From: Ianthella basta
Taxonomy: Eukaryota; Porifera; Demospongiae; Verongiida; Ianthellidae
Length of the DNA stretch: 64,000 nt
NCBI GenBank assembly: GCA_964019415.1
Contig: OZ025885.1
Location: 3,125,351-3,189,350, forward strand
Reading direction: 5' to 3'
Position 1 is the stretch's first letter, and every line of letters begins with the position of its first letter. The translations under genes were made by a program, and so were the position numbers. Positions 1-64,000 of the stretch are shown here, one piece after another. The notes under the pieces were generated by a model that saw nothing but the letters and a program-made list of their open reading frames with translations, was not told the DNA's origin and did no database searches.

Positions 1-454
1 AGCATCACAGCAGACACCCAGATAGAGACGTCTGGAGTTGGACTAACCGGCGAGTAACGGCTAATAAGGCTATGACCAGCACCGTTGCGTTACCATTGCT
101 ACCTGTAGCTAACCTTGATACTTTGTAGGTGGTAGTTCAACTAAAAGCTATTCCGTGTCCAGGAGTGTCAAAAATTCCTGTCTAGAAGACTCATTCGCCA
201 CATTTTTGTCTGCGAATCCCCTTTCACGAGTCTCGATCTCGGCGACCGTAGGCCGTATCAACTTCAATCAACGACCGTCAGGTGCGTATCCATGCGAACC
301 ATTCAGCTGAGCCATCTAAATGGGAACATTCGGCACAAGCACTCGAGGCTGCCGATGCAACACCTTTTCCCCTATCTTTTCAATGTATTTAACTGCCACC
401 AGTGATGATGTCATAAGCAATTATGACGTACTACATTCCTAAACGCAACTGGTC

Positions 455-647
455 TACAGTCGATTTCAGAACGGTTGGCCAAAATGGCAAATGGCAGAAT
501 GACCAAATGGCGTGACGTCACTAGCTATTAGTTTAGCTAGCTATCTGCTTGCCATTACGTCACTCCTATTGTATAGTATTGCCATTTGCTATGACGTCAC
601 GCCATTTGCCATTTACCTTTTGGACAACCATTCTGAAATCGGCTGTA
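455..647. mobile_element. MITE-like element carrying two CRE sites
   Basis: The ends are inverted repeats: TACAGTCGATTTCAGAA at 455 and its near-complement TTCTGAAATCGGCTGTA ending at 647. The arms continue inward (AAATGGCAAATGG against CCATTTGCCATTT). There is no coding capacity, so this looks like a non-autonomous DNA transposon. Each arm holds a perfect TGACGTCA palindrome (513-520 and 592-599), the CREB/ATF consensus. Superfamily not assigned. Confidence 0.7.
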
Positions 648-1457
648 TTGTCGCCATCCAATCTACACTCCGTCATACTCACCTTCTAATAGTCTATAGA
701 TTCCTACATGGCACTTGTCCCAACAGACTATGAAGAACCTTTCTTCGCGTTTGCCATCGACGCTCTGGCTACCTGCAGCCGCGCATTGTGTGAGCAAGAT
801 TGAACACGAGGGAGAACGCAGTCAGAACTATGTATACCTCGCTCCACTTACTCCAAGCTTCAAAGGCAGTGATATCGTAAGGTAGCTTTGGGGCCGCCTC
901 CACTGAGCTGAAAGCTTTCAACATTGCTCCTTAGGCAGCCTTTTTATGACTACGATGACACACGTGAACAGAACGGAAATTATTACGAGCCCATAGTAAT
1001 AATTAGTCTCGTTCCCAGCCCACCACTTCTGCTAACAAATTGGCCATTTTGTTAGCGGAAGTGGTGGGCTGGGAAACGAGATTAGTAGTATTAAGTTAGT
1101 AATCAACAGGGTAATCAATAAATTTTCCGTTCTGTTCACGTGTGTCATCGTTGTCATAAAAATGGCTGCCTAAGGAGCAATGTTGAAAGCGTTCAGCTTA
1201 GTGGAGGCGAGCAAAAGGCTACCTTACGATATCACTGCCTTTGAAGCTTGGAGTAAGTGGAACGAGTTATACATAGGTCTGACTTAATTCTCCCTCGTGT
1301 TCAATCTTGCTCCCGCAATGCGCGGCTGCAGGTAGCAAGAGTGTCGATGGCAAACGCGAAGAAAGTTTTTTCATAGTCTGTTGGGACAAGTGCCATGCAG
1401 GAATCTATAGACTAGTAGAAGGTGAGTATGACGGAGTGTAGATTGGATGGCGACAAT
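646..1457. repeat. Large imperfect palindrome (~400 bp arms)
   Basis: Sequence from about 646 to 1035 reappears as its reverse complement from about 1050 to 1457 with scattered mismatches and small indels. Landmarks: GTCGCCATCCAATCTACACT near 650 matches the complement at about 1435-1454, and GATATCGTAAGGTAGC near 871 matches its complement near 1220. The centre (about 1008-1080) is a tight hairpin built on CAGCCCACCACTTC / GAAGTGGTGGGCTG. No gene is visible. It abuts the MITE at 455-647 and could be a foldback element or an inverted duplication. Confidence 0.85.
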
Positions 1458-2116
1458 TCATCATGTTGTCTTGTCTTTAATTCATTTGAATTTCACATAA
1501 TTATGGATGGAATACCTGTAACTAACTAACTTCCCTAATTTGAGCGTACCCTAATCTGGGGCACGCTCTAATTTGGGATTCTCATTAAGCATCCCACTTT
1601 GACAATGATTACTGTACTTGCTTGCCTATTACTGGGTGCCACAGTGCTTGTGTGGTGTGATGCTAACACACAGGGTTTTCCCCCAGAGGAGGGTACCAGG
1701 GTGCAGCGCCCCCTATAGATAGCTTTCAGCAGATAGAGAATTGGTCTCGGTGATAGGAGCCATAGCCTAGTGCCAGATATGTGATCCATTAGAAGATACA
1801 AAAAGACATCACTTTCATCAGATTTGTCAACCTCTGTGGTAGCATGGGGGTTAGTACAGTTGAATGACAATCGAAAGCTTAAGGTTCAAATCCACCTTTT
1901 GCCACTTTTCTATATTTTTTCCATAGCAGTTTCTTTATCTGCTGGTCTCCAGCTTTGCATATATTCCTTTTTGCACCATTAGCACAGCCCATCATGCCAC
2001 AGTGGTGCATGTGAGCATCTGATTCACTGCATACAACTGCTCACAACCATGACATAGCCACTATACTGCCGCATACTACAATACACATGGTGCACGGCAC
2101 AGAGCATTCCATCTTA

Positions 2117-2138
2117 CCCCCCCCCCCCCCCCCCCCCC
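2117..2138. repeat. Poly-C homopolymer tract
   Basis: An uninterrupted run of about 22 C. Similar C runs occur near 12000, 41176 and 51043. The rest of 1458-2600 shows no supported gene. Confidence 0.9.
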
Positions 2139-2603
2139 ATTATTTCTTTTCTGGGGGAGGCATCTGACTCACTGCATTATTCTTTACTGGGGGAAGCACT
2201 GAACACATCTCCTCAAAAGTCACTAAGCTCATGTTCAGTCCTCTTCCTTCCATTCACACACTAAAATAGTTTGTGTTTAAAAGGGCCTAGTAGTGAGTAC
2301 ACAACCACATTCACTTGCAGAAATGAGAACTAGTATACATTGTAGAGAAGCAGATCATATTAGCAGATAATGCATGGGTGAATTAGCAGTATTCATATGA
2401 CATACGTAGTTCTAAATAAGCATAGACAGACAATAATTATTTTATCACGATTAAATAGAAATTGTCAATAATGGATTATGCAAAAGATGGTTAATCCCAG
2501 GAAAGATCTCTTTGACTAGGCATAATGAATAAACCTTGTTTTTCTTCAGTTTTCGCTCACTGTCGGGTTGTAGGATTGTGTAGAAGTTATCGGTCATGGT
2601 ATT

Positions 2604-2839
2604 TGCACCTACCTTTGCAATNNNNNNNNNNNNNNNNNNNNNNNNNNNNNNNNNNNNNNNNNNNNNNNNNNNNNNNNNNNNNNNNNNNNNNNNNNNNNNN
2701 NNNNNNNNNNNNNNNNNNNNNNNNNNNNNNNNNNNNNNNNNNNNNNNNNNNNNNNNNNNNNNNNNNNNNNNNNNNNNNNNNNNNNNNNNNNNNNNNNNNN
2801 NNNNNNNNNNNNNNNNNNNNNTGCACCTACCTTTGCAAT
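2604..2839. other. Assembly gap (200 N) with identical flanks
   Basis: Ns run from 2622 to 2821. The 18 bases before the gap (TGCACCTACCTTTGCAAT, 2604-2621) are repeated exactly after it (2822-2839), so the two contigs may simply overlap, or the gap may lie in a tandem repeat. The length of 200 is probably a placeholder. Confidence 0.9.
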
Positions 2840-2889
2840 GCTCTGATCTCAAGTAGTAATTAATTTAAATGTTACCCAAGGACAAGGGG

Positions 2890-3072
2890 CTACACCACAA
2901 TGTGCTTTGAAACACCCGTGACGGCTTTGGCCCGTTGTTATTTGATGCTAATTGTGTAACTAGTCTGAAGGATTGGATCATCACCTGACATGCTCTGAAA
3001 CACCTTTGTAAGGTGTAATCTGTTGTTATTTGATGCGAAGTCAGTCTGAAGGATTGGACCAAATTAGGGAGT
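2890..3072. repeat. Imperfect ~91-bp tandem duplication
   Basis: Two copies share GAAACACC, GTTGTTATTTGATGC and AGTCTGAAGGATTGGA in the same order. It lies just upstream of the first recognised VPS39 exon, followed by a short (GT)n tract at 3112-3130. Confidence 0.7.
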
Positions 3073-3247
3073 TGTTTAGTCACTAATGCCTAGCATGCCG
3101 TTTAGGACAGTGTGTGTGTGTGTGTGTGTGCAATACAATTAGTTTCTACACCTTCAGTGTATCCTTTTTAGTCAAAGTTTCATGGATTTTACATGAATGT
3201 AAGCCGTCTTAAGGTAGTATGTTTGTTGCTGTCCTGGTTGCCTGTAG

Positions 3248-6013
3248 CAACGGCTAGTAAGTCAGTCTATTGTGCACCTGGTTGTACTGAATGATGTGCC
3301 CGTGTTAGGTGATGAGGCTCAGCGGGACCCTTCAGCTGAGGCTGTGGATCTTATTCACATCTTCAAGTGTGTCACTCCGAAGCCAATCACACAGCTTGCA
3401 GTGTTTCCTGAGTTTGACTTCTTCCTGGGCCTAAGTGGTGAGTATAGCCTCTGAAAATGGTGGCCTTGCATCACTCACTTTATAGTGCTTTTCACTGCCT
3501 ACTCCCTTTCTACCCTTCCCTGCTCTTCCTCTTCCCTCCCGCCCATCTTTTTCTCCCCTTTTCTCTTTCCTCCCACTCCTTCCCACCCCCCACCCCCCCT
3601 CCCAGATGGAGATGTGTACCTGATCACCCTAAGTACTGGTCAACTGCTGGAAAGGCTGATGAAGGGGACAAAGGCACTTAGTTTTGCAGTGGACTGGACA
3701 CGACTGAGAGCAAAGAGCGGTCAGATGTGCTCACCACAAGTGATGTTGGGGGTGGGGGTGGGAAGGAAACAATTACTAAAGGAGGTTGAAAGAGTAGGGA
3801 AGTAAAGGTTTTTGGGAGCAGAGAAGGATGTGGACTCCTAGTGGTGAAGGAGGTGGATGGGCTGGTATCAGTAGGTGGAGGGGAAGAGGAGGGGAGGGAC
3901 GAAGGGATGGTTTAAGGAAGTGTGAAGTGGAGGGACGTAGAAAGTAGGTGAGAATGGGCCATGGGAGAGAGGGAGCACGTGAAGGGTGACTCCTGCACTG
4001 ACAGTAGGTGCAAGACCAGCAGTATGAAGTGACATTCTAGTACATTCGTGGTAGAACTGGTGGCACCTCACAGAGCACAGCCCTCATGAAGTGCACCTTG
4101 AGATAAGCTAGTAAAACATGGTGTATTGTAGATGTACTCTTTACTAATCATAATTTTATGACATACATTATTGTTATGTATGTACAATCACAGTTCATGG
4201 TGTGGTGTGTTACTATGTACCTCCTGCTCCTACGTACCTGTGTGGTTAGATTCCCGACTGAGGATTTGTGTTGGCTCTAAGAAGAAGTTGCACATTTTTC
4301 AGTACAACAAGGAGAAGAAAGAAATGGTTGCCTCTTCGGTGAGAATGTTGCTGCCATCCTAGCTGATGACTACATAGCTCCTCATGTCAGCGTATGCTAG
4401 CTGTACTATGATGCATTCTACTATGATGCGTGTTGCTTGGAAACATGGTGTGTGCAGTTTATGGACTGTTCACCCACGCCGTGTGCAGTGGATAAGGGAA
4501 TGTATGCTGCTGTGGGGGTTGGCAAGATGGTTGTTGTGAATGTCAATCGACTCACGGCTAACCTCTGAACCCTGGCCCCACTTTTGGAGCAGTGGCTGTA
4601 ATGTCTGAACAGTTTGAGTCCCCTGCTTACTGGTGTAGCTGAGCTCTTCTGTGCTTGCATGTCACTGCAGCTTGTACTAGGGGTATATTCATGTATTTAA
4701 GTAGTAGAAATGTCAGTAGATTGTATTCATTTGCACTGCATGTAAGTGGGAACATGCTCCTATGTAATGCACTTTATTCCATACCACTTTAAAGGGAGCA
4801 CTTCTCTATGTTGTGGTCAGTGATGCTACAGAATGTGGTTCCTCACCTTCCCTCATTGCAGAAGGGAGAGCTGTTCTTGCCTGCTCCCCCCAAAGGAGTG
4901 ACCTGGCTCGGAAACTCTGTCATAACCTGCCTCAAAAGAGACCAGTACTGCTACATGTCTATTGCAGTGAGGCTGCATTCCTTTACCTGTGCACTGTGTA
5001 ATTTGTGCAGGGCCTTACTCAGTCCACCCACCTGGCACAGCTGTGTGTGGTGTGTTTGTCACTCCCACTCTCAAGAGTCTCAACCCTCACTCATTGCTCA
5101 TCCTCATCCCTCACCCTCTCTCCTCACACTCCTCACCCCTCTCTCTTCACACCGCCCTACCTTGTACTTCTTCCATCAGTGATCACCCCTCCCCTCACCC
5201 ACCCATCAATGATCACTAATTCCCTCACCCCACCCATCAATGATCACTAATTTCCTCATCCCACCCATCAGTGATCCCTTTGCCCCGCCCCCTCTAGACT
5301 GATGATGGCACAACTGAGGAACTGTTTCCTGCTGGTAGTGTGAAGCACGATGCTGTGATGCTGCAGCTGCCCACCAGAGAGCTGGCAGTGATGGTGGACA
5401 AAAAGATGATCATTGTCAACATTGATCTCAAGCAGACTGGGGACATAACTTGGAGCGAATCTCCTTTAGATGTCGGTGAGTTGGAGTTGTGTGCAGGGGC
5501 TAAGGACCCTCATTTAAGGACCCTCATTTCACTCTCTCTCCTCCCATTGTGCAGTATTCTCCGAACCATACTTCCTGGCTCTGCTCCCAAGGTACATATG
5601 TACTTATGTTGCTTGCTTGGAGTGTTGAGCTTGTAATTGCCAGTACTTTGGGCGTAGAGCTTGTGGTGGTGTTTCTATTGTGCAGCCAATGCTTTACCTC
5701 CACCCTCCATGCATGTCTAGCTCTGTTGTGGAGGTGAGAGCTCGTTCTCTCCCTGGTATAGTCCAGAAGGTTGAGATGGACAAAGTGAAGCTCATTGCTG
5801 GACAAGGGTGAGCATTTGAAGCCACTGTGTACTCCTCCACAGCATGTTCTTGGTGAATGGTACTTTCAAACAGTTGTCCAAGTGTACAATGAGCTGTTGT
5901 GCTTTTCTTCTGATCATTTCCCTTGCTTTTTGTTCTCCTCCACAGTCTTCATTGTCTTTGATACCTTACAGTTTTCTCTCTCTATGTCTTATGTATTTGT
6001 GTGTGTGTGTGTG

Positions 6014-6089
<76 letters not shown>

Positions 6090-9000
6090 TGTGTGCAGGT
6101 TCCACACCTTTGTGTCCACCATCCGAGATGTGGTCTACCTCAAACCCACCTCTTTCAGTGAGCAGTGTAACATTCTTGTTGATCGCTGTCAGCAATACGA
6201 CCTAGCTCTGTCCATTGCAGTGAGTTGAGGTACCTGTGGAGGTGGCTGGGATGGTACACAACATATCACATGTACTTGGTATCACCTACACTCTATACTA
6301 CACTGGAGTTGTAGTCTGTTCCCATTTTGTATGTACGTATGTATGTATGTACCATGTACACTGCTGGTCAGTGTGTTAAGGTAAGGTCTGTAAGTGGCTT
6401 AACATTTGCAGTCACCTGTTCATTTTAATTAATTTTAAGCTTGCAAATGACTTATGTTTCCCTTTTTCCTAATTAGCCGTAGCTATAATTATAGGCACAT
6501 TGTCAATTGTCCCTGTTTTTAGTTGACCTTATCTGTAAATTTTCAGGACCCCCTGGAAGACCAGCATTTTTGCTGAAGGGGTACTTTCTGTTCAAATGAA
6601 AATTTTATCTATCTATCTACCTGTTGTGTTGTGTAGGAGCTCATCCCGGAGGGCCATGAAGCAAACAAGGTTAGGAAGACTAAGATCAAGGAGAAGTACG
6701 CTTTCCACCTCTTTGTCCAACGAAACTACAAGGATGCACTCAGGATGTTCACAGGGGTGGAAGCTGGTGAGGTTTATATTGTACACACACATGTGTACGT
6801 TTGGGGTGGTATTCTGTGCAAGAGTGCATTACCCTAGGGCAGTGTGGCCTCTGAGGTGGTGGAATAAATTAGTACATGAACAGCTGAAGGGCAGCAAGAA
6901 GAGTCAGCATGTTGAACTAGAGGCTGGACACAATTAACGAGTTGGTTGTATGTATCTATGAGTAATTTCATGCAAGTAATGACTCGAGAGAATAGGCGAA
7001 GATGCAAAAAATAGCCACCAGTCAGTATTGAGCCTGAGACCAACACTCTAACACGGAGCTTCAATCACCACTGGCAGTGACAATTTGCCCTCCCTCACCT
7101 TATATAGGCCAGCACAGAAAGATGACTTAGTTTACAGTACAGTAACTAACCTGGTGTGCAATCCGGCAAACCTACACCCAAATAGTGTATTTTGCACACT
7201 TTTCAACTTGCCAGTTATCTGAACATCTAGTTGAACCCTGCTCCCCCTTGATTGCTCCTCGCCCTCTGGTGTTTGCAGCTCTTGCCTGACGCATCATGGT
7301 TCAACTGCCTCCCATTAGCATCATTGTGTTCATACAATACATACAAGTCAATGTTTTGCTTGTTTTCGATTCCTACAGATCCACAGCATGTCATTGCTCT
7401 GTACCCAACACTCTTGCCCTCGGAGACAAGGAAGAAAATATTGTCGGATAACTTCCCCAGTTCGCCCCCCACTCTGGCTGGGGATCAGCTGGAGAAAGCT
7501 ACAACTGTCCTCATTGAGTACCTGAATGAGGTCTGAGAGTGGGTAGCATGCAGTATGTGGGTGTGTCTGTGTGGGTGTGTGTCTGTTTACATGTGACTGT
7601 GTACAGTACATACATATACAGTATGTGTGTGAGAGTGTAAGCGTGAGTGTACCATACTGTATATGTGAGTCCATATGTATGTGTGTACAGGTGTATACTG
7701 CCACTTGTCCATATTGTGCCTTGTGACTCTGCTCAGTGGCCACCGCCTGTTCCTCCACTGCAGATCTGTCGCATGCTGGAGTTGAGTAGGAGTGGACAAG
7801 AGGACCAGGAGGCCACTGTGCCCCTGCCCCCCTCATGGGAAATACGGGATGAGAGGAAGATGATGACTCTCCTTGTCACCACCATGCTCAAGTGTTATCT
7901 GATGGTGAGTGGTGAGGAGTGGAGTGGGAGAGAGGAGTGAATAGGAGGGAGGAGTGAGTGGGAGGGAGGAGGGAGTGGGAGGGAGGGAGGAGTGAATAGG
8001 AGGGAGGTAGGAGTGGGAGGGAAGAGTGAGAGATAGGGAGTGAAAGTAGTGATTAGGAGTAGTGAGTGGAAATGTTGAAGTGGGAGGGAGAAGTGAGTAA
8101 AAGAAGTGAAGGGAGTTGAATTTCAACCATGTACTAAACTTTAAAGGAATTTCTACATGCAGCTTGCATACTGGGGATTTTGTGGATGGACTTATCCCTG
8201 CATCTCGACAGACATTTTAGTTCCCTCGCCTTCGCTTCCAAATCCAAAACACTTTTTGACTCAACCTCTCTCTAATGTCTATGTACGTACATTCCTTACC
8301 CCAGCCAATCTGTTCACTCCTTCAGCTCTCCTGGTTGCATTCATTTGTGTGGTCTGCATTTTCAAACATTCCTGCTTTGACAGCTCCACATGTATGTACT
8401 GCCCATTGGTAACACATGCATGTGTGTGTGTGTGTCTGTAGGTCAACCAGTCATTGGTGGCTCCTTTTGTACGACGGAAGGGAAGAGCCCTCGATCTGCA
8501 GGAGAGTGAGAAGTATCTAAAGAAGCACATGCGATATGAAGAACTTGTGGAGCTGTACAACGCAAAAGGGAGACACGAGGAAGGTGTGCTAGGGATTGTG
8601 GCAATGGTTGGCTGTAACTGAAAACCCATGCACAGCTTTGGTTCTTCATGCTGCAAAGATATACTAAATGCATGAGAAGGTGTGAGCAAGAGTGTTTGTA
8701 CTCCTCTTCCCTCTCTCCTTCGCCCATATTCTTCTCAAACTACCCACAACCATTGTGCTCTTCCCCCCACATCCCACCCCAGCACTGACATTGCTGTTTG
8801 ACTGCCACAAAAACCCCTCCACCCGCACCCTGGAGGGGATCAGCCCTACCAGAGAGTACTTGAAGATGCTAGGAAATGCAAACATTGACATTATATTCCG
8901 TTTCTCAGTTTGGGTCCTTGAGGAAAATGCAGAGGGAGGATTAAAGGTGAGATTATTTGTAATGTACAGTGGAGCCTGTCTAAGATGGTCACTGAGTTAG

Positions 9001-12000
9001 GCAGCCACCTGTACCACCACCAACAGCCAGCCTCCCTGCCCCAAAATAACACTAAAGTATTGCAATCTGCCTATGTAAAGCAGCCACCTCTCTATAGAGG
9101 TCAGTTAGAACTGGCCCACAGGTGGCTGCCTTAGACAGGCTTCACTGTACCATATTTAGATTTGCAAAGAAGCAGGACCATGGTTCTGTAGGAGTCACAC
9201 TTGAGAGAGTTTTGGTTGTATTCCAGAAAGAACCAATGGAATACATAAATCCATCCTGTTTTGTAATCAAGGAATGCACTGAACATGTGCCATCTTGTGT
9301 CTTTGGCAGCGTGAATTCCAGCCTGTGCCATTATTTGCGGTAACAAAAGTTTGAACACGAACCCAAGTTGCTGATTGATGCATCTGGACAATTTCTATAA
9401 TGCACCGGTCACTGCCTTTACCCACCTTCTGTACTGCATACCTTTACCTCCATTGACCTGAAAAGTTTGAAGACAATATTTTCGCAGATGGCTGCTGACC
9501 TGGATGAAAAAGTTGTGATTATTTATCTTGTAAACATTAGGCAGTATATTGTACACTGAATAATGCCACCAAAGCTTAATGGATACGCTACACAAGTTAT
9601 GGTTTTGTTCTGTAAGCGTTTGTAGTTTCTATTGCGAATAACCACTTCCTTATTCCAAGCAAGCGTGTTGTGGTGGGCATTTTCTGACACTCAGTATATT
9701 CACTCCGTCTCCAGATCTTTACCGATGATCAGGATGAGGTGAGGGAGCTCGATCGAATGAGGGTTGTGCAACACCTGGAGCAAACATGTTATGATCCTGC
9801 CATTGTGCAGGAGTACCTTGTGAGTGGTATAATGCGTAGTGCATGTTTTGTGTAGTCCACAGAGGAGTAGCACTTTGAGGTGTGTGGGGGGGTGGGTGGT
9901 ATGTATGTGTGTATGTGTTCACATGTGTGTGAGCCTTCTGTTTGTATATTATAATGTTAGCTGAGTTGGTGGGTACTGTACTGTTTGTCCGCACCACATG
10001 TACTGCAGTCTCTGCACACCATCTCTCACTGTCTGCACTGTAGGAGCATGTCATTCATCAGTGGAGGGAAAGCAATCCTGTACTGCACAACAAACTGATT
10101 GAGTTGTACCGAGACCAGGTTCAGGCCCCAGTCAGATCAGGTACTGTGGCTGCATGCATGAGAGAAGTTTGTAGGTGTTGTGTGTAATAACTTGGTTCCA
10201 GTCAAGTCGCAACAACTTCTCCGCACTCAATTCAAATCAATAAACAGCAGTACACACAGTCCACAAGCACTCTAGACTAATGAAAATTCCAGGACATACC
10301 AGCTAGTACACAACTTAGCAATTACAGATCCGCACCGAAAAACAATTACAGGCAAGCACACAGAATAAAACTAGGGCATACATTAAAATGCAACCAGCCT
10401 CGCTTGAATGTGTATAGCTAGCTATTTCAGTAAAGTACAGTGCATGAGCATAACTCGGCCAGGGCAAGTACATTTTGGGCAATAGAACTGTCATCTGCTT
10501 TCACTGGCTGTCAGGAAGAAGGGATAGCAAGCTAGACGAAGCACTGGATGGCAGCTGGGCAATCGACACTTACACATTTGGAACTGCGCAGGGAAGCCCG
10601 TCCCTGCTGAGCTAACACAGTGCACATTGTGCGCTTCACCCGAGGGAACAGTGGAAGTGTTCCCGGCCATGTGGGGCAAATGACGTCAGCCAATATGGTG
10701 GAATCGCCAACAGGCGTGTAGCCCTCGCTGGAGCAATGGGCGACATTAACAACAATCTGAACACAGCGTGCAGCAATGAAGTGGAGTGTTGAGCAGTTTT
10801 GTGACCGATGGTGGCCAAGTAGAGCGTTTTGTTGTCGTGAGCGCCTGCGGAGAAAACCGGGTTATTGCACAGTCTAGGTGTCTTGGGTTGACTGGGACGG
10901 ATATACATATATACATATATACAAATGTGGGACGACAACACATCACAATTACTTGCCTCGCCTTTCGGCTAGGCAACAATTACAAGGCAAGCATATGCAA
11001 ATACAACAAGTACATGCAAATGCATCAAGTACACCACATTGTGTTACTGTACAACATTGTGGTGGACTGTCACAGAAAACAATGCAGTCTGTGTTGTTTG
11101 AAACACAGTAGTGTCCCCCCGCCATTGTGTTAGTGTGGTCTGTTTTGTAGATTTTCACTGCCCCAGCACTGACACCCATCAATTTCTTCTGTGTTGTACA
11201 GGAAGCAATGTTAGTATGGTGAGAAGGAAGCTGCTCAGGTTTCTCAAGGCATCTGAGCATTACACAGCAGAGTCAGTCATCACCAGCTTCCCCAATGACG
11301 GTGGGTGCATGGGACGGAATGAATGGATTGGAAGGGATTTCACATCCAGTTATTTTACCCCTAATTCTCTGTCCCTCATCACTGCTGTTTCAGGGCTGTT
11401 TGAGGAGCATGCTTTGCTGATGGGTCGACTCGGCAGACATGAGGTAGCTCTGGCTATATATGCTCACATTCTCAAAGACCAAAACCTTGCACTCCGGTGA
11501 GTGTTGTGTCTAGGAGGGGGTGGGGGTGGGGGGTGGTGCTTCAGTGAGTGTTGTGTCTAGGAGGGGGTGGGGGTGGGGGTGGTGCTTCAGTGAGTGTTGT
11601 GTCTAGGAGGGGGTGGGGGTGGGGGGGTGGTGCTTCAGTGAGTGTTGTGTCTAGGAGGGGGTGGGGGTGGGGGGGTGGCGCTTCAGTGAGTGTTGTGTCT
11701 AGGAGGGGGTGGGGGTGGGGGGTGGCGCTTCAGTGAGTGTTGTGTCTAGGAGGGGGTGGGGATGGGGGGGTGGCGCTTCAGTGAGTGTTGTGTCTAGGAG
11801 GGGGTGGGGGTGGGGGTGTGTGGTGCTTCAGTGAGTGTTGTGTCTAGGAGGGGGTGGGGGTGGGGGTGTGTGGTGCTTCAGTGAGTTGTGTGTGGAGGGA
11901 TGCAGCAATGTAATCCCTTCAGGCTACAAATTTTGGTGGCAACTAAATTTAGCATAATGTAGAACATTAGGCACAGCAACATTTACAAGGCATTTAGCCC

Positions 12001-13212
12001 CCCCCCCCCCCCCTCTAACCCCACTATTTTCTTTTTCATTGGCCACACCCCCTGTACACATAACTATGTTTCTGATTGGCTAAACACATGTACACATAAT
12101 CCTAGAATTTGATTGGTCACACACAGTTACCCATAGCTATATAAACCAGTCTCACACTGTACATTCTCAGTTTTGTACGCAGCTGACGAAGGCCTTCGGG
12201 CCGAAACGTCCTGCATTCAGTTGTTGAATAATCTGCTACGTATTGCCCATAAACTATGTATTTGCCTAAATTTAGCATTTTGAAAAGTCCAGGGTACTAC
12301 TAATTTTAGTGATTGCAATTTTTGTGTATAAAACATTTGGCTGTATAAAATATTGCAGATAATTTTTGCAATTTTTGCACTACATGCTCACTAAATTTGC
12401 TGAAATTAGTACGTAACTGTTAAAGTTAGTTCATTGCTTAAAGGTATTGTACATATGTGTTGTGTTGTGGAAGAATACACTGTACCCATTGAGGTACTGA
12501 GGCAGCTGAATGTGCTATTAGGCACAAGTAACAGTTTTATAGTGCATCACATAACGTATCTAAGTTGTGTGTTTGATGAGGACTGCATTGTCCAATCTCT
12601 GATGGTTTATTGCATTGCAGGCACTGTCAGATGTATAAGGATCAGGAAACATCAGCCGAGGTGTGTAGCTGTGACTGCCTGTCTGTGTGTTGTGTGTTGT
12701 GTGTGTGTGTTGTGTGTTGTGTGTTGTGTGTGTTGTGTGTTGTGTGTTGCAGTGTGTGTTGTGTGTTGTGTGTTGCAGTGTGTGTTGTGTGTTGTGTGTG
12801 TGTGTGTGTTGTGTGTTGCGGTGTGAGATGTGTAAGTACGTGTTACCACAATATATGTATACTGTATGTGTGCATGTGTTTTGTGGGAAAATAGTGTAAG
12901 AACACTTGTATTATGTTGTCAAAAGTACATTCCACAGTTTTGTTGTGTTGTTATGTCTTCCATTGCTCACTGATGTGCCAACCTACCCCTGTATTTGTTG
13001 TACAGGTGTACCACACTCTGATTGGAGTGTACATCTCCCCTCCAAAACTGAGTGACTTTGGCCTCACCGTGCCCAAGGACAGAGTGGTGGAAGCAGACAT
13101 TCCATCAGCCATTCAAGTGCTCAACAATCATTATGATAAGATAGACACAGCCAAGGTGATCACACTTGCCACACATGCACACACACGCACACACACACGC
13201 ACGCACACACGT

Positions 13213-13288
<76 letters not shown>

Positions 13289-15808
13289 CTACCACTGTTA
13301 TCAAATTTAACGGCAACTAAAATTAGCATTTTGAGAAGTCCAGGATTTGACAGGTACTACTTTTAATGAATTTCAAGTTTTTGTGTATAAAAAGATTTCA
13401 CCTGTATGAAAAATTTATGTGGTTACAAGTTTTAGAGATTTTTGCACTACCTGCTAAAGTCACTGAAATTGTTACCTGTTACATTTTGTAGCCTTAAGAT
13501 ACTACTACCTCTCCACTCAGGTGCTAGACCAGCTCCCTGACAGCACCGAGATGTCCACAGTGGTGACCTTCCTCAGACTGGTCTTCCAGAACTGCAGTCA
13601 CAAACGCAGACAGCTGCAAGTCCTGAGGGGACTCACTTACTCACAGCACTTGCAGGTGAGCATGGTGTGACTACCACACCATACTGGCTAGTGCGGAGAT
13701 GTACCTGTCAATTGCGTTGCCTGGACCTCTTTACCATGTGGTTTGGGAGACAGTCAGTATGCAGCTCAGAAAGTTGATGATCTTTGTATTTTGGGCTATA
13801 CATATAGGAAGGCTTGCTGCCTAGGCCGGCTAGTCCTGCGTAGCCAGCCCGCCATTTTGTTTGGACTCAGCCCTCCTATGTGGCTTCATGAATTGCCAAC
13901 AGCCCGGTCTTCTAGTGGACCATTGTACCCAAAAGTAGGCAATTGTCTGCAGACTGTCTTTAGGGAGGGCAAAATCTGAACAAAATGGCGGTCTGCCTAC
14001 GCAGGACTACAGGCATTAGGCAAGTGGCTGTTGTTAACAGTGTATGTTGGATACACAAAATCTGGAAGAAGAAGTGGCTGTGAATGCATTTTCTCACTTA
14101 CATATGTTGTCATTAAATCACTAAAGGATTCTTCATTCTTGCCTAATATATTAAGGAATTATTTCTTGTTACATATTTGGCGGACATGGTCTGTTGTATG
14201 CGGTATGCAGTCCAGAGGGTGTCAGCATCATTACAAAACGTTCATCCCCAGACTGGGGGTTGTTCTAGAGCTAAGAGGTAAGTGTTAATAAAAGCAGTAG
14301 CAAACATTAGTTAGCAAAATAATTAATGAGTCAAAATTCATCTCTCCATTGTTTTCTAGGTCTTTCCCTGGGTCTTCTTCCTTCCACCACTCCTGTCGTT
14401 AGTTTTTCAGCTAGACTTCCAGTCTTCTCCTTTACTTTCAGCCGCCGCCATTTCTCTCTTCTCTCCTTCACAACATCCCCTATTGATCTCTGTTGCAATC
14501 TACATCTAAGCTCCTCATTTCTAATACAGTCTGGCCTGGTCACACCTGCTATCTTCTTTAATACACTCATTTCTGCTGCCTGCAACGTGGTCTTTCTCTC
14601 TCTCAGCAACCATGATTCGCAACCAGGCGTCATTGTTGGCACTACCACTGCATTGTACACTTCCACCTTTGCTTTCTTACTCAACTCTCTGCTTCCAAAT
14701 ACCTTCCTCTGCATTGCCACAACAGCACTCATTGCAATACCAGTTCTTCTACACAGTTCTCCTTCCATCCTCCCACTGCACTAAACTTTACTTCTAGGTA
14801 CACCGCCTCCATCACACTGTACCCTTCAACCTCGATGGTACACTCCATAGGCTCCCTACTGACCACCATGGCGTTTGTCTTTCCCCAGTTGATTCCTAAC
14901 TTATCTTCTGCCTCTGTTTCTTGGAGTGCTGCAATGTTGTGTTTGAGGTCCTCCTCAATATCAGCAACCAAGACTGTGTCATCTGCGAACAGCAATACCT
15001 ACATACATCTTGCATGCATTCAATGTCACTCCTCCCTGAAAAGTGAGTCATGCTTCTCTTCTAGATTTTGAATAACCACGGCGACGTGGGGCAACCCTGC
15101 CTCACCTCAAACCACTCGTCACCTCACCATCTACCCTCACACATGCCTCACTGGCCTAGTACATTGCCCTTACAGCTCTCAGCAAGTCACCTGACACACT
15201 GTATCTCTGTGAAGCTTCCCACAGCTCTTCCCTACATACCCTTCAATTCCAGAAGATGTACTGAATGTAACTGTACGGTCCTGTTGATTATTCACAGTCC
15301 TTATAGCTGTGTATACATATGTATAACAGGTGCAGTTGACCTCTCCTGGTGCAATCTTTATGGCACAGGTTAACAGGGAGTCCATTGATAGCTTCAACAA
15401 AGCGTTTGTTGTTACCGATGACACCACCTGTGCAAAGTGTGAGAAGAAGTTGACGGGGTGAGTGGGTAACTGTGACTCATGCAATAATAGCAACTGCAAG
15501 TGCACTGTGGGGTTGGTGCACTGTGTGGGTCCAGAGGTGGGAGGAGAGCTTCGTGATGAGAGGCTGTGTGCAATGGTGTGAATACAGTCACCTGTCCCTT
15601 GGTTTTGCACAATGCACACATGTTCATAGCTTTCTCTGCCATCTAGCCAGCAGAACAATAAGATGTTCTGTTTTCCACTAAACATACACTCTGAGTGCTT
15701 TAAAATGTTGCTCGTTACAATTGCTATGCTTACTTGTGCCATGTTTGTTGCAGGGCCTTTGCAAGGGATCCAGACGGGCGACTACGGCACATGTACTGTG
15801 AATTATGA
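3248..15808 (+). CDS. VPS39: VPS39 / Vam6-type HOPS subunit (5'-partial, 22 exons)
   Basis: HOPS tethering subunit that binds Rab7 and promotes late endosome/lysosome fusion. Exons by GT-AG and phase: 3248-3437, 3606-3719, 4250-4338, 4862-4966, 5298-5475, 5555-5591, 5721-5807, 6099-6219, 6637-6766, 7379-7530, 7764-7904, 8442-8583, 8783-8946, 9715-9819, 10044-10140, 11202-11300, 11394-11496, 12621-12660, 13006-13155, 13521-13655, 15369-15457, 15754-15808. All phases join to about 840 codons ending in TGA. The N-terminal half is a CNH-type beta-propeller (VGSKKKLHIF, ELFPAG). The rest is clathrin-repeat helices (DPQHVIALYPTLLP, LLMGRLGRHEVALAIYAHIL) and a C-terminal zinc-type motif (CAKCEKK...HMYC). 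About 27 N-terminal residues were not found; they lie upstream or in the gap. The paralogue TGFBRAP1 is the alternative, but the DPxHVxxLYPxLLP block favours VPS39. Confidence 0.93.
5165..5280. repeat. Short tandem repeat in a VPS39 intron
   Basis: Three to four copies of a ~29-bp unit built on CCCACCCATCAATGATCACT sit in the intron before the 5298 exon. Confidence 0.8.
5999..6088. repeat. (GT)n microsatellite next to a splice acceptor
   Basis: About 90 bp of almost pure GT ends about 10 bp before the VPS39 acceptor at 6097-6098, so it takes the place of a normal polypyrimidine tract. Confidence 0.95.
8966..9147. mobile_element. MITE, copy A (CAGTG...CACTG ends, TA flanks)
   Basis: Flanked by TA on both sides. 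One end reads CAGTGGAGCCTGTCTAAGA and the other ends with TCTAAGACAGGCT-type complement and CACTG. Internal GTTAGGCAGCCACCT also appears in the copy at 52687-52846. TA target sites and CAGTG termini suggest a Tc1/mariner-pogo-type non-autonomous element. It lies in a VPS39 intron. Confidence 0.8.
11500..11890. repeat. G-rich minisatellite, ~46-bp unit x 8-9
   Basis: Units carry GCTTCAGTGAGTGTTGTGTC then AGGAGGGGGTGGGGGTGGGG. The first unit starts at the VPS39 5' splice site at 11497 (CG|gtgagtgttgtg), so each unit repeats a copy of the donor context gtgagt. The G runs could form quadruplexes. Confidence 0.9.
12138..12145 (+). promoter_or_regulatory. TATA box upstream of a hammerhead ribozyme
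   Basis: TATATAAA lies about 40 bp upstream of the hammerhead at 12179-12214. In Penelope-like elements and retrozymes, promoter and hammerhead lie together in the terminal repeats, which suggests a retroelement terminal-repeat relic here. Repeated short motifs (ACATGTACACATAA) lie just upstream. Confidence 0.5.
12179..12214 (+). ncRNA. Hammerhead ribozyme, minimal stem III
   Basis: Stem I arm GCAG (12179-12182), core CTGACGA (12183-12189), a spare A, stem II GGCC-TTCG-GGCC (12191-12202), core GAAA (12203-12206), CGTC, then complementary stem I arm CTGC (12211-12214). Predicted cleavage follows C12210. Stem III is reduced to the self-complementary ACGT, as in the Penelope-associated variant hammerheads reported to cleave as dimers. 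The extra A before stem II is seen in every copy in this window. It lies in a VPS39 intron on the sense strand. Confidence 0.75.
12240..12430 (+). repeat. Dispersed AT-rich repeat, copy 1
   Basis: Shares AATTTAGCATTTTGAAAAGT, TTTTGTGTATAAAA and TTTTTGCACTAC with 13305-13480, and in reverse orientation with 40860-41040. A further fragment of the same family at 11925-11965 suggests that the hammerhead/TATA segment was inserted into it. Confidence 0.75.
12682..12830. repeat. TGTGTTG-type microsatellite
   Basis: Repeats of GTGTTGT and GTGTGTTGCA begin about 20 bp after the VPS39 donor at 12661. Confidence 0.95.
13166..13286. repeat. (CA)n microsatellite
   Basis: About 120 bp of CA with early CG interruptions starts a few bases after the VPS39 donor at 13156. 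Confidence 0.95.
13305..13480 (+). repeat. Dispersed AT-rich repeat, copy 2
   Basis: Same family and orientation as 12240-12430 (TTAGCATTTTGAGAAGTCCA, TTTTTGTGTATAAAA, TTTTTGCACTACCTGCT). Confidence 0.75.
13813..14024. mobile_element. MITE with ~48-bp terminal inverted repeats
   Basis: The left arm (13813-13861) contains AGTCCTGCGTAG and CCGCCATTTTGTT. The right arm (13979-14024) contains AACAAAATGGCGG and CTACGCAGGACT. About 115 bp of unique sequence separates them, with no coding capacity. It lies in the last long VPS39 intron. Confidence 0.85.
14331..15260 (-). mobile_element. Non-LTR (LINE) reverse transcriptase relic
   Basis: On the minus strand two overlapping frames give the RT palm and 3' part. 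Near 15070-15110 a decayed RQGCP-type motif is visible (VRQGCP...SPWLF in shifted frames), at about 14985 LLFADDTVLVADIEEDL (catalytic FADD), then GINWGKTNAMVV, and at 14331-14768 VVVPTMTPGCESWLLRE and RRREKWRRL-type C-terminus. Frameshifts and stops show it is dead. It is antisense to VPS39 in the intron 13656-15368. Clade not assigned. Confidence 0.9.
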
Positions 15809-16077
15809 CTCCTCAATTACGTATTTTACCATGTTATTCACTTCTGTTAGAAATTGACCAGGGGCTGTGTTTTCTGAACATCCCACGAACTGTGTGTCAA
15901 CTGCATGCCATGTCTTCCTTGTTCATGGTATTAATTCTTATCAGCAATGTTCACTTTTATTGGTTTGTAGAGGGATTTAAGCCACAAATGCAAAGATGGC
16001 ATGCTCTGAATGCTTGAGCGCAAGGGGCTGGACAAATGAGTCGTCTGTGTGTTAGTTATGCCTGCCTCCATGTCTTC

Positions 16078-16083
16078 AATAAA
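16078..16083 (+). terminator. VPS39 polyadenylation signal
   Basis: AATAAA lies 270 bp after the VPS39 stop codon. No competing signal was noted between stop and this site. Confidence 0.6.
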
Positions 16084-17361
16084 ATGCAGAAGCGCTAACT
16101 CAACATTACCTTTCTGACCGTGCTATGTAGGCTGTGCTTGTGTTAACACCCCACATGCACAAATTAGTGATTATTGCATGTGTTGCATATAGCATGACAG
16201 AGGTGGAGCAAATTTCCATGCATCACATGCATGTGCAAACATCAGCAATAGCAATAGCAGGACATAGCTTACAATTATAATGCTTGCATGGGTTATATAT
16301 AGTTAGGGGATATTATAATGATATGCATAATTATTGAACATGCCATATATATACATTACAAGTTACAAAATACTAGGGTGAAGCCGCATACAAGGAATGC
16401 ATCATATAGTAAATATGTGGGCCAATGCTTGGGATGGCCTGCATGGCGGAAATTAAATGTGCTTGCCACGATATTAAGCTCTCATCATTCATTTTCCAAT
16501 TAGGCCTTTGTTCTTGTGGGAGGGGGGCTGAAAGATCACATATAAATGCCCATAGGAAAATACTGAATGTACTGTGCATTAATACTGATACATAGTGATG
16601 CCTGGTATTGAAAAATGCCACACACAGTCATGAACTGTAGCAGCCATGCCCAGGTGGTCCAGTTGACCCATGGCGTGGGCATGATTGCACAATGCACCTC
16701 AAGATGGCCAAGATAAATGGGTTATCTAACCATAGCACCAATCAGTACCAATTAGCACGAATCAACATACACTTAGGCAGTAGCCCAGCCATTAGCACAG
16801 TAGCCTGACAATCCCTATATGGTGCAGGGTCCAAATCCTATTTCACCCATTCCCTCCTCTTTCTTGCTTGACTTTATAAGCCCCTATCAGCCCCACTACC
16901 ACCTCCACCACCATGCACCACCATACAGTCCAAGTTACAATCGCTGTAGCCAGTATGCAGCAGAACATACTAGGAAAACACCACCAGTACAAGATGCGCG
17001 CGGGATAACCACCACCAGTGTATGCGGAGTAGCTCCGCTCATTGCTGGAAGGCAACTACGACCACCACCACCACCACACAGTCCAAGTTACAATAGTGCC
17101 TCCAGTCCATATATATCCCTATATCATGCAGTTGCTCATTCAATTAAACTTCCTAGAATACTGCAAATAGTATTATTGTGCTTGAGAGATCAAGATTTGT
17201 AATCATTAAGCCAATCTGTATCAACAGTCACTTGAATTGAAATGCAAGAAATGTATGTAAAGAAAGCCTAAATTTGGCAGTGTGAAATGTAAAAGTGCAC
17301 AGGACAACAATACAATGTGATGCATCCACGGTATAAAACATCCATACTGGACCATACATAT
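16084..17361. other. Intergenic region, VPS39 to EFG1 (convergent ends)
   Basis: No supported gene. The open frame at 16819-17202 has proline/histidine-rich low-complexity sequence from CCACCA repeats (16895-16930 and 17057-17075, both followed by CAGTCCAAGTTACAAT) and lacks splice or homology support. Short palindromic motifs (TGCATG) are frequent. Confidence 0.6.
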
Positions 17362-17367
17362 TTTATT
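17362..17367 (-). terminator. EFG1 polyadenylation signal
   Basis: Minus-strand AATAAA (plus-strand TTTATT), 64 bp beyond the EFG1 stop codon. Confidence 0.6.
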
Positions 17368-17430
17368 GATTTACTGTAGGCAGTAATGCATACAATTAAC
17401 AGTACAGAGACAGACCTAGTTCATCACGGC

Positions 17431-18072
17431 CTAGGTCTCCACCCCCGAGTCTAATAGGAAGAAGTCTGATGACTTTGTTTTAGACATGCGGGAAGTACTA
17501 GAGTGACCAGACCCATCCACTGTGTGCTTCTTGCGTCCTGCTTTATGGCTTGTCTTAGAACTGCAACTACTACTTGTGTGGTGAGAGGCTTCAAACTCAG
17601 CAGCAGACGATGCATCTCTCAGCTCCCCGCTAGTAACTTGACGCCAAATGCTTTCAATCATGTCATCCCTCTTCTTTGCACCCTTCTCGTCCGCCGTCTC
17701 AGAGGAAGCAAAGAGGGACACATACTTTTGGTCCAAAGGAAAATGGACTATGTAGTTAAGCTTCTTCCTCACGTCAGTCACTTCCCTTTGAAGCTCTTCC
17801 GAAGACACCTCGTCGGTGGTGTTCAAGGCTCTCTTTATCGCACCTTTTAGCCTTCTGGTCACCTTCCTTTTCTCAAAGAAACGAACAGCCTTGTACTTAC
17901 TCCCCAACTTCTTTACGCGTTTTTCCTTTTCCAGTTGCTGCTGCTCACGAGTAAGCGATTGAAGGATTCTCTCTTGCGTTCTTCGCACGTCAGCAGGTAG
18001 AGTGTCCTTGGCTAAGCGACGCTTACATTCTGATATTCGGACCTCCAAGGGAACATCTTTCTGCTTCCTCAT
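17431..18072 (-). CDS. EFG1: EFG1-type rRNA-processing protein
   Basis: A single-exon frame of 213 codons from an ATG at 18072. Family members (Efg1, nucleolar) act in 18S rRNA maturation in the small-subunit processome. The family signature is present: LPADVRRTQERILQSL helix (about residues 25-40), then KYKAVRFFEKRKVTRRLK (about 59-76) and the YIVHFPLDQKYVSLF block (about 107-121). The N-terminal two thirds is charged and likely coiled-coil. The tail is a Ser/His/Lys-rich low-complexity region ending FFLLDSGVET. It lacks introns, unlike every neighbour, and is divergent from CEP97 with 113 bp between start codons. Confidence 0.88.
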   Translation of the reverse strand: MRKQKDVPLEVRISECKRRLAKDTLPADVRRTQERILQSLTREQQQLEKEKRVKKLGSKYKAVRFFEKRKVTRRLKGAIKRALNTTDEVSSEELQREVTDVRKKLNYIVHFPLDQKYVSLFASSETADEKGAKKRDDMIESIWRQVTSGELRDASSAAEFEASHHTSSSCSSKTSHKAGRKKHTVDGSGHSSTSRMSKTKSSDFFLLDSGVET

Positions 18073-18185
18073 GACCGTATGTAGCGTGTAAGATTATGCC
18101 ACGTGCAAATAGTATTCATTGAGTGGGTTGATGACGTACGCAGCAGCAGGCGCCAAATTTTGTGCTGGACTCGAATACGTACAAC
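18073..18185. promoter_or_regulatory. Bidirectional promoter, EFG1 / CEP97
   Basis: Only 113 bp lie between the two start codons, so the core promoters must be shared or overlapping. A CRE-like half-site TGACGTAC is at 18132-18139. I see no clear TATA box. Confidence 0.75.
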
Positions 18186-19748
18186 ATGTCCGCAGGGCAA
18201 TCCCTCGACTTATCAGGTGCGCAGTGCACTCATTTTTATGCTTTTACCTAATGTGTCTACCACGATCGTCTTTACAATTTCATTGCTTCTCTTACGCTAC
18301 CTATTCTAGACAGTCTACCCCACATTGTAGTTAATTGTGTGTATGAACTGTTGAGGCTACGGCCGCTCTGTTTATCACTGTTCGTATCTTGTACAGACTT
18401 TGGCCTAACACGGCTGTCACAGATACCTCAGTCGGCGTCCTTCAAGACCTCAGCCGTCTTGGTCCTCACCTTGGATGGCAACCGCCTCTCAACACTTGAT
18501 GGCTTAGAGCACTATGGCAACGTAGTGCAGGTGTGATTGTGTATTTAGGTGGTCCATGGTAACTGTGTAATAGTTGACTGTGCTGTACATAATGTACAGT
18601 ATGTATATAGGGCCATAAGTTTATATATAATTATATGTATAATGTGTTTGGGGGTGTGTTGGTTGGTGGGTGTTGTGTGTGTGCGCATTGTGTAGGGGTG
18701 TGTGGTGTTGTTGAGATTGCTGCAGTCCATGTATTACAAACGTACTCTACTTTGGGCAGACTCCAGCATGCAATACTGCTAATTCTGCTTCATTTATAGT
18801 ACTTGCTCCCAGTGTAGCAGATATGTCTTGTTGCTGATAGTGCTGCAATGTGTGCTGCTGATTAACCGTTCCACACCCTACATAGCACTGTACAGGTTCC
18901 TGTGTATGCCTCAGGGCACATGGTGCAGTGGGGATTGTATTCATTTGAGGGGGAGGGGGTGTCCTTCACACTGAGCTGTAGCTGCAGTCTTGATAGATTT
19001 CACCGGTTAAACTGGGGAAGTAATCATTTGGTGCACTGCCATTTTTCATTCCTCTTTACTCTCCTGTCCAACTGCACATCAGCTGTCAGCATGCAACAAC
19101 TGTCTAGTGCAGATTGGTGCAGTGCAGAACCTCCCTGATCTGGTGCTGCTGAACCTGCAGTGCAACTCCCTCGTGGACATCAGTGGTCTGCAGACCCTCA
19201 CCAAGCTCCAGTGGCTCTCGCTCAGTGGAAACAGTCTCAAGGTCAACACAGTGTTCAGTTACTGCTGTAGAGGCTCGTGCAGTGTCAATGAATGACATGA
19301 TATGAGTGATCAATCTCAACATTTGACTTGAGTCCTTCGTGGCCAAAGCATCCTGTCCTTGTCCCTGTCTCATTTGCAATATTCACTTGCAGACTTGGAG
19401 CTGTGCTTGCTGTGACTTTTCCCTCTACTCTCCCTCCCTGACCTCCTCCCACTTCAGGCAGCTACTGGGCTGAGTCACAATCGTCTCCTCACTCACTTGG
19501 ACCTCTCCAGCAATTGCATATCAGCTCTCCCTCGCCTCACCTCTCTCCCCCAACTGTCAACCCTCCTCCTGCAAGGCAATGTCATCTCCTCGTTAGCTCA
19601 TCTAGAAGGCCTCCTCCCTCCCAGTGTAAGGACACTCTCCTTGGCAGAGAATGCTATTGCTGATGCCAATCAGCTGTCCTTTCTGTCCGAGCTGCCCAAC
19701 CTGGAGCAGCTCATGGTGGACGGTAACCCTTGTTTGATGTGGCAAGGA

Positions 19749-19812
<64 letters not shown>

Positions 19813-21789
19813 GCCAACTGGCAGGAGGCAGTTTAACTGTGAGCTGCGGTACACCACTCCAAACTGTCACATGTATGGACTTCATAGACTAGCTCCTGCC
19901 AAACATTCCTAATGCACAAAGTGTAAATGAGAAATGTGGGCGTGTGTGCAGGCATGCGTGCATGTGTGGGGGTATGCATATTGTGTGCAAGTGTGCAGAA
20001 TACAATGACATGTGTCTGCCTAAGCTTTTGGGGCAGGTTGCAATATGTGTGCTGTTATGTAAACGGCTAAGGTCGCTCATTTGGCACATGTGTTACCTTC
20101 GTGACCCCATCAGTGTGCGTGTCAGTGTGGATGCTGATATGGGTGGGTAGGTGTATCAATATGTGTGTTGTATTCATGTCAGTTTGTGGGTGTGTGAGTG
20201 GTTCAGCATGCATTACTTACCGTTACGTATGTGCTATGGTGTGAGTCATTTATTGATAAATGTTCGTGGTATTACGTACGTATTTAGCTGTAGTGGTTAG
20301 GACATGGGCAAAAAGGTGTTATGTGTAGTTCAGAAAATGTCAAGCCCAGATGGGAGGTTTGTTGCATATCCATACCTATAATTATATGCCCATATTGCCT
20401 GCAATAGTTGCTTTCTTCCTGCCTTAACTGTGCTTGGATTTAACTATCATGTCAACTTCCTCAGGAAAGTGGACATTGGTCCCTTTGTACTGTATTGGTG
20501 TTCTCGTCTGGCTGTGTTGGATGGGCGTCCAGTGGATGTCACAGACAGGTGCGTATGTTTGTACATGCATACTGTATGTGGAGTACTTACATTCTCCATT
20601 GTCCTGTGCACGTGTATACACTTGCATGTTGTTGGGTGAGGGGCAGTGTCACACCTGCATTGTGTGGTGAGGTGGAGCCTTCCTCATCCAATATGGCATC
20701 GACACAACGCATAGCGCCTCTGGAATGTGCCGTATGTCTGAAGCATCCAGGTAAAGAGAAGCAGGGATGACTGCGTTAGACCAGTTCTCAAACCACACAA
20801 TAGTGTGATGTCAGCAGCCGCATGTCTGAAGCATCCAGGTAAAGAGAAGCAGGGATGACTGCGTGAAACCAGTTCTCAAACCACACAATAGTGTGATGTC
20901 AGCAGCAACACACCTATGTATGTATGACGGCTCAGTGACCTCAGGCAGTCGGTGCGTTATGCCAACACTATCCAGATACATGGCCTTATCAAGGCCTGCC
21001 ACTTAGCACATTAAGCATGTGTGCACTTTTGAGATATGGCACTGTTGACGCAGCTTAGTCTTCATGTCCCAGCACTGAGTGCCACCAAACTTCACCAGAT
21101 GTATTTATTCCGTACTGAAGGTAACAAACTCACCCCATTGAGGAAGGCCCCCTGATTACATAGGATCTAGCAGGAGATCACTGTGCGGGTGTGATGCTTT
21201 CCTACTTGTGGTCCTTGTTCGTTGTTGGCCCATTCCTTTGCGAGAGCAATGAGCAATGCAGACCGTATGAGCATAGTAACTGTAGCTGCACACATTCAGT
21301 ATGTATGGCTGCCATCAGAGCTGAGGCGGTGAAAGGAGTGGTGCATTCCTCTTTAGAGCTAGTTTGCCTTTGTGGTAAACCAAACTCAATTGTGAATGTG
21401 TTATTGGAGCTCGTGTCACCGACCCCCTGTCTCTGATACCCTCATACCGAACACTGCGTGCGGTGGTTAGGGAATGGAAAAGATGCTTGTCTACCTGTGT
21501 TTCCCCAGCAGTGCATAAGTTCATTGGATGAGTATGTTATGTACACACTGAAGCTATTGAATGAAGGAATTTTCAGCCCACTTCTAGTCGGGGTAATGTG
21601 CATACGTACATATCCTCTAGTGTGCCATGTGCCATATGTTCCTGCATGTTTGAGTATGAACACAGATATGAAATTGTTGTGACTTCAAGCAGTCTGTTCT
21701 GTACAGTGTTCACCCTCCTACACATGGAACCAATATCACTCCCCTGTCATTATACGTACGTACGTATGTGACCGTTGAAATGATCCACT

Positions 21790-21833
<44 letters not shown>

Positions 21834-21842
21834 ACGCACACA

Positions 21843-21894
<52 letters not shown>

Positions 21895-24800
21895 TACATG
21901 TGGTCCCCTTCAGCAATGGAGTGTAACAAGCATGTCTCTCTCGGAGTGTGTACGTAGCTCCTCTACTATCATGTCAGACGTACTTACATACGTACTTACA
22001 ACCAGCTGAGATGGACAGGCTATGTACCACACGCACTTATGCAGGTGTACAGACACGTGGTGACCCATTGATTACGCATGCCTCACAGCCCACATCATGT
22101 GTTTGGCTCAATGCATGTGGTAGACCACCTGTCTACAGCCCCACCACTATCTTGAGCGTATGCACAATGGGATACAGTGCATGTGTGTACATGTGTTACT
22201 GTGAGAGTGATATGTCTGCAGTTCTAACTGTACATTTTGGCTAGTGTTTGTGTATTGATGGAGCAGCGTTTATCTGCAGTATCTACGGTATGTAAGACAT
22301 ATATCATATTAGTGGAAGGAAGGATGCTGGTCTGGACCGCCCCTTTCTTGAAGACCAAATTCCTCACTGTGGTACTGGACACAGGTGTACTCTGAATATC
22401 ACATGAACATGCTGTGTCCTAGCTCATCCCATAATCAGGTCAAGTTTCCTTACAAATTGCTGTAGGATTGGGGCTGTGGGAGGATAGGTTACTTGACCTT
22501 GTTAGCAAAAGCAGTTGCCAGTACAATACTACGTACGAACCTTGTATGCGTCCTAGCATATCCACCTCAGAATACATATACACAGCTTAGGGTACCAGGC
22601 GTCTTCATACTTGACTCAGTGATCACTTGTGTCCAGAGTGTACCATGTGTGCTTTGTATTATAGTACGTATGTAGACTAAGGCTGGTGTGGTGCTTGCCA
22701 TTTTAAGCTTAAACAGGAAGTTATCTCCACACTCCTTTGAACTGACTGGGCATGCATGACACGCTCATGGGATGTGAGGGTGGCTGCTGTTGGCTCACTT
22801 GCATACCATCGCTTAGTTGCTCCCAGCAGCAAGACAATGGAATGTTTTAACAATGACAAATTGTCATGTTCTGTTGCATTACTGTCATGCCTCCCTGTAA
22901 ACAGATCGTGCTGCGTGCGTGATGTACCCATTGTATTTGTGTAACTGCAATCGGCAGACACTCCTTCCCTTCAGAGGGTTTAGTTGTAGTGTGTGCATGG
23001 GTGACGACTGTGACGTAATAGCTAGCTTGATGGTGTGTTAGTGTACCCACTACACTATAGTGCACTTTGTTGGAGGAACTGAGATCAGTGGTGTGCAACA
23101 ATTCCTTCAAGAAGTACTGCATCTCCTGTTATGGCTATGCTTGTTTGACTTTGAGTGGCTGGGATGTTCTGGCTTGCTAGATTTGTTCACACTATTCAAG
23201 CTTGCAACAACTTTTGTACCACTCACAGACGTACGTAAGCTGTTGAAACATCTGAAATAGTGAACTTGGCGAGTGTGAACAAATCTAACCATGCCTTAGC
23301 AGTGACATACTGTATGCACATGCCATGGTCTTGTTTTGTTGTGCAGTACAACAACACAAGGACTGACCAGTCTCTGTACACATGTATGCCCTACTTTGCA
23401 CCTGTTGCTGCCATCTGCCCCAGTCAATGGTAACGTGTCCCTATTTCGCACCCCTCCACTCTACATAGGTGTGTGGCCCATCTCCTGTTCCCCAAGTCTT
23501 CCCAGTACCCCTTTCGACTGGGTCAGCAGGCTGAGGTGGCCCAGTACCTTCTGCAGATAGTGCCCCATCTGATGAGCGTAGCACATCAACTGCCAGACAC
23601 TCCCTCCTCCTCCTTCCACTTTGACAATGTGAAACAGCATGAGATGAGTGGCGTCCAACAAGGACTAAATGGCCACCCTGCCTCTCCCGTCCCACTAAAG
23701 GACGCTCACCATTCAACTTTACCCCCTAGGCCTGGTGAGAGCATGCCTTTGAGTAGGACATCCCAAACCCCTCAGCTGCCACACTGTGAGAGGGAGAGGG
23801 AGACTGGGGGGTTAGTGAAGTTGACAGGTAGGTCTAAGGAAGCAAGTGAGGGGGAGGGAGATGACATCATTGATGACACCAGATTAAGGCCGCCAACCAC
23901 AGCTGAAGAGAAACTTGAGATTTTGAAGCGTCTTAACAGTGCCATTTCAGAACACCGTAAGAAAGTGGGTGTGAAGTCTATTTTGGATGAGAACAGTCAG
24001 TCCCCATCTGCAGATGCACCTGTCCTCCCAAACACAGAGGAAGGTGGGTATGGTGAACCAGTGCAGACTAAAAACTGGCTCATTGCCTTAGTTGGAAGCC
24101 ATGTAGGGTGCATGTATGAATGGTCCTTGTTCCTCACTTTGTCTATGCAGGTCAAAGTCCTCTTGTACTGCAGTCTGTGTCTGTGTACATTCCGCTGACC
24201 GGTGCAGACAGTAAGGAGGCACAGTGCAGTGGCACCCACCTTATTCAGGGGTTACCTGGAGATCTGAGCCGGATGTCTGTCACACACACTTTATCGCCCC
24301 CACATCCTTTGGTCCGTACAAGTCAACTTCAACAAGAACATGCGCAGAGCACACCATCTATGTCAACGTGTTCTGAGGATGAAATGAGTGACAATACCAC
24401 TGAAAGGGAGGAGGACGTTACAAAGATGGCCTACTGTGCCACTCAGATACAGGCCTGGTGGAGGGGTTACACTGCGCGCTGCAAGTTTGCCAGCTGTGTC
24501 CGACGTGAAAGGGCTGCAGTTATAATTCAGTCAGCTTGGCGAGGCTTCCTTGCCCGCAGACATGACCCCAAGGTGATGTGGGCATGCAGTGAGTTAAAGC
24601 AACGCAAAATGGAGGCCTACATGGTCCTGCTCCTGCACCAGCTGAAAGGGTGCCAGCAGCAAGTGGCACACAATGCACAGGTCATTCACTTGCAGGAGGA
24701 GACCTTGCAAGGACTCTTGGCTGATGTTAAGTCCATCCAAGATGTGCAGGATGGAGAGAAGCAACACCGCCAGCACTCTGCTGCCACACTCATTCAGAAG

Positions 24801-26480
24801 CACTGGAAGGGATTTGTCGCTAGAAGGAAGCACCCTGATGTTCATGGTCTCCTCTCCAAGCATACTCCTGTTGTGTCTTATTCCATGTATCAGGCACTGA
24901 AGCAGGACATCGATGCTCTGAAGGCACAGGTTCATTGTCTTGGGGTTGATGGTGGGGACAGCTTGGAAGGAGCAAGAGAGCGCTATGAAAGGTTAGGCTT
25001 TCTGCAGAAAAGCTCTGGGGAGGAGCACAAGCACTCAGTTGCTCAAACTGTGCCTCACTCATCAGTGGCTTCCCAAGCTAGTGTGTCTACCGCAACCACT
25101 GCCCCAGCTGTTCCAAGTGCAGAAGCTGATGGACCGTCAGAATCGTGTACTAAGATCTGTCCTCCCACCAACCTCCGCATGTCCCACTACTCTCCCAGCT
25201 GTGTGCAGCTGACTTGGGAGGATACCAACTGTCCTGGTGTGTTGGGCTACAATGTGTATGTCAATGGCCTGGTGGAGGGCAGGGTGGGGCCCACAAGAAG
25301 AAAGGCGTACCTGGATGGGCTGGACGCTGCCACCAGCTATAAGATAGCCATACGGGCCATCTACAAGGAGGGGGAGTCTGATGAATCAAACCCTATACTT
25401 GCTTCAGTGAAGATGCAGCCAAATGCAGCTGATAAGGCTACGAAGCGGCTCCATTTCAACCTTCCACTGAAGGAATGGAACTCGCCCACATCAAGCCTTG
25501 TTTTTGATGGAAGAACAGAAGGCAAGATGCTTCAGAGCCACCAACCCACATCTACTGAACATGGCACTATACCGCAAACGGAACAAATGGACGAAACTAC
25601 AAAGCAGCAACTTTTGCAATCTTCATCAGCTGATGATGGTGTAGGTGATGACAGTATGCATTTCCATGCTTCTGCTAACAGTCCTGTCTGTGAAACAGTC
25701 CCCTCAGCAGTGGCCACTGGAAGGGTTGGTGAAGTGTCAGGTTTGGGTTCCTTATCATTGGATGTCAAAACTGGTCTACAAGAGGTGGATGGTACCTCAG
25801 ATGTGAAGCGGCCTGAAGTAACATCTGTGAAAGGGAGGGACTCATTTTCACCAATTCCCTCCAACAACCCACATCCTCACTCTGATAGCAGCACTGGTAG
25901 CTGCAGTAGCACGGGAGAATCGGACAGCAGCCTCACGCCACAGGAGGACGGAAGTGGCACCAGACCTCAGGGCAATGTTGTTGAGGAGGTAGCACCCACC
26001 TGCTTGAACGAGGACACAACGGAACCCCTCCTTGTCCCCACCTCTGCAAGTGGGATGACATCTCTTAACTCTGACTGGGTGCCACCTCAGCAGGCTGGCA
26101 CCGATACAGTCAGTGTAGAGAATCCGAAGGAGTGTCCGCACTCCATCTCCCCACAAGAGGAAGACCTGACCAGTGTTGCTAGTGTGGTCACAATGAACCT
26201 AGACTGGGATGAGCTCTCTGACAGTACCTCCCCCACACACGTGCACGTTCCCCTGCCAACCATCCCTCTCCCACCTATTGTGAACTTGCCAACTTTGTCG
26301 GAGCCCTCACAAGGGGATCAAGTTTCTATTGTTGCTACTACTACACAGACAGGGTTGCCGCCCCCTCAGCCATATGGCCACCACCCTTCAACTCCCACAG
26401 ACACTAACCTATTGCAGATTGGCTCTAGACTGGAGGAGCAGCAGAAGCCACAAGCCACCACCCCAACATCAATGGTCTAG
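18186..26480 (+). CDS. CEP97: CEP97-type centrosomal LRR/IQ protein with FN3 domain
   Basis: CEP97 partners CP110 to cap centrioles and restrain ciliogenesis. Exons: 18186-18216, 18397-18530, 19083-19241, 19458-19750, 20465-20548, 23469-24043, 24151-26480; phases fit and give 1201 residues. The N-terminal ~230 residues are leucine-rich repeats of the CEP97 type (LVLTLDGNRLSTLDGLEHY, LLLQGNVISSL, LSLAENAI, LEQLMVDGNPC) with an LRR cap (VLYWCSRLAVLDG). Then comes the conserved FRLGQQAEVAQYL segment. Three IQ motifs follow (about 522 ATQIQAWWRG, 549 VIIQSAWRGFLARR, 637 ATLIQKHWKGFVARR). About residues 764-850 form a fibronectin-III-like domain. The Ser/Pro-rich tail is probably disordered. Human CEP97 has, from memory, one IQ and no FN3. 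Confidence 0.9.
19751..19808. repeat. (GT)n microsatellite starting at a 5' splice site
   Basis: CEP97 exon 4 ends at AG 19750 and the intron begins directly with a ~55-bp GT run, so every GT in the run is a potential donor. The phase of the next exon (20465) fits the first GT. Confidence 0.95.
20734..20909. repeat. 88-bp tandem duplication
   Basis: Two nearly identical copies start with ATGTCTGAAGCATCCAGG and end with GTGTGATGTCAGCAGC, differing at a few bases. They lie in the large CEP97 intron (20549-23468), which otherwise holds no supported exon. Confidence 0.9.
21793..21892. repeat. (CA)n microsatellite
   Basis: About 100 bp of CA with a few TA and GC interruptions in the CEP97 intron. 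Confidence 0.95.
23175..23290. repeat. Short inverted-repeat element
   Basis: TTAGATTTGTTCACACT-like sequence on the left (AGATTTGTTCACACT at about 23178-23193) is matched by AGTGTGAACAAATCTA at about 23272-23288. About 80 bp lie between. It could be a small MITE in the CEP97 intron. Confidence 0.6.
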
Positions 26481-26657
26481 AACCTACTCCCAACTTAAAC
26501 CTTGTTCAGCTGTATTACAGTAAAGCTACTGCATATACATGTTGCTGTTGTAGAGCATGGTACCATGTGTGTATACGTTAACATGACTGCTATGCTGTTA
26601 CGTGTCTGCCTGTATCAAACAGATGTGGGATTGTTCTCGAGTGAGCACATAACAAAA

Positions 26658-26820
26658 GTAGGGTAAATTGGTGTGTGAGATGCTTCGACCCCACGAGGAT
26701 CTTTGTCAGTCAGCTGAAGTTCAGAGAATAGGTGGCATCCCTCTATTGTGCTTCGGTTTCATACGTAGCTGATGAATTCACAGATCCTCGAGGTTGAAAC
26801 CTCTCGCCAATCTACCCTAC
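26658..26820. mobile_element. MITE-like inverted repeat with decayed hammerhead cores
   Basis: The ends read GTAGGGTAAATTGG at 26658 and CCAATCTACCCTAC ending at 26820. The right half reads CTGATGA (26769-26775), a GATCCTCGAGGTT stem and GAAAC. The left half, on the minus strand, reads CTGACAA, a GATCC...GGGGTC stem and GAAGC. These resemble the hammerhead core seen elsewhere here, but stem I does not pair well and core bases are changed. Confidence 0.6.
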
Positions 26821-27620
26821 TCTATATTCTGGTGCAGTATTATTATGTGATTCATAGTCATACCAAATGTACAAGAGTACAAGACATTGCATCAAGTCAA
26901 TCAATGACATACAGTAACACAGGAGTGTACATGTGCATAATAGCGAACAAGATTACAGCAAATTACAAAAAAAAGGGCATGCATGGCTAATGCTGGACTG
27001 TGCTAACACAGTGGGGTTATATCATAGTACCTACAGTGTATAAAGGGGGGGCTCATGAGCTTGATACAAAAATAGAACAATAATGTTGACATTTACGTAA
27101 ACACGTTAACAGTAACAGTTCCTGATAAACAGTTAAAAAGTTGAGTTGACGTTAAAAAGTTCAGTTTGCAGTAAGGTGGTTGCGGTGACAGTTAAGTAGT
27201 GAGAAGTGGGTCCCAGTCGATCATTGTATAGAAGGAGTTCACATATTGTACGTTCACAGTCGTAGGGGGAGTTCCCATCGTTAGTCAGAGTTAATCCTAT
27301 AGTACTGTAAGTGGTAGGTCAGTGTGTTATGTCAGTAGGAGTATGTAAGGGATAAGGTATTCAAGTTGTGAGGTAGCTATGTTGTCGAGTTGACTTCGTC
27401 ATTGTCGAGTAGTTACGGGTTGTGGAGGGTACTGAGTCCGGCTGGGAGGGGGTCGACCGCCCAGCCTTGTCGGTGATAGGGTGAGAGTACACAGAGGTAA
27501 CTTCACACGGGTCCTGTGCCTGTGGATTCATCAGTGTGTCCGCTACGTATCCAAAGTAGTGCTTCCTTTGTAAGTCACACTGTCTTGTCATGTTGGTACT
27601 GTTGGTCCATTCGCAAGGGT
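26821..27620. other. Intergenic region, CEP97 to HEY (convergent ends)
   Basis: No supported gene. It probably holds the 3' UTR of HEY on the minus strand. Several short AGTTCAGTT/GTTAAC motifs recur at 27060-27200. The open frames here have no recognisable product. Confidence 0.5.
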
Positions 27621-30600
27621 CTAGGTCATCTTGTCATCGGTGAGCCACGGCCGAAAGGGAGCCCTGGGAGAAGAGGCGGAGCTTGGGCTTTTGTATCCGG
27701 AGGCAGGGCTACTAGGAGTAGGGGATTCCACCTTGGTGGCAGCACTGGTTGGCATGGCAACGGGGATAGAAGTCACACCTAGGGCAGGGTGGAATGCAAT
27801 GGGAGTCATGGTAGACACTGGAATGTGGAAAGGCGGCATGGGGGCAGCGGTAGTGGGGGCAGTGAAGGACATAAACTTCTGTGTCATCATGTAGTCCTTG
27901 TTGAGTGGTGGGGCCATCTGAGGGGGAACGAAACCAGGGAGAGGCTGAGCCGGGAAGAGGGCATTAACAGTGGCCTGTGGCTTGTGAGTGCTGGCAGCAA
28001 TGGCTGCATTGATGGCCAGTTCCCTCTGGGCAAGGTAGTTCTCCAAGTGGTTAAGGACACGGAGGCGAAGAGGATCCTTCACATCCATTCCCTCTACGCT
28101 GACCATGTAGCGCGCCATCTCTGCCACTGCCTCCCTGAAGCCCATAAGGCGGTAGTCAAGGAACGCCCTCGTGTTTCCATAGGGTGTACAAGTGTCAGCT
28201 GCACAGGAGAGCAGAAAGAGATATATAATTATAGTATACATAACAACATATAAAATAGGGTGTGACGAAGGAAGTAGGGTGGGGACGGGGGAGGAAATTG
28301 GTAGGCAGCAGGTGTGCATACCATGGTGCATTCATTGAGTTCCTTATCAAAGTCGTTACACCTGTGAAATGCCCCTGCACCATAAGGTCCATACGCAAGT
28401 ACGTGACACAGGCACATGTTTCACGCTGATAGAATTACACTGGAGCACAATCCCACTAACCAAGCACACTGCATTGCTGGCAGGGTTCTACTTACCCCTA
28501 ATCAAAGGGCAGGTGTAAGCAACCCAGGCAACACACCGCATTGCTGGCATGGTTCTACTTATGCCCTAATCAAAGGGCAGGCGCATGCAACCCAGGCGAC
28601 CCATGATACACCCCCACTGGTAGAGATAACACAGCGTGGTTACCACAGACAATGTCTGCACAAAGAAGTGGCCAGAATCTCCTGCCCCAGTAAGCATTCC
28701 AGTAAGCCCTAGAACAGTATGATAGTCATTTATAGATTTTCCTGCATTTGTTGATGGTGGTTGTGGTGGAGCATGCTCTGGCCATGCACACACACTGCTA
28801 ACTTACCACGAGGGTCGCGGGCCTGGTGCAGGTGTTTCAGGTGATCAACAGTCATTTGAAGAATTTCAGCCTTTTCCAGTTTTGCTGAGCCCTGCACACA
28901 TTTACAAAGCATTCACTCTTCATTACACAGTCTGACAAGCAAGCGTAAACACAAAGCAATCGAGCATGTGCAGCAATCACGCTCGGGTAGTCACCTGCTT
29001 CTCAAAGGCTGCCGGAACAAGCCGTTTCAGCTCAGCCAAGCAGTTGTTAATTCTATCCCTCCTCCTCTTTTCAATTATCTGTGTGGGCACAATGGGGGAG
29101 GCTGGTCAATAGAAGAAGCCATTACACCTTACTCAGCATTGCTAGGCACCCCTAGTAAAGTGATACTGCTGACTTCGGTTTATCACACAGGACTTGGGAA
29201 TGCACACTCTACACCAGTGGGGATTCTTCACAGCTCAAAGCCAAGTAATGTTTGTCAGTTTCTGTCCCACTATCACAAGACACAGTATCCAGATCATGTG
29301 ATGCATGTATACCAGACTAAGGGGCGGGCAAATGGCACCCACACATGTGCAACCTCGTACATACGATATACAACATCAGATACCAACATTCAACCAGACT
29401 TGTTCAAATACATAGATTTGTGTATCTGGGGTACCCAGTGAACACAGCAGCACACCACAGGACTATATTGTAGCTAGGGCCTGCTTGCAGGGCTGAACAA
29501 GTGCTGGGTTGCAGTGGAGTCAGGCATGATAACAACATACATTAGTGAGATGAGTCAGCAGACACAAGCTGCCTTGGCGTCTGACATGGTCAGCTTAAAT
29601 TGTGCTCACACATACAACACACATATTGCATGCACAATGGAGGTAGTGTAATAGAGCCAAGTCCTGCTCGTACTACGCCCCAGCAAAATTGCATGTTCCT
29701 GCTACAGTACCAGAGGTTACACTCTGCTACTATAATATGGCTGGACTTTGAAGTAAATCCACTATAATGTATAGGAAGAACGATTGTGGTTTATCCATCA
29801 TAGCCTGAGGTGTATATGCTCATTTCCATTCAATAAAGCTGACCTAGTTTTGTATAGCGTCACTTACATGCAATATTTCCTGCATCTCTGCAAATACATC
29901 GAACATGGAAATGGTGGTTTGACTAATGGCTACAGTTTGCACACTAGGTGGGCCTGTACTTGTAATCACTTATTAGTGATCATGAGCAGTCAGTCCAGAC
30001 ATGTTTAGAGCAGGTGTGAGCAAACTATGCGCAAACAGCATACCTACAGAAATGTTATGACATTCATTGCATTTTGTTTCAGGTGTAAAACAGACACACC
30101 CTCTCCAAACAGCTCTAGTTACACACTTCCAGAAGCACCTCTGACTTGGGAGGTCAACACTCACCCTACCACTCATCTATGCATGCGCAGAGTCACCCTA
30201 TGCAGCCAGGGCATGTGTCACCTCCACCACAAGCATTGTTTCCCACCACAAGCCCAACCCTGAAATAAGATTCATAGCCTTACAAGACCATGAATACGCT
30301 TAACTTGTTGACTGCCAGCAGGTGCATTATTCTAGCCCCACCCTTCTTCAAGAACACCTGTATAATCTCACCAGTCTGGAGCGGCACACCACACATATAT
30401 CAGACCACACTGTAATCACAGACAAAGCACACACATCCCCACACTTGTGTGTTACCAAATGTTTCATGTAAACTACAGTGAATGGGCAGGGAGTGAGCTT
30501 GGGGAGCAGCTGCAAGGCATCTGGATAGTCTGTGGTTTATGTGCACACAGACAGCACAATTACTGCATATTAGCAAGAGTGCTCTTGATATATATATCAG

Positions 30601-30643
30601 TCATTGGCACATTCTGTGAGGTAGGGTATGTGTGTGTGTGTGT

Positions 30644-30730
<87 letters not shown>

Positions 30731-31297
30731 CCTATGCCTAAACCATTAACACTCATTGGTTTATTGTACTCTGTGCACCCCTAGATATAAAGCATGCATG
30801 AATCTTGTCTTCTGCACACACGGCTCCCCCTCTCCCTCCAAGCACACACTCCTAACAAAGCTGTCACTGCATCAACTCGGCATAATCACTCCCGCTTCAA
30901 ACGAGGTGCTACCGTGCCAACTACTGGGCAGGCCCCATAATGTCGCGAATGCTAACCGCGGGGGAACACGCTACACAGTGGAAAACACTCTATAATGACA
31001 AATCGCTAATACATGCACATTCAATACGCGGTGCGCTGCACAGACTCACCCCGCGTCGCTTCTTCCTCGAGGACACCTGGGCCGCGTCGGGGCTGTACCG
31101 GGGAAACAGAGAACGCCGTTAATCTTGTCATACAGAACAAGCTATGTATATAAGCATGTATGCAGCGAAACGCCGCTGAGGGCATTGTGAGAGCGCATAG
31201 CAACGTTATGATGCGCAGCGTACCTGGAACATTCCGCAGAATCGTAATCCTCGCCCTCGCTGTCACTGTCCAGGTGATCGGAGTGGAGACGCTTCAT
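27621..31297 (-). CDS. HEY: HEY-type bHLH-Orange transcriptional repressor
   Basis: Hairy/E(spl)-related repressor, a usual Notch target, nuclear. Exons on the minus strand: 31297-31224, 31092-31050, 29078-28995, 28891-28807, 28198-27621; phases fit and give 287 residues. The start [16 protein letters not shown] resembles vertebrate HEY (MKR...SDSE). The bHLH spans about residues 36-95: [17 protein letters not shown] with Gly where HES proteins carry Pro, then [15 protein letters not shown] and [19 protein letters not shown]. The Orange domain is about 105-150 ([17 protein letters not shown]). The C-terminus has FRPW (277-280) in place of HES WRPW or HEY YRPW, followed by seven residues as in HEY. 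It is divergent from HDDC2 with 196 bp between start codons. Confidence 0.95.
28462..28604. repeat. ~70-bp tandem duplication in HEY intron 4
   Basis: Two copies share GCATTGCTGGCA, GGTTCTACTTA and CCTAATCAAAGGGCAGG, ending in GCAACCCAGG. Confidence 0.85.
30627..30730. repeat. (GT)n microsatellite in HEY intron 2
   Basis: About 100 bp of nearly pure GT. The rest of this ~1.97 kb intron (29079-31049) shows no supported exon. Confidence 0.95.
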
Positions 31298-31493
31298 GAC
31301 GTTCGGACGCTTGCAATGTGCAGTATAAGAAAGCAGAAGAGTTTAGGAGGAGGAGAAGAAACTGCTTAGACTGTGCGTTAGTGAAACAGAAGGCAGGGAC
31401 CGATTTGACGGCAGGAAAGAAGCCTTTTATACTAGGCTATACCGGCAGCTTGCGGTGACGTCATTGTATTCGAAAGATAAACTCGGAGAGAAA
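31298..31493. promoter_or_regulatory. Bidirectional promoter, HEY / HDDC2
   Basis: 196 bp separate the start codons. It holds a perfect CRE palindrome TGACGTCA at 31456-31463, close to HDDC2. I saw no obvious paired Su(H) sites (TGGGAA/TTCCCA) in this short stretch, so Notch input, if any, may lie elsewhere. Confidence 0.75.
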
Positions 31494-34400
31494 ATGGCCG
31501 CATCTAGCTCTTGCACCGCAGGTGGAGTAGCTACGGGTGGACCAAAGATATTCGGTTTCTTTCAGTTGTGCGGACGATTAAAGGTTAGCTAGGCTAGCAT
31601 GGTAAATTTGATCGATTCAGTACCACTCGAAGCCCTGAACGTCACGTTTACCCCTGAACACAGTGCAAGCACTCTAGACCCCTGTAGCTATTCATTCGCT
31701 CACTCTTCGTGGTGCACCTACTAGCACTCACTCTCTACCATACTTGCCTACGCCATCATTCTTAGTAGGTGCCCATGCGATTCAGGGAACTGGGAACCCA
31801 TCCAGGTGATACTGGTGTTGATCCTGTTGTTCTTCTTGGTGTTTGTATGATACGGCTCCTTATCAGCTGCCGAGTGTCTACGCACATACACGCACGTGCA
31901 ATAGCCTATATTTGTCTATGGTGTAGATTAGTGGGTGTGGGTGCGATAACACTCTTTAGTTGCGAATAACGTACATGCAAATACATACATGTATGATAGT
32001 GTTGGTGTATGTGCACATGCTGTGTTCTTGTGTACAGCTACATGTTTACAAACTGTGCTCTAATGTGTGTCACCCACCACCTCATCCCTCCCCTCCTCTG
32101 TTCATGTGCCTATGTTATAATGGCATAGTTTACTCTTCTACTTCTCTCATCCTCTCTGCTCCAATGCAGCACCTCCTTCGAACTGGTTGGGTGCGTAAAG
32201 GTGTCAAGGAGCCTGAGGATGTGGCAGGACACATGTACAGAATGGCCCTTATGGCGTTTCTCTTCACTCCAAGCTGCCGTACATCTGGGCAGCCAAGTGT
32301 AGATCGTGAAAGGTGTGAGTGGGTGTGTGTGGGTGACACACACACACATACACTGTTAACCTAATTGTGTCTTGAAAGAGATGGAGAGCATTTGACTCAC
32401 TTTGCCTTTGGGTGTGTCTATTGAAACCATTTGAATGGGCTGATGCTTCAGTTGCGTAAAGCAGTACAACTTCCATACAATTTGTTGCTTGTCTTGCCGC
32501 ACAGTAAATTGTTGAGCTGCACACACACTCCACACACGTCAGCATGTGTGTGTGCATGCAGTTGTATTGTGCTTCAGTAATTCTACTCTGAACCACTAGA
32601 GCTCTGTCAGCTATTTGACAAGCGCAGCTATAGCTTCTTACTTTCTTTTGAAGCTCATTCCTAAAGTGAACATTGTAACATGATCAATAGCATAGTAGGC
32701 ACAGTGTCAGCTGTACACTCATGCTTATGGTATGTTGTCAGAGTGTAGAGTGGAGTGGTATAGAGTGGAGTGATGTGGTGTGGAGTGGAGTGGAGTGGAT
32801 TGGAGTGGTGTGGAATAGAGTGGTGTGGAGTGGAGTGGTGTAGAGTGGAGTGGTGTGGTGTAGAGTGGAGTAGAGTGGTGTAGAGTGGAGTGGTGTGGAG
32901 TAGTGTGGTGTGCTGTGGTGTGGAGTGATGTAGAGTGGAGTGGAGTGGAGTAGAGTGGTGTAGAGTGGTGTGGAGTGCTGTGGTGTGGAGTGGTGTGCTG
33001 TGGTGTGGAGTGGTGTGCTGTGGTGTGGAGTGGTGTGGTGTGGTGTGGAGTGGAGTGGTGTAGAGTGGTGTAGAGTGGAGTGGTGTAGAGTGGTGTAGAG
33101 TGGAGTGGAGTGGTGTGCTGTGGAGTGGTGTGGTGTGGTGTGGAGTGGAGTGGTGTAGAGTAGTGTAGAGTGGAGTGGTGTAGAGTGGTGTAGAGTGGAG
33201 TGGAGTGGTGTGCTGTGGTGTGGAGTGGTGTGCTGTGGTGTGGAGTAGAGTGGTGTAGAGTGGTGTGGAGTGCTGTGGTGTGCTGTGGTGTGGAGTGGAG
33301 TGGTGTAGAGTGGAGTGGAGTGGAGTGGTGTGGAGTGGTGTGGTGTGGAGTGCTGTGGTGTGGAGTGGAGTGGTGTAGCATTGAGAGCTGTGGAATGTGT
33401 TGTAGTGTGGTGTGGAGTGGTGAGTAGTGTATGAGTTACGTGTTGTTTGTATCCAAGTGTGCTTGGACACTTCATGGGGGCTACTGCAAATGTGAGAGCA
33501 CCAGTTACTGAGCCTGTCAAAGAACTTGTCCCCAATTGCCATTTGTACATTACTGTACATTCTTCCAGTGACCAGCTAACCAGCTGTCATGTCCTCTCTT
33601 GTCTGTTGAGATTTAACTACTGTAAGGCTAACTGAGTAGTGTGTTGTAACAATGTTGAACTGCATACTTATGTACGTATACACAGGTCAGTCATCTGACA
33701 GCATGTAGCGTAGTATGAAAGATACTTTGATTGAGTAGTCATAAGAGAAAAGCAAGAGTACATTAAGGTCCTGCTAACATAAATAATTCCATTACATGTA
33801 TGTCTAAGTTTTCAGGAGACAGAAACTAAAGTACAAGAACAGAACGTACAATTAATATAGTACGTATAATATACTGCCAAATATAATATAGTTCATTAAG
33901 ACAGCAAATTATAAGCTATAATAAACTAGCTATGTCAATAAAATTAAATTGAAATTTATTGATGGTGCACTTGTGCATGTGTGCCCACATGAAAAGGTAT
34001 CACTGTAAATAAATTAAACTTTGATTGTTGGAAAGATGTGTACAATTAACTTTGTATGGTGTGCATGCATACATATGGCTGAGAGCTGACACTGGGCCGC
34101 GACCCATGGGGCATGGTATGTAGTAGGAGTTGAGGATGGTTAGTCATCCGTTGGCAATACACCTCTCCCTTCCCACACTATACATGTACTTTAATTCTCT
34201 CTATCTCACATCGTCCGTCTCTTCCTAGCCTTTCTGTCCACTCTCACACACCCTCCCAATTCTCCAGCCCTTCCTCCCCTTGCTCAACCCTCCCATGCAC
34301 TACACACCGCCTCATCCCTCCATTGCTCACTCCTACTCCATTCCCTTGATCTCTCCTCAAGATGCATCAAGATGGTGTTAGTTCACGACTTAGCTGAATG

Positions 34401-37400
34401 TATTGTTGGAGATATTACACCTTCAGATGGAATTGACAAAGAGAAGAAACACCAAATGGAACTGGTGAGTTATGGCCCTATTTTGTTCTTGATGTACTAC
34501 CGGATTGTTAACATTCTGCAGTTAAATGGCTTGGAAATGTGGACACACTAACAGACACAGTCTTTGTGTTTGTAGATAGTCTGCACAAGTCGTGGATACG
34601 TATAGGGCTTGGGTTGTAGCATGGCAGAAAAGTTTTCAGTGGCAGCACCCCTCTGACAACGAACAGCCCCACTGAACAAATAACAAACTGATTTACTATA
34701 AGTGTGTGTGTCTATCTGTGTTGTTTGTACTATGAATGTATTGTGGATGCCTGGAAGAGTAGCCTTCAGGCTAAAGGTTCCCCACATTAAATAAGATCAA
34801 TTATTATTGTATAGTGTGTGGAACACCACCTGATCATCGGTGTGGTTCAAGAGGTTGCTGTTGTATCCCTACACACACTGTAGCGGCTCAGAGTGGTACT
34901 TGTGTATATTGTTGATGGCGTATACAACAAAGAGAACAGGTCATGCCCAAAGCCCTGTTGGACTCAATGCTAATTATGTTGAAGTAAGTGATAATCCCGT
35001 TGAAGCCAGGTAATCCTGTTGAAGTCGTTCCAATCCCCCAAACGCTACATAGTTCCTGAGATTCTCCTTGCTTGCCAAGTTCTGCTCCCTTCTTACATAT
35101 ATGGATCAAGCTCAAATATTTTGTATGTATGTATGTAAACATGTACACAAAGGTTGACTGTGTTGTGGCAGCATGCAGCACCCCTACATCCAGCCCACTC
35201 CGCTGCATGCTGCCTGCTCTTTCAAATTCAAACCACTGCACTGCTGACTGTCTACGCCATCTCTATAGCTATCTTCCTTCACTTATGTCTGTCTGCCTGT
35301 GTGCACTATAGGTAGGTATGTTGGTTGGTTAGTATAGTTATCAACCGAAACGTACAACAGGATTGAAGCTTTGCTAATGTTTCGACATGATGCTCGAGTC
35401 TTCCTCAGGGCTAATGTAAACAGGGGTAACTTGGTGAACTACCGATGCTCATGCCTAAGCCAGCTGATCGAGAGGCCCTTACTTCACTGTAGACAATCAT
35501 CAGTTAAAGGAGATATCGTTAGACAGTACGCTATGTTGTCCTTAGCCACAACCTGTCTCAGATCTTGAGGTTCTGTGTTTTAACCAGCAGGTCTGGGAAG
35601 TGGCTGAGATTGGATACTTTAATATTTAATGCAGTAGTTTATGTCAGTCTGTATATAACTTGAGAGCAGTCATCAGAGGGTATTTCTAGGGTAGAAAGGC
35701 AACACTCTGGTCACAGACCATCCTTTCCACTCCACGAGTGTTAGGCTGTGATAGTGCATTCCTGTGCCTTCACTGTTGAGATCACAGAGGATCAGGTAAG
35801 GACTTTATCAGTCCTCTACAGGTACTCTCCCCTTTGAAGTGGACACAGCCCCTGGGAAAGTGTGGCAGCCTGCCAGATGCGCTAAAATGCCATTTACAAT
35901 GAGAAGTGTGGGTGCAGTCATAGACTACATATGGTGTAGTACCTCATCTACATCTTATTTTCCACATTGCGTATGATTGCACCATATTAAGTCAATAGGA
36001 GATTAGAACCTGCGCAGGATACTGCAGCAGCATTAGTGGCGGCTGTCTGATGAGCTATTATGCTAGCGTGTGTACGTATCTACCGTGGCACTTGTCATCA
36101 CTGTTTTGTATATAGATCTACTTGCATGTATTGAAGTGATATGTAAATTGTGTCCTGTTTGGGTGGACTACAAGAGTGAAATCACCATCCAGAAGCGTGA
36201 TGGCAGCAGGCCAGCCACCGATACACTGTTATGTGTGTGTACATAGTTGTATGTGGCAAACTGTTTTGGCTGGTGACTTCCAGAGGAGCATTTTACACAT
36301 ACCTGCAGTGTCTGTTAACCATCGTCAGTGATCATGCGATATATACGCTGTCCGCACCCACGGATTTGGTCATGTGTACGTACATGTGGGTGTTCCTTGG
36401 AGGGTGGTCAGTTTGTAGTCCTGCAGGTGCTCAGTATATCACAAGCTGTTTTTATCGGCGGCTCGTTTGTAGATTGCGCATGTCACGTACGTTGACAGCT
36501 GCATGTGATTGAGTTGTGTGATGTAACCTGTGGAAACCAGTGCACATCTGTGGAGCCAAGAACTAACCAGAGCACACATTGTTTACTGTGCCATCTATCT
36601 GAAAACAAAAACTGAGTGTGTTATCTGAAATGGAATACTAGTGGTTATAACCACCAGCATCCTTTGTTCTGTTAGGGGTTAGGTTACCTTAGGGCAGGTA
36701 GGAGGACGGGCCACCAATATCAAAGTGTGCACCTTTCTATACAATCTGCTTGTGACAGCCTGTGATTACCTCTGATTGTCGCCACTTTCCCCTCCTCCAA
36801 CTGTTTGCAGCCGGAGGAGGAAATATTCTGGCCAGGCCAGAGGGATATGTCACAGGAGGAAGCTATTAGTGGGAGTCTTACATCAGTTGGCTTCTCTGGC
36901 CACACTACATACCAAGCTCCATGTTGAATTGTGTTGTACACTGTGAATTCCAAATCTGTATTAATGTGATGTGCTGAGGCTTATGCTGTGGCAGTGAACA
37001 GACATGAGTGCATGATTAGTGGGCAGAGACATAACAACACTGTAGGAAATGAAGTGGTTTTTAAGACCTTTTGATTGCAAAGGTCCTCTTTAGCTACAAG
37101 TCTGTGTGCCTATTTGTGTTGGTGTTTTTTGAAGAGCAGAGTGCCACTACTGCCAGATCTTTGTACTGTTCTGTGCCATTAGCAAAAGATTGAGTTGTTG
37201 TGTAGTTGGCCACACTAATAACACTTCTGCTGTAAGTGCAGCTTTTGACTAGAGCTGCACTTACAATACAACGCAATACAGCTGACTAGAGCTGCACTTA
37301 CAATACAACACAATACAGCTTCATTGTGTCAGTGGCAATAAAGTGAGATGTGTCGCAGTATCCCAAAAATTGCCCTAAGTGTAGTGGTCACTCTCACTCT

Positions 37401-38227
37401 CAGCACAATTGCACACCAAACTGTTGATCATCTGCGATCATGAGGAACACTACTTTGTCAGTCAATGATCTCCACTTCCACCTTGCTTAATCTAGTTGTT
37501 CGCATCAAAGACTAACTTTATTGCCATCAAAGGCATATCATGGGTGTGCCAGGCTGCTCAAGGCTCTCCAAGAAATTTAGATTAGCTTGTAGTTTGGCAA
37601 ATCTAATTGTCAAAACTGATATTGACAAATTAACTAAAGAGCTACTGCACAAATGAACGCCCACCGTTTGCCAACTGTGTCACTGTGTCACATGACTGGT
37701 CTGTGGGCTCCACTCCAAGAAGGAAGTAGCCACTGGTAGCCTCATTGCAGTACTTGTGTGGGAATCTTATTGTTGAGTCTACATGGTAATTGTGTCACTA
37801 AGGAACAGTCAATTGTTCACTCTGGGTGAAGTGGGGAGTGGGGCGGGGATAGGGATGCATACCAGTGGTCACCAGTCATTCTTTAAGATGTACGTATTGT
37901 GTGTCCCTGCCTGGAATCACTTACTTGTTGCCTAGCTGCCAGCATCTTTCATCTTCCGGCACCCCTACCCTGTCCTTCTGTCCTCGTGTTTAGCCCTCCC
38001 ATGTTCTTCAGCCCATCATCATGTAAGGAGTAAGGAGTGGGTATACCTCCTTATTGCTACAGTGAGTGCGTTGTATTCTACATACAGTATGACTGCTCTT
38101 ATAGAGTGCTTTAGAGTGTTCACATGCAGCAGCAATGCTTCAATCAAAGTGTTTGTAAGTGACTGTTTGTGTTATGCACTTAGTAACTAATTTTCCTGTT
38201 CCCCAGACATGCACCCTCTCCACAACC

Positions 38228-38269
<42 letters not shown>

Positions 38270-41200
38270 ATGTTGGATAGTAGTTGTTATGCTGGGCATA
38301 TGCACCCTCTTCACAACCACTGTGTGTGTGTGTGTGTGTGTGTGTGCACGTGCATGTACGTATGTATGTATGTATTTGTGTGTGTGTGTGTGCGTGTGCG
38401 TACTATGTTGGATAGTAATTGTTATGCTGGGCATATGCAATGCACCGAACTGTGTGATACGTACACTGCAGCAGTGCAATATCAGCATTGTGTCCCACAT
38501 GGTACCAAGGGCCAGTCACAATCTGAAACAGTGTAGTTCTTGTGAGTCATCAGAAGCAAAAGCTGCAGAGACACACGTGAGTAGTGATGCAGCACAGGTG
38601 CAAACCTCAAGATGTCTCTTCCATCATAAATGCTTCCTTCAGCTGAGTAAGATGTTGGCTTCCAAGAGGCTACTCATGCACTGGGTTCCGATAACATTGA
38701 TGCTTTGATATTTCATCCATTGTCAGTTTAACACTTGATATTTGTGAACTTCTTGCCCTTGCAATCCATCCTACCTGTCTACAACTGTTGGATGTCGTGT
38801 TGTTATCAGTGTATGCTGGACCACATCCCTCCGGGGCCTGTATCAGATAGCCCGTAATTCAAAACACCCTAGGCCTATTAGGGGAAAGCCTTCATGAGTC
38901 ACACTGTGCATGGGAGACATTTGATGCCCACTGGACCGTGTGGTGTGATAGACACACACTGTTAACAAATCCATGGGTTGTTAGTCTTGGTACACAATGC
39001 CATGGTTTGTGGTCACCTCTGATCATCACACCAGCTGTGTGTGACAGAGTATCATGTTAGATGGTCACGTACACAGCTTGTAATGGTGTCTTACATCTTT
39101 CAGCTGGAGATTAAGGGCTGCACATGTGCTGGATGTGACTCTACCCCCTGGGCTACATGAGGCACGTGTGTATGTATGCTGTATGTAAAGGTGCGTATGC
39201 TGTATGACATTGTATATGGATATACTGTGTGTGTATGGGTGTGTGTATGCTATACTGTGTGTATGACACTGTATGTGTGTGTATGCTATACTGTGTGTGT
39301 ATGGGTGTGTGTATACTGTACTGTGTGTGTATGGGTGTGTGTGTTTTGAATGTATATGTGTGTATGTTGAATATGCTGTATTATTTTGTTTTTGTGTGTT
39401 TGTGTGTTTTGTACCACTATGTATATTTGTGCATGTTGTATGTACAAGTGTGTATATATGTGTGTATTTTATGTGTGTATGCACCGCATGTGGCAGTACT
39501 ACATATTTAGAATATAGCCAGTTGCGGTTACTGTATAAGAGAAAGCTAGGTTACTTCTCCTTCTCACATTCAAGAAGCCCTCGCTTCAGTTGTGGTACAG
39601 TAGATGGATGGCTTCCTATAATTATGCTTAATGCATAGACACCACTACACAGCTGGTTGCCCACTTGAGACTAATGTGTACTTGCATGACTGAATTAATT
39701 CCTGTGCTCACAATAGTGCAACAAAGGGCTGATTGTTATGGCTAATTTGCACTGTATCAGACAGTTTTGCATTCATATCAACCAGCATTGTGTTTCCACT
39801 ACTTGGTTACTCTCTGTAGCGTGTGGTGTGGTGCAATTCAGAATTACAGCTTCAGCTTTTGAGCTGTTGCACCTCACCATGTCAGCACTATGCAGTGAAA
39901 CACTTCCATGCTGCGAACTATGTTACTCATTGGCAGTAAATTGCTTGTAATGTACAGGATAGTGTGCAGTGCTGCAATGTGCTATCACTTCACGCATGTA
40001 TTCAGCTTGGCTGTGTATAATGACATTTCATGTGCTCTTCTGCTAGAGACCTACAGTACCACATATTCCTTGATATGTCACTGTGTGTTTGTATACTTGC
40101 TGTATGTAAGTCTGTAATGTGTTGGAGCTTGTGCAAGAGTGGAGTGTGGCTGTCACTTTAATGAACAGGAAGCTAAGCCATGGACAATTGTCTCCATGTT
40201 GTGCCGCTCCACCTTGTAACATGGGCTTGTAAGGGAGACCATTGGCAGAGCTAAAGATGCCACACTGATTATCTAAATTGGGAGAGTGTGTCTATGAAGA
40301 AAACTGATGTTGAATAGATACTTAAGAGACTTCATTGCACCCTGGCCTCTGCACTAAAGGTGCAGGACTGCTTTGTCTACAGGTACAACCCCAATAGCCC
40401 GAGAAATACAGGGAACAGAAGGTAACTTCCAACTCACAGTTTGACAGGGACAACTTGCAATTCACAAGGTGAATTCCAGTCAACTCCAGTGAAAGAAATC
40501 CTCTCAAGGCACAATCTTGCTACTATGCAGTTATGCACTGGTGTGCGTACATAGGAGTAGGTGTAAGACTGCTAATTTTGATTTGCTATTTGTTTTGTTC
40601 TGGAATTCATCCTTGTTGAGGAACTTTTACCCTTGACAGGGTGCATTAAGTGTAGATCACTCTGAACAACTGCAAGGACTAGCAAGTGTTTCTGTGTGTG
40701 CTGCTCTCTAGGAGGCCATGAGGGATTCTGTGTGTGGTTAGGTGGCACCAGACTGAACACCACAGTACAGGATCAGAAGCCAGCACGCAGACCCTCCCTA
40801 GTGACATGTTCCAGAAGTAGACAGAGCTACAACGTGTAACTTAAGACTACTATTTTAATAGGTGCTAATTTATTGAGTTTAGTGGGCAATGAAAATATGC
40901 CTAAATATTGTACCTGCTAAAAACATTTTTATATAGGCCAAAAACATTTTATACATACAAACCTGAAATCACTAAACTAGTTCTCACCAACCTGGACTTT
41001 TCAAAACACATTTTTGTTCCTGCTAAATCTGTAGCCTTAAGTTCTTATAAGTGGAGTGTGAAGTGCACCCAACATTCACCTTATGGCTTCCTAGCGTACA
41101 TGCATGCAGAACATACGTATCTCTACTGGTAGTACCTAACTGTGTGGTGTATATGTATATGTATGTATGTAGCCCAGCCCCCCCCCCCCCCCCCCCCCAG

Positions 41201-44200
41201 CACTGGAGGAACCACCTGCCACTATGCAACTATATATTTTAGTCCCATAAATTTGTCATCCCATGTTTTTTTTAATACTTGTGGAAATAGCTGAGCTAAA
41301 CACTGCCCAGCAGCACTCATAGTATTGCATTGTGTTCCAGTTTGGCTGGACAAGAGCCCTCCCATTATCCAACCAGCCTACAGGCCTGGTTTGTGCAGCA
41401 AGTACTACAGTTCAATACAGTCTGTGAGGCTTAGGACAGCTGAGTGTTGCTCTTCTGTTGTTTAGCCCTCAGCTGGTGTTGCTTCGAGCCCTGAAGTGTC
41501 ACACTGCAATGAGTGTTTTATCTGTGTATGCAAGAGTGTTTGGTGTATATAGTCACCTGACTTAATAGATGGTTCACAAACATATGTATGATGTGTGTGA
41601 CAGTGGGCACTCATTCCATTGATGGGTACCCACAATGATGAGCATTCCTAGTCACAGAGCCATATTGTCTGCATCACTGTTTACTCACTGATTGTGCATG
41701 TGTCACCAAAGACATGCGTGTGTTCGTTCAGCTGTGCATTGCAGCGTGATAAGAAGCACACGCCTGTGTCACTTCATAAACTCGTTACTTAACTCAGTTA
41801 ACTTGTAGCACTGTTGTCCTCACCGGGAGGGCCACTGCTGAAGACAGATCATGTAGGCAGTGCAACTCTATGTACATAATGTTAGTTGCACGGAAGTGTG
41901 GAATGTCTCAGCAGCTAGCTGCAACCTCTTCGCAGCTGCTATCTGTAGCTCCACCTCTGTTGCTGTATTGAATGTACTGTACATATAACTGTAACTAATA
42001 CATATGCACATGCTTACATGTGCATGTTGCACATTGTTATATGCTTATAGTTGTATTGTGCTGGTGGTGAGGTGAGCTGTGAGGGCAATGATTGCAATAG
42101 GTACTATGTTGTAGTATCAGAACACAACTAACCACTTTATAGTGATATGCAGCACAGTTGTTTGTGGATGACTTGTTGGGTGCCCACAAGGTACAGCAAT
42201 TAGGATAATTAGGCATTTAACAATGAGTGAGATAATTAATGGGACACTGTACCTGGCATATTTGGTGGGGCTACTAACTGGAGCTGTTTGTGCCTGTTTA
42301 TACAAGCCTGACATTTTCGGAAGTGTACTGTACATACTACTTCTTTGTGTACAGTTAGAGAATGTGGTAGCCCTCTCTATGTAGTGAGAGTGTGGCAGCA
42401 CTCTCAGTGTAGTGAGAGTGTGGTAGCACTCTCTGTGTAGTGAGAGTGTGGTAGCACTCTCTGTGTAGTGAGAGTGTGGTAGCACTCTCTATGTAGTGAG
42501 AGTGTGGTAGCACTCTCTGTGTAGTGAGAGTGTGGTAGCACTCTCTATGTAGTGAGAGTGTGGCGGCACTCTCTATGTAGTGAGAGTGTGGCAGCACTCT
42601 CTGTGTAGTGAGAGTGTGGCAACACTCTCTATGTAGTGAGAGTGTGGCAACACTCTCTATGTAGTGAGAGTGTGGCAGCACTCTCTATGTAGTGAGAATG
42701 TGGTCGCACTCTCTGTGTAGTGAGAGTGTGGCAGCACTCTCTATGTAGTGAGAATGTGGCAGCACTCTCTGTGTAGTGAGAGTGTGGTAGCACTCTCTAT
42801 GTAGTGAGAGTGTGGCAGCACTCTCTGTGTAGTGAAAGTGTGGTAGCCCTCTCTATGTATTGAGAGTGTGGTAGCACTCTCTGTGTAGTGAAAGTGTGGT
42901 AGCACTCTCTGTGTAGTGAAAGTGTGGTAGCACTCTCTGTGTAGTGAGAGTGTGGTAGCACTCTCTGTGTAGTGAGAGTGTGGCAGCACTCTCTATGTAG
43001 TGAGAGTGTGGTAGCCCTCTCTGTGTAGCGAGAGTATGGTAGCACTCTCTGTGTAGTGAGAGTGTGGTAGCAATCTCTATGTAGTGAGAGTGTGGTAGCA
43101 CTCTCTGTGTAGTGAGAGTGTGGTAGCACTCTCTGTGTAGTGAGAGTGTGGTAGCACTCTCTGTGTAGTGAGAGTGTGGCAGCACTCTCTATGTAGTGAG
43201 AGTGTGGTAGCACTCTCTGTGTAGTGAGAGTGTGGTAGCCCTCTCTATGTATTGAGAGTGTGGTAGCACTCTCTGTGTAGTGAGAGTGTGGTAGCACTCT
43301 CTATGTAGTGAGAGTGTGGTAGCACTCTCTGTGTAGTGAGAGTGTGGTAGCCCTCTCTATGTAGTGAGAGTGTGGCAGAACTCTCTGTGTAGTGAGAGTG
43401 TGGTAGCCCTCTCTATGTAGTGAGAGTGTGGCAGCACTCTCTGTGTAGTGAGTGTGTGGTAGCCCTCTCTATGTAGTGAGAGTGTGGCAGCACTCTCTGT
43501 GTAGTGAGAGTGTGGTAGCACTCTCTATGTAGTGAGAGTGTGGTAGCACTCTCTGTGTAGTGAGAGTGTGGTAGCCCTCTCTATGTAGTGAGAGTGTGGT
43601 AGCACTCTCTGTGTAGTGAGAGTGTAGTAGCACTCTCTGTGTAGTGAGAGTGTGGTAGAACTCTCTGTAGTGAGAGTGTGGTAGCACTCTGTGTAGTGAG
43701 AGTGTGGTAGCACTCTCTATGTAGTGAGAGTGTGGTAGCCCTCTCTATGTAGTGAGAGTGTGGTAGCACTCTCTGTGTAGTGAGAGTGTGGTAGAACTCT
43801 CTATGTAGTGAGAGTATGGTAGTACTCTCTGTGTAGTGAGAGTGTGGTAGCACTCTGTGTAGTGAGAGTGTGATAGCACTCTCTGTGTAGTGAGAGCGTG
43901 GTAGTACTCTCTGTGTAGTGAGAGTGTGGTAGCCCTCTCTGTGTAGTGAGAGTGTGGTAGCACTCTCTGTGTAGTGAAAGTGTGGTAGCACTCTCTGTGT
44001 AGTGAAAGTGTGGTAGCACTCTCTGTGTAGTGAGAGTGTGGTAGCACTCTCTGTGTAGTGAGAGTGTGGCAGCACTCTCTATGTAGTGAGAGTGTGGTAG
44101 CCCTCTCTGTGTAGCGAGAGTATGGTAGCACTCTCTGTGTAGTGAGAGTGTGGTAGCAATCTCTATGTAGTGAGAGTGTGGTAGCACTCTCTGTGTAGTG

Positions 44201-46850
44201 AGAGTGTGGTAGCACTCTCTGTGTAGTGAGAGTGTGGTAGCACTCTCTGTGTAGTGAGAGTGTGGCAGCACTCTCTATGTAGTGAGAGTGTGGTAGCACT
44301 CTCTGTGTAGTGAGAGTGTGGTAGCCCTCTCTATGTATTGAGAGTGTGGTAGCACTCTCTGTGTAGTGAGAGTGTGGTAGCACTCTCTATGTAGTGAGAG
44401 TGTGGTAGCACTCTCTGTGTAGTGAGAGTGTGGTAGCCCTCTCTATGTAGTGAGAGTGTGGCAGAACTCTCTGTGTAGTGAGAGTGTGGTAGCCCTCTCT
44501 ATGTAGTGAGAGTGTGGCAGCACTCTCTGTGTAGTGAGTGTGTGGTAGCCCTCTCTATGTAGTGAGAGTGTGGCAGCACTCTCTGTGTAGTGAGAGTGTG
44601 GTAGCACTCTCTATGTAGTGAGAGTGTGGTAGCACTCTCTGTGTAGTGAGAGTGTGGTAGCCCTCTCTATGTAGTGAGAGTGTGGTAGCACTCTCTGTGT
44701 AGTGAGAGTGTAGTAGCACTCTCTGTGTAGTGAGAGTGTGGTAGAACTCTCTGTAGTGAGAGTGTGGTAGCACTCTGTGTAGTGAGAGTGTGGTAGCACT
44801 CTCTATGTAGTGAGAGTGTGGTAGCCCTCTCTATGTAGTGAGAGTGTGGTAGCACTCTCTGTGTAGTGAGAGTGTGGTAGAACTCTCTATGTAGTGAGAG
44901 TATGGTAGTACTCTCTGTGTAGTGAGAGTGTGGTAGCACTCTGTGTAGTGAGAGTGTGATAGCACTCTCTGTGTAGTGAGAGCGTGGTAGTACTCTCTGT
45001 GTAGTGAGAGTGTGGTAGCCCTCTCTGTGTAGTGAGAGTGTGGCAGCACTCTCTGTGTAGTGAGAGTGTGGTAGCACTCTCTATGTAGTGAGAGTGTGGT
45101 AGCACTCTCTGTGTAGTGAGAGTGTGGTAGCACTCTCTGTGTAGTGAGAGTGTGGCAGCACTCTCTATGTAGTGAGAGTGTGGCAGCACTCTCTGTGTAG
45201 TGAGAGTGTGGCAGCACTCTCTGTGTAGTGAGAGTGTGGCAGCCCTCTCTGTGTAGTGAGAGTGTGGTAGCACTCTCTGTGTAGTAAGAGTGTGGTAGCA
45301 CTCTCTATGTAGTGAGAGTGTGGTAGCCCTCTCTATGTAGTGAGAGTGTGGCAGCCCTCTCTGTGTAGTGAGAGTGTGGTAGCATTCTCTATGTAGTGAG
45401 AGTGTGGTAGCACTCTCTGTGTAGTGAGAGTGTGGTAGCACTCTCTGTGTAGTGAGAGTGTGGCAGCCCTCTCTGTGTAGTAAGAGTGTGGTAGCACTCT
45501 CTATGTAGTGAGAGTGTGGTAGCACTCTCTGTGTAGTGAGAGTGTGGCAGCACTCTCTGTGTAGTGAGAGTGTGGCAGCACTCTCTGTGTAGTGAGAGTG
45601 TGGTAGCAATCTCTATGTAGTGAGAGTGTGGCAGCACTCTCTATGTAGTGAGAGTGTGGTAGCACTCTCTGTGTAGTGAGAGTGTGGTAGCCCTCTCTAT
45701 GTAGTGAGAGTGTGGTAGCACTCTCTGTGTAGTGAGAGTGTGGTAGCACTCTCTGTGTAGTGAGAGTGTGGCAGCACTCTCTATGTAGTGAGAGTGTGGT
45801 AGCACTCTCTGTGTAGTGAGAGTGTGGTAGCACTCTCTATGTAGTGAGAGTGTGGTAGCACTCTCTATGTAGTGAGAGTGTGGCAACACTCTCTATGTAG
45901 TGAGAGTGTGGTAGCACTCTCTATGTAGTGATGGTACAAGATGTCTGGTATTCCTTGTGTTTATGTTGGTATGGGGTCAAAATCCCAGCAATTCTTGAAA
46001 ATAGCATTGCTTCTACTTTGACTGTGTTAATGCAGTTAATAGTGCCATATAATATTTCAGTGTATGTGTCTTAGCAGTATGTTATCATGGCATTGTTGCA
46101 CTGAATGTTCTATCTGTTATATACAGTGACAGCTACATAGTATTACTGTAAATAATATTGTGATTTATGGACACTACTGATCTTTTGCAAGACATGATTT
46201 CGTGGCTCATTACTTTGCACTACCCACAAGACTTTGATGTACTGTATATCTGCTGATCACTAACTGATAATGTCTACTCTTTCCTATGGGAGCTGTGTAG
46301 AATCACTACTTGTGAGTTTTATACGTACCTTGTTAACCCTTTACTATAACTTAACAAGTAAAAACAAGTTAAAAAAAACTTGTTTGTGCTTGAAATACTT
46401 TCTCCCTTCAGTCACTGCTGTGTAATGAACATTAGCAAACTGCCAACAAACTTCATAGGCAATAGCTTGATCCGTCTTTGGATGATTAAGCACACCGGGA
46501 AGCACTTGTCAATTCAGTGCAATGTTTCACTCATCACAGGCTTCATCAGGCATGCAAAACTGACGAAACAACCGAATTGAACATGAATGCACAATCTAAC
46601 ACACAATCAGGCAATTGTACACAAATATTCCACACACAGCCTAGATCACTTCTTCCCTCTAATTTTATATTCTGACATCATTGCACAATAGTGGAAACAA
46701 AGGAAAGGGTCTTGGCTACACAAGACTAACACCCAGTTTGAATACTATCATGAAGTTGCCATAACGCACAACATACAAATACCACATACATACAAACACA
46801 AACCCTTTGACCAAGACACATGCATTCACATCCACACCAGCGCACACACT

Positions 46851-46931
<81 letters not shown>

Positions 46932-47425
46932 GCACACACACTTGTACTTGTAACTTGTAACTTGTAATATCACTGCCAAGAATTGGCTACGTGGGGTAAG
47001 CCAGCAGGTGGCAACAAGACTGGTGGCACTGTTGGCTGCGAAGACACTAGCCTTATCACTCCAGTCACATGCCCCCCTTGGTGTAATAGGGGTACTCATC
47101 TATGGGCTTGCAAGACCCATGAGATGAGAGGGATGGGGTATGGCCTTGAGTGATGGCATCAGTGTATCCGCCCTGGACTCCTGGCCATAGACTTCCCCAC
47201 CTACGCTTGGTAATGTCTAGGTGACTAGCATAAGTTGCACTACCAGTGCTGAACACTGGAAAGTGCACTAGCACCTAACAGAGAATTACACAAGTTCCTT
47301 ACTTTCCACCAGTGGTTTGTGGTTCACAAGTACGTATATGACTAGACTTGTAACCAAAGCAAAAACCAAGTTTTCAACTTTCTGAATGCCAGACCCGTTG
47401 GCTGCAGATCTGTCAAACACTGGGA

Positions 47426-47457
<32 letters not shown>

Positions 47458-50400
47458 TTTAACGGGTGATTATGTTACTTTTTTATTTATCGGCAACATA
47501 TCTTGTTCAATAATGTGTTTAACAAGCTGTACAAGCTGAATGAACACAATAGTTCAGCTTCATAGTGCATAGAGCTTCTGCTCCAACAACCAGCAATCTG
47601 TAAGGGAAAAGAAAGAGATATTGGCCTAAAGTTGTGTATGGGCAGAAGCCAGCATTGCTTACCTAAGGCATGTCCCAACGGAATGCTAGTACGGTACGGT
47701 GCATGGAAAAGGTAACGCTAACCAAAAACTGGCGATAATTTTTCACCTTTTAATCAGTAATGAGCGGCAAACGGTGAAATGTTAACTGTTAGCATGTGAC
47801 AGTTAGCCGTTTAATGTGGCAGCATCCTAATATACATATCACAGTATATTCCAGGATTTCAGTGATAGCAAACACAAGGGAGGATGGTCTTATCACTTTG
47901 AACTGCAAACAGTGGGAAAACAGCAGATGGACTCCAAGAAGACTGTTTGGACTACTGTTTCCAAGAACAAAGTGTAGAACTCCATCGCGTCTGGCAGGAA
48001 GTGTTGGGTAGTCCCATACCTGGACTACCACCTGTCAGTCAGCCATTAAGATGTGACGTCATTTACTGTGTAAACTCAAATTTTCGCAGGAATGTATTTT
48101 TGCAAATTTTGCACGGCAGCCAGCATTTGTGAAATATATTCTTGCAAATATTTTGTGCTCCATATTCCCAGTATTTATATACATTGCATATGATATACCA
48201 ATATAAATAACTTGGTGACCATTCTCAAAAATAAAATTGCGAATTACCTTTCCAAGCGGCGATTCACAAAATGTTCGCCACACAAAAGTTAGAGTTTACA
48301 TGGTATTGAATACTAGATACAATGGAGGCTACAAAGTTGTCTGACCTCGGGACAGGAGGCTGGTCAGTGGATGCTGCAACCTCACACCTGAAGTATTGGC
48401 CATTGCTACATATGTATATACGTATGTGCGAAACTGTTAACCGTTAAACAGTAACCACTACCGGTTAACGCATCATGATGATCAGTGCTTGACTGTCAAA
48501 AATTCACAGATAAATTTTCGATTTTCCGAAAGCTGTGAGTCGGGAAACAGAATTTTCATAACCTTTTCTATGCACCATAGTGTAGCTAACATGAGCTTGC
48601 AGTGACACTTACAGTTGTCATTCTAGTGGTTAACCTGTGCATGCAAGTTATGTTCTCTCTCCCCCTACAGGATGCAATGCACCACATCTGCTCCCTTGTC
48701 CCACAAGAGGTACTTGCTGTATGCACTGCATGACTTACCACCTACTGTACACGCAGTATACAGACAGGGTTCATGGTAAAATGCAGAGTTCCAGAAATGC
48801 ATTTGGAGTTGGAATGGAACAATTGACCACTTGCGTAGGATAGTGATCTGTTTTGAGCCTTTCCCCTATACGAATGTTCTGTATGTAGGTTTTCCTGAGG
48901 GCTTGGGCATCTTTTTGGATATTGAGGGATTTTGTGTATACTGGTATGCATAAGATATGTTAATAGTAGTCAGTTAGAACTGAAATGCGGTGTCTTGTGA
49001 GCTGTGCCCTTATATGGATGCACTCTCCAGTCTGATTCACTTGCTGCACATGGGTCAGACTGGAGAGAGAGACTTCAGAGAGGACTCAGTCACTCTCGTT
49101 AGTGACTTCGACAGTGATGGCTGTGACACCAACGTTGGTAACTGAGACTCTGATTGTGGCCTTGGAACTTACGGGGGCAGCATATTCACATTACTTTTAC
49201 TAATTGTCTCCTCCACAGACTCAAGGTCATATTCAGGGTTATCGATCGTCATCTTCACCGCTATGCAGGCTAGCTCTTATAATGCCCTCCCCAGTTATCA
49301 ACAAGTCAACCTCTCTTTTGTGCTACCATTTACACTACCATTAAAACTTTTTTGAGAATGGTTGTGTGACTTGTGTCACAAATACAAGGGATAGGCAATC
49401 GTAGGTCGAGCCATGGCTTTTGAGGTATTGCAAGGTTGTATACCTATTCCATGGTGGTCCCATTAATACCACTTGAGGGCTGAATACCTGAAGTCATATT
49501 GAATTTCTTGTAGCACTCGAGGAAAGCCATGGGTACCCTAGCATGTAGTGCATAATATGAGGAAGATTTGTAGGAGCAGGAAGAGCTTCGTGAATGCACC
49601 AAAGATGAGGTCAACTCTACTGAGGCCAAAGGCACATTTTCCACCCGTGGACAGCCCACTTCTTTGATTGCTGTATGTATCTTTGGTTGCATGTTGGTCT
49701 GTAGGCAGACAGCCTCCTCTTTGTTGGGCTCAATGAGGAAGGGCAGACCCTCCACATGTTATTAATGTATACTGTGTGCACTCTAAAGGTGTGTCACACC
49801 CAAATAATTTCTCCTTTAAAACTGTTGGAGCTGGAATTTAGAAGACAGGAAGATGACAAACATTCACATAAACATGGGAGTGGAGCTGAGCTGTAGAGTG
49901 CTTTCATTACAGCTATTTCTCTTTGAATATACCAATTTGGACTGACTGTGCGAGCAGCAGTTTGTGGCTACCATGTGAACAAAGACTGCAGATTCCTGCA
50001 ATTACGTAGTGATGAATTCAGCTGTCAGCAAGTGCCTTACGATTAAGAAGACCTGTGTCAGCAGCATCAGTTCAGTGTGTGAATGCACTACTTGCAAGTT
50101 TGATACGTATGTGACATAACTGTTATCCCAAAGAGCACAGTTTCAGTAACATGGTGACAAGTAGGCATGAGATAATCACTGACCAGCTTCGTTGGGTTTG
50201 GTGGACCTTCCTCAGTGTCGACCAAAGCAATAGTTATTGGGTAGTCTTCCTTAACTGGGTATGCACTGCATCTCTCGACCACCTTATCTCAGATATGATT
50301 TTATACAAAGACTTAACACAACAGCACCCCGAGGAAACACTCAAACTATCTGTGTCTCCGTGATGCTCTCACTGCAACTTCCATGCTTCTACATACCTTT

Positions 50401-53400
50401 GGCCCATCCACTGGGCTATGTATTGACAACCACTTTGTTATCACTGGTCTTAATGACCACAGCCATTGCAACTGGTGGTAGGTGGTAGTATTGCCAGCAC
50501 ATAGGACAACCTGGAGAAAGAAGAGTGCCACCTCACTGAGGTCCCGAAGCAGAACAGTTACTCTGGTGCCTTCATCCGCTCCTCATCTCTACTCTTTAGG
50601 TGGGATGTGGAGACCATCCAGGTACTGCCATTGGAGGAGGGAAGCAGGCTTCCACTGGTAATCCTCCCTTACAGAGAAGGAGTCAGTGAGGACAGCAGAC
50701 AGATCTGTAGGAAAGTTTGGCATGAAGGTTGTCTACAGATCCAGATGATCTCTTCGTGCTAACCAAGGTGAAGGATACCCTGGCCACAGAAAGCAGTTCA
50801 AAGTTGTGTACCAGATCCCCTGCAGGCTCACGTTGGGGAGACAGTGAGGAAACTTGACACTAGATTGAAGGAGCACTACGTAGGATGCGTGTCAGAAGGG
50901 GACACTGGAGAAGTCAGCACTTGCAGAACATGCATGGGAGCACCACCTCCCTATCAAATGGTGGAGACCACAGTATTTGACCAGGCCAGAAGCCTCAATG
51001 AGCTGTTGCTTAAGGAGGCAATCCACATCTGGTTGCTGTAGCCCCCCCCCCCCCTCAACAGGGATAGGGGGCTGGAGCTTCCTGGATGTGGGATGGCTGC
51101 CCTGAAATGCAAAGTATGTACTATTATTATTACTATTATTTTTATTTTACGCCTGTTTGTGTTGATGGTGGTATAGTTCAGAAGCTACGTATGTCTGTGT
51201 TCTACTTAACCAGTCACCTTCACCTATGTACATAGGTCCTAGCAATGATGAATCTGTTCTGCAATGTCTCTCTACTCTTCTCTTGTCTGCGCTTTGACCC
51301 ACAGTGCCTCGAGATCAGCTGATGTCTTAAACTGGGCATTTGTACTTGGATCTGTGTTCAGAAGTACTGAAAGTGTATATAGTTCTTGGTCTCCCATGCC
51401 TGCCTGAGCTGGCTTTGTTGCAGTAGGTCATCATAGCCTTGTTGGCAGGAGCCGAGACAGGCAGTCTCTCTATGTGGCCATATAGTTGCCTGCAGGCACA
51501 TCAGGTGATTGCTGAATGGGGCTCAGCATGGCAATGGTTGTAAGGGGCATTGTTGGAGATGTGATCAGCATAGAAGATAACAATCAAAAGTGAAGTATGA
51601 TGCTACTGGCTTCACTATTGGTGATGCCCCAAGTACGTACCAATGTTGTGTGCGAGGGTTGAAGAGACATAAGCCTGGTAATGTCTGATCTGCAGTCTAC
51701 TCTCGCTAACCTTCTGTCTCCAAAACCAGAGCATCATTTTACAAAGGCAATTGCGGCCTGCAGCTTTCACCCACAGACATCCTGCTGATCACCTAGTAGG
51801 GGACGTACTGACTTCACATTTTGCCATGCCTCAACCCCTAGCAAAGAATGTAGGGCTAACTAAAGAAGACCTGCAACTTCTGGTGACCCCCTTTCATAAC
51901 CTGACTCCTAGCTACTGCAAATGATGAGACACATCCATGGCTGTAGTGCCAGACACCATATAATGACAATAAATTATCACCACTGTTGCGCACCGTGGTT
52001 CAGTTGCGTGCTAGCGCAACAGATACCGAATTTTGGGGAATTTCCTGCTGGTTTCAAATCCAGTTTCAGATTCGTGCTACGGTGCACAGGACAAAAGTTA
52101 CACGCACTCCAATTACCCCCGGTAGTATTATACACACACACATATAATGATATGTGCTCCCGCTAGCTTTTCTTTTGGCAGAACAAGACCAGAGCATCTG
52201 GTCAAAATGTTGGCAAGATTACAACCCTGTTGTTTGAAGCTGGTGTTTGGAGAACTTCCCTCTATCATGCCTGAGCCAGCTGAGAAGGCCTCACTGCATT
52301 AGCGTCAACAGGTTTGCTTCAGTGTTACCACAACAGGGGGCACAAGGCAAAATGTTAATGGGGATTTTGTTTAATCTAAGGGGGATTTCTTTGCATATGA
52401 ACAACTTTACATGTCCATGTGCTGCATTAGTGGGAGATCCTACAGAGCCAACCAATTCTGCCATGTACATACGTGTGTACTGTAGTGTGTACACAAGGAG
52501 GCTTGAGTTCTCTATCAAGACTGTGCGAGGCTTTCACACTTTAGCTATTTCCACCTCATTTCAATGAATACACTTCTTGTATGGTCATTGCATTACTGTG
52601 CACACAGTTATGGACGCCTTCACTAATTTTGCAGTCAGTGAAGGACATGAGTCAACATTCTGTCTTCACTATATCTTATGCTACTACAGTGCAACCCGCC
52701 TAAGATGATCACTGTGTTAGGCAGCCACCTCTCTAAAACAGCCAGTCTCCCTGGCCTAAAATAGCACTGCAATCTACCTCTGTAGGGCAGGCACCTCTCT
52801 CAGTTGGAACTGGCCCTCAGGTGGTTGTCTTAGACAGGTATCACTGTAGACAACATTCCACACCTGGCCAGCATCGTCCCATATAGGGCAGTAATTAAAG
52901 CCAAAGCTCAAGTGTAATAAGTGTTGTTGTGTGTGAAGCTGTCTAAAGTTATTACAGTGTAATGACATTCATGGCTTTGTCCACATCCTCTGCATTATCT
53001 TAAGTGTATTCATTGCCATGTTGTTGTCCTACATGCCCTGCTTATTGCAGCTGGCCACTGGTTTGAAAGGTGAACTAGAACATGTGCAGATAGTGTCTTC
53101 ATGCATTCCTACTATATAGTCTCCTTTCTTTTGCTTTGTTCATCTTCTGTACATCACCAGTATAATTATGGCATTCTCTGTCTCTCCTCCCTCTGTAGCT
53201 ACATACCTGCCAGCTATCATCACTCATGTTCTCATGCCTCCCTCAATCTGCCCTCCTCGTCTCTCCCCTCTTTCTTTCCTCCTCTATGTATGATGCTTAT
53301 TTCTCCATCCTGCCCTCTCAACATTGTTTCACCCTCTTCTCTCTCTCCTCTCCTGTCTTTCACACTCTCCACATATGCACACACCCAAATGTGCACACAC

Positions 53401-53627
53401 CCACATGTGCACACACCCACATGTGCACACACTCACACAACACAACACATTCACTAGGTGAGTACCGAACTGATGGATCTGTGGAGGGAATATGAAGATG
53501 GCTCTACACCAGAAGCATGCTTGGTCAAGGACCTGGACAAGTTTGACATGATATTCCAAGCGTACGAGTATGAGCAAGGTCACTATGCAATTCTCAGTCA
53601 TGCACACTTGTACTTATGACAGTAACA

Positions 53628-53717
<90 letters not shown>

Positions 53718-54997
53718 ACACATATGCTATCCCTTCCATCCAATCCACACCAAACCATAGCACATTAAGCTCAAAACATGTTGTCATGCACACACACATG
53801 CGCAGGTGCTGACCATTGTGTGTGTGCATGTATGAAGTACTTTTAGCCAAACTCCAAGGATAGTACAGTGCGTATGTGCTGAGGATGAGGCTGAGGATGA
53901 GTGACTGTAAGGGAAGTTGAGTAAGTGTGCTATAACTCGATTCTTCTTTGGACAATCGAGCACACCATGAACACTTGTCAAATTCAATGCAACGGTTCAC
54001 CCATCACGGGCTTCGTCAGGCATACAAAACTGAGAATAAAAGAAAAGGTGCCCCCCCTGTGCTCATTTTCTTTTATTCTCAGTTTTGTATGCCTGACGAA
54101 GCCCGTGATGGGCGAAACGTTGCATTGAATTTGACAAGTGTTCATGATGTGCTCGATTGTCCAAAGAAGAATCAAGCTATTACCTACTCAGCATGCCTAA
54201 TAACTTCCACGAATGTGCTATAACTCGTTTGTAAACCATGGTAAAGGGACTAACCTTGTCTTCATTGCTGGTGCGCAAAGAATGAAGAAGAAGGTAGAAT
54301 GCTCTTGTATCCTCAGCAGTGCACATGCAGCTTGGCAGCCATATTAATTCTAGTGCAGTGGTAGTCTTCAGTAGCCAGCTGCTTCCTTTTGATGCCATCA
54401 TTGTATGAAATGGAGGGAAGTTGCAGCAGTCTGGGCTACCCTATACTAGTGCTGTGCTATATGTATTTGAGTGCTTCCCTATCTAGCACACACTTGATAT
54501 CATGTACGTAGCTGATGTCTGACTCTGCTGTGCCACCCACATACACGTACATATGTACACGCACACACCATATGCCCGTTGCTTTGGAGATGATGCAGTT
54601 GTACTGTGTTAGCATGCCTCGTGGAAGTGTACTGGTAGTACAGTTTAATTACTGGTTGAGTGGTCAGTGTACACACACACACCTTATGCCCGTTGCTATG
54701 GAGATGATGCAATTGTTAGCATGTCTGGTGGAAGTGTACTGATAGTACAGTTTAATTACTGGTTGAGTGGGCAGTGTTGCTGTGTGCGCTGCTACAGATG
54801 GGTTTGGTGTTTGAGCCACTTTAAAACATCAACTTTCTAAATGGCTTCCTGTTTACTCAATGCAGCTGAAAATACACCAGGCAAATTGGAAGAGTTTTTC
54901 ACTAGCACTAAAGGTGAGTATGGGAGTATGTTAGTGTGTAGTTGTTCTCTGCCTGCAGCTTCCGAACCAACACAGAACAAAACACACACACACACGC

Positions 54998-55060
<63 letters not shown>

Positions 55061-55413
55061 TGCAGGTAGAGAACACATGCACTGTACAATGCTAGCCTGT
55101 GCAAGCAGCATACTGTACAATCAAACAATGTCCAATACACAGTATTACACATGTACAGTACAGTACAAGCACACAACCACTTTCACATACACAAAGAAAG
55201 TATGTATGTATATGCTATTCATACACATACACCTATAACAGTATAGGGAGACCATTAGAGGCTCTCAGCAAGCTCAGTACATTGCCTTACTCTGCCTCAG
55301 GGCGTTTCACTGACCCTGTGGTCAAGCAATGGGTTTCAGAGTTGGAGGAGATGCGGAAGCAAAACCTTAGCATTGGAGCACACGAACCACCCACCAACAC
55401 TACCGCATCGTGA
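31494..55413 (+). CDS. HDDC2: HDDC2-type HD-domain 5'-nucleotidase, giant intron
   Basis: HD-superfamily metal phosphohydrolase; family members are 5'-deoxynucleotidases. Exons: 31494-31583, 32170-32312, 34362-34464, 53458-53578, 54866-54913, 55301-55413; the joined frame is open for 205 residues (human about 204). Metal ligands are visible: His51 (VAGHMYRM), His86-Asp87 (MVLVHDLAE, followed by ECIVGDI) and Asp139 (KDLDKFDMI). [13 protein letters not shown] and the C-terminal [11 protein letters not shown] match the family. Compared with human, about 13 residues between KKHQMEL and VSTELMDLW are missing, so a phase-0 microexon may hide in the ~19 kb intron 34465-53457. One weak candidate is GAGGCCATGAGGGATTCT near 40713. 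Divergent partner of HEY. Confidence 0.92.
32735..33425. repeat. Pentameric satellite (TGGAG/TGGTG)n
   Basis: About 690 bp of 5-bp units, mainly GTGGA, GTGTG and GTAGA mixed, with no regular higher period I could see. It lies in HDDC2 intron 2 (32313-34361). Long open frames on the minus strand (HSTPHHSTP) are an artefact of the repeat. Confidence 0.95.
34465..42352. other. HDDC2 giant intron, left part
   Basis: No confirmed gene. It holds (GT)n tracts (38231-38268, 38322-38346), a TATG/TGTG-rich stretch at 39170-39480, a poly-C tract at 41176-41198 and a 41-bp direct repeat at about 37250-37318 (AGAGCTGCACTTACAATACA). A motif like a decayed hammerhead lies at 35370-35412 (minus). Could contain cis-regulatory elements of HEY. 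Confidence 0.55.
40860..41040 (-). repeat. Dispersed AT-rich repeat, copy 3 (inverted)
   Basis: The reverse complement contains TTTTGAAAAGTCCAGG and TAGTGATTTCAGGTTTGTAT, matching the copies in VPS39 introns at 12240 and 13305. Confidence 0.7.
42353..45930. repeat. 28-bp satellite array with higher-order duplication
   Basis: About 128 tandem copies of a 28-bp unit, GTGAGAGTGTGGTAGCACTC plus TCTRTGTA. Within each unit GAGAGTG and CACTCTC are inverted around TGGTAG, so each could form a small hairpin. Common variants are C for T in GGTAGC, and CCC for CAC. Marker variants (AGCGAGAGTATGG at 43027 and 44113; GAGAGCGTGGTAGTAC at about 43895 and 44981) recur exactly 1086 bp apart, showing a recent tandem duplication of a 1086-bp block (about 42880-45046). 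The minus strand lacks stops in some phases, giving false frames ([19 protein letters not shown]). Confidence 0.97.
46475..46575 (-). repeat. Solo, decayed hammerhead-bearing repeat half
   Basis: On the minus strand: ATGC, CTGATGA (plus 46543-46549), a weakened stem II, GAAA (plus 46525-46528), CATT, GCAC. It matches the left arm of the palindrome at 53937-54178 (AAGCACACC, CACTTGTCAA, TTCAATGC). Stem II has lost pairs and stem I has three, so activity is doubtful. Confidence 0.55.
46853..46930. repeat. (CA)n microsatellite
   Basis: About 78 bp of CA in the HDDC2 intron. A shorter CA run is at 47427-47457. Confidence 0.95.
48070..48299. mobile_element. MITE (GTAAACTC...GAGTTTAC)
   Basis: Terminal inverted repeats start GTAAACTC at 48070 and end GAGTTTAC at 48299. 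Subterminal sequences are AAATTTTCGC and GCGAATTACC / GTTCGCCACACAAAAGTT. AT-rich, non-coding. A TGACGTCA (48054-48061) lies just outside its left end. Confidence 0.7.
50470..51041 (+). pseudogene. Penelope-like element relic (RT end + GIY-YIG endonuclease)
   Basis: Shifting frames read [82 protein letters not shown] and finally [19 protein letters not shown] with a stop at 51039-51041. This order (PY.GVSE linker, VVY.I.C, GET.R.L..R..EH, SA.AEHA..H, KEA.HI) is that of the linker and GIY-YIG domain of Penelope-like retroelements. At least two frameshifts, so dead. It is followed by a C run at 51043. It sits in sense orientation in the HDDC2 intron. Confidence 0.85.
51240..51720 (-). pseudogene. 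Possible LINE 3' relic
   Basis: On the minus strand a shifted reading gives [22 protein letters not shown] and [23 protein letters not shown]. This resembles the C-terminal GH..R.P...GRP....DLE...AQ.R..W pattern found after the reverse transcriptase in some LINEs. Strongly decayed. I cannot exclude chance. Confidence 0.35.
52687..52846. mobile_element. MITE, copy B (same family as 8966-9147)
   Basis: TA-flanked, CAGTGCAACCCGCCTAAGA at the left and TTAGACAGGTATCACTG at the right. It shares GTTAGGCAGCCACCTCTCTA, CAGTCTCCCTGGCC and GGAACTGGCCC with copy A. Confidence 0.8.
53629..53714. repeat. (CA)n microsatellite
   Basis: About 85 bp of CA, 50 bp downstream of the HDDC2 exon ending at 53578. 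Confidence 0.95.
53937..54178. mobile_element. ~240-bp palindrome with hammerhead cores in both arms
   Basis: The left arm (TCGATTCTTCTTTGGACAAT at 53937) is the reverse complement of the right arm ending ATTGTCCAAAGAAGAATCAA near 54174. The centre is a short G/C-rich spacer with a C run (54048-54057). The right arm holds an intact plus-strand hammerhead. The left arm holds the same motif on the minus strand with GAAA changed to GAAC. Confidence 0.85.
54089..54125 (+). ncRNA. Hammerhead ribozyme, minimal stem III
   Basis: Stem I arm ATGC (54089-54092), CTGACGA (54093-54099), spare A, stem II GCCC-GTGAT-GGGC (54101-54113), GAAA (54114-54117), CGTT, stem I arm GCAT (54122-54125). Predicted cleavage follows T54121. 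All conserved core bases are present. Stem III is limited to the few bases of AACGTT, so dimeric action would be expected. Confidence 0.75.
54982..55056. repeat. (CA)n microsatellite
   Basis: About 75 bp of CA in the last HDDC2 intron. Confidence 0.95.
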
Positions 55414-57118
55414 CTTTGCATATATTTCAGCGTGATGCGAAATGTGAATGGCCATCAATGTATGTCACATATGGATTGATTGCAGCTATGTTGTATAAAA
55501 TGTACCCACATACAATGTCATGTATGTACGTATTATTGAGTAATACCGCCATCGCTCTAGTTATATAGCTAGAGAGATGGTACGTAGTTAGGCATGCATT
55601 TTCCATCACTGTGTTGCATTCTGCATGCATGGGCATGGTTTACATGTACAGTACATAGGCATAGTGACACAACCATGCATGCATATGTATACTGTACATG
55701 CGCCATGCAGCATCGATATCAGTGGACACATGGCATACACGTGCACATGAGATGTACAGTATAAAGGTGTATATGCCACACTGCTGCATATATGCGCCCT
55801 ACTGTATATACAGCTACATGTAGTAATTAAGGGCAAAACATATGCATGCAGCAAATTAATTTAAAAACTTAAGTCCGGCTATCTGCATGTATACGTGTGT
55901 GTGTGCATCAGATAATATATTATTGGGAAAATAGGGGGGGGGAGGGAGATCAGTGCTCTGCTGTGCACTATAGCTCATCTTTAATGAAATTTAATCTTTA
56001 ACGAAACACCTCTATTATAGCTATGTATATAGCTATACGTATACATACCATATGGCCTTGTGTGGCTGGCCACAGTCAATCAGCAGCATGTATACGTATA
56101 TAGAATGTTTTCATGCAGCCATATGCATTGACATTGTGCAATAGAGGATTGACACTTTGCAGGTGAATACATAATTATTAAGCATGTGCTCACATTGAAA
56201 ACATGACACAAGAGTGCATGATTGATAATTATCTTACACAGTCTGGCACTGATGATCATGACATGAATAAGTACAGGCATAATGTGTTCAAGGGTGCCGG
56301 TGAGGGCCATGATCAGTGAGAGAGATGAACATCACTTGGTGACTGGAAGGCATCTAAAGAGTGACCTTATATTACGACTTCACACCACTGACATAACACT
56401 CGTCTTTCTGACTAGTTTCTACATGTGTACAGACAAGACAGGAGGGAAGGGAACATCAAAGATCAAAGATAAGATCAAAAGTAGTATCTGATACAATATA
56501 AAAGAATCAGTGAATATTTAAATGTTACACAGTTGCATTTAGGACGAACAGATCTGCAGCCACTGGTTGATATGGTTTGATCACACATATGTACGTATAC
56601 CTAAACTTGTATACTGCTGCTTACAGATTCAACATTCAGCAAAGGACCACACTGGCACAGATCAGAGCTTAGCATCGTACTCAAGGCTCCAGATGCCAAC
56701 CCATTGTCAGCTCATACCAGGTATATAGCACATTAATAATGTTGTAGACTCTCATTTCCATACAGGTGATAGTGGGAAGAGGCAAAAGTGAGCAGTGAAT
56801 GTAGCATAGGGTCAACTAAACAGGATATTTTGGCTGTGATCAAAGGCTATTGCAGCCAAAGTGTCTTGTTCAATAGACCCTATAATTATATGCTACAGCA
56901 ACTGTTCAACAACAAGTTCCCTGTTCCTGCTGGTACATTATAACTGAAATACTGACATGCATTGTGCACAAGATGGCCTGCATGTGCATCCAAATGCACT
57001 GCAGACTAGTGATGGACAAGTGAGGTCTACTGATTCGCAGGCAATCGCAATTGACAGCTCAGATGTCATAACATGGTATCTGCAGTGAACCCAACACCAC
57101 ACGGCATACAGGACTCAC
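55414..57118. other. Intergenic region and unresolved 3' exons
   Basis: Between the HDDC2 stop and the last firm exon of the coiled-coil gene (convergent). It is rich in palindromic steps (TACATGTACAGTACATA, TGCATGCATATG at 55630-55720). A possible minus-strand terminal exon, 56710-56681, would add LTMGWHLEP and a stop in phase with the donor at 57118, but its acceptor is weak. Confidence 0.45.
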
Positions 57119-58321
57119 TTTGTCACTGCCCATCCCTAGTGACATGGTGGACCCAGTCCAGTAGTCATCCATGATGCTCGTCCGTCTATTCTCCTGGGCC
57201 CTCTCCTCACGTTCGTGCCTCCCATCTTCTTCCTTGACCTGGAGCTGCAAGCGTAGGCGACGGTTCTCAGCCTTAAACTGTTTCAATTCTGCATCCATCT
57301 CAACAAATCTGCTCACTGATGGAGAGGAGGATGGGGAGGAGGAGGGTGTGGAGGAGGGTGTGCGGGAGGGTGTGGAGGGCGTGGAGGAGGGCAGTAGTTC
57401 TGTTTGTGTTTCGCAGTCCACTCTTTCTGGTACATTCACCACTGCCAGTCGTGCCTGCAGTTCTCTCGCTCTCGCCTCAGCCGCATCGCGCTCTTCCTGC
57501 AGTTTGCTGCATTGTAAGCCTAGTTGTTCCAATCTCTCCTCCAGGTCTTCGCAGCGGCAGCCGTCCAACGCCGCCTGCAGCTCCCTCGAATGGTTCTCCA
57601 GTGCTTGCGTTTTAAACAAGATGCTCTGGTTCTCCGCCTGCCCTGCCCGCACGTCCAAAGTGAGGTCCTGCACTTTCCGTTTCGTCTCCTGCTCCAACTT
57701 CTGCAGTTCTTGCCTAGCTTCCCTCTCCCTTTGCCTTGCTTCGGAGACCTCCCCTCTCAGTTGCTCGAGCTGGCTATACAGGCCAGTGGTGTAGTGGCTG
57801 CCGGTTGTGCTCGCTATACCAGAATAAGTCGAGGAAGCGTCGTCAAAGTTGCTGTCCGTCGTTTCCAGACTCTCCACGCTATTGGACGGCGAAATGGACG
57901 ACCAGCAGCCGCTGTCGTAATCAAAGGTGCCGGAAGGGACGGTTGGAGTGCCCGAAAAGGAGGAGCGAGTCTGGGAGAGGGAGCCAGAGCGCCACCGTGG
58001 CGAAGTGTTCATATCTTCCAGCTGGGTGATGCGTCGCTTAAGCCGTGCGTTCGATCGCCGCAGAGCTTGCAATTCAATGTCCTTGGTAGCGCTCTCCAGC
58101 GATAGGCGCTTCCCGTACTCTTGGGATGTCACACGCTTCAGCTGGCGCTCCATACGTTCCATTTCCACCTTCATCTCAATGCGGGAGTTCTCTGAAGAGC
58201 CCAGCTTGCTCCGCATATCCTTGATTCGCTGCCTCGCCCGCTGAAGGTTGTCCTTCGTCGTTCGCAGCTCCACTTCGAGCATCTGCTTATCGACATCCAT
58301 CTTCAGTTGCTCGCCTCTCAT
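57119..58321 (-). CDS. Coiled-coil protein of unknown family (3'-partial)
   Basis: Open from an ATG at 58321 for 401 codons to a consensus donor (AAA|gtgagt at 57118), so more exons follow. I do not recognise the family. About residues 1-100 are a heptad-rich coiled coil (KQMLEVELRTTKDNLQRARQRIKDM, ELQALRRSNARLKRRITQLED). About 100-180 is Ser/Thr-rich (SGTPTVPSGTFDYDSGCWSSISPSN). About 180-300 is a second coiled coil (SQLEQLRGEVSEARQREREARQELQKLE, LQEERDAAEARARELQARL). Then a Ser/Pro/Thr tract made of TPSS repeats and a third short coiled coil (DAELKQFKAENRRLRLQLQVKEE). Cytoskeletal or centrosomal scaffolds look like this, but that is only analogy. Divergent from PREP by 154 bp. Confidence 0.75.
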
Positions 58322-58475
58322 CAACGAAAGCAATATACACAATATTACTGAGTACTGTCCTTGTCACGAGTTTATTTATAACTCCTCTGAAAACGCCCAC
58401 CGCAATCAGCCGAGAGACACACACACACACACACACACACATGTGCACACACTGGCTGGTGACGTCACAAACAAA
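58322..58475. promoter_or_regulatory. Bidirectional promoter, coiled-coil gene / PREP
   Basis: 154 bp between start codons. It contains a short (CA)n run (58418-58442) and a perfect CRE palindrome TGACGTCA at 58460-58467, only 8 bp before the PREP ATG, so probably in its 5' UTR or at its start site. Confidence 0.7.
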
Positions 58476-61400
58476 ATGGCGTCAGACAAATCAGGCAATC
58501 GATGGATCTATCCGAAAGCGCGACAGGACGAGTCTGTTGTAGAAGAACTGACTGAAGAGAAGATCAAAATAGCAGACCCATACAGGTATCTCGAGGATCC
58601 CGACTGCGAAGAAACTGCAGCCTTTGTGGACTCCCAGAATAAGATTACTCGTCCTTATCTCGATGCCATTCCTGAAAGGGGAAAGTTCCATGCCAGGTAC
58701 GTGATATATACCTCACACGGCTCAGCGTACATGTATGAAGCCATGCCTACAGCGCCGGGTACGTTACTGTACAGCTAAGACCCTCGGTGATCTACAGCTG
58801 GCGCTAATTAGCTCACACAGTTGCTGCAGCTATAAGCACACGTGGTCCCCGGTGTGTTTTGACTAGGAGCATGTGCAGGTGACCTGTTGTTTCGGTGCAC
58901 AGCCTAATCCTGAAACACAACACATCACCACAACACATCACCACAACTGCTGTGTCATGAACCACAGGGAGTTCCCAGCATTTGTGTTTAGACCATGCAT
59001 AAGGCGTATAAGGCTGTTCACTAGTGCATTCACCAGACAGTTGTGCCAGCAGGGGTCGGGTAAACAGAACAAACAGAACAGACCACCGGCCCAGTCGTAC
59101 CTAGAGATGTGTTTGAACATGTTTTCACACGCATGTACATACATGACAGGAATACTCTCTTCACCCGATCCATTCACTGCACTGTGCAGGTGTACAAGTA
59201 CTCGAGTACTTGCTTGTTGCATGTGTCTGTAGCTATGTAGATTGGCGTTGGCATGTATGGATGTACGTACATGTGTATGCATGTACATGTGTATATGTGT
59301 GAGTGCATGTGTAAACAGTGTGTAGGGGTGGCAAGCAGGTTGTCTGTTACATGAGTGCAGCTGTGACACAAGGTGATTGTGCAAGTGGGGTCTCTGGTTA
59401 CCATGGCGCCCTACTTGGTGTGATTAGTGGGAGCAGTATGTGTCAAAAGGTTGTGTTATGCATCTTCCTGCTGTTGAACGCAGCGCCATTTGTTTAGTGG
59501 TTACCGGTGTCATCCACTTTGCCCTGTCTGCCAAAGTTGTCCTGAGGTTGGACATTGAAGCATGTCAGAACAGCTGAGTTTACTGGTCTGTACGCATCCT
59601 GAACTGTGAAATCTGTTAAACTATAGGTTTGAGATTGAGAGGGGCTGTTATGCAGATCTTGTGCTCCTGGCCATGGCATTTGTCTCTTCACTGGCCTTCC
59701 ATGGCATTTGCGGTGACCAAGGTATAACTTGTGAAATCTTCTTCAATTGATTTTGGTACATACCTGAATGTCTTCCTGCTGTTGTCTCCCTTTGTCCTTT
59801 GGCTGGTTTGATTCAGTTTTGTGTTGAGAACTGCTGAAGACTTCAGCTTAGAGATGGGTTTGCTGCTGTCTTAAGTGGCATTGTGAACAACCTGCTCAGC
59901 TATCTGACAGCATTGCTTTGTCTGCTCTCAGCTAAATTTGTGTCTCCTGTACAGAAATTCTACTGGAGAAGCATTGAATGCTGAATTCTATATTGTTTAT
60001 TGGCGATGCATGGGGATTGAATAATAGGCTGTCCTACGTATATAGGCATATGCATTACTACTGTATTTGATGTATAGATCCTTTGTAATGTTTGTGAGGT
60101 CCTGAGGGGCTGGGTAGTTCATCAATGATAGCTTGGTTCACACTAGCCAAGAATTCATGAGCATGCATCTTGTTGCTATGGTACAATTGAAATGACAGCC
60201 TCCTCACATTGCACTTCCTGAGAAGTGTTCAGTGATCAATCACAAAAGTATGAACATTCAACCTGTGCCTCTCCTACACATGGCCAAGTGACCAAGGCCC
60301 TCATCTGCTGCAATGCACAATATGTGCATATTGTTCATACCACAGCCTCAAGATGGGTTCTCCACAACTGTCTTCCTGGGTAGCATTTGATATTTCCCTC
60401 TTGCATGGGATGTATTACCCACCAAAATGAGTGTCTGTTGCCATAGCAATGGGGGACAAGTAGTGTATATTACTATACCATTTGCTGCTGAAATAACCTG
60501 CACACTTGAGACCTGCACTAAGTGTGGTGTCTTGCCATTGGACCTTAGAGGATGCATCACTTCATCCACTTCTATCTTCACTGTCATTCCTATATCAGTG
60601 TTTGTGCTGTTAACTGGGATGGGATGATGGACGTGGTGACATCACCGCTCACGTGTCATACACAAATGTTTGAAGCTGTATATGTTGTATTGTACTAACG
60701 TACGTACATTCATATAGTGCTGCAGTGAAGTCAGATTCAGTACAAATGGGCGATTAAGTGGGATGGCTGTATCCTGGTTGTGGTAGGGATGAAAAGCTGC
60801 TGGGTTAGGGAGGAAGCGGTAAAGGCTTAGAGCTACGTATGATTTCTACTGGTTGTGTGTACAGTAGGTGATCTTTCTGATTGGTTTCTGGCCCATTGTA
60901 AGAAGAGCTTCTCAGCTAGATCTTGGCTGAATACCCCGTGCACATGACACTGCCCCTGTCATGCTCAAATCTGAGTAGTGGGGTCAGTTGGGGGTGGGAT
61001 CTGCAGCAGTGATTTCACACAAAGGCCTACTCTTGTTATTCTTTTGCCCTTCTCACATGCTGTCAATTTGTACTGTCACTTTGTTAATCTTGTACCCATT
61101 TCCTGGTGCAGTGTTGACACAGCAAATGTGCCCAAAGGCCAAATCACAACTTAGTCAGACATTTCACAAGCCTGCAGCGTTGTCTTCATTAGTGAATGAT
61201 TAACACTTGCAGGCAAAGAGATGTGTATAAGGACAAACTAAGCAGATAAGCAATGATATAGTCACGAGAGGCATCCATGTACAGTAAGCAATGAGAGTGG
61301 CCTCAACATTCAAAGTGGGTTCATGAAACAATGAATGATGCTAGAAACTACTCATGATGCGTATGGCTCCATCAGCACCTCTTTTTACTGAAAACCCGGC

Positions 61401-62845
61401 ACCCACACAGATCAATACTTGGCTGATAGAATAGATATTCACACCACGTCCATTATAGATAGGGAGGATGATTTTGAGCGTAATGAATCACGTGGTACAG
61501 TTTTTTGACACAAGACGTTTCGGTCCCAGGGGACCTTCTTCAGTTGTACAAAAAACAGACCAATGATCTGTTTTGTACAATCTGATCTGATCTGTTTTTT
61601 GTACAACTGAAAAAGTTCCCCTTGGAACCAAAACATCTTGTGTCAAAAAACTGTACCACGTGATTCATTACACTCAAAATCATCCCCCTATCTATACTTG
61701 GCTTATCGATCTCACCATCCATTCACACACAAGAGAGCAGTCATTTGGACACTGATGCACAGAGCTGAGCCTCCTCATGGTCAGGAATGAACCAGCTGGA
61801 GGAGGAGAAGCTCTTCACCAAGGCCCTCCAGAGGAGAGGGTATCCTGCATGCTTCATCTGCAGGAACACCAGCTTGCAGGCTAACCAGAGGCCGCCTGAC
61901 AGCAGTGAGAGGCGTGTGTCACTGACCCTTCCATACCTCTGTGGTTTGTAAGAGTCCCTTTGTATGGTGTTGAGTGCATTGGGCATCCAAGTCACCTTCT
62001 GTCCCTTCTGGACTCCAAGACAGGGGTTGGTGCACCCCAAGAACCTTGTTCTGATGAACTGCAGGGAGGTCTAAAACAGCTCATGTGCTGAGTGTCACAG
62101 ATGACACCTGTGGACACTCATCTGTATATTGGGCAGACAAGCCGATTCCTTAACCACTGTTTACATGAGCAACGCTGTCTCTATAAAGAATGGAAGCATG
62201 ATGGCAGCCTCCTGGCTAAAGGTCTTCTGAGATTGAATGAAAAAGTATACTACAGAACTAATTGGCAACTACTGTAGTGACAATCTCATTTCACCTGATA
62301 GTGCTCTGCTTACCTTTCTAATGTCATACAGTCTTACTTCACAACTCATCACGCCGTCTCTTCTGGTCCTTCCTCTGGGCCTCTTCCTGCTACGCACTTG
62401 CCCTCTCATCGTTCTTTCCCATAAGCTGCCATGATTCACCATCACCTTATCTCTTCCTCTCTTTTCACCTTTACCTTCACTGATTCTTGCTGTTACCTTA
62501 CCCTTTTATTGCACTTCCTTGATACTCTCATGCAAATGCCCTATGTTCTGTCTGTACTATGTTGCTTGCTACACCTCCCTGCCCCCAATCCTTTACCCAA
62601 TGTCCCTTTCTTCCTCTCCCATCCCCTCCCTCTCTCACATGCTTCCATGCCTCTCCGCATCCACACTTTCCCCACTCCCCTCCCTTCGTCTTTCTCACAC
62701 ATCCCCTCCCTTCCCCCCTCCCATCTCCTCCCTTCCCCTCTCTGTGCAGGATGACAGAGCTCTACAACTACCAGAAGTACTCCACCCCCTTCAAGCGAGG
62801 TAGTCGGTACTTCTACCATCACAACAGTGGACTGCAGAACCAGTT
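58476..62845 (+). CDS. PREP: Prolyl endopeptidase, N-terminal exons (3'-partial)
   Basis: Cytosolic serine protease of the S9A family that cuts short peptides after proline. Exon 1 is 58476-58696 and exon 2 62750-62845 (phases fit; about 105 residues). Family signatures of the N-terminal region are clear: [27 protein letters not shown] (compare DPY.WLEDPDSE.T.AFVE.QNKIT) and [31 protein letters not shown]. The beta-propeller and the Ser-Asp-His catalytic domain lie beyond the window; I found no third exon before 64000. [19 protein letters not shown] is a divergent leader. The 4 kb intron 1 holds a Penelope-like relic and a hammerhead palindrome. Confidence 0.95.
58697..61454. other. PREP intron 1, left part
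   Basis: No supported gene. Open frames here are short with no recognisable product. 59225-59310 is rich in TGTATG/ACATGT steps. Confidence 0.5.
61455..61692. mobile_element. ~240-bp palindrome with hammerhead cores in both arms
   Basis: The left arm (ATAGATAGGGAGGATGATTT) is the complement of the right arm ending AAATCATCCCCCTATCTATA. Both arms contain TTTTTTGACACAAGAYGTTT or its complement. The left arm carries an intact minus-strand hammerhead. The plus-strand copy in the right arm (about 61606-61645) is decayed: CTGAAAA and CAAAACATC in place of CTGAAGA and CGAAACGTC. It lies about 80 bp upstream of a Penelope-like relic. Confidence 0.85.
61510..61547 (-). ncRNA. Hammerhead ribozyme, minimal stem III
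   Basis: Minus strand: stem I arm ACAA (61547-61544), CTGAAGA (61543-61537), spare A, stem II GGTCC-CCTG-GGACC (61535-61522), GAAA (61521-61518), CGTC, stem I arm TTGT (61513-61510). Predicted cleavage follows the C at 61514. All conserved core bases present. Confidence 0.75.
61775..62280 (+). pseudogene. Penelope-like element relic (linker + GIY-YIG endonuclease)
   Basis: Frames read [65 protein letters not shown], and then a GIY-YIG-type [20 protein letters not shown] with [13 protein letters not shown]. Order and motifs (..A...GYP, PY..G.SE, I...F.P..TLR..LVHPKD, .YIGQT.R.L..RL.EH) are those of the 3' part of Penelope-like retroelements. Stops and frameshifts present. Sense orientation in PREP intron 1. 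Confidence 0.75.
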
Positions 62846-62847
62846 GT

Positions 62848-63052
62848 GAGTAATTAGACACACCACACTTCCTGTGAGTAAGCAAGTACACCACACTTCC
62901 TGTGAGTAAACAAGTACACCACACCTCCTGTGAGTAAACAAGTACACCACACTTCCTGTGAGTAAACAGGTACACCACACTTCCTGTGAGTAAACAGGTA
63001 CACCACACTTCCTGTGAGTAAACAAGTATACACCACACTTCCTGTGAATGTA
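62848..63052. repeat. 28-bp tandem repeat derived from a splice donor
   Basis: About seven copies of GTACACCACACTTCCTGTGA plus GTAAACAA start right after PREP exon 2 (donor TT|gtgagta at 62846). Each unit carries CCTGTGAGTAA, a near-perfect 5' splice-site consensus. Confidence 0.92.
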
Positions 63053-63689
63053 CATACACCATTCATTAAACAGTGCACCACCGCACTGTCACCTTTTGCC
63101 CCAAGCAGTGATGCATGAGATGTTGTGCATTAGCAAACAGATCTAGATGTGACTTTGAGCGATGTGTGATTTATGAACACTTGTGCAGTCTCTCACGAAT
63201 TGCACTGTTCCCACCTCACTGCCAAAGACAGAGACAGATGCCATCTAGTCTCTTGTGTGCAATTGGATATATTCTGTAGTAACCTGATGGATGTATCACC
63301 TCCACTAGAATGCTGCTGTATGCGGTAGTGGTGAAGCAGGCAATATAGCTGTGGTGTCAGTCACCTTTGATGGGTGCTGACTGGTGGGTGTGCGGGTTAG
63401 GACAGGACACTTGGTAGACAATGATTGACAGGGTTTCAGCCTTGTTCCTGGGTGGTTTGCATTCCAAGGCAGAGTGGACCAACTGCTCACATGTGTGCAC
63501 TGCCTTATTCGTACTCCACACCAGTGACTGTGAAGATGTGTGTTATCTATGTGTTGGCTATAGGTATGTTACTGGTTTGGGATGGAGTACACGCAGTGAC
63601 AGCTGTTGCAGACACGCAGGACCCACATGTATTAGTGTAGGGATGTAGTGAGAGACAGTGCATGCGTTCTTGCTTTGTGTTGCTTCTGG
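63053..63689. other. PREP intron 2, no feature seen
   Basis: No exon matching the next PREP segment (RVLYVQ...FLDPN) was found here or to the end of the window. Nothing else is supported. Confidence 0.5.
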
Positions 63690-63860
63690 AGTGTGCTTGG
63701 AGGTGTGGCTTGGAGGTGTGGCCTGGAGGTGTGGCCTGGAGGTGGGGCCTGGAAGTGGTGCCTGGAAGTGGGGCCTGAAGGCGTGCCCTGGAGGTGTGGC
63801 CTGGCGGTGTAGCTTGGAGGTGTGGCTTGGAGGTGTGGCCTGGAGGTGTGGCTTGTGGCT
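63690..63860. repeat. 10-bp tandem repeat (GGAGGTGTGGCCT)
   Basis: Degenerate tandem copies of TGGAGGTGTGGCC / TGGAAGTGGGGCC. The open frame over it is a repeat artefact. Confidence 0.9.
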
Positions 63861-64000
63861 GTGCTGCCCCCTGCAGTAATGGAGTTGGCGTGGGGCTTCA
63901 ACTGTATCGCTAGCTGCAGCAGCGCACATACGTACGTATGTACAGTACAGTTCCCTGCAGGAATCTTTGGATATGATAGCATGCAGTGTGCAAAGGAATT

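Follow-up and report, generated by a model that had tools for sequence, protein, structure and literature searches.

In the sponge Ianthella basta, a HEY gene, which encodes a developmental switch, and HDDC2, which encodes an unrelated enzyme, are arranged head-to-head. The pairing is probably very old, since human and various other animals likewise have the two genes linked. Being adjacent both in the sponge and in a published human gene list, they were filed within the known class of ancient conserved microsyntenic pairs, i.e., genes that are neighbours in distant animals; their linkage probably dates back to before the split between sponges and bilaterians. The explanation that we prefer, to which we give an even chance, is that the sponge has retained a copy of an ancestral animal HEY–HDDC2 pair, kept together by a joint regulatory domain serving mainly HEY.

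The HEY and HDDC2 genes of Ianthella basta

Both gene models are intact (Table 1). The earlier note had described a HEY-type bHLH-Orange gene divergent from HDDC2, with 196 bp between the start codons; the Pfam and structure matches reported below agree with this description, and the two ATGs begin at 31297 and 31494.

Table 1. Coordinates of the features discussed in the text; the window is the whole 64-kb stretch of DNA that was analysed.
Feature	Position	Strand	Description
HEY CDS	27621-31297	minus	five exons, 287 aa, intact
HEY coding exons	31224-31297, 31050-31092, 28995-29078, 28807-28891, 27621-28198	minus	lengths 74/43/84/85/578
HEY introns		minus	131, 1971, 103, 608 bp; phases 2-0-0-1
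HEY bHLH, most of domain	exons within 28807-29078	minus	Pfam HLH, residues 34-89
Last HEY exon	27621-28198	minus	Orange domain (Hairy_orange, residues 114-152) and FRPW tail
Inter-ATG interval	31298-31493		196 bp; CpG obs/exp 1.16 vs 0.32 for the 64-kb window
TATAAAA motif	31425-31431	minus (HEY strand)	consensus match only
TGACGTCA, CRE-like palindrome	31456-31463		one of 6 in the window
HDDC2 CDS	31494-55413	plus	seven exons, 218 aa, intact
HDDC2 coding exons	31494-31583, 32170-32312, 34362-34464, 48671-48709, 53458-53578, 54866-54913, 55301-55413	plus
HDDC2 exon 4	48671-48709	plus	39 bp, 13 codons, AG/GT borders
HDDC2 intron 3	34465-48670	plus	14,206 bp, of which at least 4,772 bp are repeats
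HDDC2 intron 4	48710-53457	plus	4,748 bp, of which at least 843 bp are repeats
Dispersed ~190-bp repeat	34619-34812		inside HDDC2 intron 3; many contigs carry copies with ~90% identity
28-bp satellite	42358-45931		~128 copies, 3.6 kb; inside HDDC2 intron 3
Dispersed repeat	50487-51105		inside HDDC2 intron 4; many contigs carry copies with ~77% identity

The HEY protein combines the bHLH and Orange domains (Pfam HLH, 3.5e-17; Hairy_orange, 1.1e-12), and its PDB matches include the HEY1 Orange domain and the HES1 bHLH. Hairy_orange gave a single match in the 209-Mb genome, and no second member of the family was detected; the best organism-named match to the protein is the HEY of Halichondria panicea (46% over 100%). 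Relatives with C-terminal HEY pieces of 88-89% identity are also on record. As a rule, the basic region carries a glycine in the HEY subfamily and a proline in HES, and the Ianthella protein aligns a glycine where HES1 SSKPIMEKRRRARIN carries proline. Moreover, the gene fits the HEY subfamily in its structure: both the number of coding exons, five, and the phases, 2-0-0-1, are as reported for HEY1/HEY2/HEYL, for DEC and for an Amphimedon gene (PMC3396596). The protein ends with FRPW, a tetrapeptide of the YRPW type that marks the subfamily; the same FRPW C-terminus was found in all 10 close homologues checked, Halichondria among them, and YRPW in the four bilaterian homologues checked. The Amphimedon queenslandica HEY (XP_003387453), reported with FRPW, resembles that of Ianthella in exon number, phases and tail (PMC3396596).

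HDDC2 matches the sequence of the human HDDC2 structure 4dmb over residues 2-211 (E 5.5e-57) and contains the Pfam HD_3 domain, and it was assigned to the HDDC2 family on this full-length match together with the domain. The whole genome yielded three HD_3 matches only, all of them exons of this gene, which is the only family member detected.

The HDDC2 introns measure 586, 2049, 14206, 4748, 1287 and 387 bp. A single intron of ~19 kb, with all the others of 0.4-2 kb, had been described previously; this was rejected, because a missed exon (exon 4), occupying a stretch that aligns gap-free to human HDDC2, lies inside that span and divides it into 14.2 and 4.7 kb. Intron 4 is, in turn, outside the range given for the other introns.

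The interval between the start codons

The divergent ATGs lie in a CpG-rich stretch that includes a TATAAAA motif and TGACGTCA (Table 1). Bidirectional promoter pairs are divergent genes whose start sites are no more than 1 kb apart in CpG-rich DNA, and the 196 bp reported here are a distance from ATG to ATG rather than from start site to start site. The short interval, its CpG content and the two motifs would be in agreement with the existence of one common promoter in sponges, such that separation would damage both genes. However, the human genes are roughly 450 kb apart according to published coordinates (PMC3396596, PMC5704537), and at that distance a common core promoter cannot be what keeps them together. 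This constraint, which may act in sponges only, appears to us an improbable reason for the persistence of the pair.

Linkage of HEY and HDDC2 in other animals

The earlier note had given human HEY2 and HDDC2 as neighbours on 6q22 in divergent orientation. Human HDDC2 lies on the minus strand. HEY2 is placed on the plus strand at 126,070,726 (PMC3396596); given these two strands, the genes would therefore be divergent. As for the adjacency, it is documented by the published gene list of 6q22, i.e., TPD52L1, HDDC2, LOC643623 (also listed as noncoding), HEY2, NCOA7 and TRMT11, where HDDC2 and HEY2 are consecutive protein-coding genes (PMC4657880). A human CNV containing HDDC2 ends at 125,619,539 (PMC5704537).

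HEY and HDDC2 were found on contigs of equal size in 14 out of the 21 species listed for both genes, and apart in the other seven. The tally was made by eye on rows giving organism and contig size only, and contigs of identical size in bp were taken as the same contig, so that it shows linkage and not adjacency. A Trichonephila HEY row, with an incomplete species name and a scaffold differing from that of T. clavipes HDDC2, was dropped; with this row, the count would be 14 out of 22. The common contigs belong to another demosponge and to several bilaterian phyla. Two of them, from molluscs, are short (Ylistrum, 642,726 bp; Lymnaea, 1,036,765 bp); the remaining 12 span 8.6-148 Mb and are therefore evidence of chromosome linkage only. 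Seven species are unlinked, three of them (Uloborus, Tachypleus and Bradybaena) with very long contigs, so that the constraint admits exceptions. The four chelicerates in the tally are all among the unlinked species.

The adjacency was directly seen within the window for one genome only, as would be expected of a chance pairing in this species, but this possibility was set aside as very improbable in view of the gene order in human and of the contigs shared in 14 of the 21 species. The ancient linkage proposed previously is thus supported by the human gene order, the common contigs and the single copies detected here; it had been offered unless the genes proved to be unlinked in most animals or the closest HEY relatives to lie elsewhere, and neither was found in the 21-species sample.

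A literature search retrieved no account of HEY2–HDDC2 synteny or of the conservation of the pair, the human gene order being given in some papers. HDDC2 and synteny led to unrelated virology only (at title level), and HEY2 and microsynteny to a heart-enhancer review, in whose retrieved parts the two terms occur in separate passages.

The chromosomal neighbourhood

The pair is located on chromosome C18, which represents 3.3% of the genome. Three of the six human-neighbourhood families tested are on the same chromosome, represented by TPD52, an NCOA7/OXR1-type TLD gene and all eight MLLE/PABPC matches; the other three are elsewhere (ASF1 on C19, HSF on C14 and AMD1 on C23). Compared with known structures, the C18 TLD gene scored 93 bits with the NCOA7/OXR-type and 44 with skywalker, and on these sequence matches we call it NCOA7/OXR1-type. 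A TLD gene on C16 (a shorter query) also has the NCOA7/OXR-type as best match (85 bits vs 69 for skywalker) and is a competitor for the same place; counting it instead, the families on C18 would be two out of six. TRMT11, a further human neighbour and the seventh family, was not counted, because the sole UPF0020 match, located on C15, resembles on visual inspection a THUMP-domain methyltransferase instead and was not assigned to TRMT11. HEY–HDDC2 would be a linkage marker tying sponge C18 to the human regions with HEY paralogues.

Two-gene microsyntenies are common, a point against the explanation that we prefer. Over evolutionary times of this length, genes within a chromosome are usually reshuffled. 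This counts against chromosomal inertia, according to which the pair would belong to a rarely broken ancestral linkage group, its adjacency in sponge and human being leftover order with no selection on the pair; so do the adjacency in both the sponge and the human list and the scaffolds of 0.64 and 1.04 Mb of the two molluscs. On the other hand, this scenario is favoured by the presence of TPD52, the TLD gene and PABPC on C18, by the 12 long common contigs, and by the macrosynteny documented among sponge, cnidarian and chordate (PMC10719294). Overall, we consider inertia rather unlikely as the explanation of the pair, although part of what is observed may be due to linkage conserved at the level of whole chromosomes.

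The HDDC2 introns and the possible regulation of HEY

According to the joint regulatory domain that we prefer, the DNA around the two promoters would have HEY as its main client, and rearrangements parting HEY from HDDC2 would be selected against. In vertebrates, the interval would have expanded to hundreds of kb, with distal Hey2 enhancers upstream of Hey2. In the sponge the interval is only 196 bp, and therefore any distal HEY enhancer on the HDDC2 side would have to be inside HDDC2 or on its far side, the best candidates being those portions of introns 3 and 4 that are not repeats. That the HDDC2 introns may hold HEY enhancers had been suggested in the earlier note, and it is the least certain step. 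A more specific proposal, which we regard as tentative and rather doubtful, is that a regulatory block older than the sponge/bilaterian split keeps distal elements for the Notch-effector gene on the HDDC2 side. In compact sponge genomes these elements would be inside introns of HDDC2, and in vertebrates inside the enlarged interval, although non-bilaterians are reported to lack CTCF.

The large introns might instead be inflated by repeats and devoid of HEY enhancers, their length being uninformative on regulation. This possibility, to which we assign just under an even chance, concerns the intron step only and is not exclusive of the other alternatives. Tandem or dispersed repeats, including the satellite of Table 1, make up at least 5,615 of the 18,954 bp of introns 3 and 4 (29.6%), a lower bound, as each search scored only its 40 best candidates and the search for dispersed copies left out 45932-48670. 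Furthermore, Su(H)/RBPJ-type sites are not enriched in these introns (4 observed vs 4.4 expected by length), a search for a cluster of Notch sites in the HDDC2 introns found none, and no structured RNA gene matched Rfam at gathering thresholds within the window. Against inflation, ~13.3 kb lie outside the detected repeats, the repeat total being a minimum. The intron 4 repeat was left without a name, because the domain search gave a sub-threshold match only.

Known enhancers lie 211 kb upstream of the TSS of mouse Hey2 and 24 kb upstream of zebrafish hey2 (PMC7987942). Upstream of HEY2 in human is the HDDC2 side, and these positions fit a shared regulatory block, without placing enhancers in the HDDC2 introns. 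In a genomic regulatory block, by definition, the bystander contains enhancers of the target gene. The human SNP rs2747716, at 125,687,226 (PMC6085317), falls between the end of the above CNV and HEY2, and is given as a GTEx eQTL for HEY2, RP11-624M8.1 and, under other genes, HDDC2 (PMC7476276, Table 2), which speaks for the preferred explanation. Its labelling as intronic in Table 1 of the same review was counted against the preferred explanation, together with a sea-anemone study (PMC10719294) in which cis-regulation at short range is argued to be the ancestral state of non-bilaterians, the unlinked species, the families off C18, the competing TLD gene on C16, the lack of an RBPJ excess and the repeat content of the introns. 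If the constraint is regulatory, the pair would represent a compact test case for the age of distal gene regulation, in which the mapped vertebrate enhancers upstream of Hey2 can be set against ~13 kb of sponge intron DNA outside the detected repeats.

Comparison with known microsyntenic pairs

Of the microsyntenic pairs of Irimia et al. (2012), 80 were reported in Amphimedon, 60 were confirmed and 43 have enhancer-like marks in adults (Gaiti et al. 2017, PMC5429095). Like HEY–HDDC2, such pairs join a developmental transcription factor to an unrelated housekeeping gene and are linked in sponge and vertebrate; some of them carry chromatin marks, whereas the pair is described here from its sequence. 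Amphimedon Islet–Scaper similarly consists of a regulator and a bystander with long introns, but enhancer-like marks have been mapped in the Scaper introns (PMC5429095), while the length of the HDDC2 introns is partly due to repeats. Lastly, human 6q22 harbors the same two genes, adjacent in the published list, at a distance of roughly 450 kb instead of 196 bp.

Structure and Identity of HEY and HDDC2

The window corresponds to G000:C18:3125351-3189350, C18 being a contig of 6.89 Mb in an assembly of 209 Mb and 96 contigs. The gene models (table below) place the start codons of HEY and HDDC2 196 bp apart, in agreement with the head-to-head arrangement that had been read by the earlier note. 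HEY harbors the HLH and Hairy_orange domains (Pfam) and shares with the Amphimedon HEY gene both the intron phases 2-0-0-1 and the FRPW tail, a combination and a terminal form published for that gene (PMC3396596). The FRPW terminus is also present in ten close HEY homologues, and the closest organism-named HEY among the matches listed (best 120 of 1,727) is that of the demosponge Halichondria panicea; on these grounds a demosponge is the probable host. The HDDC2 protein aligns with 4dmb, the structure sequence of human HDDC2, over nearly its full length (E 5.5e-57).

Features of the window and their coordinates
Feature	Position	Strand	Remarks
G-rich minisatellite	11497-11893		48-bp unit; immediately past a coding-looking open frame
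ORF	14331-14780	-	by eye, resembles the tail of a LINE-type reverse-transcriptase protein; no Pfam match
Efg1 gene	17434-18093	-	Pfam
Long ORF	18252-26480	+	IQ and fn3 domains, preceded by LRR-like pieces (by eye)
HEY	27621-31297	-	five coding exons, 287 residues
HDDC2	31494-55413	+	seven coding exons, 218 residues
Second G-rich satellite	32748-33376		10-25 bp unit; HDDC2 intron 2
28-bp satellite	42358-45931		~128 copies, unit ends self-complementary; HDDC2 intron 3
39-bp HDDC2 exon	48671-48709	+	AG and GT borders; 13 residues
Fold-back element	53955-54160		by eye; HDDC2 intron 5
Coiled-coil ORF	57059-58363	-
Prolyl endopeptidase gene (start)	from 58245	+

A profile search of the 209 Mb retrieved a single Hairy_orange match, three HD_3 matches, every one an exon of the HDDC2 gene studied here, and 19 HLH matches, one of which is an exon of HEY. 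The possibility that closer HEY relatives lie elsewhere, making the pairing a chance one, found no support within the reach of this search, the sole Hairy_orange match being HEY itself; the search reads exons one at a time and could overlook strongly diverged copies. The 209 Mb yielded no HES or Helt in which an Orange domain could be recognised, in which respect this genome differs from that of the homoscleromorph Oscarella, as described in the source (PMC4172395).

Linkage of HEY and HDDC2 in Other Animals

The earlier note had described human HEY2 and HDDC2 as divergent neighbours on 6q22; the adjacency is borne out by a published list, and the divergence combines a published plus strand for HEY2 with a minus strand that we assume for HDDC2. 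The 6q22 table reads NKAIN2, STL, RNF217, TPD52L1, HDDC2, LOC643623, HEY2, NCOA7 and TRMT11, and its noncoding column lists LOC643623 again (PMC4657880). HEY2 is reported on the plus strand at 126,070,726 (PMC3396596), about 451 kb from the end (125,619,539) of a copy number variant that includes HDDC2 (PMC5704537); the two human genes are thus roughly 450 kb apart, assuming that HDDC2 ends near this variant and that these papers use the same genome build.

Among the matches listed, HEY and HDDC2 share a contig in 14 of the 21 species listed for both, so that the pair is not unlinked in most of them; the protein tables give the size of the longest contig per protein, and an identical size was taken as one contig. 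The linked species are Halichondria, Mactra, Ostrea, Ylistrum, Babylonia, Littorina, Lymnaea, Haliotis (a row based on clusters named for two species), Lineus, Amphiura, Glandiceps, Ptychodera, Ischnura and Trichomycterus (HEY2). Linkage is tight in Ylistrum, with a shared contig of 642,726 bp, and in Lymnaea, with one of 1,036,765 bp; the other twelve contigs (8.6-148 Mb) attest linkage only at the level of the chromosome. The genes lie on different, very long contigs in Bradybaena, Uloborus and Tachypleus, and on different, shorter scaffolds, from which no inference can be drawn, in Lottia, Ridgeia, Trichonephila inaurata and Larinioides. The unlinked species include each of the four chelicerates in the tally, two of which have the genes on very long contigs; the linkage may have been broken in that lineage. 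Since the tally draws on the best 120 of 1,727 HEY matches and the best 120 of 935 and of 7,082 HDDC2 matches, it is biased towards slowly evolving proteins.

These data show a genuine pair that probably dates back to the split between sponges and bilaterians. It belongs to a known kind, that of ancient microsyntenic pairs: 60 confirmed units are described in Amphimedon, 43 of them with enhancer-like signatures in adults, and enhancer-bearing introns are there described as longer than average (Gaiti et al. 2017, PMC5429095). The main text of that paper names no HEY gene, and in the literature searched no relevant paper joined HDDC2 and synteny; the pair may nevertheless already be among the units of the source list (Irimia et al. 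2012). The claim is tempered by a sea-anemone study that reports two-gene microsyntenies without difference between clades and proposes close cis-regulation as ancestral (PMC10719294).

Chromosomal Context

The search covered six families whose human members either flank HEY genes or map to 6q21-q22; they were chosen from general background except for TPD52L1 and NCOA7, both in the published 6q22 list. The only TPD52 match in the genome is on C18, and is weak (28.3 bits vs a Pfam cut-off of 25); C18 also carries every one of the eight MLLE (PABPC-type) matches; and a TLD gene on C18 has NCOA7 as its best match (93 bits vs 44 for skywalker), a second TLD gene on contig C16 competing for the NCOA7/OXR1 identity. 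ASF1 maps to C19, HSF to C14 and AMD1 to C23. Compared with these, the three C18 families presumably sit nearer to the human HEY paralogues that they flank. The chance of finding at least three of six families on C18 (3.3% of the genome) is about 0.0016; the choice of families was not blind, and this value falls away in part if the C16 gene is the true NCOA7/OXR1. This co-location supports an old linkage group; the same evidence also feeds the alternative that the pair merely sits on a rarely broken ancestral linkage group, with no selection on the pair itself.

The eight MLLE matches lie on one strand within a single 134-kb stretch (G000:C18:5611631-5745192), where PABPC-like genes may have expanded in tandem. 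The prolyl endopeptidase gene has a human counterpart that we take to be on 6q21.

Interval Between the Start Codons and Possible Distal Regulation

The 196-bp interval has a CpG observed/expected ratio of 1.16 (vs 0.32 for the window) and contains a TATAAAA in the HEY orientation and a single TGACGTCA; judged from these motifs, it has the anatomy of a putative bidirectional promoter. Given the wide separation of HEY2 and HDDC2 in human, the persistence of the pair across animals cannot be put down to a common core promoter, and distal regulation of HEY from the HDDC2 side is a better common factor. A review tabulates Hey2 enhancers upstream of the gene, at 211 kb from the start site for a heart enhancer in mouse and at 24 kb for a hey2 enhancer in zebrafish (PMC7987942); upstream is the HDDC2 side in human and, we assume, in the other two. 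The endometrial-cancer SNP rs2747716 (125,687,226; PMC6085317) is located past the variant that includes HDDC2, toward HEY2; it is labelled intronic in Table 1 of a review whose Table 2 records it as an eQTL (GTEx) for RP11-624M8.1 and HEY2, with HDDC2 under "other genes" (PMC7476276). Brugada risk loci include both HDDC2 and HEY2 (PMC9602309). These eQTL and Brugada listings are associations and do not prove that the two genes share an element.

Intergenic space at the sponge locus is almost nil (196 bp between the start codons, and 1,140 bp between the HEY stop codon and the stop of the next ORF), which would confine any distal element on the HDDC2 side to the HDDC2 introns or to DNA beyond. 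RBPJ-type sites are not in excess in introns 3 and 4 (4 seen vs 4.4 expected) and thus lend no help to a Notch-input enhancer. The putative enhancer mechanism is plausible and testable.

HDDC2 Introns and Repeats

The single intron of about 19 kb, proposed to hold HEY enhancers, must be abandoned: it is interrupted by the 39-bp exon, and the stretch that this exon fills aligns gap-free to human HDDC2. The corrected model has an intron 3 of 14,206 bp and an intron 4 of 4,748 bp, of which at least 4,772 bp and 843 bp, respectively, are tandem repeats or dispersed copies found by searches of the host genome; both are lower bounds, the best 40 candidates having been scored per search and 45932-48670 having been left out of the dispersed-copy searches. 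One arm of the intron 5 fold-back element resembles the intron 3 stretch at ~46480-46600, and the element is therefore possibly a non-autonomous mobile one.
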